DNA of 46,872 bases from an uncultured Burkholderiales bacterium (GTDB lineage Bacteria > Pseudomonadota > Gammaproteobacteria > Burkholderiales > Burkholderiaceae): contig CAMLJY010000051.1 of the NCBI GenBank assembly GCA_946480465.1, forward strand, positions 1-46,872, in the 5' to 3' direction. The position numbers and the translations under genes were made by a program. A model generated the notes under the pieces. The model had not been told where the DNA came from. It saw only the letters and a list, made by a program, of their open reading frames with translations, and did no database searches. Every line of letters starts with the position of its first letter. Position 1 is the first letter of the stretch. Shown piece after piece: positions 1-46,872 of the stretch.

Positions 1-510
1 GGTGCTGCCGTCGCCCAGCACCTGGCGCGGCGGGGCGGCGTGCGGCGAGCGGGCGTAGCGGGTCTGCAGGTAGCTGCCGGTGGTCAGCTCGGTGTCGTGC
101 TCCAAGCGCAGCAGCCAGCGCGCGGCGGGCCGCCAGCCCAGCTTCAGGCGCAGGCGGTGCGCGCCCTGGGTGTAGGGCTCGGTGTCGGGGCCGGGCGTGC
201 GGCCGTCGATGGCCAGGGCGCGGTAGGAGCCGGCCAGTTCGACGGTGGAATCGTCCTCGGGGCTTGCAGGCGAGGACGGCGCGGGCGCCGAGGGAGCGGG
301 CGCCGGCGCGGGTGCGGGTGCGGGTGCGGGGGCAGGAGCGCCAGGCGGCGCGGCCGGCCGCGGCGGCGGCGTGGGCCGCTCGACCGGGCGCGGCACGTGC
401 AGGTCGCTCAGGCGCAGCCAGTACGGGCCATCCGCTGCTGCTGCGGTGGCGGGCAGGCAGGCCGCGGCGAGGCAGGCGGCCAGCAGCGATGGGAACGAAG
501 GCAAGCTCAT
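1..510 (-). CDS. Outer-membrane-type secreted protein, partial (C-terminus beyond window)
   Basis: The first 170 codons are present and the gene runs off the left edge. The ATG at 510 overlaps the permease stop as ATGA, so the two are translationally coupled. Residues 1-27 form a hydrophobic signal peptide lacking basic residues, with an AAAA|D-like cleavage site; Cys13 and Cys18 could instead serve as weak lipoboxes. A Pro/Ala-rich linker follows (about residues 58-90, PAPAPA repeats). After it come alternating polar/hydrophobic stretches such as RLRLKLGW and RWLLRLEHDTEL, which look like outer-membrane beta-strands. As the last gene after a Lol-like ABC set, it may be the outer-membrane component. 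No family was recognised with confidence; a periplasmic protein remains possible. Confidence 0.7.
   Translation of the reverse strand, partial: MSLPSFPSLLAACLAAACLPATAAAADGPYWLRLSDLHVPRPVERPTPPPRPAAPPGAPAPAPAPAPAPAPAPSAPAPSSPASPEDDSTVELAGSYRALAIDGRTPGPDTEPYTQGAHRLRLKLGWRPAARWLLRLEHDTELTTGSYLQTRYARSPHAAPPRQVLGDGST
300..345. repeat. GCGGGT-type hexanucleotide tract encoding a PAPAPA linker
   Basis: Several near-perfect copies of gcgggt lie between about 308 and 331 and encode the Pro-Ala linker of the partial outer-membrane-type protein. Hexanucleotide slippage would change linker length by two residues without breaking the frame. Confidence 0.6.
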
Positions 511-3038
511 GGAACGCTGCGCATCGCTTCAACAGGATCCAGGCGCACCGTGCGCCAGGCGGGATAGACCGACGCGGCCAGCGCCAGCAGGAACAGCAGC
601 AGCGCGGGCCCGGCCAGCAGCGGCAGCGACAAGGCGGGATGCACGAGCTGGCTGCTGCCCGGCGTGGCGGCGACGCCGCGCACGGCGAGCTCGATGCCAT
701 CGATCGAGGCGATCCAGGCCACGCCCGCGCCCAGCGCCAGCCCGGCGGCCACGCCCAGCACGGCCAGCAGCAGCGCCTCGGCCATCACCAGGCGCACCAC
801 GGCCGCGCCCCCGGCGCCGATGGCCAGCAGCGTGCCGAAGTCACGGCGGCGCTCCATCACCGACATCAGCTGCGCGTTGGCGACGATCACGCCGACCATC
901 GTGAAGACGATGCCCAGCACGACGAGCAGGCCATGCCGCACCAGGCCGGAGAACTGGGCGATGTCGGGCATCAGCTGGGGCCAGGCCAGGGCCTGCAGGC
1001 CCACCGGCAGCAGCGGTGCGGCGGCACGGGCGGTGACCTCGGACGTCAGGGAGGATGCGCTGCGCTCCTGCAGGTGCACCAGCACGTGGGTGGCGTCGCG
1101 CGGTCCCAGGGCCAGCACGCGCCGGGCCTGCGCCAGGTGGATGAAGGCCATGGCCGCGTCCGCGCCGTGGGCGCCGGTCTCGAACAGGCCGGCGACGCGG
1201 AAGGCTTCGAACACCAGCTGGCCCTGGGCGTCCTGCAGCGTGAGGACCAGCTTCTCGCCAAGGCGCACGTCCAGCCGCTCGGCCAGCTTGCGGCCGATCA
1301 GCAGGTCGCGTGGGCCTTGCAAGGGGCTGCCTGCGGTCAGCGCCTGGGCCAGGCGGGCGGCGGCGTGGTCCCGGGCCGCGTCGAGGCCCACCAGGTTCAC
1401 CGGCTCGGCCTTGCGCGCGCTGCCCAGCGTGGCCTGCACCTGCACGCGCGGGCTGACGGCGGCCACCGCGGGCAGCTGGCCAAGCTGCGCGAGCCAGGCC
1501 GGGTCCGCGTCAAAAGCCAGGTCGGCGCGCTGTTCAGCCTGGAAGTCGCGGTGCTGGACCTGCACGTCGCCGCTGAGCAGGCCGGTGGCGTTGCGCACCA
1601 TCTGCGCCAGGAAGCCTTCGGCAAACGCCGCCGCAAAGATGAAGGCCGCCAGGCCCAGGCCCAGCGCGGCCAAGGACAGGCCACTGCGCCACGGCGTGCG
1701 CCACAGGCCGCGCGCGGCCACCTGCAGCGTGGCCGGCCACCAGTGCGGCGTTGCCCCCCACCAGCCGCACAGTCGCCGGCGGAACGCCGGCTTCACCGCC
1801 CGCCGGCTGGGGCCGCTGCCCCATGCGCCGCGCAGCGCCTGCACCGGCTGCAGGCGCGCCACCTTCCATGCCGGCACGGCTGCGGCCAGCAGGGCGACGG
1901 CCAGCAGACCGACCGCCACCTCGATCAGCCGTTCAGGCTGCAGCTGCGGCGAGATGACGGTGGACCCGCCGCCCATCGAGCGCAGCGCCTGTCCGTGCGA
2001 ACTGAAGTCCACGCCGCGGCTGCCCAGCCAGGCCACGGCCGGCACCGTGACCGCGCCGGCCAGCAGCAGCGCGCCGGCGACGATGCAGCCGCCTTCGTAC
2101 AGGATCAGCCGCACCAGCTGCGCCGGGCCGGCGCCGATGGCGCGCAAGGTGCCGAACTCGCGGATGCGCTGCGCCACCGACATCTGCAGCGCGCTGGCCA
2201 CGCCCAGCGCCACCACCGCGAACAGCACGGCCATGATCACGCGCACCACGCGCTCGTGGAAGTCGACCGACTGCGCCACCGGCGGCAGCAGCTCGCGCCA
2301 GCCGCGCGCGCGGTGGGTGGGCGGCAGCAGCGGGGCCAGTTCGGCGGCGACGGAGGGGCCCTGCTCCACCGACGCCAGCCGCAGCGCCACCGCGCTGACC
2401 CGGTCCGGCGCGCTGAAGAGCTGCTGTGCCGCTCCTAACGTCACAAACACATGTCCGGCATCGATGGCGTCGTTGCCGCTGGCGTAGATCCCCGCCACCC
2501 TGAAACGCTGTGCGCCGATGGCGCCGTACAGCCCTTCGGTGACGAGTGCCACCTCTTCCCCCGGCTGCACGGCCAGCACGCGCGCCAGCGCGGCGCCGAG
2601 CACGATGCCGTTCGCGTCCTGCGCGCGCAGGTAGTGGCCCTGGACGATGCGCTCGCCGAGCGACGTGACCGAACGCTCGCGCTGCGGATCGACCCCGTTG
2701 ACCAGGACGCCCCGGGCCTGGCGGCTGGACGCGATGAGCGCGGTGGACGACAGCCGCGGCGCGCTGGCGCGGATGCCGGGATGGCGCAGCGCCGCCGCCA
2801 CGTCAGCCAGCGCGAAGGCCTGCTCCAGCTTCGGGGAGTCCAGCTGCCGCTCGTGCTGCAGCTGCAGGTGGCCGCTGTGCGTGGCCGTCATGTTGCGCAC
2901 GAGCTGGGCATTGAGCCCGTCGAACATGGCCCACGCGAACAGCAGCGCGGCAATGCCGATCGCCAGGCTGCCGCCGGTCAGCAGCGTGCGCCGCCGCTGG
3001 CGCAGCGCGTTACGCGCGGCGAGCTTCAGCCACAGCAT
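507..3038 (-). CDS. ABC transporter permease with two tandem FtsX/LolCE-type halves
   Basis: This 843-residue protein has two copies of the FtsX/MacB layout. Each copy has an N-terminal membrane segment (about residues 20-42 and 470-495), a large extracytoplasmic domain, and three further membrane segments ending in PAWKVARLQPVQALR and PAWRTVRLDPVEAMR, the usual end of LolC/LolE and MacB permeases. It therefore looks like fused LolC and LolE equivalents. The start at 3038 (MLWLKLAARNALRQRRRTLL) matches family N-termini and overlaps the ATPase gene by 29 bases. With the ATPase and the LolA-like protein upstream it forms a Lol-like module that should take a lipidic substrate from the inner membrane. 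The substrate is not shown by the sequence. Confidence 0.9.
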   Translation of the reverse strand: MLWLKLAARNALRQRRRTLLTGGSLAIGIAALLFAWAMFDGLNAQLVRNMTATHSGHLQLQHERQLDSPKLEQAFALADVAAALRHPGIRASAPRLSSTALIASSRQARGVLVNGVDPQRERSVTSLGERIVQGHYLRAQDANGIVLGAALARVLAVQPGEEVALVTEGLYGAIGAQRFRVAGIYASGNDAIDAGHVFVTLGAAQQLFSAPDRVSAVALRLASVEQGPSVAAELAPLLPPTHRARGWRELLPPVAQSVDFHERVVRVIMAVLFAVVALGVASALQMSVAQRIREFGTLRAIGAGPAQLVRLILYEGGCIVAGALLLAGAVTVPAVAWLGSRGVDFSSHGQALRSMGGGSTVISPQLQPERLIEVAVGLLAVALLAAAVPAWKVARLQPVQALRGAWGSGPSRRAVKPAFRRRLCGWWGATPHWWPATLQVAARGLWRTPWRSGLSLAALGLGLAAFIFAAAFAEGFLAQMVRNATGLLSGDVQVQHRDFQAEQRADLAFDADPAWLAQLGQLPAVAAVSPRVQVQATLGSARKAEPVNLVGLDAARDHAAARLAQALTAGSPLQGPRDLLIGRKLAERLDVRLGEKLVLTLQDAQGQLVFEAFRVAGLFETGAHGADAAMAFIHLAQARRVLALGPRDATHVLVHLQERSASSLTSEVTARAAAPLLPVGLQALAWPQLMPDIAQFSGLVRHGLLVVLGIVFTMVGVIVANAQLMSVMERRRDFGTLLAIGAGGAAVVRLVMAEALLLAVLGVAAGLALGAGVAWIASIDGIELAVRGVAATPGSSQLVHPALSLPLLAGPALLLFLLALAASVYPAWRTVRLDPVEAMRSVP

Positions 3039-3777
3039 CGGCCGAGTCCTCCACGATCCTGCCGTCCTTGAGCCGGACGATGCGCCGCGCATGGCCCATC
3101 ACCTGCGGGTCGTGCGTCGAAAACACGAAGGTCGTGCCCAGTTCGACGTTCAGGCGCCGCATGGTCTCCAGCAGGCCGTGCGCGGTGTCCGAATCGAGGT
3201 TGGCGGTGGGCTCGTCGGCCAGCACCAGCTGCGGCCCACCCACCAGCGCGCGCGCCACGGCCACGCGCTGCTGCTGGCCACCGGAGAGCTCGTCCGGGCG
3301 GCGGTGCATGTGGCGCTCGAGACCCACGGCGGCCAGCATCGCCCTGGCACGGCTGTGCCGCTGCGCGGACGGCACCTTCTGCAACTGCAGCACGTACTCC
3401 ACGTTCTCCAGTGCGCTGAGCACCGGCATCAGGTTGTAGTTCTGAAACACGAAGCCCAGGCGGTGCAGGCGCAGCGCGGCCCGCTCGGACGGGCTGAGGG
3501 CTCGCAGGTCCTCGCCATCGATCGTGATGCTGCCGCGGTCCGGCGTGTCCAGCGCGCCGATGAGATGGAGCAGGCTGGACTTGCCCGAGCCCGACGGGCC
3601 GACCAGGGCCAGGAATTCGCCCGCGCGCACCGTGAGGTCGACGCCGGCCAGCGCGGTGACCGCCTGGCCGCCATGCCCGCCATGCCCGCCATGCCCGCCT
3701 TGCCCACCTTGGGCACCTTGGGCGTACACCCGGTGCACGCCACGCACCTGCAGCAAGCCGCCACCGGGGGCACTCAT
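3010..3777 (-). CDS. ABC transporter ATP-binding protein (LolD/MacB type)
   Basis: A 255-residue ATPase with Walker A GPSGSGKSS, signature LSGGQQQRVAVARAL, Walker B LVLADEPT and H-loop STHD. It drives the adjacent tandem FtsX permease. The ATG at 3777 overlaps the LolA-like stop (ATGA). The subfamily with PSGSGKSSLLHLIGALDTPDRG and FVFQNYNLMPVLSALENVE is the LolD/MacB one that energises mechanotransmission rather than classical import. An unusual Gly/His/Gln-rich insert (about residues 20-37) lies between the first two beta-strands and is encoded by a 9-bp repeat. That insert sits on the surface in related structures and should not block catalysis. Confidence 0.92.
   Translation of the reverse strand: MSAPGGGLLQVRGVHRVYAQGAQGGQGGHGGHGGHGGQAVTALAGVDLTVRAGEFLALVGPSGSGKSSLLHLIGALDTPDRGSITIDGEDLRALSPSERAALRLHRLGFVFQNYNLMPVLSALENVEYVLQLQKVPSAQRHSRARAMLAAVGLERHMHRRPDELSGGQQQRVAVARALVGGPQLVLADEPTANLDSDTAHGLLETMRRLNVELGTTFVFSTHDPQVMGHARRIVRLKDGRIVEDSADAVAEARRA
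3671..3724. repeat. 9-bp tandem repeat inside the ATPase gene (six units, three perfect)
   Basis: Three identical units ccatgcccg are followed by three diverged units of the same length. On the coding strand they give a Gly-Gly-His and Gly-Gly-Gln run in the ATPase N-terminal region. Unit length is a multiple of three, so copy number changes would keep the frame. Confidence 0.8.
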
Positions 3778-4556
3778 CGGCGCTGCCCCAGGTTCTGCAT
3801 CGAGAACGTGCGCGCGGGCACGCTGCGGTCGTAGAGCGCGCTCTTGACGACGATGGTGGTGTGCTTGCCCGGCTGGTCGGCAGGGCGCATCTCCCAGCGG
3901 GTGGGGATGTTGCGGCCGTCCATGGCGCGCCGCTCGGCGTACTGCAGCGTGCGCACCAGGTCGCCGCGCTCGTTGAAGTAGCGCACCACCAGCGGCAGCA
4001 GGTCGGTGCGGTCCACCAGCACGACGATGCGGCCCCACACCACGGCCGAGTCGGCCTTGGGCAGCAGTTCCAGCTCGTAGGCCGGGACGCCGGCTTCGAC
4101 CTTCTCGCCGACCAGGCGGTGCGTGTAGTCGGTGACGTAGCTGGCCTCGCGCACCATGTCGTCGTTGGTGAAGTCCGAGCCGAGCCAGGGCTGCAGCATC
4201 ATCGTCGGCGGGATCTTGATCACCCGCTCGATCGCGGGCATGTAGTTCCACATCTCCGAGCCGAGCCGCAGCGACAGGATGCCCGCGTCCTTGGCCGGCG
4301 CGGTGACCTGCACGAAGGACTTCGACGGGCGTTCCATGCTGACGTTCAAGGTCAGCGTCCGCGTCCAGCCGGGCGTGGTCACCGTCATCTCGAACACGGC
4401 CTGCAGGGTCTTGCCCCACAGCGTGGTCTCGACCTTCTCGACGATCTCGCTGGCGCTGGGGGCCGCCTGCACCGCCGGCGCGGCGCAGGCCGCGGCCGCC
4501 AGCAGCAGGGTCCGGCGCGTGGGGACGTGCGCGGGCATCACGTGGAACGGCGCCAT
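3774..4556 (-). CDS. LolA-like outer membrane lipoprotein-sorting protein
   Basis: A 260-residue secreted protein. The signal peptide contains TRRTLLLAAAACAAPAVQA, with an Arg pair that could use Tat or Sec. The mature part (SEIVEKVETTLWGK, MERPSKSFVQVTAPAKDAGILSL is typical in style, RVIKIPPTMM, GSDFTNDDMV) is the LolA-like outer-membrane lipoprotein-sorting family, a half-barrel that binds acyl chains in the periplasm. The start at 4556 follows the upstream stop by two bases; an in-frame ATG at 4538 is an alternative. It sits between a 4-TM protein and the LolD-like ATPase, the order expected for a hydrophobic-cargo shuttle. The product of the adjacent PKS-NRPS is a candidate cargo by context only. 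Confidence 0.88.
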   Translation of the reverse strand: MAPFHVMPAHVPTRRTLLLAAAACAAPAVQAAPSASEIVEKVETTLWGKTLQAVFEMTVTTPGWTRTLTLNVSMERPSKSFVQVTAPAKDAGILSLRLGSEMWNYMPAIERVIKIPPTMMLQPWLGSDFTNDDMVREASYVTDYTHRLVGEKVEAGVPAYELELLPKADSAVVWGRIVVLVDRTDLLPLVVRYFNERGDLVRTLQYAERRAMDGRNIPTRWEMRPADQPGKHTTIVVKSALYDRSVPARTFSMQNLGQRR

Positions 4557-4558
4557 CG

Positions 4559-5029
4559 TCACGCCGCCGCTTCGATCGCCGCCGCGGCCGGCGCGGCCGC
4601 GCGCCGGTCGGCCCGGGCCCAGCGGAACGACTGCAGGCACACCAGCAGGCTCGCGACGTGGTGCAGGTGGATGACGCCGAAGGGCCCGAAGGTCTGGCCG
4701 GCGAAGCCTTCGGACACGTGGGTGACGTGGTGCCCCGCGGTGTAGCCCAGCGCCGCGACGCCCAGCACGAACGCCAGCCAGCGGAACCAGCGCGCGTCCA
4801 CCAGGCTCACCGCCAGCGCCACCGCGCCATAGGCCATGAACAGGATGCAGGTGGCCCACCAGCCGCCGGGGCCCGGGTGGTACACGAACTCGCTGAAGTC
4901 GGTCTGCATCGCCGCCTGCATCAGCTGCGAGACGCTCACCATCACGATCGTCAGCGCCATCACGAGCCAGCCGGTGGTGATGCGGTGTTGAAGCTGCGCT
5001 GCAGTCCTCTGACGAATCACTTCACTCAT
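4559..5029 (-). CDS. Four-TM membrane protein of unknown function
   Basis: A 156-residue protein with membrane segments near residues 20-40, 58-78, 85-105 and 118-138. Histidines cluster near the last two segments (GHHVTHVSEGF and VIHLHHVASLL), which could bind metal or haem, but no family is recognised. The start at 5029 is chosen because AAGGAGA lies just upstream; the reading frame is open further, but that extension has no ribosome site. A 46-base gap separates it from the FAD oxidoreductase. It comes directly before the LolA-like gene, so a role in the transport module is plausible but not shown. Confidence 0.75.
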   Translation of the reverse strand: MSEVIRQRTAAQLQHRITTGWLVMALTIVMVSVSQLMQAAMQTDFSEFVYHPGPGGWWATCILFMAYGAVALAVSLVDARWFRWLAFVLGVAALGYTAGHHVTHVSEGFAGQTFGPFGVIHLHHVASLLVCLQSFRWARADRRAAAPAAAAIEAAA

Positions 5030-5075
5030 TTCCCATCTCCTTCCATGTGCGATGCAGAGATCAAAATATCGGACG

Positions 5076-6386
5076 TCAGAGAACCCAATGCTGCATTGGC
5101 GCATCCATCATCGACAGAACGGATTTCGCCGCTTCTTCCCCAGAGCTAAAGGCCGCTTCATGAGAGCCGATCAGATCCGGCCCGATGTCGCGCGAATGGA
5201 AATAGGAACCGCAGAACTTCACGCGGCCTTCGTTGTTCAGGGAATAGACCTGGCGCTGCATGTCCCGCACGGGCATCGTGATTCCCGGGTGGGTGTAGAC
5301 GTACTCCTTGACGATGGACGCTGGATCGAGGTCCAGCGGATAGTCGAGCGTGATGAAGTACTGGTGCTTTGCCCGGAGGTTCTGGATCCGGTTCATGTAA
5401 TACACGACATAGCCTTTGTCGCCTCCGTCCACCGGCACCCGTCCATAGTTCCAGGAGACCCACCGATTGCGATCCCTGGGCATCACGGAGGCGTCGGTGT
5501 GCAGCACGGTCTTCGTCGGGTGGTAGCGCACGACCGAGAGCAAGCGCTGCTGGATGCTCGTCGGGCGTGCCAGCATGGCGAGTGCGTCGTCGGCGTGGGT
5601 CGCAACGACGACGTAGTCGAATGCCCGCACATGGCCGTCGTCGAAGCGCAGATCGACACGATTGCCAACTTCATCCACGCCGACAACCTTGGAGTTCAGG
5701 CGAACTTCGGGTCGAACGATATCCAGCAAGCGCTTCACGTAGCAGGTGCTGCCACCGTCGACCGTGCGCCACGTCATGCGGCCTCCGAGGCCTCCGCTGC
5801 CGTGGTAACAGAAGAAGCCGATCACGGTGCTGGCCGGGATCTCCCAGAACACTTCCGGATCGGGGATGGACCACAGCGCGGACAGCAGGTGGCAGATGTA
5901 CTTGTCGCGGAACAGGGTGCTGTAGCCATTGGCCTGCAGGTACTCCGACAGGGGCACGTTGGCCCGGCCATTCTGGAAGTCCTTCGGGCTCTCGCGATGG
6001 AAGCGCTTGCCCTCCTCGATCACCTCGCACAGCCACGGTTCATAGCGCGTGGCAAGCTGATGCTCGGGAAGGTCGAAGTCGTCGGATACGTACTCCACGC
6101 CGCTGCCCCGATCGAAGAAGCTGAACGTGCTGACGTGCTCGGTCGATCCGATGCCGAGCTGCTGCAGGAACGGCGTGAAGCGCGGATAGCTGACCGGGTT
6201 GAAGATGATGAACGCGGTGTCGATGCCAAGAGTCGCACCCTCTTCTTCCACATACGCGGTGTTCGTGTGCCCACCCACGTACGGGCCACATTCCAGCAAC
6301 GTCAACTCCACCCGGTCTTTCAGTGCGTATGCCGCGGAAAGGCCTGCAATGCCAGTGCCGACAATGGCCACCCGGGGATTACTCAT
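5076..6386 (-). CDS. FAD-dependent amine-oxidase-fold oxidoreductase (COG2907-like)
   Basis: A 436-residue flavoprotein. The N-terminus has the Rossmann motif VGTGIAGLSAAY followed by LLECGPYVGGHTNT, and the C-terminus has an FAD-contacting stretch near CGSYF. The overall pattern is the COG2907 group of flavin amine-oxidase-fold proteins, which oxidise C-N or C-C bonds. The ATG at 6386 overlaps the NRPS stop (ATGA), so it is made together with the NRPS. By context it may oxidise a thiazoline to a thiazole or desaturate the acyl part of the product, since the NRPS has no embedded oxidase domain. Sampled GC is visibly lower than in the ABC genes (about 55% in 5101-5160), compatible with separate acquisition. 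The substrate is unknown. Confidence 0.85.
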   Translation of the reverse strand: MSNPRVAIVGTGIAGLSAAYALKDRVELTLLECGPYVGGHTNTAYVEEEGATLGIDTAFIIFNPVSYPRFTPFLQQLGIGSTEHVSTFSFFDRGSGVEYVSDDFDLPEHQLATRYEPWLCEVIEEGKRFHRESPKDFQNGRANVPLSEYLQANGYSTLFRDKYICHLLSALWSIPDPEVFWEIPASTVIGFFCYHGSGGLGGRMTWRTVDGGSTCYVKRLLDIVRPEVRLNSKVVGVDEVGNRVDLRFDDGHVRAFDYVVVATHADDALAMLARPTSIQQRLLSVVRYHPTKTVLHTDASVMPRDRNRWVSWNYGRVPVDGGDKGYVVYYMNRIQNLRAKHQYFITLDYPLDLDPASIVKEYVYTHPGITMPVRDMQRQVYSLNNEGRVKFCGSYFHSRDIGPDLIGSHEAAFSSGEEAAKSVLSMMDAPMQHWVL

Positions 6387-9300
6387 TCGACGCTCCAATC
6401 CAATCCATTCAACAGCGTGGCCAGCCGGTCGATCCGGTCCGGATTCCACATCGTGTAGTGATTTCCGGGGACGGTGGTTGACCGCACCCTGCCCCGGGTG
6501 AAGCCGCTCCAACCCCAATCCGGCATGCCCTCAGCGGGGTGCCCGATGAACTCCTCGACCGCCATCTCGCCGGCCTTGATGACATGGATGCAGGATCGAA
6601 CACGCCCCGGGGCGTAGACGGTCGAGGCCCTGATCAAGGCGCGGAAGAACTGCCAGATGGGTTGGATGTCCTCCAGAGCCAGCCTCTCGGTGGCGTGCCG
6701 ATGTTTGTTCAACAGGGCGACCCCTTCCGACAATGCGGATGCGTGAACCGGTTTGCCGTCGGGTTCGACAAAGTCCCTGCCGTTGTTCAAGTCCTGCAGG
6801 AACCACCGCATCAGGGTGGCGTCGTCCACCGGTCCTGCGTTCCATGGCGCCGGCGCATCGATCATGGCCAGGCGCGCCACTTCGCCCCCCGCTTCTTCGA
6901 TCTGTCGGCACATTTCGAAGGCCACCAGGCCACCAGAGGACCAACCTCCAAAGTGGTAGGGACCGCGGGGCTGCACTTCGAGGACGACGCGCACGTACAC
7001 CGCGGCGAGTTCTCCCACGCTTTGAAACGGGTCCCGCTCCGCAGTCCATCCCGGCGCCTGCAGACCGAACACCGGCCGGCGCAGCCGCTGTGCCAGCTCG
7101 CGGTAGCACAGCACGTTGCCGCCGGCGGGATGGACCAGGAACAGGGGCACGCCGCTGGTGACCTGGTTCATGCGGACGAGCGGCGAGGATGCGGTTGCCG
7201 CCTCCATGTGGCGCGCGAGGCGCTCGACCGTGCGGGCGCGCAGCAGTTCGCCAAGCGGCAGGCGCTGGCCGCAGCGCTGTTCGATGCGCGTCATCACCTG
7301 GATGGCTGCGAAGGACTGGCCGCCCAGGTCGAAGAAGTCGTCGCCGATGCCGACACGCGGCACGCCGAGCACCTGCTGCCAGATCTGCACCAGCTCGGCC
7401 TCGAGCCGGGTGCGCGGCGCCGCGCTCGCGCCGGTTTGTGCAGCGGCAGGCGCGCTGGCGTGGCGCATCAGCGCCGCACGGTCCACCTTGCCATTGGGCG
7501 ACAGCGGCAGCGCGGGCAGCACGACGAACTGCTGCGGCACCATGTAGCTCGGCAGCCGGGTGCCCAGGTGCGCCTTCCATGCCTCGACATCGGGCCGGGA
7601 GTCGTGCACGCCGACCACGAAAGCCACCAGGCGCATGCCGCCCCTGTCGCCCTGCGCGAGCACCGTGGCGGACTGAACGGTGGGGTGCGATTGCAGGGCG
7701 TGCTCGATCTCGCCCAGTTCGATCCGGTAGCCCTGGATCTTCACCTGGTGGTCGGCGCGGCCGAGGAACTCCAGGTTGCCGTCGGGCAGGTAGCGGCCCA
7801 GGTCGCCGGTGCGGTACAGGCGTTCGCCGGATCGGGGATGACGCACGAAAGACGCGGCCGTCTTCGCTTCGTCGCGCCAGTAGCCCATGGCCAGGCCGAC
7901 GCCGGCGATGTGCAGGTGCCCGGCGACCCACTCGGGCGCATCGGTGCCGTCCTCGGCCAGCAAGTACCAAGACTGGTTGCCCAGCGGCTTGCCATAGGGA
8001 ATGCTCGCCCAGCCCTCCTCCACCGCCTCGATCGGGTAATGGATGGACCAGATGGAGGCTTCGGTGGCGCCACCCAGGCTGTACAGCGACGCATTGGGTG
8101 CAGCGGCGCGGATCTGTGCCGGCAGCGTGACCGGGATCCAGTCGCCGCTGAGCATCACGAGATCGAGCGTCGGCAGCATGTGCCCGCCGATGCGTGCGGC
8201 GTCGATCAGCAGTTGCATCAAGGACGGCACCGAGTTCCAGACGGTGACGCCGTGGCGCCGCACCGCCTCGACCCATTGCGCCGGCTGTGGTGAGTCGAAA
8301 GGCGCCGGCAGCACCAGCGTGGCGCCGGCGGCCACCGTGCCGAACAGGTCGTAGACCGACAGGTCGAAGGTGAGCGACGAGATGCCGAAGACCACGTCAC
8401 CGTGCGACACGCCGAAGCGCTGGTTGATGTCGACGACCGTGTTCAGCGCTCCGCGGTGATCGATCATCACGCCCTTGGGCTGGCCGGTCGAGCCGGACGT
8501 ATAGATGATGTAGGCCAGGTCCAGAGGCTGCTGCAATGGCGGCAACGGCGAATCCGGATAGCGGCCGAGCGAGGCATCGTCCACGCTAAGGCAGGCGATG
8601 CCGGCCGGCACGGTGAGCGTCGCGCGCGTGGCCTGGGACGCCACGATGCACTTCGCTCCCGTGTTGGACAGCACGAAGGCGATGCGTTCGGCGGGCCATG
8701 CCGGGTCCACCGGAACGTAGGCGCCGCCGGCCCGCAGCACCGCGAACACGGCGGTCATCTGGCCCGCACCGCGCTCGATGGCCAGCACGACGGGTTCGGC
8801 ACGCGTCACGCCGCATTCACGCAGCCGGTGTGCCAGGCGATTGGAATTGGCGTCCAGTTGCTGGTAAGTCAGCGATCCCGTGGTACTGATCACGGCCTGC
8901 TTCCCGGGATGCTTCGCGACGGCTTGCGCCAGCACGTCGTGCAGCAGTCCACTCGGAATGGCCATGGCGGTCTGGTTCGCCGCTTCCCTGATCTGGTGTT
9001 GCCCTGCCGGCAGGAGGTTGAAGGATTGCTGCTGCCAAGCCGACTCGTCGCCGGCCAGGCGTGCGATCAAGGCCTGGTAGGCCTGCCAGAACGCATCGAC
9101 CAGTCCTGGCGGGAAATGCTGTTCGTTCACGTCGATCACCAGCCACAGCCGTCCGTCGCTGAGGTTCCAGAACTGGTGGTCGAACAGCACCTGGGGCGTC
9201 TCCAGGCAGCCATGGAACGGCTTGTCCCAGGGGGGCAGGTCGAGGCCGCTGACGACGACGAAGGGTGCAGGGGCGCGCCCCACCGTCTTGTGCAGCTGGT

Positions 9301-12300
9301 TCAAGGCCTGCCACACCCGGCCGCCGCCCCAGTGCTGGTGCTGCGCGTCGCGCATCTGCTGCAGTTGCAGGCGCTTCAGGCGCTCATGAAACGGCAGCGG
9401 CTCGCGCAGGTCGATTTCCATCGGATAGACCGACCCGAATCCGCCGGCCACCTGCTGCGCCTCGGGGTGGGCGATGTGGTGGCGGAAGCTCGTCATGTTG
9501 GCGAGCAGGAAGTGGCGGCTGCCGCTCCACGCCGCCAGCACCTGGGCGTACACGCCATAGAGCGCCACGCTGGCGGACACGCCATGCCGTGCCGCGGTGC
9601 GCCGGAACGCCGCCCACAGCGGTGCCGCAATGGTGGCTTCGCGCCGCACCAGGCGCGAGGGCGTGCAGGGATCGACACTGGCCAGGCGTGGAACGGCCGG
9701 TGGTGGCGGCAGGTGAGGAATGCGGTCGCGCCAGTACCGCTCAGAGGCCTGGCCGCTGGGCGAGTCTTCCAGTTGCTTGTACGCCAGCACGCAGTCGCGG
9801 TACGTCAGCGTGAGCGGTGGCAGCGCCAGGTCCGGCTGCAGGTAGCAGTGCTGGGTGTCTGACAGCAGCTGGTTGAACGTGATGGCGTCGACGAAATGGT
9901 TGACGGTGTTGACGAGCAAGCGCGTCTCGCCGTCCAACAGGCACAAACGGAATTCGATCCATGGCCATCGGTCGAGCGGCAAATGCCGTCTCTCCAGATC
10001 AGATCGAATGGCGTGCAGCCGCTGCTCGACCGATTCAGGGGCAAGCCCCTGCAAATCGTGGACGGCGAGCATCGAGAACGGATTCCATTCACGCACCACC
10101 TGGAGACGAGCGTCCGGGCACAGCACGACCAGGTTGTGCCGCTGCCGTTCCAGCGCGCGGTTCATCGCCACTTCGAGCCGCGCGGGATCGCGGCCCGCGG
10201 GAAGAGCAAACTCGACGTAATAGTTGGCCCTGACGGGATACTCCATCTCCAGGCCTTCGCCAGTCCAGTAGCCGAGCTGAAGGTCCGTGGGGGCGAACGG
10301 CTCCAGCAACTCCTCGCGCGGCGACAGCGCAACGGAGGGCCCACCTGCCGAGCCTTGCTGTGCGGCATCCGGCCCATTCGACATCCACTCCGAAACGGCC
10401 ACCGCAAGCTGCGCGATCGTCGGCCCCGAAAACAGGCGCTGCAGCACCGCGGCCTGCGGCAAGCCATTCAATCCAAACTCGGCGCTCATCTGAGCCACCA
10501 TGCGGATCATCGAGATCGAATCGAGACCCAGCGAGAAGAAGTTGTCATCAATCCCGAAGTCATCGTGGTCCAACAGGCTGCGCCACACATGATGCAGTTT
10601 GCGTTCGATGTCGTTGCGCGGCTCCAGCTTGGTGGCCGCCAGCCCCGCTCCTTCCCAGGGTTGGGGCAGGGACTTGCGTTCCAGCTTGCCATTGGCCGTC
10701 AGCGGCAGCCGCTTCATTGGTACGTACAGCGCCGGAACCATGTAGGCGGGGAGCTGGGCGGCCAGCGCAATCTGCAGCTCCGCCGGATCGATGGTCGCGC
10801 CGCGGGGCACCACGTAGGCGGCCAGCTGCCGCTGCCGCGATTCAGGATGCGTGGCCACCGTGACCAGCGCTTCGGCAATGGTGGGTTGGCGGCGCAGCAC
10901 CGCCTCGATCTCGCCCAGCTCGATCCGGTAGCCATTGATCTTGACCTGGAAGTCCTCGCGGCCAAGGAATTCGATGTTGCCGTCGGGAAGGTAGCGGCCC
11001 AGGTCGCCGGAGCGGTAAAGCCGTTCGCCGGTGTGGGGATGGGTGATGAAACGCTGCGCCGTTCGCTCTTCGTCGTGCAGGTAGCCGCGGCCCACACCTG
11101 CGCCGCCGATGCAGATCTCGCCGGGTACCCAGACGGCCCTGGGCTCGAGAAGCTCGTTGTAGACGTGCATCGTCTGGTTCGCGAGCGGCTGGCCGTAGGG
11201 GATGCTCTTCCAGTCCTGCGGGACCGTGCCGATGGGGTACTGGGTGCACCAGATGGAGGTTTCGGTGGGTCCGCCGGAAGCCAGGATGCTGGCCGAGGGG
11301 CAGCAGCGTCGAACCTGCTCAGGCAGGGTGACGGGGATCCAGTCCCCGCTGAGGATCACCTGCCGCACGGAGTTGCAGGTCGCCTGCATGCCATTCAGGT
11401 GGTCCGACCACAACTGCAGCAGCTGGGGCACCGAGTTCCACAGCGTCACGCCATGCTGGCGAACCAGCTCGGTCCAGTGCACGGGGTCCTGGGCCTTGTC
11501 GGGTGACGGCAGGACCAGTGTCCCGCCGGCGGCCAGCACGCCAAAGAGGTCATAGACGGACAGGTCGAAGTGCGCCGCCGACAGCCCCAGCACCCGGTCG
11601 CCCGGACCGACGCGGAAGCGCCGGTTGATGTCCTGCAGCGTGTTGGCCGCGTGGCGGTGCTCGATCATCACGCCCTTGGGTTCGCCGGTGGAGCCGGAGG
11701 TGAACAGGACGTAGGCGAGATCTTCGGGGGCCTGCGTGATCGGCAGCGGCGAGGCATCCAGGCCGCTCACTTCGCGATCCATCAGCGTGAGCGTGCGAAC
11801 GTCCGCCGGCCAGGCCGAGTCGGCCTGCAGCCCTTGCTGCGTCAGCACCACCTGGGCGCCGGCGAGTGCGAGAAGGCGGTGGCGCCGCTCGATCGGCAAG
11901 GCGGGGTCGACCGGCAGGTAGGCGCAGGCACCGTGCAGCACGCCATAGAGGGCGGCCACCTGCTCCCAGCCCTTCTCCATGCAGACGGCGACGATGGAGC
12001 CGGCGGGGACGGATTGGCGCAGCCATCGGCCCAGCCGGTGGGCGTGCGCGTGCAGCGCCTGGTACGTCAACGACCCGGACGGCGTGATGACCGCCAAGGC
12101 GTCCGGGGTGCGCAGCGCTTGCTCGGCAGGACCGGCGTGCAGCGTGGTCGGCGCCAGGTCGATCGTGGTGGCATTCACCGCCTCGAACAGCTCGCGCTGC
12201 CAGGCCGGAAGCATCGGCAGGGGCTGGCGCGTCGTCCAGGCGGATTCGTCTTGGGCCAAGCGGGCCAGCAGTCCGGCGTAGGCCTGCAGCATGTCGTCCA

Positions 12301-13738
12301 GCATGCCTGCGGGGAACAAGTCCTCGACGGCGTCCCAGAACAACAGAAGCTCGCCCCGCCACTCCATCATCTGGTGATCCAGCCACACCTGCGGTGTCTG
12401 GCTCACCCCGAACTTGTAGTCGCCGAAGAACGCGAAGCCCCCGACCGACTGGTCTTGCGAGGCCAGCGCCAGCGTGCTCGTGAAGACGATCGGCATCGCC
12501 GCGCCCGGCGTGTTGCCGAGCCGGCGCATGCGGTCGCGCAGGACCCGCATGCCGTTGTAGTGCCGGTGTTCGAGGTCTTGCGCCAGTTGCTGCTGCAGCC
12601 TCTGCATGCGGTCGGCAAAGCTGTCGCCTGCCTTGGCATGCACGGCCAGCAGGTTGGTCGTCGTGAAGTCACCCAGCAGCGCGCCCACCTCGGGGTGCAC
12701 CGGCAGCCGGTTGAACATCGTGACGTTGAGCGTGAAGTCCGGTGCCTTGGACCAGGTGCGCAGCGTCTCGGAGAAGGCCGTCATCAGCAGCACCGAAGGG
12801 GTGCCGCCGAACTGGCGTGCGCGCTCCTTCAGGGATCGCCAGGCCGGAGCACCGATGGTCGCGATGCGGCGTTTGAACTCGACCCTCTCCAGGGACCGCG
12901 GCTGGACCGCCAGGGGCAACTCGGGCGCTGGGGGCAGCGTATCCAGACGGCCGGTCCAGTAGTCCTTGGCGTTGTGGAAGACCGCCTGGTCCTGCAGCAT
13001 GCGCTCGTACTCCGCGTAGTCGCGGAACGAGATGCCCAGGGGCGCCGGCGTCCAGGCCGGGTCTTCGCAGCAGCGCTGCCATTCCTCGAAGAACATGAAC
13101 ATGCTGGACGCGTCGATGATCAGCATGTCCAGGCTCACGAAGAGCCGCAGCCGGCCCTCGGGCCGCCGCACGGCTTGGATCTCGAACAGCGGCCACGACT
13201 GCGGCGACAGCCGGTTGTGCGACATCCGGGCGCGCAGCGCGTCGATCCGCGCCTGCTGCGCTTCTTCCGGGTGTTCCGTCACGTCGTGCAGTTCGATCCG
13301 GTAGGGCGGCACCTGCGGCAGCACGCGCTGCTGCCCGTTCTCATCGAATACGGCGCGCAGCATGTCGTGCCGTGCGATGACCTTCTGCAGGCTGTCCTCC
13401 AGCCGGGCGATGTCCAGCCCAGCGCGTTCCAGTTCGATGTAGAAGTGGGTGGAAAAGCCGCCCAGCTCGACATATTCGGCGCGGCCCATCCAATAGGCGT
13501 GCTGCACGTCCGTGAGGGCGAAGGGCTCGTGCCGCAGGTCGGGGCGGGGGACGAACGGCGGAAGGCCCTGTTCTTCGCCTCTTCCGCGCAGCAGATCCTG
13601 CAGCCCCTGTTTATGGGCCAGCAGCATCTCCTTCAACTCTGGCGTCAACGCGCCCTTCGGTGCAACGACGCGCAGCTGCTCTCCGTCCAGGCGCAATTGA
13701 ACGCCGCCGGCCTTCAGCCGTTCCAGCAACTCGATCAT
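6383..13738 (-). CDS. NRPS, docking-Cy-A(Cys)-PCP-Cy*-A(Cys)-PCP-TE
   Basis: A 2,451-residue synthetase. Domains in order: TubC-type docking domain (1-55); heterocyclization domain with intact DxxxxD (D204, D209), GDFTT and PIVFTS; A1 (about 520-1010); PCP with Ser1074 (GLDSI); a second Cy-family domain (about 1135-1560); A2 (about 1580-2075); PCP with Ser2142 (GGQSF); and a thioesterase with Ser2267 (GWSSGG) and His2427. Read against GrsA, the A2 code is DLYNMSLIWK, a known cysteine code; A1 reads DLYNISSIWK, cysteine-like with one change. Cy2 has V1279 where the first Asp should be and GGFGS in place of GDFTT, so it may condense without cyclizing. Expected product unit: acyl-Cys-Cys with at least one thiazoline, released by hydrolysis or cyclization. 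ATGA overlaps couple it to genes on both sides. Confidence 0.95.
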   Translation of the reverse strand: MIELLERLKAGGVQLRLDGEQLRVVAPKGALTPELKEMLLAHKQGLQDLLRGRGEEQGLPPFVPRPDLRHEPFALTDVQHAYWMGRAEYVELGGFSTHFYIELERAGLDIARLEDSLQKVIARHDMLRAVFDENGQQRVLPQVPPYRIELHDVTEHPEEAQQARIDALRARMSHNRLSPQSWPLFEIQAVRRPEGRLRLFVSLDMLIIDASSMFMFFEEWQRCCEDPAWTPAPLGISFRDYAEYERMLQDQAVFHNAKDYWTGRLDTLPPAPELPLAVQPRSLERVEFKRRIATIGAPAWRSLKERARQFGGTPSVLLMTAFSETLRTWSKAPDFTLNVTMFNRLPVHPEVGALLGDFTTTNLLAVHAKAGDSFADRMQRLQQQLAQDLEHRHYNGMRVLRDRMRRLGNTPGAAMPIVFTSTLALASQDQSVGGFAFFGDYKFGVSQTPQVWLDHQMMEWRGELLLFWDAVEDLFPAGMLDDMLQAYAGLLARLAQDESAWTTRQPLPMLPAWQRELFEAVNATTIDLAPTTLHAGPAEQALRTPDALAVITPSGSLTYQALHAHAHRLGRWLRQSVPAGSIVAVCMEKGWEQVAALYGVLHGACAYLPVDPALPIERRHRLLALAGAQVVLTQQGLQADSAWPADVRTLTLMDREVSGLDASPLPITQAPEDLAYVLFTSGSTGEPKGVMIEHRHAANTLQDINRRFRVGPGDRVLGLSAAHFDLSVYDLFGVLAAGGTLVLPSPDKAQDPVHWTELVRQHGVTLWNSVPQLLQLWSDHLNGMQATCNSVRQVILSGDWIPVTLPEQVRRCCPSASILASGGPTETSIWCTQYPIGTVPQDWKSIPYGQPLANQTMHVYNELLEPRAVWVPGEICIGGAGVGRGYLHDEERTAQRFITHPHTGERLYRSGDLGRYLPDGNIEFLGREDFQVKINGYRIELGEIEAVLRRQPTIAEALVTVATHPESRQRQLAAYVVPRGATIDPAELQIALAAQLPAYMVPALYVPMKRLPLTANGKLERKSLPQPWEGAGLAATKLEPRNDIERKLHHVWRSLLDHDDFGIDDNFFSLGLDSISMIRMVAQMSAEFGLNGLPQAAVLQRLFSGPTIAQLAVAVSEWMSNGPDAAQQGSAGGPSVALSPREELLEPFAPTDLQLGYWTGEGLEMEYPVRANYYVEFALPAGRDPARLEVAMNRALERQRHNLVVLCPDARLQVVREWNPFSMLAVHDLQGLAPESVEQRLHAIRSDLERRHLPLDRWPWIEFRLCLLDGETRLLVNTVNHFVDAITFNQLLSDTQHCYLQPDLALPPLTLTYRDCVLAYKQLEDSPSGQASERYWRDRIPHLPPPPAVPRLASVDPCTPSRLVRREATIAAPLWAAFRRTAARHGVSASVALYGVYAQVLAAWSGSRHFLLANMTSFRHHIAHPEAQQVAGGFGSVYPMEIDLREPLPFHERLKRLQLQQMRDAQHQHWGGGRVWQALNQLHKTVGRAPAPFVVVSGLDLPPWDKPFHGCLETPQVLFDHQFWNLSDGRLWLVIDVNEQHFPPGLVDAFWQAYQALIARLAGDESAWQQQSFNLLPAGQHQIREAANQTAMAIPSGLLHDVLAQAVAKHPGKQAVISTTGSLTYQQLDANSNRLAHRLRECGVTRAEPVVLAIERGAGQMTAVFAVLRAGGAYVPVDPAWPAERIAFVLSNTGAKCIVASQATRATLTVPAGIACLSVDDASLGRYPDSPLPPLQQPLDLAYIIYTSGSTGQPKGVMIDHRGALNTVVDINQRFGVSHGDVVFGISSLTFDLSVYDLFGTVAAGATLVLPAPFDSPQPAQWVEAVRRHGVTVWNSVPSLMQLLIDAARIGGHMLPTLDLVMLSGDWIPVTLPAQIRAAAPNASLYSLGGATEASIWSIHYPIEAVEEGWASIPYGKPLGNQSWYLLAEDGTDAPEWVAGHLHIAGVGLAMGYWRDEAKTAASFVRHPRSGERLYRTGDLGRYLPDGNLEFLGRADHQVKIQGYRIELGEIEHALQSHPTVQSATVLAQGDRGGMRLVAFVVGVHDSRPDVEAWKAHLGTRLPSYMVPQQFVVLPALPLSPNGKVDRAALMRHASAPAAAQTGASAAPRTRLEAELVQIWQQVLGVPRVGIGDDFFDLGGQSFAAIQVMTRIEQRCGQRLPLGELLRARTVERLARHMEAATASSPLVRMNQVTSGVPLFLVHPAGGNVLCYRELAQRLRRPVFGLQAPGWTAERDPFQSVGELAAVYVRVVLEVQPRGPYHFGGWSSGGLVAFEMCRQIEEAGGEVARLAMIDAPAPWNAGPVDDATLMRWFLQDLNNGRDFVEPDGKPVHASALSEGVALLNKHRHATERLALEDIQPIWQFFRALIRASTVYAPGRVRSCIHVIKAGEMAVEEFIGHPAEGMPDWGWSGFTRGRVRSTTVPGNHYTMWNPDRIDRLATLLNGLDWSVE

Positions 13739-15441
13739 GGGGTTTCTCTGTGAATTTGCCGGGACTCCGGACTGGCTGGGCCGGCCGCCACCCCCGGTGA
13801 TCGCGGTTCAACGATTGAAAAGGTCACGCTGGCATCCAGGTCCCGCACGGATTGCCGTGCGACGCCAAGCCACGACTCCGCATCGAAGCGGTGGCGGCAG
13901 GAAGGCGCCTCGGCCACCATGACCCGCTGGCGCCCGGGGTCGGGCTCCGGAACCGGATCCGCCGGGAATGACGCAAACCGGACGAACCCGGAAGCATCGA
14001 AAGCCTGGTGCCATTCATCCGCCGACATGAGTGGCGAATTCCTGCGCACCCGGCGGTCCCGGTAATGCCCAAAACTCTCGAAGTGGGCAAAGTTGATCTG
14101 ATTCAGCGGCGAGTTTTCGGTCTGCTCTGACAAGAGCAGGACGCCGCCCGGCGCCATCAGCCGACGCAGCTGCGCGAGGGTCTGTTCGATGTGTACGGCG
14201 TTGTGAACCACGTTGACGGCAATGAGCAGGTCCACGGATTGGGGCTCGAATCCTTGGAGGAAGGGACTCGATGCCAGGTCGAGCAGGTGGCAGCTCAGCC
14301 TGGGCGCCTGGCTGTGACCGAACTTCTGCGCGGCGCGGCGCAGAAAGAATTCACCGATGTCCGTGAACAGGTAGTGCGCTTCCCGCCCGTGCAGCCTCTC
14401 CAAGACCGCTTCGGTCGTTGCGCCCGAGCCGGCGCCAAGCTCCAGCACCTTGGGCACGCTGGATCCGCGGCGTGAATCGATGACGATGGCACTGAGCTGC
14501 GCCAGCAGGTGGTTGTTGATGCGGACGACCGGGTTGTCGCGGTAGTGCGCATAGGCCACATCGAAACTTCCCTGAGGAAACAGCAGCTCGAATGGGTCTT
14601 TCGATCCACTGAGCAGATCCGATTGCGCCAATGCGCAGGCCTTGATGTGGTCGACGAACGGAGCATAGGCGCCGTCGCTCGTGATGGAGGAGTGAAGGAC
14701 CTGGATCTCCCGTTGAAGCTCGCAGGCGTCCAGTGCATCCGTCTTCAAGTAGCCGCTGGCATGTGCTCTCACGTACCCGGCGCGTTCCATCGTCTCCAGC
14801 CATTGGCTGATGATGGTCAGCTGGCGTGGCCGCAAACCAAGGTCCTTCACGATGGATGGGGCGGTCTCCGGCGTCTCTGCCTCCTGGAATCGGCCCCTGG
14901 CGCACAGGGTGAGGGCCATGGAGACGGTCGAGAGACGGTTCAACGCATCGCAGACGCGCGCGTGCTCATGGAGCAGCGCGGAGTGTTCTTCCCTGAGCCG
15001 CGCCGCAAGCTCGTGGCCTGCAGACACCAGTTGTCGCCAGCGCCGGTCGAGATGGGCCTCGTCCTGCGTGCCCATGTGGGTGCGGGTGGTGCATCCGGTC
15101 GCCTCCGGATCCAGGGTGACGCGCGCAAGCCAGCCATTCGCGTCCTGTGCCACGGCCTCGACGTCGACGCGAAGCATCCCGGGCAATGCCTGCAGCCGCT
15201 GCCGGAGGTGAGCGGCGATGTCATCGGGTTGGGGCACCTGGTCCCGCGCTTGGTTGGGGGCAGCGGCCACCGGGCAAAGGGCCGCTAGCAACGATTCCTT
15301 GTGCTCTTTCAGTGCCTCTCGCAAGTCGGCCGTGACGGTTCCCCTGGGAGCCTGAATGAAGAGCTGTTCGCCATCCGATCGCAGCTGGACGCCAAGCCGG
15401 TGGAGTTCGAGCAACAGTTGCTCCTTCGATATGACACTCAT
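13735..15441 (-). CDS. Stand-alone PKS-type C-methyltransferase with TubC docking domain
   Basis: A 568-residue protein. Residues 1-57 are a TubC-like docking domain nearly matching the NRPS N-terminus (GVQLRSDGEQL versus GVQLRLDGEQL). The rest resembles the methyltransferase domain normally embedded in polyketide synthases: helical lead-in with DPFELLFPQGSFDVAYAHY, SAM motif VLELGAGSGATTEAV near residue 329, then FTDIGEFFL and LMAPGGVLLLSEQ. It should act in trans on a carrier-bound chain, either at a polyketide alpha-carbon or at a thiazoline alpha-carbon as known for yersiniabactin-type methyltransferases. The start at 15441 lies 16 bases after the PKS stop, and its own stop overlaps the NRPS start. 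Sampled GC is about 60%, below its neighbours. Which carbon it methylates is not evident. Confidence 0.9.
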   Translation of the reverse strand: MSVISKEQLLLELHRLGVQLRSDGEQLFIQAPRGTVTADLREALKEHKESLLAALCPVAAAPNQARDQVPQPDDIAAHLRQRLQALPGMLRVDVEAVAQDANGWLARVTLDPEATGCTTRTHMGTQDEAHLDRRWRQLVSAGHELAARLREEHSALLHEHARVCDALNRLSTVSMALTLCARGRFQEAETPETAPSIVKDLGLRPRQLTIISQWLETMERAGYVRAHASGYLKTDALDACELQREIQVLHSSITSDGAYAPFVDHIKACALAQSDLLSGSKDPFELLFPQGSFDVAYAHYRDNPVVRINNHLLAQLSAIVIDSRRGSSVPKVLELGAGSGATTEAVLERLHGREAHYLFTDIGEFFLRRAAQKFGHSQAPRLSCHLLDLASSPFLQGFEPQSVDLLIAVNVVHNAVHIEQTLAQLRRLMAPGGVLLLSEQTENSPLNQINFAHFESFGHYRDRRVRRNSPLMSADEWHQAFDASGFVRFASFPADPVPEPDPGRQRVMVAEAPSCRHRFDAESWLGVARQSVRDLDASVTFSIVEPRSPGVAAGPASPESRQIHRETP

Positions 15442-15457
15442 GAGGCGCAGTACTACG

Positions 15458-18400
15458 TCAGATCGTGATGGTTTCCAGATCCTCGTCAGGCACGTCGGCG
15501 GTGGTGCCCGAAACGTGTTTGACGATGGATTGCGCATAGATGAGTTCGGCCACTTCCCCTGCGGACGATCCAGCGAGGAAGTGCTTCAGCGGCACGTCCG
15601 CGCCCGCGTCATGGCGAATCCGGTTGCGCATTTCGACGGCCATCAGCGAGTCGAAGCCGAGCTGATTCAAAGGCGCGCTGGCGAAGTCGCGCTCAACCTC
15701 GGACCGGGCTTCCGCACCCAGCTTGAGAATCCGGCTTGCCGCTGCGAGCAGGTAGGCGAGGATGCGCACCTTGGCCGCTTCGGCCGGCAGGGCCAGCAGG
15801 TCGGCGCCCAGGGCGACGGTCGGCTCCCCAGGGCCGACCTCCGTGGGCGCTGCGACCGCTTCCCCGCCCAGCTCGGCCAGCAGGCGGTATGGCGTGGTGG
15901 GGAACATCACCGGCTTCAGGCGCGCCCAGTCCACGATGACCGCCCCACACTGCGTGGGTTGTGCGGCAACGAGGCGCTGCAGCGCGTTGATGCCTTGCCG
16001 CGTGTCGATGCCGCCCACGCCGATGCGTGCCATCCTGGCATTCAGGTCGTAGCGCGTCGCAACACCGATGTCCGACCAATAGCCCCAGTTGATGGAGACC
16101 CCGGTCAGTCCGCGATGGCGCCGGTGGCTGGCCAATGCGTCGAGGAAGGAGCAGGCGGCGATGTGATTGAACTGGCCGGCATTGCCGGCGAGCGAGGCGA
16201 GCGACGAATACAGCACGAAGTGGTCCAGTTCGAGTCCGGTGGTCAGCTCGTGCAGGTGCCAGGCGCCGAGCACTTTGGGTGCCATCACCTGTTGCACGCG
16301 GGGCCATGCCATGACACCGAGCGCGGCGTCGTCCGTCACGCCGGCGGAGTGAAAGACGCCCCGCAGCGGCGGCATCGATGCCTGCACCTGGGCCAGGACA
16401 TCGGCCAGCGCGGCACGGTCGGCCACGTCGGCGAGGAATGTCCGCACCGTTGCCCCTTGCGCCTGCAGCGCCTGCACCGCGGCTTCCGCCGCGGTGTCGG
16501 TCGTGCGGCCCAGCAGGGCCAGCGATCGGGCCCCGCGGTCCACCAGCCACTGCGCGGTGGCCAGGCCGATGCCGCGCAGCCCGCCGGTGACGAGGTAGGT
16601 GGCGTCGGACTTCATCGCGACTTCGCCGCCTGGCAGGTCGTCGGCGGGCAGCTCGCGCAGGCGGGCTTCGTACCAGCGGCCGGCCCGGACCGCCAGGTGC
16701 CCGGAACCGGGGAGTGCCCACATGCGGCCGAGGATCTGCGCCACCGGCACGTCGTCAGCGGCGGCGTCGGGGTCGAGATCGACCTGCAGCGACTGCACGC
16801 GCGGAAACTCCGGCGTGATGGCCTTGGCCATCGCCACCTCGGCGCACTGGGACAGGCCGGTGTCGTCCATGCGCTGGCCGAGCCCCGTGGCCTCGGCGGG
16901 CACCTGGGCGCCGCGGGTGCAGATCACCACGACGGGCTCCAGTTCGGCACAGACGAGCAGGAACTGCTTGCAGGCATGCAGCACCGCCTGGGCACGCGCG
17001 GCGACATCGTCCGGCACGGGAGCCAGGGCGACGGAAGAGCCGCCGTAGTAGATCAAGCCGGCCGGGCGCAGCTGCCGCGTGCGAAGGTCCTCGAAGCACC
17101 GTTGCCAGGAGGCCTCCGCATGCCAGTCCAGTTCGGCGGATTCGCCAGCCCGGGGCTTGTAGCCCGTGCCGGCGTGAACGGCAAAGGCTTTCAGTCCGAT
17201 GGCCTGGGCCTGCTTCGCCATCCGCAGGGCGACATCGCGATCGGGACTGGCGATGACCCAGGGCCGTGCGCTGTCGGTGTCACGCCCCGCGGCCGTCGCT
17301 GCTGCGGGGAGGTCCGTGCCCTGATCGAGTGGGATCCATTGCGTTCGGTAATAACGCACATCGGTCGCGGCACCGCTGTCGGCCATGGATGCCCGCCCCA
17401 CCAGCGCCAGTTGCATGCCGCGCACGGACACGATGCAGGCGCCATCGTCGCCATGGATGTCCAGGTCTGCCAGGTAGCGCCCCGGGGCCACCTCGCCGTG
17501 CCAGGTGCCGCGGGCCCAGAGGACGGCCGGCAGCCGCCGGCGCACGGTCAGGCGCGAGACGGCCGTCGGCAGCAGAGCCAGCGGGCGGCCAGCGATCGCC
17601 TGTTCCATGAATGGAATGGCGACGTGGAAGCAGGCGTCCAGCGTGGCGGGGTGGAGTTGGTAGGCCGACTCGTCCGCGACGCGGGCCGGCATCTCGATGC
17701 GCGCCAGCGATTCGCGATCGCCGAGCCACAGGCGCTTGACGCCTTGCAGGCCGGGGCCGTAACCCAGGCCGATGGCCGCGGCGCGCGCATAGAGGGGCTC
17801 GACCGCTTGTTCGTCCAGCGTTCGCTGCAGGGCCTGCGGGTCCAGCCCGGGAGGCGGCGTGGTGAAGCTGACCGCCGCGCGGGCCCGGGCCAAGCGGCGC
17901 CAGTCGCTCCACGCAGAGGCGCCGGTCTCATCGCCGTTGCGCTCGCGCGCCTGGACGGCGACGTCGCAGTTTCCGGCGGGACCGGTGCGACGCGCGGTGC
18001 ATTGCAGCTCCGCGGTGCGCCCTTCGGGCAAGGCCAGGCCGCCGGTGAGCGCCAGGTCTTGCAGGGTCCATTCGGGCGCGGGGTCGGATGCGCTGTGCCG
18101 GGCTGCCGCCAGCGCGGCTTCGATGAAGCCGGCCATCGGCATCACAGGGATGTCGAAGGCCCGATGCTCGTCGATGAACCACGGCGCCTGGCGCGTCAGG
18201 CTGGCGTTGAAGCGCCGCTCGTCGCTGCTGTCGGCCAGCGCCAGGCGATGGCCGAGCAGGGGATGCACAGCCGGCTCGCGCGACACGGCCACCCCGGGCT
18301 TGAACCAGTAGCGCTCCTGCTCGAAGGGGTAAGGCGGCAGCTCGACGGGCTGCATGGCGGCGGTGGTGCCCCCTGAACGCGCGCGGGCCCAGCCGGGCCA

Positions 18401-21400
18401 GTCCACCTGGCCACCCTGGGCGTACCACTCGCCCAGGCCGTGCAGCAGCTGCTCGTCGGCCTGCATGCCGCGGCGCAGGCTGGGCAGCCAAGTCCCCTCG
18501 CCCACTGACTGCTGGCCGAATGCGCTCAGCACCGGATGGGGGCCGGCCTCGATGAAGGCCGTGCAACCACGCGCGGCCAGGGTTTGCATGCCGCGCGCGA
18601 ATTCCACCGGGCGCAGGATGTGGTCGACCCAGTACGCGGGATCGGTCAGCTCGGGGCCGGCCAACATGCCGCTCACATTGGAAACTACTTCGAGGGTGGG
18701 AGCGTGGTATGCCACGGTCCGGGCGATGGCGGCGAATTCGTCCAGCATCCCGGCCATCAGCGGAGAGTGGAAGGCCCGTTCGACACGCAGCGGCGTGGCA
18801 TGCAGCCCGTCGCCTGGCGCCCGTTCGAGCCAACGCGCGACCCAGGCCGCGACGGCCCGAGGTTCGCCGGAGATCACGATGTCGGTCGGGGTGTTGCGCG
18901 CGGCCAGGGCCACGTCCGCGGGGGCGGCGCTGCGGAGCTCATCCGCCAGCACCTGGAGCCGCCCGGCGTCACCGCGCAGCGCCACCATGGCGCCGGGGGG
19001 CGTGCCATGCTGCATCAGCCGGCCGCGGTGGGCCACCAGCTTCAAGGCGTCCTGCACGCTGAAGACGCCGGCGACGCAGGCCGCGACGTATTCACCCAGG
19101 CTGTGCCCGATCAGGCACTGCGGCGCCAGGCCCGCGGAGCGCCAGACCTCGGCCAGCGCGTATTCGACGGCGAACAGCGCCGGCTGCGCGTACTGCGTCT
19201 GGCCCAGGTCGAACAGCCGGGCCTCGTCGCCATACAAGCCGTCGGCGAGAGAACGGCCGTCGAGCAGCGGGCGCAGGATCTCGTCGCACTGGTCGATGAG
19301 GCCGCGGAACAGGTGGTGGCCGCGGTACAGCTCGCGGCCCATGCCGGGGTACTGCGAACCTTGGCCGGTGAAGAGGAATGCCAGGCGCCCCCGGGCAGCC
19401 GGCTTCGACGTGGCGTGCACCGCCCCGTGCTCACCGTGCTGCAGGTAGTCGCCCAGCGCGACCGCCATCTCCTGACGGTTGCGGCCGACGATGGCCAGGC
19501 GCTGCGGCAGGTGCGCGCGGTGCGCATTGGCGGTGTGGCACAGCGCGGCCAGCGGTGCCGCGGATCCACCGGCCGCGTCGCCCGCCGGATCGAGCAACTG
19601 CACGAACTGCCGGGCCCGGCGCTTCAGTGCAGCTGGAGTCCTGGCCGAGATCGTGAGCAGTTGCGGCGCCGTCTCGTCCGCGGCGGGCGCGGCGATGTCG
19701 GCCGCCCGCGGTTCGTCGGACACGATCACGTGCGCATTGGCACCGCCGAAGCCGAACGAGCTGACCGCCGCGATGCGCGCCTGCGGTCCCCGCGGCCAGG
19801 GTTGCGGCTCCGCCAGCACGCTGCAGCGGGTGCCGTCCAGCGAGATGTGCGGGTTCAATTGCTGGAAGTGCAGGTTGCGCGGCAGCCGCTCGTGCCGCAT
19901 CGCCAGCAGCACCTTGCTCAGGCCGGCCAGGCCCGACACGGGTTCGGTGTGACCGATGTTGGACTTGGCCGAGCCGATCCACAGCGTGGGCGCTTGCGTC
20001 GACGCAACGCCGTAGGTGCGCTTGAGCGCATCCACCTCGATCGGGTCGCCCAGGCTGGTGCCGGTGCCGTGCGCTTCGACGTAGCTGACGGCCGACGCCT
20101 GCACGCCGGCCACGGCCAGGGCCTGGCGGATGACGGCCTGCTGCGCATCGGCGCTGGGCGCGGTGATGCCGTTGCTCTTGCCGTCCTGGTTGATCGCGGT
20201 GCCGCGGATGACGCCGTAGATGCGGTTGTTGTCACGCACCGCGTCGGCATGTCGCTTCAGCACCAGCACGGCGCAGCCTTCGCTGCGCACATAGCCGTTC
20301 GCCCGGGCATCGAAGGTCATGCAGCGGCCGTCCGGCGACAGCATCTGGGCCTGCGAGAGTGCGACGAACAGTTCGGGCGTCAGCAGGCAGTTGACGCCGC
20401 CCACCAGCGCCAGGCTGCATTCCCGGGACTGCAGGCTCATGCGGGCGCTGTGCAGCGCGACCAGGGACGACGAACAGGCCGTCTCCGCCACCCAGCTCGG
20501 TCCGCGCAGGTCGAACAGGTAGGAGATGCGGTTGGCCAGGATGCTGGCGTGGGTGCCGGTGCCGAAATAGGCGTCCAGCGGTGCGTTCTGGGCCACTTCC
20601 AGCAACTCGTAGTCGTGCGTCATGGCGCCGACGAATACGCCGGTGTCGCTGCCGGCCAGTGCGTCCGCTGCGATGCCGGCGTCTTCCAGCGCATGCCATG
20701 CGGTTTGCAGCAGCAGGCGCTGTTGCGGATCCATGCCGGCGGCTTCGCGCGGGGAGATGCCGAAGAAATGGGCATCGAAGCACTCGACCGCCTCCAGGAA
20801 GCCGCCCCACTTGGTGTATGCCTTGCCGGGCGTGGGTGGGCCGGGCTGGTAGTGGGCGTCGCCGTCCCAGCGCGACGCCGGGATCTCGGTGATGCCGTCC
20901 GCGCCGGCGTCCAGCAGTTGCCAGTACGCGGACGCGGAGTCCGCCTTCGGGAAACGGCAGGCCAGGCCGATGACGGCCATCGGCTCGGCCGCGGCCACCA
21001 CCGTTTCGCCACCGGCACTGCCCGTGGCGCCGGACGTGGCATGGCGTGCCAGGGCCTCGATGGTGGAGTGGCTGTACAGGGTCACCGGATCGATGGCCGT
21101 GCCGAGCCAGCGGCCCAGGGCAGCTGACAGCGCCGTCAGCTTCAGCGAATCCAGCCCCAGCGCGCTGAAGGGTTGCTGCACGTCGATGGCGGCGGGCTCG
21201 AGCCGCTGCTCGGCGGCGATGTGGCGCTTGAGCCAGTCGATGACCGATGGCAGCGAGGGCGCATCGAACGGCTGCGCTCCCGGGGTGGCCGCCGGCGTGG
21301 ACGCGGGTTCCTGCCATGCATGCAGCACCTCGAACCCGCCCGCCAGGTAGCTCTGCTTGCACGCCCGGCGCTGGATCTTGCCGCTGGAGGTGATGTGCAC

Positions 21401-23056
21401 CGACGCCGGCCGCAGCAGCTGCACCGCATGCACCTGCACGCCGTGCACGTCGGCGATGGCGGCGCGGATGGCCTGCACGACCTGCGCGCCGTCGATCTTG
21501 TGGCGTTGCGAGCGGCGCACTTCCTGCACGACGACCAGGCGCTCCTGCCCGCCCACCTCCACCGGGAAGGCCGCGCCGTGGCCGATCTCCAGCGCCGGGT
21601 GCGCGCGGTACATCGTGTGCTCGATGTCCTGCGGGTAGTGGTTCTGCCCGCGGATGATGATCAGGTCCTTGACCCGGCCGGTGATGTAGAGCTCGCCGTC
21701 CCGCTGCACACCCAGGTCGCCGGTGCGCAGCCAGGGGCCGCGGCCGTCGGCGGTGCGGGCGCCGAAGCTGTGTTCGGTTTCCGCGGCGCGCTGCCAGTAG
21801 CCCTGGGCGACCAGCGAGCCGCTGGCCCAGATCTCGCCGACCTGGCCGTCGACGCACACTTCATGCGTTACGGGGTCGACGATCGCGATCTGCGTGTCCA
21901 GCCATGCCCGCCCGCAGCTGACCAGCGGGTGCGCACGCTCCGGCCGCGCCGGCGGCGCCAGGCGGCCGCCGGTCAGCTCCTCCAGGTCCACGTCGATCAC
22001 CCGCGCGGCCTGCAGCCGCGGGTGCGAGGTGACGGTGAGCGTGGCCTCGGCCAGGCCATAGGACGGGTTCATCGCCGCGGGCCGGTAGCCGCGGGGCTCG
22101 AAGCGCCGCGCGAACTTCGCCAGCGTGTCGGCATGCACCGGCTCCGCCGCATTGCCCGCCACCGCCCAGCTCGACAGGTCCAGCGCATTCACCAGCGCCT
22201 GGTCCAGCGCCGAGGCGCACAGCTCGTACGCGAAGTTGGGCGCGTAGCTGATGGTGCCGCGGTAGCGGCTGATGGCCTGCAGCCAGCGCAGCGGCTTCTG
22301 CAGGAAGCACAGCGGCGGCATCATCACGATGGTGGCGCCGACGGCCAGGGCCTGGATCACGCCCAGGATCAGGCCCATGTCGTGGAACAGCGGCAGCCAG
22401 GTGACGAAGACGTCGTCTTCGTTGACCCCGGCGGCCTGGGTGTAGCTCTCGCAATAGCTCAGCAGGTTGCCGTGCGTGACCACCACGCCGCGCGGGTTGC
22501 TGGTGGAGCCCGAGGTGTATTGCAGGTAGGCGGTGCAGCCGCGGTCCAGCGCGGGTTCGCGCCAGCCGGCGCCGGCGGCCTCGGCCTCGCTGCTGCCGTC
22601 GATGGGAATGAACAGGCAGTCCAGCCCCTCGGGGAAATGCCGGCGCAGGCGCTCGCCGATGGACTCCAGCGCGCTGCTGGTGGCCACGATGGCGCCGCGC
22701 GCATTGCAGTCGGCCACGATGTGGGCCATGCGCTCGGCATGCATGCTGTTGGTGGGCGGATAACCCGGCACGGGAATGGCCCCGGCGTAAAGGCAGCCGA
22801 CGAAGGCGACGACGTAGTAGATGCTGGACGGCAGCATCAGCAGGATGGCGCGGCCCTGCAGGCCCTGTTGCTGCAGTTGCGCGGCGAAGACGCGGGCGCG
22901 GCGGTCCAGCTCGGCGTAGCTCAGGCGGCCGACCTCGGTGTCGCCGTCGGGCAGGAAGACCAGCGCGGGGTGGTCGGGGCGCACGCGGGCCTGGTGGCGC
23001 ACGGCGTCCACCAGCGAGGCATGGGACGCGTCGCCTTGAAGTTCGAAGCGGCTCAT
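15458..23056 (-). CDS. Type I PKS, FAAL-ACP-KS-AT-DH-KR-ACP
   Basis: A 2,532-residue synthase. A fatty acyl-AMP ligase (1 to about 585; YTSGSTSNPRG) loads a fatty acid onto ACP1 (Ser637). The KS has Cys861 in TACSSS and both catalytic His motifs (EAHGTGT, NIGHTEP). The AT has Ser1319 in GHSLGEY and RAFHS, which predicts malonyl-CoA. The DH keeps His1631 and a downstream Asp in LHPATLDACFH, though HxxxG reads HRAFD. The KR binds NADPH through TGGLRGIG, but the Tyr position is His2298 (GQFNHIAAC) and the Asn four residues on is Cys. ACP2 has Ser2470, and the chain ends in the acidic tail PDEDLETITI that can dock onto TubC domains. The FAAL-PKS-Cys NRPS order recalls micacocidin assembly in Ralstonia, so iterative use is possible. 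The ATG at 23056 overlaps the leader ORF stop and has no clear ribosome site of its own. Confidence 0.95.
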   Translation of the reverse strand: MSRFELQGDASHASLVDAVRHQARVRPDHPALVFLPDGDTEVGRLSYAELDRRARVFAAQLQQQGLQGRAILLMLPSSIYYVVAFVGCLYAGAIPVPGYPPTNSMHAERMAHIVADCNARGAIVATSSALESIGERLRRHFPEGLDCLFIPIDGSSEAEAAGAGWREPALDRGCTAYLQYTSGSTSNPRGVVVTHGNLLSYCESYTQAAGVNEDDVFVTWLPLFHDMGLILGVIQALAVGATIVMMPPLCFLQKPLRWLQAISRYRGTISYAPNFAYELCASALDQALVNALDLSSWAVAGNAAEPVHADTLAKFARRFEPRGYRPAAMNPSYGLAEATLTVTSHPRLQAARVIDVDLEELTGGRLAPPARPERAHPLVSCGRAWLDTQIAIVDPVTHEVCVDGQVGEIWASGSLVAQGYWQRAAETEHSFGARTADGRGPWLRTGDLGVQRDGELYITGRVKDLIIIRGQNHYPQDIEHTMYRAHPALEIGHGAAFPVEVGGQERLVVVQEVRRSQRHKIDGAQVVQAIRAAIADVHGVQVHAVQLLRPASVHITSSGKIQRRACKQSYLAGGFEVLHAWQEPASTPAATPGAQPFDAPSLPSVIDWLKRHIAAEQRLEPAAIDVQQPFSALGLDSLKLTALSAALGRWLGTAIDPVTLYSHSTIEALARHATSGATGSAGGETVVAAAEPMAVIGLACRFPKADSASAYWQLLDAGADGITEIPASRWDGDAHYQPGPPTPGKAYTKWGGFLEAVECFDAHFFGISPREAAGMDPQQRLLLQTAWHALEDAGIAADALAGSDTGVFVGAMTHDYELLEVAQNAPLDAYFGTGTHASILANRISYLFDLRGPSWVAETACSSSLVALHSARMSLQSRECSLALVGGVNCLLTPELFVALSQAQMLSPDGRCMTFDARANGYVRSEGCAVLVLKRHADAVRDNNRIYGVIRGTAINQDGKSNGITAPSADAQQAVIRQALAVAGVQASAVSYVEAHGTGTSLGDPIEVDALKRTYGVASTQAPTLWIGSAKSNIGHTEPVSGLAGLSKVLLAMRHERLPRNLHFQQLNPHISLDGTRCSVLAEPQPWPRGPQARIAAVSSFGFGGANAHVIVSDEPRAADIAAPAADETAPQLLTISARTPAALKRRARQFVQLLDPAGDAAGGSAAPLAALCHTANAHRAHLPQRLAIVGRNRQEMAVALGDYLQHGEHGAVHATSKPAARGRLAFLFTGQGSQYPGMGRELYRGHHLFRGLIDQCDEILRPLLDGRSLADGLYGDEARLFDLGQTQYAQPALFAVEYALAEVWRSAGLAPQCLIGHSLGEYVAACVAGVFSVQDALKLVAHRGRLMQHGTPPGAMVALRGDAGRLQVLADELRSAAPADVALAARNTPTDIVISGEPRAVAAWVARWLERAPGDGLHATPLRVERAFHSPLMAGMLDEFAAIARTVAYHAPTLEVVSNVSGMLAGPELTDPAYWVDHILRPVEFARGMQTLAARGCTAFIEAGPHPVLSAFGQQSVGEGTWLPSLRRGMQADEQLLHGLGEWYAQGGQVDWPGWARARSGGTTAAMQPVELPPYPFEQERYWFKPGVAVSREPAVHPLLGHRLALADSSDERRFNASLTRQAPWFIDEHRAFDIPVMPMAGFIEAALAAARHSASDPAPEWTLQDLALTGGLALPEGRTAELQCTARRTGPAGNCDVAVQARERNGDETGASAWSDWRRLARARAAVSFTTPPPGLDPQALQRTLDEQAVEPLYARAAAIGLGYGPGLQGVKRLWLGDRESLARIEMPARVADESAYQLHPATLDACFHVAIPFMEQAIAGRPLALLPTAVSRLTVRRRLPAVLWARGTWHGEVAPGRYLADLDIHGDDGACIVSVRGMQLALVGRASMADSGAATDVRYYRTQWIPLDQGTDLPAAATAAGRDTDSARPWVIASPDRDVALRMAKQAQAIGLKAFAVHAGTGYKPRAGESAELDWHAEASWQRCFEDLRTRQLRPAGLIYYGGSSVALAPVPDDVAARAQAVLHACKQFLLVCAELEPVVVICTRGAQVPAEATGLGQRMDDTGLSQCAEVAMAKAITPEFPRVQSLQVDLDPDAAADDVPVAQILGRMWALPGSGHLAVRAGRWYEARLRELPADDLPGGEVAMKSDATYLVTGGLRGIGLATAQWLVDRGARSLALLGRTTDTAAEAAVQALQAQGATVRTFLADVADRAALADVLAQVQASMPPLRGVFHSAGVTDDAALGVMAWPRVQQVMAPKVLGAWHLHELTTGLELDHFVLYSSLASLAGNAGQFNHIAACSFLDALASHRRHRGLTGVSINWGYWSDIGVATRYDLNARMARIGVGGIDTRQGINALQRLVAAQPTQCGAVIVDWARLKPVMFPTTPYRLLAELGGEAVAAPTEVGPGEPTVALGADLLALPAEAAKVRILAYLLAAASRILKLGAEARSEVERDFASAPLNQLGFDSLMAVEMRNRIRHDAGADVPLKHFLAGSSAGEVAELIYAQSIVKHVSGTTADVPDEDLETITI

Positions 23057-23202
23057 GCTGGCGCGCACACCCGTCTCGTCGTGGTCGGGCCACTTGCAAG
23101 CGTGCAAAAGACGCGGCCATCTGTTGCCGCCACCGCGGCGGCCGGAATGGCCCCGTGCCGCGGTCCTTGGGTACCAGGCGCGCAGTGCCGCGCTGATTGC
23201 AT
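23053..23202 (-). CDS. 49-residue leader ORF coupled to the PKS start
   Basis: This ORF has the best ribosome site in the region: AAGGAGA at 23213-23207, five bases from the ATG at 23202. Its stop overlaps the PKS start (ATGA), and the PKS itself has no Shine-Dalgarno sequence, so ribosomes finishing here could re-initiate on the PKS. The peptide (MQSARHCAPGTQGPRHGAIP and on) has no recognisable domain and includes Cys at 7, 33 and 46. Codon use is not typical of the neighbours, which fits a regulatory leader rather than a functional protein. It could be chance; the ribosome site and the exact overlap are the support. Confidence 0.5.
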   Translation of the reverse strand: MQSARHCAPGTQGPRHGAIPAAAVAATDGRVFCTLASGPTTTRRVCAPA

Positions 23203-23218
23203 GACGTCTCCTTCGATG

Positions 23219-23259
23219 AAAAAACTGCTGCTCATCGGCGGCAGCCTCTTGGGGCTGCC
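23219..23259 (-). promoter_or_regulatory. Alternative hairpins plus T6 in PKS leader, attenuator-like
   Basis: Reading on the minus strand, GGCAGCC pairs perfectly with GGCTGCC around a 6-base loop (23259-23240). The 3' arm can instead pair with a later segment: GGCTGC's GCTGC with GCAGC (23245-23241 with 23231-23227), followed by two bases and TTTTTT (23224-23219). The two hairpins cannot form together, which is the layout of a transcription attenuator. The second stem is only 5 bp, so termination strength is doubtful. It lies between the predicted sigma-54 start site and the leader ORF. Confidence 0.4.
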
Positions 23260-23275
23260 TTGCGTGACGTAACGA

Positions 23276-23293
23276 TCTGCATGGACCGTGCCA
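23276..23293 (-). promoter_or_regulatory. Sigma-54-type promoter for the PKS-NRPS operon
   Basis: The minus strand reads TGGCACGGTCCATGCAGA. The invariant GG (23292-23291) and GC (23280-23279) are exactly ten bases apart, and TGGCACG plus ATGCA closely match the -24/-12 consensus TGGCACG-N4-TTGCW. Transcription would begin near 23267, placing the hairpins and the leader ORF in the 5' leader. A sigma-54 activator with GAFTGA is encoded at 30837. Confidence 0.6.
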
Positions 23294-23480
23294 TCGCGGC
23301 CTGCCTGGGCTGCGATGGGCTTCTGCAGCCCGGTGTTTCCCTCGTGGCGCGGGCCCCGGCGGCGCCGCCGGGCGGCAGAGTCCGCATCGGCAAGGTGGGC
23401 CGAATCGCCGCCCCGGCCGCATGACGGCGGTGTGAAACATGCGCCTTTGGTGGCATACCGACCGGCGTGCCAAGGGCCCA

Positions 23481-23496
23481 TGCGCCAATGCGCCAA
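23481..23496. repeat. Tandem 8-bp repeat, possible activator site
   Basis: Two perfect adjacent copies of tgcgccaa lie midway between two divergent sigma-54-like promoters. Location suits an upstream activator sequence; no dyad matching a known DctD or NtrC site is evident. Confidence 0.4.
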
Positions 23497-23653
23497 TGCC
23501 GGCGGCGCCCGTTGCCGTGTCCGGTTCGATACCGCTGGCCAGGGTGCGGGGGGCGGATCAATACACTGGCGCCTTCGTGCGCTGCTGCCCCGCGGGGTGC
23601 CGTACCCCCTTGGCCCGCCCTGCGCGCCGGGGGGCCGGCGGCCGGCCGGGGCC

Positions 23654-23671
23654 TTGGCACGGCACGTGCAA
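23654..23671 (+). promoter_or_regulatory. Sigma-54-type promoter for the DctB-like kinase
   Basis: The plus strand reads TTGGCACGGCACGTGCAA, with GG at 23656-23657 and GC at 23668-23669, exactly ten bases apart. Transcription would begin near 23681, leaving only about ten bases before the ATG at 23691. Confidence 0.55.
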
Positions 23672-23690
23672 GCCACGCCCATCACTCGCC

Positions 23691-25607
23691 ATGCTCAACC
23701 GCAACCTTGCCGCCGGCAAACAGGCGCCCGCCATCCGCGTGGCCGACGGCCTGCTCGTCTGGAGCCTGGTGGCGGCGCTGATGCTGGGCGGCGGCTGGGC
23801 CGCGTTCGTCGCCAGCGAACGGGCGGGCTACGTCAGCCTGGCCGATGCGGCGGCGCAGCAGCTGGAGCTGGTCGCCTCCGGCCTCGACATCGAGATCGCC
23901 CGCTACGAGCACGTGCCCAGCCTGATGGAGCTGAACGAGGACGTGCTGGCGCTGCTGGACCATCCGCGCGATGCGGCGCTGCAGGCCCGGGTGAACCGGC
24001 AGTTGACGAACCTGAACGTGCGCGCCGGTGCGCTGGCCGTGCAGGTCACCGACCCGGCGGGCCTGGTGCTGGCGGCCAGCAACTGGTTCGAGCCGGGCAG
24101 CACGGTGGGGCGCGACCTGTCGCGCCAGCATCACTTCGCGGAGGCCGTGCAAAGCGGCCAGGCGCGGGCCTTCATCGCCAGCGCCGACCGCGGCGCGCCG
24201 GAGTGCCATTTCCTGCAGGTCATCCGGCAGCGTGGCCGCATCGTCGGGCTGGCCGAGGTCATCACCAGCCTGGAGGCGGTGGAGTCGATGTGGATGGCGC
24301 TGTCGGCGGTGTCGCAGAGCGACCGGCTGCTGGTCATCGACGAGAACGACGTGGTCATCATGTCGTCGATGCCGGCCTGGCGCTTCAAGAGCCTGGCCAC
24401 GCCCTCGGCCGAGCGGCGTGCCGCGCTGGCGGCGCTGGGCAAGTACCCGGTGCGGGCCATCGAGCCGCTCGGCCTGGCGACCGAGCGCACGCTGGAGCAC
24501 GGCACGCAGCTGGTGCGCATGCCGGCGGCCAGCGCGGGTGCGCCGGACGTGATGTACGCCGCGCAGGAACGGGCGATGGTGCGCACCGGCTGGCGGTTGA
24601 TGACCTTGTCGGACGTGCAGGCCGTGCGCGAGCAGGCGCGGCGTGGTGCCGTGGGTGGTGCCGCGCTGGCCGGGCTGGTCGGTGTGCTGGCGCTGTACCT
24701 GCGGCAGCGCCGCCGTGCCCTGGCGGGCCAGCGCACGGCGCAGGCCGCGCTGCAGCACGCGCACGAGGCGCTGCAGCAGGCGCACGACGCGCTGGAGCGC
24801 CGGGTGCAGGAACGCACGGCCGAGCTGAACCAGGCCAATGCCGCGCTGGTGGTGGAGGTGGCCGAGCGCCGCCGCACCGAAGAGCAGCTGCGCGCCGCCC
24901 AGGCCGACCTGATCCAGGCCGGCAAGCTGGCCACGCTGGGGCAGATGTCGGCCGGCATCACGCACGAGATCAACCAGCCGCTGACGGCGCTGCGCGCGCT
25001 CTCGGAAAACACCTGCCAGCTGCTGGAGATCGGCCGCACCAGCGACGTGGCGCGCAACCTGCGTTCGATCGCGGGGCTCACCGAACGCATCGGCCGCATC
25101 ACCTCGCAGCTGAAGTCCTTCGCCTGGAAGGCAGCGGTGCCGGCCGACCCCATTGCGCTGCCGGCCACGGTGAGCAACGTGCTGGAGATGCTGCGCGAGC
25201 GCATCCAGCGCGAGGCGGTGCAGGTGGAGGTGGCCCTGCCCGCCGCGGCCCGCGTGCAGTGCGATGCCTACCGGCTGGAGCAGGTGCTGCTGAACCTGGT
25301 GTCGAACGCGCTGGATGCGATGCGCGACGCGCCGGTGAAGCGGCTGCGCATCGATTCACGCATCGACAACGGCCGCATCCACCTGTGCGTGACCGACACC
25401 GGCAGCGGCCTGCCGGACAGCGTGATGCAGCGGCTCTTCGAACCGTTCTTCAGCACCAAGTCGCCGGGCGAGGGCCTGGGACTCGGCCTGGTGATCTCGA
25501 ACAGCATCGTGCGTGCCTTCGGCGGCAGCCTGCGCGCACGCAGCGATGCCGGCGGCACCACATTCGAATTCGACCTGAAGCTGGTGGAGGACCAGGTGCA
25601 TGCGTGA
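23691..25607 (+). CDS. DctB-like sensor histidine kinase
   Basis: A 638-residue membrane kinase. A membrane segment at about 18-40 leads into a periplasmic sensor of the double-CACHE kind (SLADAAAQQLELVASGLD; YEHVPSLMELNEDV), then a second membrane segment near 325-340, a coiled coil (HEALQQAHDALERRVQER) and the kinase core. His425 lies in GITHEINQPL; N-box NLVSNALDAM, G1 DTGSGLP, F-box FEPFFSTK and G2 GEGLGLGL are all intact. The domain order matches DctB, which senses C4-dicarboxylates, but the ligand here is unknown. The start at 23691 follows a sigma-54-like promoter; the frame is open upstream without membrane or sensor features. It overlaps the receiver gene by eight bases and is divergent from the biosynthetic operon it may control. 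Confidence 0.9.
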   Translation: MLNRNLAAGKQAPAIRVADGLLVWSLVAALMLGGGWAAFVASERAGYVSLADAAAQQLELVASGLDIEIARYEHVPSLMELNEDVLALLDHPRDAALQARVNRQLTNLNVRAGALAVQVTDPAGLVLAASNWFEPGSTVGRDLSRQHHFAEAVQSGQARAFIASADRGAPECHFLQVIRQRGRIVGLAEVITSLEAVESMWMALSAVSQSDRLLVIDENDVVIMSSMPAWRFKSLATPSAERRAALAALGKYPVRAIEPLGLATERTLEHGTQLVRMPAASAGAPDVMYAAQERAMVRTGWRLMTLSDVQAVREQARRGAVGGAALAGLVGVLALYLRQRRRALAGQRTAQAALQHAHEALQQAHDALERRVQERTAELNQANAALVVEVAERRRTEEQLRAAQADLIQAGKLATLGQMSAGITHEINQPLTALRALSENTCQLLEIGRTSDVARNLRSIAGLTERIGRITSQLKSFAWKAAVPADPIALPATVSNVLEMLRERIQREAVQVEVALPAAARVQCDAYRLEQVLLNLVSNALDAMRDAPVKRLRIDSRIDNGRIHLCVTDTGSGLPDSVMQRLFEPFFSTKSPGEGLGLGLVISNSIVRAFGGSLRARSDAGGTTFEFDLKLVEDQVHA

Positions 25608-26007
25608 CGGTCTCAAGGTGGTGTTCGTGGAAGACGACGCCGACGTGCGCGACAGCCTGTCGCAGACGCTGGAACTGGCCGGATTCGAAGTCTGCCCCTG
25701 CGACAGCGCCGAGTCCGCGCTGCGGCAGCTGCCGCCGCGCTTTCCGGGCATCGTCGTCAGCGACGTGCGGCTGCCCGGCATGGACGGCCTGGCGCTGATG
25801 AGGCGGGTGCTGGAGACCGACGCCGGCTTGCCGGTGATCCTGGTGACCGGCCACGGCGACGTGCCGATGGCCGTGCGGGCCATTCGCGAAGGCGCCTACG
25901 ACTTCATCGAGAAGCCCTTCGCCGCGTCGCGGCTGGTCGAGGCCGCGCGCAGCGCCGCGCGGGAGCGTGCGTTCCGGCTCGGTGCCGGTGGCCACGGCGC
26001 GTGCTAG
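25600..26007 (+). CDS. Receiver-only response regulator, truncated DctD relative
   Basis: A 135-residue single receiver domain with acidic pocket Glu11-Asp12-Asp13, phosphoacceptor Asp55 (VSDVRLPGMDG) and Lys in IEKPF. It closely resembles the receiver of the full activator at 30837, including VTGHGDVPMAV and REGAYDFIEKPF, but ends 20 residues later with no AAA+ or DNA-binding domain. The bases after the stop show no trace of one in any frame I examined. It overlaps the kinase gene (ATG at 25600), so the two are co-translated. It may relay or drain phosphate for another regulator. Deletion or natural shortening of a DctD gene is the likely origin. Confidence 0.88.
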   Translation: MRDGLKVVFVEDDADVRDSLSQTLELAGFEVCPCDSAESALRQLPPRFPGIVVSDVRLPGMDGLALMRRVLETDAGLPVILVTGHGDVPMAVRAIREGAYDFIEKPFAASRLVEAARSAARERAFRLGAGGHGAC

Positions 26008-26185
26008 CAGGAATTTGCGGCGTCCATTCAGGTTCCATTCAGCTTGGCGCCGAACCACCCATTCGAGGGGCCTTCGCATGGGGTTTCCGGACCGCCGGGC
26101 AACGCTTGCTAACAGTCAGGAAGGTAAACATCCGTCCAGAATGAATCAATGATCATGCGGGAGGGACCCGCGGAGGATTCGATCG
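26008..26185 (+). promoter_or_regulatory. Intergenic region with a phased 9-bp direct repeat
   Basis: TCCATTCAG occurs at 26023-26031 and again at 26034-26042, an 11-base period that puts both copies on one face of the helix. This suggests a dimeric activator site upstream of the secreted beta-helix gene. GGAGG at about 26172-26176 serves the ATG at 26186. No clear -35/-10 or sigma-54 element was found. Confidence 0.4.
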
Positions 26186-27961
26186 ATGTCCACCTGCACG
26201 CGTGGCCGCTTGCGCCTGATTGACGCGGCCAGCCTGGCGATGGTTCTCGCCGTCGCCGCCGGTACGGCCCAGGCCCAGAACCCACCCACGCCCATGAACC
26301 CGGTTCCGCTGCTGGCCCCCGTGTGCTCGCTGAGCGCCAGTGCGACCCAGGTGACGCTGGGCACGCCGGTGCGCCTGTCGGCCCAGTGCCAGCCGGCCGT
26401 CACGTCCTACGTGTGGACCGGCGTCGACCTGCCCGCCACCGCCTCCGGCGGCAGCGTGACGCCCGGCGCCACCACCACCTACAGCGTGCGCGGCGTCAAT
26501 GCCCGCGGCACCGGCAGCCCGGCCAGCGCCACGGTGCGCGTCAGCGCCGGCGCCACCGACAGCGGCTACTCGCCCCTGACCAACCACGCCAACGATTTCT
26601 GCCAGTCCGGCAACTACCCTGCGCAGTGGGAATGGAACCCCGCGCTGGCCACGGCGCAGCCGGCACCGGCCACCTCCGGCACGCCGCGCATGGTGCAGAT
26701 CCGCGACGGCAAGGTCATCGCCACCTACGGCAGGCTCGGCGGCGACGGGCGCAGCAAGCCCAACAGCAGCAATGGCGAAGATCCCGCCACCGGACCCTTC
26801 CGCCGCGCGCCCTACACGCAGTGGAAGAGCGGCGACGTGTTCGAGATCTACCCGGCCGTCTACAGCGGCAACAACATGCAGATCTTCATCGGCCCGAACC
26901 TGGCCTATGACGGGGTCCGCTCCACCGACGTGCCGCGCAACATCACCATCCGCGGCGTCACGGTCGACGGCAAGCGGCCGGTCATCGTCAACCCGCCGGG
27001 CGGCGCTTCCTACTCCAACTACAACCAGTCGCTGATCTACGTCGCCGGGCAGTACGACGCGCAGGGCAAGGTGGTCGCCCCGTCCACCAACATCACGATC
27101 GAGAACATCGACGTCGTCGATTCCCCCACCGGCGGCTACCTCGGCAAGGCGGCCATCTACGTGAACGGCGCGCACAACCTGACGCTGCGCAACATGCGCA
27201 TCGCGGGCTTCAAGCGGCACCACGTGAACGGCATCTTCGCCACCGGCAACAACACCGGCACGCTGCTGCTGGACAACGTGGAACTCGACGGCAGCGGCGG
27301 CTCCGGCGGGCCGGAGCACAACGCGTACATCAACGCCAGCAGCACCGACCCGAACTACACCTTCATGGTCCGCAATTCCTGGAGCCACGGCTCCTTCTAC
27401 GGGCATGCGCTGAAGTCGCGGGCGCAGCGCACCGTGGTGGAAGGCAGCTACCTCAGCGGCACCCGGGCGGCCGCCGGCCAGCAGACCGAGACCTACCTGC
27501 TCGACGTGCCCGACGGCGGCACGCTGATCGCGCGCAACAACGTCTTCGTGAAGAACCATTCCGGCAACAACTCCAACGGAGCGGCCATCACCTTCGGTGT
27601 CGAGTCGGTGAACAAGCCCCGGCCCTGGGAGCTGCTGATCGAGCACAACACCTTCGTCGCCTTCTCGCGCTACTACGACGACGCCCGGCATGCGCTCTTC
27701 CCGATGTACCTGAGCAGCAGGGCTCCGGGGCCGCGCACCGTCGATGCCAACGTCTTCGTCGGTTATTGCCCCACCGGCCAGGCCTACCGCGATTTCCGGG
27801 GCACGAACGCGTCGGTGCTCAACTTCAACGAGATCGACCTGTCCTTCCGGCCGCGCACGCCGCAGCTGACGGGCCGTGCCAGCATCGTCGGCACGCCGCA
27901 GTACGAGCACCAGATGCAGCGCGGCACGCGGCGCAGCAACGCGCTGGGCGCGCGGGACTGA
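26186..27961 (+). CDS. Secreted right-handed beta-helix protein with Ig-like N-terminal domain
   Basis: A 591-residue protein. A signal peptide (residues 1-31) ends AGTAQA|QN. Residues 40-130 look like an Ig/PKD-type domain (SASATQVTLGTPVRLSAQCQ to ASATVRVSAG). From about 240 on, repeated N-T-I and V-E-L-D patterns (RNITIRGVTVDGKRP, TNITIENIDVVDS, HNLTLRNMRIAGF, GTLLLDNVELDGS) form right-handed parallel beta-helix coils, as in pectate-lyase-like and other polysaccharide-active proteins. Catalytic residues cannot be assigned. It stands alone on its transcript after the receiver gene and converges with the binding-protein gene. Substrate unknown; a structural adhesin role is also possible. Confidence 0.85.
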   Translation: MSTCTRGRLRLIDAASLAMVLAVAAGTAQAQNPPTPMNPVPLLAPVCSLSASATQVTLGTPVRLSAQCQPAVTSYVWTGVDLPATASGGSVTPGATTTYSVRGVNARGTGSPASATVRVSAGATDSGYSPLTNHANDFCQSGNYPAQWEWNPALATAQPAPATSGTPRMVQIRDGKVIATYGRLGGDGRSKPNSSNGEDPATGPFRRAPYTQWKSGDVFEIYPAVYSGNNMQIFIGPNLAYDGVRSTDVPRNITIRGVTVDGKRPVIVNPPGGASYSNYNQSLIYVAGQYDAQGKVVAPSTNITIENIDVVDSPTGGYLGKAAIYVNGAHNLTLRNMRIAGFKRHHVNGIFATGNNTGTLLLDNVELDGSGGSGGPEHNAYINASSTDPNYTFMVRNSWSHGSFYGHALKSRAQRTVVEGSYLSGTRAAAGQQTETYLLDVPDGGTLIARNNVFVKNHSGNNSNGAAITFGVESVNKPRPWELLIEHNTFVAFSRYYDDARHALFPMYLSSRAPGPRTVDANVFVGYCPTGQAYRDFRGTNASVLNFNEIDLSFRPRTPQLTGRASIVGTPQYEHQMQRGTRRSNALGARD

Positions 27962-27984
27962 GCCCGTGAGGCCCGGCGCCTCTG

Positions 27985-28001
27985 CCGCTGCCCGTCAGCG
28001 G
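27985..28001. terminator. Hairpin between convergent genes
   Basis: CCGCTG-CCCGT-CAGCGG is a perfect 6-bp stem with a 5-base loop, between the beta-helix stop and the end of the binding-protein gene. There is no T tract on either strand, so intrinsic termination is uncertain. Confidence 0.3.
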
Positions 28002-28915
28002 TAGTGCGCCGGGTCGCCCGAGTCGGTCGGCTGCACGATGGCCTTCATCAGCGGGGCGCTCATCGGCAGCTGCAGGTTGATCTGCCGCGGCGGAATCGGC
28101 GACTGGAACCAGCGCTGGTAGATGCGGCCGATCTGGCCATTGCGGAACAGGCCCACGATCACCTCGTCGCCCAGGCGCTTGAACTCGGGGTCGTTCCGGC
28201 GCACGACGATGCCATAGGGCTCGACCGACAGCGCCTCGGTGCTGATGTGGTAGGCCGCCGGGCGCTTCGACATCGCCGCCAGGCTGTACAGCAGCACGTC
28301 GTCCATCGCGAAGGCCGCGGCGCGGTCGGTGTCCACCAGGCGGAAGGATTCCGCATGGTCCTTGCCGGCCAGGATGCGCATCTGCAGCCCGCGCGCGTCG
28401 TTCAGCGCCGCCAGGTGGCGCATGCTGGTGGTGCCGGCGGTCGAGATCACGGTCCGGCCGCGCAGGTCTTCCACGCCGTCGATGCGGGACGACTGCTTGG
28501 ACAGCAGCCGGCCGGTGGCGATGAAGGTGGTGACCAGGAAGGCCACGGCCTCCTGCCGTTCCAGCGTGTTGGTGGTGCTGCCGCACTCCATGTCGATCGT
28601 GTGGTTCACCAGCATCGGGATGCGGGTGGCCGAGGTCACGGGGGTCAGCTTCACCGCCAGGTCGGGCAGTTTCAGCCGGCGCTTGACCGCCTCCACGATG
28701 TGCATGCAGATGTCGATGGAATAGCCCACCGGCCGCTGCCGCCCATCCAGGTAGGAGAACGGCACCGAGGCATCGCGAAAACCGATGGTGATGATGCCGG
28801 TCTCGGCGATGCGCTTGAGCGTCAGCGAGTCAGGCGTGCTGGCGGTGGCGCGGGCCAGCGCCAGCGGCCCGCACAGGCAGGCCAGCAGGGTGGCGACGGG
28901 TATCGATGGACGCAC
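27995..28915 (-). CDS. GltI-type amino acid ABC transporter substrate-binding protein
   Basis: A 306-residue periplasmic protein. It begins with GTG at 28915 with AGGAG ten bases upstream, and has a signal peptide ending LALARATAS. The fold motifs SLTLKRIAETGIITIGFRDASVPFS in part, GYSIDICMHIVEAV, VNHTIDMECGSTTNT and TVISTAGTTSM are those of glutamate/aspartate-binding GltI proteins (family 3 solute binding). No permease or ATPase genes accompany it, so it is either an orphan receptor for a distant transporter or a sensor partner. It lies 69 bases downstream of the C45-like gene and is probably co-transcribed. Dicarboxylic amino acid sensing would fit the nearby Dct-type regulators. Confidence 0.9.
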   Translation of the reverse strand: MRPSIPVATLLACLCGPLALARATASTPDSLTLKRIAETGIITIGFRDASVPFSYLDGRQRPVGYSIDICMHIVEAVKRRLKLPDLAVKLTPVTSATRIPMLVNHTIDMECGSTTNTLERQEAVAFLVTTFIATGRLLSKQSSRIDGVEDLRGRTVISTAGTTSMRHLAALNDARGLQMRILAGKDHAESFRLVDTDRAAAFAMDDVLLYSLAAMSKRPAAYHISTEALSVEPYGIVVRRNDPEFKRLGDEVIVGLFRNGQIGRIYQRWFQSPIPPRQINLQLPMSAPLMKAIVQPTDSGDPAHYR

Positions 28916-28984
28916 GGCGAAGACGCTCCTGGGTGTGGAATTCTGCCCCGTGGGCGCGGGGCCGGCCGCCCGCGCGGGGGGGCT

Positions 28985-30025
28985 TCACGCCGCCGGCTGC
29001 AGCAGGTCCTGCCAGCCCGGTACGGTAGCGCCAAAGTCGGGCGGGCCGCTTTCCTCGGCCTCGTCCACCAGCGCCACCTGCCGCACGCCCTCGCGGAACG
29101 CCTCCACCGACTGCAGCCAGCCGCCGGTCTGCCAGGCCAGTTCCGCCTGCAGCGCCTGCGGCTCGTACACCGAGGTGTACAGGGTCCCGTGGCCGCGGCG
29201 GTAGGCGTTCTGGAACAGCGGCGGCGTCAGCATGGCGGCCACCATCTCTTCCTGCGTCGCGGCCTCGGCCATCGCCCGGGCCAGTGCACGGCAACGGGCC
29301 CGGCTGTGCGTGGCGTTGGCGTATTCGGGCCACTCCACGCCGTGCTGGTGGTTGGCCACGCCGCGCAGCGGTACCACCTGGGCCTCGCGGTCGGGGGCGA
29401 TGAAGACCGTGGTGGCGTTGGACAGCCGGTCCAGCAGCACGATGCTGTGGGTCATGCTCACCGGGATGCCGCGCAGCAGCGCCACCGCTTCGCGGGTGGT
29501 GCTCGCGAACTCCAGCAGGTAGCGCAGGACCAGCGGCGCGCCGAAGCCGTCACGCCGTTCGCGGCGGCCTCCGAAGCACAGCGCCGCCGCCAGGCCGGAT
29601 TCGTTGATGCCGTCCAGTGCGCCGCACAGCGCCTCGCTCATCGCCAGCACGCGCTGGCCGCCCCAGCGCGTGCGCAGCCAGGCGCCTTCGTGCGTCGCCA
29701 GGCCGTGGTCGTGGTTGCGCAGCAGCACCGGCCCGCCGGTGCCGAACCAGACGGCCAGCGTGCCGGCGCTGGTCTCCGGCGGCGGGCACCAGCCCGACAG
29801 CACGCGCGCCTCCGCATCGCCGCCGCGCACGCAGGCCACCAGTTCGTCCCAGATCGGCTGCCACAGCGGCAGGTGGTGGGCCACCGCGCGCCGGCAATCG
29901 GCCAGCGAGGGCGGTGCACCCAGTCCCGCCAGGCGGCGCTGGCGCGCGGGCCCGTGCCGGTCGAACAGGCGGCACCACTTGGGGCCGGGGCGGCTCTCGT
30001 CGATCGCTTCGAACAATTGCTTCAT
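28985..30025 (-). CDS. C45/NAAA-like amide hydrolase homologue with nucleophile Cys replaced by Gly
   Basis: A 346-residue member of the COG4927/C45 Ntn-hydrolase group: WCPPP, VLLRNHDHG, ALCGALDGINESGLAAAL, GFGAPLVLRYLLEF, VANHQHGVEWPEYA. Relatives as I recall them read CPPPxxSGCSQAVW, with the autocatalytic Cys; here the stretch is CPPPETSAGTLAVW and Gly88 (GGC) takes that place, one base from TGC. Cys80 of WCPPP is the only nearby alternative. The protein may be catalytically dead or use another group. There is no signal peptide. The start at 30025 has GAGGAA eight bases upstream, behind a sigma-54-like promoter. It is probably co-transcribed with the binding protein downstream. Confidence 0.85.
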   Translation of the reverse strand: MKQLFEAIDESRPGPKWCRLFDRHGPARQRRLAGLGAPPSLADCRRAVAHHLPLWQPIWDELVACVRGGDAEARVLSGWCPPPETSAGTLAVWFGTGGPVLLRNHDHGLATHEGAWLRTRWGGQRVLAMSEALCGALDGINESGLAAALCFGGRRERRDGFGAPLVLRYLLEFASTTREAVALLRGIPVSMTHSIVLLDRLSNATTVFIAPDREAQVVPLRGVANHQHGVEWPEYANATHSRARCRALARAMAEAATQEEMVAAMLTPPLFQNAYRRGHGTLYTSVYEPQALQAELAWQTGGWLQSVEAFREGVRQVALVDEAEESGPPDFGATVPGWQDLLQPAA

Positions 30026-30055
30026 CGCGCATTCCTCGCTGTGACGAAGCCGTGC

Positions 30056-30074
30056 GTTGCAGGTCTTGTACCAA
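30056..30074 (-). promoter_or_regulatory. Sigma-54-like promoter for the C45-like gene
   Basis: The minus strand reads TTGGTACAAGACCTGCAA. GG (30072-30071) and GC (30060-30059) are ten bases apart and the flanks fit the consensus except for T and A in the CACG part. Predicted start is near 30047, 22 bases before the ATG. Confidence 0.45.
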
Positions 30075-30242
30075 GACGTTCGTGCGCCGCGGCACCACCC
30101 GCGCTGCCAGGGCCGGCGGCGCGCGGCCCGCCCGCGCGGGAGCGACGGGCTGCACTGTGCGGCGGCCATCGGGTGTGCCTGCCCGCCCTGCGGTGGGGCC
30201 GGGACAGCCGCGCCAGCCGCGACGGCCGCTTCCCGGCAGGCC

Positions 30243-30258
30243 TGGCACGCTTTGCGCT
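30243..30258 (+). promoter_or_regulatory. Sigma-54-like promoter for the universal stress protein
   Basis: TGGCACGCTTTGCGCT has GG (30244-30245) and GC (30256-30257) ten bases apart and a perfect TGGCACG. The -12 half (GCGCT) is a weaker match. Predicted start is near 30269. Confidence 0.4.
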
Positions 30259-30293
30259 TCGTGCGGTCCTCTGAAACAGCGCAGGACCCGTTC

Positions 30294-30755
30294 ATGAACG
30301 CCATCGCCGGCGGCCCGAGCCGCTTCGACTGCATCCTCGTGCCCTTCGATTTCTCGGAAGCGTCGCACCATGCGCTGCAAATGGCCGCCGCGCAGTTCAA
30401 GCGGCCGGACGCGACGCTGGCGCTGCTGCATGCGGTGGAGTCCGACGATGGCGTGTCCGAGCATGCGCAGCTGCACGGCCAGCTGGTGAACACGAGGGTG
30501 CAGGAGGCGCAGCGCCGCCTGGAGGCGCTGGCGCGTCCGCTGCGCGCCGATTGGGCCGAGGTGCAGGTGCTGGCCAGCCTGGGCGACCCGAAGGAGGTGA
30601 TCCTGTCGACCGCCGAGCTGGTCCACGCTGACCTGGTGGTGATGGGCTCGCACGGCGCCACCGGCTGGCGCGCGATGTTCGGCGGCACCACGTACCACGT
30701 GGCGCGCAAGCTAAGCTGCTCGGTGCTCGTGCTTCGGCCCGAGCGCAAGCCGTGA
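30294..30755 (+). CDS. Universal stress protein (UspA family)
   Basis: A 153-residue single-domain UspA protein. It starts with the typical strand FDCILVPFDFSEAS, and carries the ATP-binding signature G-2x-G-9x-G-T in GSHGATGWRAMFGGTT followed by SVLVL. It should bind ATP and form dimers in the cytoplasm; such proteins support survival under stress. The ATG at 30294 has AGGA eight bases upstream; an earlier in-frame start adds only low-complexity sequence. It is divergent from the C45-like gene and lies upstream of the sigma-54 activator. Confidence 0.93.
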   Translation: MNAIAGGPSRFDCILVPFDFSEASHHALQMAAAQFKRPDATLALLHAVESDDGVSEHAQLHGQLVNTRVQEAQRRLEALARPLRADWAEVQVLASLGDPKEVILSTAELVHADLVVMGSHGATGWRAMFGGTTYHVARKLSCSVLVLRPERKP

Positions 30756-30836
30756 TCGCCGCGGCGTGCATCACGGGGGCTGATCGCAAGCCCTGATTGC
30801 CCGCGCGGGGTGCCGGCCGTACAAGACGACGAAGGA

Positions 30837-34638
<3,802 letters not shown>

Positions 34639-34821
34639 GCGAGAGGGCCGCGCGCCGCTCAGGCGCTGTCAATGAATCCGGCGCGCCCGAGCGGGCCGCC
34701 AGAACGGGACCAATCCGGACGCGAATCAGCAGATGTGGCCGATCCCCCATCAAGGATTCGCAGCGACGAGTGGCGCCGTGCTGGTGGAACGAGCGGGTGT
34801 GCGGGATTCGTTCACAGCTTT

Positions 34822-36315
34822 TCAGGCGCCCGGCCGCAGCGTCAGCACGAAGGCGAGGCCCCGTTCGTCGCGGCGCGTGTGCAGGTTGCCGCCGAAGCTG
34901 CGCAGCCTCCGGCGGGCGTTGGCGGTGGACAGCGCGGTGACGCTCTTTTGGCGCGATAGGAACGGACGCGCCGCGTCGCCGCTGCCGGGGCCGCCATCCG
35001 GGTGCAGGATCTCGATCGTCACCGCTTCGGCGCCGGCCGCGGTGCGGATCTCGGCGGCCGGCGGCGCAGCGCCGGCCGCGGGCGGGGCCCGCCGGGACAG
35101 CAGGCCGGCCACCACCTGCTCCAGCCCGGCCGCCACGGCCAGCACGTGCAGCTGGCGGTCCGGCGGCTCCACCAGCGTGGCCGGCGCCTGCTGCATCGCG
35201 CGCGCCAGCAGGTCCGACAGGTTCACGCTGCGCAGGTGGACGCGTCCTTCGCGTGCCAGCACCGGCCACTGCGACACGATGCGCCCCATGCGCTGCGCCG
35301 CCTGCTCGATCCTGTCCAGGGCGTCGGTGGCCCGGTCCGGCCGCTGCTGCTCGAGCCATGCGCGGACGTTGAAGCTCGACAGCAGCAGCGCGGCGATCGG
35401 CTGGTTCAGCTCGTGCGCCATGCCCGCGGCCACGGCCTGCGCGGCGCCGCGCCGCCGCTGCGCGGCGTGCAGGGCCCAGGCCAGGCCGATGCTCGAGCCC
35501 AGCCCCGCCGCTGCCACCGCCGCCAGCAGCAGCCGCGCCGATGCCGGCATGCGCGCCGGCACTGCCGCCTCGACCGTCCAGGTGTGCGCGGCATGGAAGA
35601 AGCCGGCGCTGGCGCGCAGTTCGTGCTCGGGCGCCGTGGGCACGCCGGCCGGGTCGCCGGCGCTGTCGGCGAGCACCGCGGCCGGTGCCGCGGGCTGGCC
35701 GGCGGGCGAAGCCCCGTCGTGCAGCAGCAGCCGCAGCCGCGGCACCGCCCCGGCGTGCTCGGCCTGCGGTGCCGGCAGCAAGGCCTGCGCCGCGAGCGTG
35801 TAGCGCAGCACGCCCCGGTAGGCCGAGCGGCGCTGCCCGGCTTCAAGGGGCACCGCGGCGCCCGCGTACAGCGGCAGCCAGACGTGCACGCCGCGTCCGT
35901 CGGCCGAGGCCACGGGCTGGCCGCTGTCGCGGGCGCGCGCGGCCGGTGCGGCGGCGGCTTCAGCGGCGTCCGCGGGCAGCACGGCGAGTGCCCGCAGTTC
36001 GGGCATCGCGCCGCGCCAGGCTTCGGCGGCCGCGCCGGCCGGCGCAGCGTCCACCGGACCACCGGAGGGCAGCGCGCCGCGCAGCACCTGGGCCGCTGCC
36101 TGGTGCGCCTTCAATTGCGCTTCGATGCGCGTGGCCGCGGCACGCGCCTGCCATTGCAGTTCGGCGTGCTGGATCCGCCGCGCCGCCTGCAGTCCGGCCT
36201 GGCCCAGCGTGCCCGTCAGGGCGGCTCCGGCGGCCAGCGCGATCCAGGGCGAGTGCCGCCGCAGGCGGTGAAGCGCAGGGCCGGGCGGGACGGCGGACGG
36301 ACGATGGGAAGTCAT
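34822..36315 (-). CDS. Sensor histidine kinase with degenerate ATPase domain
   Basis: A 497-residue membrane protein. A membrane segment at about 24-45, an Ala-rich extracytoplasmic sensor, and a second segment near 262-282 precede the H-box (GMAHELNQPIAALLL, His301). The ATPase part has lost key boxes: LEQVVAGLLSRRA stands where the N-box Asn should be, DGGPG is kept, and no GxGLG G2 box follows, only STANARRRLRSFGGNL. It is therefore probably kinase-dead and may bind or inhibit an active kinase. Its gene converges with the CHASE kinase 183 bases away. The Ala/Pro-rich, very GC-rich sequence suggests relaxed constraint. Start chosen at MTSHRPSAV; no strong ribosome site. Confidence 0.75.
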   Translation of the reverse strand: MTSHRPSAVPPGPALHRLRRHSPWIALAAGAALTGTLGQAGLQAARRIQHAELQWQARAAATRIEAQLKAHQAAAQVLRGALPSGGPVDAAPAGAAAEAWRGAMPELRALAVLPADAAEAAAAPAARARDSGQPVASADGRGVHVWLPLYAGAAVPLEAGQRRSAYRGVLRYTLAAQALLPAPQAEHAGAVPRLRLLLHDGASPAGQPAAPAAVLADSAGDPAGVPTAPEHELRASAGFFHAAHTWTVEAAVPARMPASARLLLAAVAAAGLGSSIGLAWALHAAQRRRGAAQAVAAGMAHELNQPIAALLLSSFNVRAWLEQQRPDRATDALDRIEQAAQRMGRIVSQWPVLAREGRVHLRSVNLSDLLARAMQQAPATLVEPPDRQLHVLAVAAGLEQVVAGLLSRRAPPAAGAAPPAAEIRTAAGAEAVTIEILHPDGGPGSGDAARPFLSRQKSVTALSTANARRRLRSFGGNLHTRRDERGLAFVLTLRPGA

Positions 36316-36494
36316 CGACACGGGGGGCGGAGGCTGCCGGCGATCGTGCCACAGCCCACCGTGCCCGCGGCGGGCTGCGGCGCGCGCATGCTCAAGGGCC
36401 CGCGCCCTGCCATGGCGGCGGGCCACACCGCCGGCGCGGCGCCCGGTGTGACGCGCCACACCCCGCGCGCACCGCCCGAGCCTGCGGCCGATGC

Positions 36495-36902
36495 TCAGTC
36501 ATCGTTGCCGCGCTGCTGCACCAGCGCCATCGCGAACTGGCCGTTGCCCACCGACCAGTCGGAGTAGTCGTTCTCGTGCGTGAAGATGAAGACGTCGCGC
36601 GGCGACACCGCCGCGTCGCGCTCCAGGTTCTCGGCGATCAATGCGTACATCGCCTTCTTCATCGCGTCGCTGCGGCCGCGGCGCATCGTGATCTCGACGA
36701 GGACGAGGTGGTCCGAACGGGCGATGCCATTGAAGCGCCGGTCGTAGAAAAAGTCGCCCGGGGCGTACTCCGCCACCAGGTTGAACAGCTCGTCGTCCGG
36801 CATGCCGATGCCCTGGACCAGGGCGCGGTGGATGCCTTGCACGATGGCTTCCTTCTGCTGTTGGGACGTGCCTTGCCGAACGGCGGTGCGGATGAAGGGC
36901 AT
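36495..36902 (-). CDS. Tautomerase family protein
   Basis: A 135-residue protein starting MPFIRTAVRQG. After Met removal, Pro1 would be the catalytic base of the 4-oxalocrotonate tautomerase superfamily. The length and the motifs QKEAIVQGIHRALVQGIGMP, DRRFNGIARSDHLVLVEITM and ENDYSDWSVGNGQ fit the longer Tautomerase_2-type group. It should tautomerise small keto acids in the cytoplasm; the substrate is unknown. The ATG at 36902 has GGAGA seven bases upstream and a sigma-54-like promoter about 40 bases further up. It is a single gene with its own promoter. Confidence 0.9.
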   Translation of the reverse strand: MPFIRTAVRQGTSQQQKEAIVQGIHRALVQGIGMPDDELFNLVAEYAPGDFFYDRRFNGIARSDHLVLVEITMRRGRSDAMKKAMYALIAENLERDAAVSPRDVFIFTHENDYSDWSVGNGQFAMALVQQRGNDD

Positions 36903-36942
36903 GCGAAGTCTCCGGTGTCGCTGTGATGGAAAGCGCCATCGG

Positions 36943-36960
36943 AAAGCAGGAGCCGTGCCC
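36943..36960 (-). promoter_or_regulatory. Sigma-54-like promoter for the tautomerase gene
   Basis: The minus strand reads GGGCACGGCTCCTGCTTT, with GG (36959-36958) and GC (36947-36946) ten bases apart. Only the T before GG differs from the -24 consensus. Predicted start is near 36934. Confidence 0.5.
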
Positions 36961-37040
36961 GGTGATCGGCGGGCGCTGCCATGTCGTTCCCGCGGCCACC
37001 CGCGGCAGCAGCCCCAATCCTGGCCGCGCAGGCTCCGAGA

Positions 37041-37658
37041 CTAGACGTCGTGCTGCAGCGTGGGCTGTACCCTGTCATCGAGCACGGTTCGCAGCCAGGC
37101 GGCATGGGTGCGCATTTCGGCAAGGGGCAGCGAGTTCCCGAGCCAAAGCGTCTTGTCGCCGGAGCTGCCCGTCTGCTGCAGCTGCACTTCGAAGTGGCCG
37201 TCCAGTGCATACGGCTGCATCAGGACGGGCCGAACCGACGAGATGGCGTCGAAGGGCACTTCCGTCCTGCGCTGCAGCAATCCCAGCCACCGGTCCTCGT
37301 AGCGCAACACCCGTGACGGCGCGTCGAACTCGAAGCAGGTGACCTGGGGGCGCATGAGCATGAAGGCGCCGGACAGCAGGCCCGCTCCCATGACCAGCGC
37401 GGACAGCAGAACCAGTTCCTGCCCGGGTGCGATGGGTGGAATGGCGCTCCCGCGCATCCACGCCGCGGCGGCGAGCAGCAGTGCCGTGAGCAGGAGCACC
37501 GGAGCGATGACGATCACCATGATCAGGCCGGGCGCCAGCAAGACCAGCATCACACCGATCGGCCCAAGCGGTGGGGTGAGGTCTCGCCAGTTCGATCGTT
37601 CGGCGCACAGTGTCCCGGCCCAGCCTGTTTTCACTGCCGCCGCGGGCTGCGCCGCCAA
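37041..37658 (-). CDS. Two-TM protein of an unrecognised family, paralogue A
   Basis: A 205-residue protein with long hydrophobic stretches at about 35-67 and 85-105, then a soluble C-terminal half. That half (VTCFEFDAPSRVLRYEDRW, PFDAISSVRPVLMQPY, DGHFEVQLQ, HAAWLRTVL, RVQPTLQHDV) shares most of its residues with the plus-strand gene at 40296. The beta-rich soluble part resembles small PH-like membrane-associated domains, but I cannot assign it. It begins with TTG at 37658 with GGAGT six bases upstream; the paralogue also begins with TTG. A CCGGG tandem repeat lies 62 bases upstream. Confidence 0.75.
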   Translation of the reverse strand: MAAQPAAAVKTGWAGTLCAERSNWRDLTPPLGPIGVMLVLLAPGLIMVIVIAPVLLLTALLLAAAAWMRGSAIPPIAPGQELVLLSALVMGAGLLSGAFMLMRPQVTCFEFDAPSRVLRYEDRWLGLLQRRTEVPFDAISSVRPVLMQPYALDGHFEVQLQQTGSSGDKTLWLGNSLPLAEMRTHAAWLRTVLDDRVQPTLQHDV

Positions 37659-37719
37659 GCGGGGACTCCGGCGGCTGGTGCCGCTTTGCGGCTTGCCACG
37701 CCGTCGTGCTGGACGCTCT

Positions 37720-37759
37720 CCGGGCCGGGCCGGGCCGGGCCGGGCCGGGCCGGGCCGGG
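37720..37759. repeat. Pentanucleotide repeat, CCGGG x 8
   Basis: Eight perfect CCGGG units lie in the 144-base gap upstream of paralogue A. The unit length is not a multiple of three and each unit is half a helical turn, so copy-number slippage could change promoter spacing and switch expression. Confidence 0.85.
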
Positions 37760-37802
37760 GTGCGTGGCATGGCTGCGCCTTTCTCGGGATAGAAGCTCGG
37801 GC

Positions 37803-39776
37803 TCAAAAGGCCCAGCTTGCCAGTTCGAACAGGTCGAACCCGCTGCTGCGGCCACCGAGGCACTGGGCCAGGAAGTCTTCGACCTTGCGGTAGTAGCGCA
37901 GCCGGCTGGACCAGTGTTGGAGGTCGTGCCCTTCCCGCTTGAAGACCACGTACTCCACCGATTTGCCGGCCTGCCGCAGCGCCCGCACCATGCGCTCGGC
38001 CTGGTCGAGCTTCACTCGGGAGTCGTGCACGCCATGCATCAGCAGCACCGGCGCGGTCACGGCGGAGGCGCGGTACAGCGGCGACTTCGCATCCATCCGG
38101 GCGCGCTCGGCGGGTTTCGCCGGGTCTCCCGCAAATCGGTGCCACCGGTACAGGTCCAGTTCCCAGTGCGCGGGGGCGGTTTCGACCAGGCGCGCCAGGT
38201 CGGTGGGCGCAGAGAGGGCCACGGCGCAGGCGAAGCGGTCTGGTGAGAAGCTCGCGCCTACCAGGGCTTGGTAGCCGCCGTAGCTGGCACCGGCGATCGC
38301 CAGCCTGGCGGGGTCGGCGATGCCCTGCGCCACCAGCCAGTCCGCGCCGTCCAGCACGTCTTCGTGCATCTTGCCGGCCAGCTCGCCGATGCCGCGGTCG
38401 AGGAAGGCGCGGCCGTAGCCGGTGGAGCCGCGGAAGTTCAGCTGCAGCACGGCGTACCCGCGGTTCGCGAGGAAGGTCGCCTCGGGCGATTCGCCCCAAT
38501 GGTCGCGGCTCCAGGGGCCGCCGTGCACCAGCATCACGGCGGGCAGGCGGCGAGCGATGACACCGAATGGAAGCGTCAGGTAACCGTGCAATGGCAGGCC
38601 GTCGCGGCTGATGAGCGTGATCGGCCGCTGCTCGGGAAGCGGGCTCACGCGGTTCAACAGGCCGCGCAGCGTCTCGCCCAGCACGGTGTGCTTGCCTTCG
38701 GCCAAGTCCAGCAGCACGGTCTCGCCGCCTTGCGCATGGGTCAGCTGGCCCAGTACGTGCCGGCCGTCGTTCGACTGCGCCCTGGGCACGAAACCACCGT
38801 TGCGGCCCGCCAGCAGGCCTCGAACCGCCGCGCCCAGGCGCTCGTCGAAGAACACGTGGGCGGGATGGTCCGGTTGGTACCAGGCCATCAGCGGCCGGTC
38901 CTGATCCGGGCTCATCAGCACGCCGGACAGGTCGACGCGCGGATCTTCGAAGACCACGCTTTCCTGGCCGCTGTCCAGGTTCAGCCGCACCAGCGCGATC
39001 TTGTCGCGCGATCGGTTCGACAGTGCCCACGCGGTGGCAGAGTTCGCCGGCACCGACAGAATGCGCACGCTTTCCAGCAGGTTCCATGAGAACGCCTGCG
39101 TCCACGCACCGTCCGGGCGGGCGGCCGGCCGTTCCAGGGCCGTGCTGTCGCCACTGCGCCGCGTGCGGCCAACCAGGCGGCCTTCCGCGTCGAGGATCCA
39201 GTCCCGCACGTTGCCCGGGTTCTGCGCCACCAGCGCCATGCCGCCCGGGCTGGGCGCCCGCCGGTACAGGTCGAACACCTTCGGATCGCGCTTGTTCGAC
39301 GCAATCAGCAGATCCGGGCTGCCGCGGAGCCGCCCTTGCTCGTGCAGGTAGGAGATGCGGCCGGGGAATGGCGTCAGGTCCTGCAGCGGCGCATCCGGCC
39401 GACGGGTGTCCAGCGCCAGGACGCGCAGCTCTTCCTCGCCGCCGAGGCTGGCTTGCAGCAGCAGGGTCGTGCTGTCCTCCGCCCAGATGAGTTCAGCGCT
39501 GCCCTTGAGCACCAGGCGCTGTTCGCCGCTGTCGAGGTTCTTGATGAACACGCCGGGCCCGAGACCCGCGCGAGCGAGCCACGCCAGCCGTCGGCCGTCC
39601 GGCGACAGCTGGTACGCGCCATTGCCATCGAGGTTGGCGGCAAAGCTGCGCACCGGCACCAGCGGCGGCAGTTCGCCGCCGGCCAGGCTGGGATGGCGCG
39701 GCTGCTGGGCGCAGGCGGTGAGCAGCGCAAGGGCGCATGTCGCGAGGAGCGCCCTGAACAGGAATGGGATGGACAT
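37803..39776 (-). CDS. Prolyl-oligopeptidase-family (S9) lipoprotein
   Basis: A 657-residue protein. A lipoprotein signal peptide ends in LLTAC with Cys22 as the lipidation site, so the enzyme is probably anchored in the outer or inner membrane facing the periplasm. An N-terminal beta-propeller (repeated DSGQESVVFEDPRV-style blades) precedes an alpha/beta-hydrolase domain with Ser498 in GASYGGYQ, Asp in MHGVHDSRV and His in KREGHDLQHW. Such enzymes cleave peptides after Pro or act as acylaminoacyl peptidases. The ATG at 39776 is preferred; a TTG six codons earlier lacks a signal-peptide start. The gene is only 8 bases downstream of a thioredoxin fragment ORF. Confidence 0.92.
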   Translation of the reverse strand: MSIPFLFRALLATCALALLTACAQQPRHPSLAGGELPPLVPVRSFAANLDGNGAYQLSPDGRRLAWLARAGLGPGVFIKNLDSGEQRLVLKGSAELIWAEDSTTLLLQASLGGEEELRVLALDTRRPDAPLQDLTPFPGRISYLHEQGRLRGSPDLLIASNKRDPKVFDLYRRAPSPGGMALVAQNPGNVRDWILDAEGRLVGRTRRSGDSTALERPAARPDGAWTQAFSWNLLESVRILSVPANSATAWALSNRSRDKIALVRLNLDSGQESVVFEDPRVDLSGVLMSPDQDRPLMAWYQPDHPAHVFFDERLGAAVRGLLAGRNGGFVPRAQSNDGRHVLGQLTHAQGGETVLLDLAEGKHTVLGETLRGLLNRVSPLPEQRPITLISRDGLPLHGYLTLPFGVIARRLPAVMLVHGGPWSRDHWGESPEATFLANRGYAVLQLNFRGSTGYGRAFLDRGIGELAGKMHEDVLDGADWLVAQGIADPARLAIAGASYGGYQALVGASFSPDRFACAVALSAPTDLARLVETAPAHWELDLYRWHRFAGDPAKPAERARMDAKSPLYRASAVTAPVLLMHGVHDSRVKLDQAERMVRALRQAGKSVEYVVFKREGHDLQHWSSRLRYYRKVEDFLAQCLGGRSSGFDLFELASWAF

Positions 39777-39784
39777 GAATCGTC

Positions 39785-39946
39785 CTAGCGCCAAATATCA
39801 ACGGCCCTGCCGCGGTCCCGCAGCCGCTCCGCCCGCTTCTGCACGAAGCGCTCGAACTGCGGTTCCTGCGCGTAGGCGCTGCAGGCCAGCCACTGGGCCA
39901 CGGCCGCGCGGCCCCGCGCCGGCAGCCGATGGGTATTGATCGACAT
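39785..39946 (-). pseudogene. Fragment copy of a thioredoxin-protein C-terminus (possibly still translated)
   Basis: This 53-codon ORF ends AYAQEPQFERFVQKRAERLR, then DRGRAVDIWR. Its last 33 residues match 25 of the last 33 residues of the double-thioredoxin protein at 45610-46668, and the DNA is also similar (for example ctgcacgaagcgct). The thioredoxin folds themselves are missing. Yet it keeps an ATG at 39946 with GGAGG four bases upstream, so a short peptide may still be made. It is most easily explained as the remnant of a second thioredoxin gene that once stood before the peptidase, by analogy with the intact copy. Confidence 0.7.
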
Positions 39947-40295
39947 GAATCCTCCGATGAAACCCGAAAACACCGGGGGCGGATTCTGCGGGCTGGGGGC
40001 GGCGCACCGCACCGCGGGATCAGGGGATGGCGGCCGGTCTGTCCCGATGAAGCGCGCAGTTCAGGGCGCGGCCAGTGTCCCGGCCAGCGCGGTCGTGACT
40101 TCCGTCGTCACCTCGGCCATCAGCGCGTGCACCGGGCACGCGGACCTTCGCCTCGGCGGCGGCTCCTACACTGAGCTCGCTCGTCGCGCTACTCCACACA
40201 TGCCAGCTCCTTGCTTCAGACCGACCGCATTCGATTTGCAATGGCTCCATGTGCAATGCCGCGCGGGGACGGCGCAGCGCAGAGCAGGCTGATCG
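39947..40295. other. Intergenic region without a recognisable gene
   Basis: About 350 bases separate the divergent thioredoxin fragment and paralogue B. Short open frames exist on both strands but none has a ribosome site or recognisable protein. No GG-N10-GC element with good flanks was found. It could hold decayed remains of the lost thioredoxin gene, but I could not align any. Confidence 0.5.
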
Positions 40296-40970
40296 TTGGT
40301 CTCGAAGAAGAAGCCGGTGCGCCGCAGACCCGCGGCGCGGCAGAAGGCTCCAGCGTCTGCTCCGCAGGCAATCCCCAGATCCGGTTGGACAGGGGCGCTG
40401 TCGGCGGACCGGTCAAGCTGGCAGAACCTGGACAAGCCGGAACATCCGCTGTGGGTCGCCGTCACGCTGCTGGTGCCTGGCGTGGCCGTGCTTTTGATGT
40501 TGCTTCCGGTGGGCCTCGGCATCGAACTGTGGGGCGCCATTGCGGCTTGGCTGAAGGGCCTGGCCTACCGGCCCTCTTCGATGTGGACCGAACCGTCCGT
40601 TCCCCATGTCGTCGCGTTGATCATGGGCATGGGCGCCGCGATCGGCGTCCCTCTGCTGGGACTGGCGCATTTCACCTGCTTCGAGTTCGATGGCACGACG
40701 CGAGTGTTGCGCTACAGGACGCGGAGACTTTGGTTCAAGTCCAGCATGAAGGTGGTGCCGTTCGAGGCCATCCTGTCGGTGCGCCCCGTGTTGATGCGAC
40801 CGTTCGATGTCGACGGACACTTCGAGGTGGAGTTGCAGTTGCCAGGCGAAGGCCGGCGCAGCGTTCAACTGGGAAACTGGATTCCCATCGCGGATTTGCG
40901 CGCACACGCTGCCTGGCTGAGCACCGTCCTTCACGATCGTGTGCAGCCAACGCTGCAGCATGACTGCTAG
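40296..40970 (+). CDS. Two-TM protein of an unrecognised family, paralogue B
   Basis: A 224-residue paralogue of the minus-strand gene at 37041. The C-terminal half matches closely (FTCFEFDGTTRVLRYRTRR, PFEAILSVRPVLMRPF, DVDGHFEVELQ, HAAWLSTVLHDRVQPTLQHD), while the N-terminus is longer and very basic (MVSKKKPVRRRPAARQK). Membrane segments are at about 52-75 and 105-125. It begins with TTG at 40296 and has a weak AGCAGG ribosome site. Its stop overlaps the last codon of the PEP-CTERM protein gene on the other strand (40967-40970). The two copies face opposite ways around the peptidase gene, an inverted duplication. Confidence 0.75.
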   Translation: MVSKKKPVRRRPAARQKAPASAPQAIPRSGWTGALSADRSSWQNLDKPEHPLWVAVTLLVPGVAVLLMLLPVGLGIELWGAIAAWLKGLAYRPSSMWTEPSVPHVVALIMGMGAAIGVPLLGLAHFTCFEFDGTTRVLRYRTRRLWFKSSMKVVPFEAILSVRPVLMRPFDVDGHFEVELQLPGEGRRSVQLGNWIPIADLRAHAAWLSTVLHDRVQPTLQHDC

Positions 40971-43843
40971 GGCCTGTTAACGCTACGGAGGGTCGGCGCG
41001 CCGCCACGCCGGCGGCGCGCCCGCGCCATCCATGCCGCCGCGCCGGCGGTGACGAGCAGCAGCCATTCCTCGGGTTCAGGCGTGGCGCTGACGCTCAAGG
41101 GGTTGTGCGGCGTGGGCAGCTGTTCGGCGCCCTGCTCGTGGGCGCGGTCGAACCGGTCGCCGCCCTGCTCTGCCTGTGCCAGGGCGCGCTGCTGCTCGTC
41201 GTTGACGAGCACGATCATCGAGGAATAGGGCGTGACCACATCATGGGTGCGGGCCAGCGCATGCAGCTTGTCGAGTTGTGCCGGCGCGTTCGCGCGGGCG
41301 TGCCGCGCGGCGTCGGCGATGAACAGGCGGGTGGCGATGGCGGCGAACGCGGGGTCGTTGGCCGGTGGCGCGCTGCCGTCCGCCCGCATGCCGGCCACCA
41401 GGTCGGCCGGCTGGTCGGTCCCCCGGTCGGCCACGCGGTCGCTCACGACCGAGAACGCATAGCCATCGCGCCGCATCAAGAAGCCCGGCGCCGACTGCTG
41501 CAGGTTCGCAAAGTGCCGCCACGCCTCGTGCAGGCCAGTGAAGGACGAGCCGCCGCTGGACTGCACGGCCCGCAGGGTGGCGTCGTCGTACACGGGCGAC
41601 AGCGCGCCGCCCAAATGCACGAAGCTGAGCATGCCGCTGCGCGGCAGGATCTCCGGCGGACGGGCCGACAGGTCGAAGGCGCCGGCGTCGGTCAGCACCA
41701 GGGTGAGGTCCTGCCCGATGTTTGCGTGCTGCCTCGCCTGGCTCAACAAGTCCCCCACTTTTCCGCCGCCCATGGCGGTCACCGCCATGCCCTCGTCGAG
41801 GCGCTCCAGCGGGACGAGCAGCGGCTGCTGCGGCCCCATGGCCTCGGTGGTGGTGAGCAGCACCGAGACGGTGTTGCCCGCCATCGCGCGACGGGCCTCG
41901 CGCAGCGACGCCAGCACGGCCTCCCGGTGCGCCGCCATGGACCGGCTGCGGTCGACCACCAGCAGGATGTTCCTGCCGCGCGGGGCGGCGACGTCTGCAT
42001 CGGCAAGGCGCGCGACCACGGCCTGGCCCGTGCCTTCGAGATGGAAGGCATGGGCCGCCGGCGCGGCCGGCTGCGGGCCGGGCAGGTCCACCGGCCACCA
42101 GTGCACGCCGTCGCTGGGGCAGGGGCCGAAGTCGCAGCTGCGCCGGGTGTCGCGGTCGAAGCCCACGTTGCGCTTCTCGGCCAGCAGCGGCAGCGGCCAG
42201 CTGCGGCGGCCGTCGGCCTGCGGGGTGGCCAGCGCGGTGTATTGCAGGCGCAGGTAGAGCTGTTGCGCGGCGGGGCTGCCCGCGGTGCCGGCACCACGCC
42301 GCGAACCGGGCCGCGGCGGGACCGGGAACGCGCGCAGCCGGTATTGGCGCGGCCCCACCTGTTCCAGCAGCGCGGGGTCGACGCGCCGGTTTACCTCGGC
42401 CTTGTAGACCCGCTGCGCGGCGCCCCGCGGCGACAGCTGGTGCGCCAGCATCGAGTCGGGCGAATTGCCCAGCCACAGGCCGGTGATGGCGGCGCTTTCC
42501 GGCAGCGAGAACAGGTAGAAGATTTCCTGCTGCTCGGTGGTGAGGTTGACGTAGGTCTCATCGAGGGTGATGCGCGCCAGGCCCCCGCCCTGCGGCTCGA
42601 CCCGCACGCGCTGCTCGGCCACCCGCACCTTGCGCTGGTCGATGTTGATCAGGCCCGCTTCGCGCTCGTCGCTGTCGTGCGTGGCCGACAGGGCCCGGGC
42701 GATGGCGCTGCGCTCGCCGCGCTGGATGGGCGTGTCGAAGTAACGCTCATACAGCTCGGCCGCACGCGCGCTGTCCGCCGCCATGCTGGCGCCGTCGTAC
42801 AGCAGCGGCCTGGCCAGCGCGTTGAACGCCGCTTGCGGCCAGGCGGCCACTGGCGGGGGCAGGCCGAGCAGCTGCTCGTACAGGTTGGCGATGCCGCGGG
42901 ACTCGGCTTCGGACGAGGCGTAGCGGTAAGGCGCCAGGTAGGCGTTGAGCAGGCCTGCCCGCAGCGCCGGCTGCAGGGCCTCGAATTCAGCCGCCGCCAT
43001 CGGTTTGGAGGCGTCGGCCAGCCGGGCAAACGCCGCCTGCTGGGGCTGGTGGTTGACGACAGCCCACACCCCGGCCAGCAGCGCCAGCGTTGATGCCAGC
43101 ACCGCGGCGCGCCCGGCCGGGCGCAAGGGTCCGCCGTCCCAGGCCCGCACGCCGGCGCGCCAGCCGGCCACGGCCATGCAGGGTGGCATGGCCAGCAGGC
43201 TGGCGGCGGTCGCGAGCAGCAGCGGAGCGGCCGCCAGGACGAAGAACAACACACCGGGGCTCTGCAGCGCCGCAGACAGCGCACGGCCCCAGGTCGTCGG
43301 ATTGACCGCTTCCGCGGCCCCGCGCAGCACCAGCGGCAGCCAGGCCAGCGTGGACAGTATTCCGGCATAGGCGGCGACCAGGATGAAGCAGGTGGCGCCC
43401 ACCAGCTTCAGGGCATGCCAGGCCGCCGTGCGTGGCGGGGTGCGCAGCAGCGCGTCCACGCCGAGGATGAGCCAGCCGGCCACTAGCATGACGAGCCATT
43501 GGCCCACGGCCGGCGTCACTTCGCGCATCGCGACCAGGCGGTAAAGACACAGGCTGAAGAGCGGCGCCTCCACCGCGAAGAAGAACAAGGCCAGCGCGTG
43601 CGGCCGGCCGTGCAGCCGCTTCCAGGCCCACACGATGCTGGCCCAGGGCACGGCGATCCAGGCCAGCAGGATGGCCACGTAGTCGGCGGGAGCGTCTTCC
43701 CGCCACCACGCTCCGAGCAGGCCGAGCACTTCAGGAATTAGTGGCAGCGTGGCGCAGATGAACGCCACGTTCCAGCACCAGAACAGGACCACGGCGCATT
43801 TCAGCGCCGCAGCGGCAACGAGGCGGGACAAGGGCACTTTCAT
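40967..43843 (-). CDS. PEP-CTERM integral membrane protein with VIT and VWA domains (TIGR02921-like)
   Basis: A 958-residue protein. About six hydrophobic segments fill the first 310 residues. A VIT domain follows (about 455-600; QRKVRVAEQRVRVEPQGGG, ETYVNLTTEQQEIFYLF), then a VWA domain with MIDAS DRSRS (Asp631). The C-terminus has a PEP-CTERM sorting tail: TPEPEEWLL at 921-929, a hydrophobic helix and an Arg cluster ARARRRRG. The exosortase next door (ATGA overlap at 43843) is therefore its likely processing enzyme, cutting at the PEP motif. I recall this domain set as the PEP-CTERM integral membrane family. Function beyond this is unknown; VIT/VWA proteins often bind metal-dependent protein partners. 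Confidence 0.88.
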   Translation of the reverse strand: MKVPLSRLVAAAALKCAVVLFWCWNVAFICATLPLIPEVLGLLGAWWREDAPADYVAILLAWIAVPWASIVWAWKRLHGRPHALALFFFAVEAPLFSLCLYRLVAMREVTPAVGQWLVMLVAGWLILGVDALLRTPPRTAAWHALKLVGATCFILVAAYAGILSTLAWLPLVLRGAAEAVNPTTWGRALSAALQSPGVLFFVLAAAPLLLATAASLLAMPPCMAVAGWRAGVRAWDGGPLRPAGRAAVLASTLALLAGVWAVVNHQPQQAAFARLADASKPMAAAEFEALQPALRAGLLNAYLAPYRYASSEAESRGIANLYEQLLGLPPPVAAWPQAAFNALARPLLYDGASMAADSARAAELYERYFDTPIQRGERSAIARALSATHDSDEREAGLINIDQRKVRVAEQRVRVEPQGGGLARITLDETYVNLTTEQQEIFYLFSLPESAAITGLWLGNSPDSMLAHQLSPRGAAQRVYKAEVNRRVDPALLEQVGPRQYRLRAFPVPPRPGSRRGAGTAGSPAAQQLYLRLQYTALATPQADGRRSWPLPLLAEKRNVGFDRDTRRSCDFGPCPSDGVHWWPVDLPGPQPAAPAAHAFHLEGTGQAVVARLADADVAAPRGRNILLVVDRSRSMAAHREAVLASLREARRAMAGNTVSVLLTTTEAMGPQQPLLVPLERLDEGMAVTAMGGGKVGDLLSQARQHANIGQDLTLVLTDAGAFDLSARPPEILPRSGMLSFVHLGGALSPVYDDATLRAVQSSGGSSFTGLHEAWRHFANLQQSAPGFLMRRDGYAFSVVSDRVADRGTDQPADLVAGMRADGSAPPANDPAFAAIATRLFIADAARHARANAPAQLDKLHALARTHDVVTPYSSMIVLVNDEQQRALAQAEQGGDRFDRAHEQGAEQLPTPHNPLSVSATPEPEEWLLLVTAGAAAWMARARRRRGGAPTLRSVNRP

Positions 43844-45387
43844 CGGGAGGGCTCTTCGGGTTGATGGGCCACGACACGGCGCACGGCCTCTTGCAGATCC
43901 CGCAGGTCCTGCAAGTCCTGCAAGTCCGGCGTGTCGGACGCGGCCAAGGGGCTGTCGACGACCAGGGTGACGAGGGACCAGCGTTCGCCGGGCCGCAGCA
44001 GCTGCGACCACAGCCGCGCGCCCAGGTCCGGCAGCACCCGGTCACCCGACTGGAACCAAGTGACGGCGGCCTGGCGCCCGGACTGCATCGCCATGACGCG
44101 GAACTCGCCGTGGCGCGAACGCATGCGTTCCAGCTTCTCGATGCGCGCGCCTTGCGCCAGCAGGCACAGCTCCGGCGCATGGTGGGCGCGCCAGTCGCTG
44201 CTTTGCACCACCAGCAGGCTGCCGCGCACGCCGTGGCGGTCGAAGCGCTGCTTTTCGGCGATGGCGGCGTGGCGGCCCAGCAGCAGGTCGTTCTCGAGGT
44301 TGGACAGCGCGATCGGCTCGGCCTGGAATTCGGCCGGCCAGGCCAGCGCCCGCACGCGCTCTGGTTGCACGGGGCGGTGGGCTGGCGCCGCCGGCAGCAG
44401 CGCCAGGCCGGCGATGCAGGCCGCCAGCGCGGCCAACTGCCGCGGCGATGGGGGTGGCGAAGGGGCGCGGGTTGCGCGCGGCGCCGGGCGAGCCGGGCCG
44501 TGGCAAAGCAGCCACTGCACCGACGCGACCACCGCCAGCGCCAGCAGCCCCAGCGAGGCGTGGGCCATGTCGGCCAGCAGCGGCGGTGCGTGGTGGTGCA
44601 GCGCCAGCACCAGGCTGGCCACCCGCAGGGCGTTGAAGCCCACGGCGGCCGCGGCGCCCAGTCCACCGGCCAGCAGCCAGCGCCATACCGGCGCCTGCGG
44701 CCAGACCAGGCGGGCGAACAGCCACAGCGCCGCGGCGTACCACAGCGTGCGCACGCCGCTGCAGGCGCTGGCCACGTCGGCCACGCCGTTCTCGGTGACG
44801 ATGATCGATTCCACTGACACGTTCGGCGCGCCCAGCGCCTGCAGCAGCGGCGCCACCGCCTGGGCCGTCCACAGCCGCAGCGGCAGCCCGAGGTGCGCAT
44901 CCACGTGCGTCTGTACCGGCAGGCACAACAGCAGCGCCGCCAGCCGCGCCAGGCGGCGCGGCCCTTCCCGTTCGCAGGCGCTGCAGGCGCTCAGGGCGCA
45001 GAGCATCAGCAAGGCCGCGGCGGCGTGGATGGCGTGCACGTCGGTCGCCAGCCGGGCGAGCGCGGCCATGGCCACGCTGGCCGCGGCCAGCGGCCAGGCG
45101 TGGGCATGGACCCGCGGCGAAGCCGGCCGGCGCAGGACATCCCACAGCAGCCAGGCGGCCAGGCCGGCCATCACCATCCGCTGCACCTGGTGCGCGGGTT
45201 GCGCCAAGGCGGAGAACATCCAGCGCAGCGCCGGCGCGTTCCCCAGCGCCCAGGCCGCCAGCAGCAGCCAGCGCAGCGCAGGCGAACCGCACCATGGTGC
45301 CGTCCACCGGCGCCGTGCCGCGGCGCCCGCCGGGCAGGCGGGCGGCCGTGCGGGGTCGTCCCGCTGGGCATTCAGGGTTGTTGTCAT
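43840..45387 (-). CDS. Exosortase fused to an EpsI-like C-terminal domain (XrtO-like)
   Basis: A 515-residue membrane enzyme. Multi-pass hydrophobic segments fill residues 35-310 and carry the exosortase triad: Cys209 in ACSGVRTLW, Arg255 in FNALRV and His276 in DMAHASLG. Residues about 340-500 resemble EpsI-type domains found with exosortases (HHAPELCLLAQG, AVTWFQSGDRVL). The enzyme should cleave PEP-CTERM tails in the inner membrane, like sortase. The only visible target is the adjacent VIT/VWA protein, coupled by ATGA. The start at 45387 is chosen at MTTTLNAQ; the frame is open further upstream without membrane features. Near the C-terminus a DLQ repeat (DLQDLQDLRDLQ) comes from 9-bp repeats. 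Confidence 0.88.
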   Translation of the reverse strand: MTTTLNAQRDDPARPPACPAGAAARRRWTAPWCGSPALRWLLLAAWALGNAPALRWMFSALAQPAHQVQRMVMAGLAAWLLWDVLRRPASPRVHAHAWPLAAASVAMAALARLATDVHAIHAAAALLMLCALSACSACEREGPRRLARLAALLLCLPVQTHVDAHLGLPLRLWTAQAVAPLLQALGAPNVSVESIIVTENGVADVASACSGVRTLWYAAALWLFARLVWPQAPVWRWLLAGGLGAAAAVGFNALRVASLVLALHHHAPPLLADMAHASLGLLALAVVASVQWLLCHGPARPAPRATRAPSPPPSPRQLAALAACIAGLALLPAAPAHRPVQPERVRALAWPAEFQAEPIALSNLENDLLLGRHAAIAEKQRFDRHGVRGSLLVVQSSDWRAHHAPELCLLAQGARIEKLERMRSRHGEFRVMAMQSGRQAAVTWFQSGDRVLPDLGARLWSQLLRPGERWSLVTLVVDSPLAASDTPDLQDLQDLRDLQEAVRRVVAHQPEEPSR

Positions 45388-45609
45388 CGTCGGTCCGTGG
45401 CCTTGGGGCGGGCCCGGCGGCGAGCCCGGACTCTGCCGGCCTTGCGAGAAGGCGCTGTGAGGGCGGCATGAAGCAGCGGTGAAGCGCCTGGCCAAAGGCC
45501 CCTGGCAAGGGCCCCTCGGCCGTGTCCGGCAGGCGGCGCGCAGTGGACTAAGGATGCGACCCGTGCGGGCCTAACCGCGAAACTGGCCGGGCGTGCGTGG
45601 CGTGGCGCG
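45388..45609. other. Intergenic gap upstream of the exosortase gene
   Basis: This 222-base stretch has GC-rich imperfect palindromes (ggccaaaggcc, gggccc) but no convincing terminator, promoter or gene. It separates the thioredoxin pair from the exosortase operon. Confidence 0.4.
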
Positions 45610-46668
45610 CTAGCGCCACAAATCAACGGCCATGCCCTGCCCCCGCAGCCGCTCCGCCCGCTCCTGCACGAAGCGCTGGAACTGCGGTTCCTGCGCGTAG
45701 GCGCCGCTGGCGACGTAGTCGAAGGCGCTTTCGATGTGGAAGGGGCGCAGTTCGCCTTCGAAGCGGAAGACCTCGCGGCCTTCGGCGTCGAAGAACACCG
45801 CGGTCGGGTACAGCTGGATGCGCAGGTCGCGGGCCCAGCTGCGGCCGTCGGTGCGGCGGCCGTCGGCTGTGGTCAGCGCCGTCGGCGCGCCGGGCAGCAG
45901 GCGGGCCACGTCGACGCGGCGCAGCAGCGCGCGCATCGGCTCGCGCTGGAAGGCTTCCGCATGCATGGCAGCGCAGGGCTGGCAGGACGGCGACTCGAAC
46001 AGCACGGCCAGCGGCCGGCCGCGGCCGGCGCGGGCCAGCTGCGACGGGTCGCGCAGCAGGTAGGGCCGCGGTTTGCCCGGCGGCAGCGCCGGGCCGCCGG
46101 CCTTCGCGTCCAGGTACTCGGCCAGCGACTGCTCGCGGTCGCGCCGCTCGATCACGAAGTCCAGCACGTGGGTCAGCCGCTCCGGCGGCAGGTAGCCGTT
46201 CAGGCGCAGCACCAGGCGGCCGTCGGTCTCGAAGAACAGCAGCGTGGGCGTGAACTGCACGCCGAGGCGACGCGACAGGGCTTTTTCCGTGGCTTCGCTG
46301 CCGTCGATCCAGGTCACCGGGGCGTCGCCCCAGATGTTGATGGCGATGGCGACGAAGTGGCGGCGCGTCTTGTCGGCGATCGGCCCGGGGCCGAAGCTGG
46401 CCTTCATCAAGGCCTTGCAGTAGGGGCAGCCGTCCTGGCCGAAGTACACCATCACACGCTTGCCCTCGCGCGCGGCCTCGGGGATCTCGTCCTTGAAGTC
46501 GAGCAGGCTGTTGGAGAACCAGCGCGGGATGTCGATGGCGTGTGGGGACGCGACGGGCTGGGCTGCCGCCGGCCCGCCCACCAGCAGAGGCGCCAGCGCA
46601 GCCAAGGCCAGCCCGTGCCGCAGCCGTGCCAGCAAGCGCCGTCGGCTGCCGGCGGCCTTCAGTGCCAC
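45610..46668 (-). CDS. Secreted double-thioredoxin-domain protein
   Basis: A 352-residue protein. The signal peptide (RRRLLARLRHGLALAALAPL and on) ends near AAAQ. Two thioredoxin folds follow: the first with CPYC (Cys81, Cys84) and cis-Pro in FTPTLLFF, the second with CQPC (Cys229, Cys232) and cis-Pro in LYPTAVFF. It resembles SoxW-type periplasmic thioredoxins that reduce or exchange disulfides. It starts with GTG at 46668 one base after the stop of the small upstream gene, so the pair is co-translated. The last 33 residues are duplicated in the fragment at 39785. Position upstream of the exosortase may be coincidence. Confidence 0.88.
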   Translation of the reverse strand: MALKAAGSRRRLLARLRHGLALAALAPLLVGGPAAAQPVASPHAIDIPRWFSNSLLDFKDEIPEAAREGKRVMVYFGQDGCPYCKALMKASFGPGPIADKTRRHFVAIAINIWGDAPVTWIDGSEATEKALSRRLGVQFTPTLLFFETDGRLVLRLNGYLPPERLTHVLDFVIERRDREQSLAEYLDAKAGGPALPPGKPRPYLLRDPSQLARAGRGRPLAVLFESPSCQPCAAMHAEAFQREPMRALLRRVDVARLLPGAPTALTTADGRRTDGRSWARDLRIQLYPTAVFFDAEGREVFRFEGELRPFHIESAFDYVASGAYAQEPQFQRFVQERAERLRGQGMAVDLWR

Positions 46669-46669
46669 G

Positions 46670-46870
46670 TCAGGCCGCGAAGGTCGGCGCCTGCCGCAGG
46701 TCGGCGTCGACGTTCATGCGTTCGCTGGCCTGTTCCAGCGCCTGCCACAGGTGCACGGGCATCTGCAGGATCGCGTCGGGGGTCTTGACGCGCGCGATCC
46801 ATGCGGCGATCAGCTCGTGCTGGTGCGGCGTCAGCAGGTCGAGGTGCAGCATTTCGTCGATGGTGGTCAT
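46670..46870 (-). CDS. Small hypothetical protein upstream of the thioredoxin protein
   Basis: A 66-residue protein, MTTIDEMLHLDLLTPHQHEL and on, helical and acidic, ending in QAPTFAA. It carries no domain I recognise. The ATG is only two bases from the window edge, so its ribosome site is not visible and a longer N-terminus cannot be excluded. Its stop is one base from the thioredoxin GTG, which implies translational coupling. Confidence 0.65.
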   Translation of the reverse strand: MTTIDEMLHLDLLTPHQHELIAAWIARVKTPDAILQMPVHLWQALEQASERMNVDADLRQAPTFAA

Positions 46871-46872
46871 GG

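What the first reader, a model, noticed from the sequence alone, without database searches (positions are those of the whole stretch)
1..23202. PKS-NRPS lipid assembly line in one operon with a Lol-like transport module
Head-to-tail order with ATGA or short gaps joins FAAL-PKS, trans-methyltransferase, bis-cysteine NRPS, flavoenzyme, a 4-TM protein, LolA-like shuttle, LolD-like ATPase, tandem FtsX permease and an outer-membrane-type protein. Known Lol systems move lipoproteins; a dedicated copy fused to a small-molecule pathway suggests that the bis-thiazoline-type lipid is delivered to, or through, the outer membrane by Lol-style chemistry. Precedent for the assembly line (micacocidin in Ralstonia) is from memory; the transport link is inference.
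Basis: partly seen in the sequence, partly recalled or inferred. Interest (0 to 1): 0.8.

Follow-up and report, generated by a model that had tools for sequence, protein, structure and literature searches.

The report
Lipid assembly line with Lol-type conveyor
A bacterial gene cluster that probably builds a fatty, cysteine-containing small molecule carries its own copy of a machine related to the one bacteria use to move lipoproteins to their outer membrane, and the pairing seems to recur in related bacteria, which suggests that such machines may also carry specialised lipids.

Summary
Nine minus-strand genes run head to tail (gaps -29 to +46 nt): FAAL-PKS, trans-methyltransferase, two-module Cys NRPS, flavoenzyme, small membrane protein, LolA-like protein (PF17131), LolD-like ATPase, tandem FtsX permease, and an outer-membrane-type protein cut by the window edge. 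Comparative evidence favours the transport link: exact contig-length matches put a LolA-like relative with 4 of 18 close NRPS relatives, and the five NRPS-linked LolA-like proteins share a 16-tip clade that holds 1 of 13 unlinked proteins from long contigs. Best reading: an accessory Lol-type conveyor for apolar cargo, captured and kept by this PKS-NRPS family. Two chemical claims weaken. 'Bis-thiazoline' is unlikely, because the second cyclization domain lacks three catalytic or structural elements in the window and its 18 close relatives. Micacocidin-type assembly is unlikely: domain order differs, the window's ketoreductase has lost its Tyr and Asn, and no TonB receptor or reductase was seen in the frames scanned. 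Cargo and function are inferred.

The parts
15458..23056 (-). FAAL-ACP-KS-AT-DH-KR-ACP polyketide synthase; KR active-site Tyr and Asn replaced (QFNHIAACSFLDALA)
   Evidence: Pfam; motif comparison with homologous PKSs; residue roles recalled
13735..15441 (-). stand-alone methyltransferase with TubC_N docking domain (probably trans-acting)
   Evidence: Pfam; tblastn hits to methyltransferase regions inside PKS/NRPS genes
6383..13738 (-). NRPS TubC_N-Cy1-A-PCP-Cy2*-A-PCP-TE; Cy2* lacks the first Asp of DxxxxD, the dyad Thr and the floor-loop Asp
   Evidence: Pfam, alignment of relatives, alignment to EpoB and BmdB Cy structures, tree
5076..6386 (-). FAD-dependent oxidoreductase, possible tailoring enzyme
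4559..5029 (-). small hydrophobic protein, no known family, at least 2 membrane spans
   Evidence: no Pfam or NCBIfam match; hydropathy; no match in the plasmid collection at E <= 0.1
3774..4556 (-). LolA-like periplasmic protein (PF17131)
   Evidence: Pfam; AlphaFold2 model and Foldseek match to solved LolA-superfamily structures
3010..3777 (-). LolD-like ABC ATPase
   Evidence: Pfam and NCBIfam
507..3038 (-). single-chain tandem FtsX permease (LolC/LolE/LolF-like)
   Evidence: Pfam, NCBIfam; closest solved chains by sequence LolF, LolE, LolC
1..510 (-). first 170 residues of an outer-membrane-type protein, cut by the window edge; weak match to the last protein of the conserved cassette
   Evidence: 92-residue part scores 4.5 bits against the cassette profile; 0 of 2000 shuffles as high, best shuffle 4.1, only 1135 shuffles given a score

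Best explanation
The operon makes a fatty-acid-primed polyketide-thiazoline-cysteine metabolite and exports it, or places it in the outer membrane, with a dedicated Lol-type conveyor. Proposed steps: the FAAL loads a fatty acid onto the first ACP; the PKS extends it with malonate, with KR probably inactive so that a beta-keto group stays (iteration not excluded); the methyltransferase acts in trans; Cy1 adds and cyclizes one cysteine; the diverged Cy2* joins a second cysteine without normal ring closure; the TE releases the chain; the flavoenzyme may oxidise it. The amphiphile enters the inner membrane, the tandem FtsX permease with the LolD-like ATPase lifts it out, the LolA-like protein shields it across the periplasm, and the outer-membrane-type protein receives it. 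Shown by sequence: gene content, order and domain anatomy. Supported by model or comparison: LolA fold, recurrence of this NRPS with a LolA-like protein, stand-alone cassette elsewhere. Inferred: product structure, substrate of the conveyor, direction and destination.
For: Gene overlaps. The five NRPS-linked LolA-like proteins (window included) sit in one 16-tip clade with 1 of 13 unlinked long-contig proteins (one-sided Fisher p = 0.0007, tips not independent). The conveyor genes form a conserved cassette in 20 of 20 selected Bacteroidota loci and in Vibrio; a LolA-like match at E <= 1e-20 occurs in 46 of 198 Bacteroidota genomes, so it looks accessory; 8 of the 20 loci carry a TetR-like gene next to it, Pfam-confirmed for the 3 that I tested. 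The LolA-like model matches LolA-superfamily structures. Proposals in print of Lol homologues in specialised-lipid loci: aryl polyenes (PMC8253772, passages) and flexirubin (PMC11885536, passages).
Against: No cargo was tested. Elsewhere the cassette has no biosynthetic partner nearby, so its substrate could be a common lipid or a lipoprotein; PF17131 itself is common (6 of 14 control genomes). For 14 of 18 NRPS relatives no linked LolA-like protein was seen (both lists stop at 120 rows and many contigs are short). The clade support is moderate (0.785). The match of the cut outer-membrane-type protein is weak, and gene order in the window (LolA, LolD, FtsX-FtsX, OMP) differs from the cassette (LolA, FtsX, FtsX, LolD, OMP). 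In one early Bacteroidota locus (L006) no LolD was found beside LolA and FtsX. KR loss was seen in the window's PKS only.
Confidence: 0.5

Rival explanations
1. General conveyor next door: the cassette moves a common lipid or lipoprotein and shares a transcript with the pathway without carrying its product.
For: The cassette stands without PKS or NRPS in 20 of 20 selected Bacteroidota loci and in Vibrio. Closest solved permeases by sequence are the lipoprotein transporters LolF, LolE and LolC.
Against: Apparent recurrent linkage with one NRPS family and a matching LolA-like clade; gene overlaps.
Confidence: 0.25
2. Siderophore pathway of the micacocidin/massiliachelin type, with the Lol-like genes as an unusual exporter of a free metallophore.
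For: FAAL-PKS plus Cys NRPS with one intact Cy domain resembles micacocidin-type lines; one source names several relatives 'yersiniabactin nonribosomal peptide synthetase'.
Against: No match to one Fur-box consensus with up to 3 mismatches (little power in GC-rich DNA); no TonB receptor or thiazolinyl reductase among the 26 frames given to Pfam, with the left flank unseen; DH present, KR residues lost, MT separate; a FAAL-PKS/NRPS plasmid locus of Undibacterium has TonB receptor, MFS and ABC genes instead.
Confidence: 0.15
3. Self-protection: the conveyor clears a membrane-active product from the producer's inner membrane, as an efflux system, with no placement in the outer membrane.
For: Castellaniella AmeABCD, with a LolA-superfamily protein, an outer-membrane protein and an RND pump, raises tolerance to apolar monoterpenes (PMC6394551, passages); TetR-like neighbours in 8 of 20 Bacteroidota loci.
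Against: LolA-type carriers normally hand over to the outer membrane (recalled); no toxicity data.
Confidence: 0.1

Closest known systems
Aryl polyene / flexirubin loci (ApeL-ApeM-ApeN; F. johnsoniae LolA2-LolB2)
   Same: Specialised-lipid synthesis genes together with LolA-like and LolB-like genes proposed to help place the product in the outer membrane (passages)
   Different: In the aryl polyene locus an RND transporter is proposed for the inner-membrane step and synthesis is FAS-like; here a LolD plus FtsX ABC transporter and a modular FAAL-PKS-NRPS
Lol system (LolCDE/LolF, LolA, LolB)
   Same: LolD-like ATPase, LolCE-like permease halves, LolA fold
   Different: Scores under NCBIfam equivalog cut-offs, PF17131 match only, permease fused in one chain, no LolB match, an outer-membrane-type protein instead
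Borrelia BBJ23-29 cluster
   Same: LolA-like protein, type VII ABC transporter and outer-membrane barrel, proposed to move a non-polar ligand (passages)
   Different: Omp85-type barrel; the seven-gene cluster described there holds no biosynthetic genes
Castellaniella AmeABCD
   Same: Outer-membrane DUF1302 protein plus LolA-superfamily protein for apolar small molecules in a betaproteobacterium (passages)
   Different: RND pump, DUF1329 protein, degradation locus
YbbAP-TesA
   Same: Single-chain duplicated type VII permease, proposed to extract hydrophobic compounds (passages)
   Different: Periplasmic partner is a hydrolase; YbbP is not among the permease's sequence matches
Micacocidin / massiliachelin
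   Same: FAAL-primed PKS followed by Cys module (passages)
   Different: Domain notation there has KS-AT-KR without DH and MT inside the assembly-line protein, with a separate thiazolinyl reductase for massiliachelin
Photoxenobactin (PxbG Cy4)
   Same: Cy domain proposed to join cysteine without ring closure, giving thio-acid-type termini (passages)
   Different: That Cy keeps the first Asp of the motif; here it is lost in the window and its 18 close relatives

Membership tests
LolA_like (PF17131) | Score above Pfam's curated cut-off and LolA fold | tested here: met
   160.5 against 30 bits; Foldseek E 1.7e-14 to 9tp6, TM 0.62/0.66, rmsd 6.0; model residues 81-140 weak
Canonical Lol system | LolD and LolC/E above the NCBIfam equivalog cut-offs | tested here: not met
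   LolD 221.5 against 307.75; LolCE 235.3 against 362.45
Canonical Lol system | LolB receptor beside it | tested here: inconclusive
   no LolB match among the operon's proteins; the left flank lies outside the window
Canonical Lol system | Cargo is lipoprotein | not testable with these tools
   needs mutants
MacAB-TolC-type efflux | Periplasmic adaptor (MacA/HlyD-like) | tested here: not met
   none among the operon's proteins
Five-gene cassette LolA-FtsX-FtsX-LolD-OMP (named here) | LolA-like, two FtsX units and LolD side by side | tested here: met
   window; cassette; gene order differs
Five-gene cassette LolA-FtsX-FtsX-LolD-OMP (named here) | Homologous outer-membrane-type protein | tested here: inconclusive
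   4.5 bits over 92 residues; 0 of 2000 shuffles as high, best 4.1; the cassette protein itself has no Pfam match in the two tested
Micacocidin-type assembly line | FAAL-ACP-KS-AT-KR-ACP with working KR | tested here: not met
   DH present; KR Tyr and Asn replaced
Micacocidin-type assembly line | TonB receptor and thiazolinyl reductase in the locus | tested here: inconclusive
   not seen in the 26 frames scanned; left flank lies outside the window
Bis-thiazoline NRPS | Two Cy domains with DxxxxD, Asp-Thr dyad and floor-loop Asp | tested here: not met
   Cy1 19 of 19 keep all; Cy2 0 of 19 keep the first Asp, the Thr or the floor-loop Asp, 19 of 19 keep the second Asp and the dyad Asp
Bis-thiazoline NRPS | Two Cys-type A domains | tested here: met
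   motifs in both A domains; the Cys code itself is recalled

The most novel reading that the evidence does not exclude
A complete Lol-type machine (type VII ABC transporter, LolA-like shuttle, outer-membrane protein) has been recruited as the dedicated conveyor of a PKS-NRPS lipid, and belongs to an undescribed, phylum-crossing cassette whose general job is to carry apolar small molecules, not lipoproteins, across the periplasm.
Probability: 0.4. Interest if true: 0.78.

Novelty: new variant of a known kind. Interest (0 to 1): 0.6.

Why it matters
How Gram-negative bacteria move very lipophilic metabolites past the periplasm is poorly understood. Lol homologues have been proposed for aryl polyenes and flexirubin, and the flexirubin authors write that such a specialisation would, to their knowledge, be the first (PMC11885536, passages). 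This locus adds an ABC-driven version coupled to an assembly line, with a relative in a named species, Pseudoduganella namucuonensis, so that a clean deletion of one LolA-like gene could test it. The loss of cyclization residues in the second Cy domain of the window and its 18 close relatives also points to an unusual cysteine terminus.

Tried and rejected
Whole-genome reading of the source: not possible. A Burkholderiales-centred genome search was not possible, so I used contig-length identity between protein lists as a stand-in for synteny. The single genome-contig scan returned only Bacteroidota MAGs, 9 confirmed of 24 candidate stretches. Of L001-L009, four (L001, L002, L005, L008) show LolA, FtsX and LolD; three (L003, L004, L006) show LolA and FtsX without a LolD hit, of which L003 is cut soon after, while L006 has more than 4 kb beyond its FtsX hit; two (L007, L009) are cut at LolA. 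Plasmid searches found the LolA-like protein in 6 records and the small membrane protein in none; in the near-identity search no record covers 80% of the operon and the five listed cover at most 4%. The flavoenzyme belongs to a broad family without pathway link apart from one contig length. One Fur-box consensus was not found. LolA-like genes raised under iron or hemin limitation in Porphyromonas and Prevotella (PMC10470040, PMC10434189, passages) sit with MMPL transporters and were not used as precedent. Paper searches, seen as listings (titles and starts of abstracts): 25 of 38 listed; 3 of 3; 20 of 32; 12 of 12; 0; 2 of 2; 15 of 29; none of the listed items, nor the passages I read, describes this pairing or the five-gene cassette. 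Subscription papers are not in that library, so absence from print is not shown.
Full report
Anatomy. The nine genes were called from open frames and start sites. Order from the 5' end on the minus strand: PKS 23056-15458, methyltransferase 15441-13735, NRPS 13738-6383, FAD enzyme 6386-5076, small hydrophobic protein 5029-4559, LolA-like 4556-3774, LolD-like 3777-3010, tandem FtsX 3038-507, outer-membrane-type protein 510-1 (cut). Gaps: +16, -4, -4, +46, +2, -4, -29, -4. The terminator scan of 1-20000 found 6 sites against 6.7 expected; none lies in a gap. One transcript is therefore likely but not shown.

Assembly line. The PKS is FAAL-ACP-KS-AT-DH-KR-ACP. Active-site motifs of KS, AT, DH (His and Asp) and both ACPs are present; in KR the stretch aligned with the catalytic Tyr and Asn of homologues reads QFNHIAACSFLDALA, so both residues are replaced (residue roles recalled). 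A Streptomyces FAAL-PKS, 41% identical over nearly its full length, keeps Tyr and Asn; one Nostoc KR also has His for Tyr but keeps Asn (L016, L018). The PKSs that belong to the NRPS relatives were not retrieved, so loss of KR is claimed for the window only.

Second Cy domain. Among the best 120 NRPS hits I took as close relatives the 18 with the same Pfam set (two of them with one extra match), 2419-2504 residues and 48% identity or more. With the window, n = 19: Cy1 keeps both Asp of DxxxxD, the dyad Thr and Asp and the floor-loop Asp in 19 of 19; Cy2 keeps the first Asp in 0 of 19, the Thr in 0 of 19, the floor-loop Asp in 0 of 19, the second Asp and the dyad Asp in 19 of 19 (alignments). 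Four more distant sequences in that alignment were not counted: P0310 (same domains, 43%) lacks the first Asp and the floor-loop Asp but keeps the Thr; P0347, P0351 and P0359 (39-40%; P0351 has the same domains too) have both domains intact. So the change marks the close relatives, not every NRPS of this layout. Alignment to EpoB and BmdB structures places the lost residues, whose roles are described in PMC9547227 (passages). The Cy2 domains of the 19 form one clade with support 1.000 on a long branch. A conserved replacement motif argues for a changed function and not decay. Photoxenobactin gives a proposed precedent for a Cy domain that stops before ring closure (PMC9396620, passages). 'Bis-thiazoline' is therefore unlikely.

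Transport module. The LolA-like protein matches PF17131 only. AlphaFold2 (40 sequences, mean pLDDT 77.5, pTM 0.76; residues 81-140 weak) and Foldseek give LolA-superfamily structures: P. gingivalis LolA3, NE2245, a DUF1329 protein and a Vibrio protein first, classical LolA further down. The permease is closest in sequence to LolF, LolE and LolC. The published LolA3 bound LolB only very weakly (PMC13103446, passages). PF17131 is common: the family rang in 6 of 14 control genomes, over the cut-off in 4.

Is the pairing real? The protein database gives no neighbourhood, but it prints the longest contig of each cluster. Among 18 close NRPS relatives, 4 share an exact contig length with one of 120 listed LolA-like hits (442491, 500855, 95366, 16206), against 0 of 102 other listed NRPSs; source, and where given organism, agree in each pair. 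The control tests coincidence of lengths only, since many of the 102 come from organisms without an outer membrane. The flavoenzyme joins them on the 442491 length in Pseudoduganella namucuonensis. A tree of 120 LolA-like proteins (window plus 119 hits; the identical P0121 left out) rooted on Vibrio puts the 5 linked proteins in one clade of 16 tips, support 0.785; of 13 proteins from contigs of 25 kb or more without an NRPS match, 12 lie outside and 1 (P0192, next to linked P0218) inside (Fisher p = 0.0007, a test made after seeing the tree and on related tips). Both lists stop at 120 rows, and similarity to the window orders both.

Does the module occur without the pathway? Yes. Of 198 Bacteroidota genomes, 46 have a LolA-like match at E <= 1e-20 (completeness not told). 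I took 20 of the 46, the best-scoring ones with enough flank: in 20 of 20 LolA-like, two FtsX units (in six loci one continuous hit), LolD and a relative of the Vibrio outer-membrane-type protein follow in this order, and none shows a PKS or NRPS hit in the roughly 20-kb stretch. The other 26 were not examined. Vibrio campbellii has the same five genes, and no PKS or NRPS hit in its 31-kb stretch. The fifth protein is barrel-like by eye only: two tested members match no Pfam family. A TetR-like gene lies next to the cassette in 8 of the 20 loci (same strand in 5; TetR_N confirmed in the 3 tested); other neighbours are shared by at most 5 loci. The cut protein of the window gives 4.5 bits to the profile of the fifth protein; of 2000 shuffles none scored as high (best 4.1; 1135 received a score); the full 170 residues gave 2.7 bits. 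This is suggestive only.

Interpretation. The most economical account is an accessory Lol-type conveyor for apolar cargo, widespread as a unit, which one lineage of bacteria, to judge by the named relatives near Burkholderiales, has tied to a FAAL-PKS-NRPS pathway. Precedents make the account plausible: aryl polyene and flexirubin loci, AmeABCD, the Borrelia cluster and YbbAP-TesA, all read as passages only. What the conveyor carries, and where to, is not shown.

Noticed in passing
L051-L070, L013: A five-gene cassette LolA-like, FtsX, FtsX, LolD, outer-membrane-type protein in 20 of 20 selected Bacteroidota loci and in Vibrio campbellii, with a TetR-like gene beside it in 8 of the 20; the listed paper searches showed no description of it.
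   Followed up: partly
window 8999-10351 (-): Non-canonical Cy domain (lost first Asp of DxxxxD, dyad Thr, floor-loop Asp) in the window and its 18 close relatives, with a conserved motif of its own.
   Followed up: yes
window 15458-23056 (-): KR domain of the PKS lacks the catalytic Tyr and Asn while DH keeps its His and Asp.
   Followed up: partly
window 23439-26007 (+): Divergent histidine kinase and single receiver-domain response regulator beside the PKS start; possible regulator of the operon.
   Followed up: no
window 26186-27961 (+): 591-residue frame with a high third-position GC signal and no Pfam match.
   Followed up: no
L016: Streptomyces sp. NBC_01435 plasmid has a FAAL-PKS (41% identical) followed by NRPS frames that match the window's NRPS, without a hit to the LolA-like, LolD or FtsX proteins in 30 kb.
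   Followed up: partly
L015: Pseudoalteromonas plasmid carries a LolA-like gene directly after an MMPL transporter, beside gamma-mobile-trio genes.
   Followed up: no
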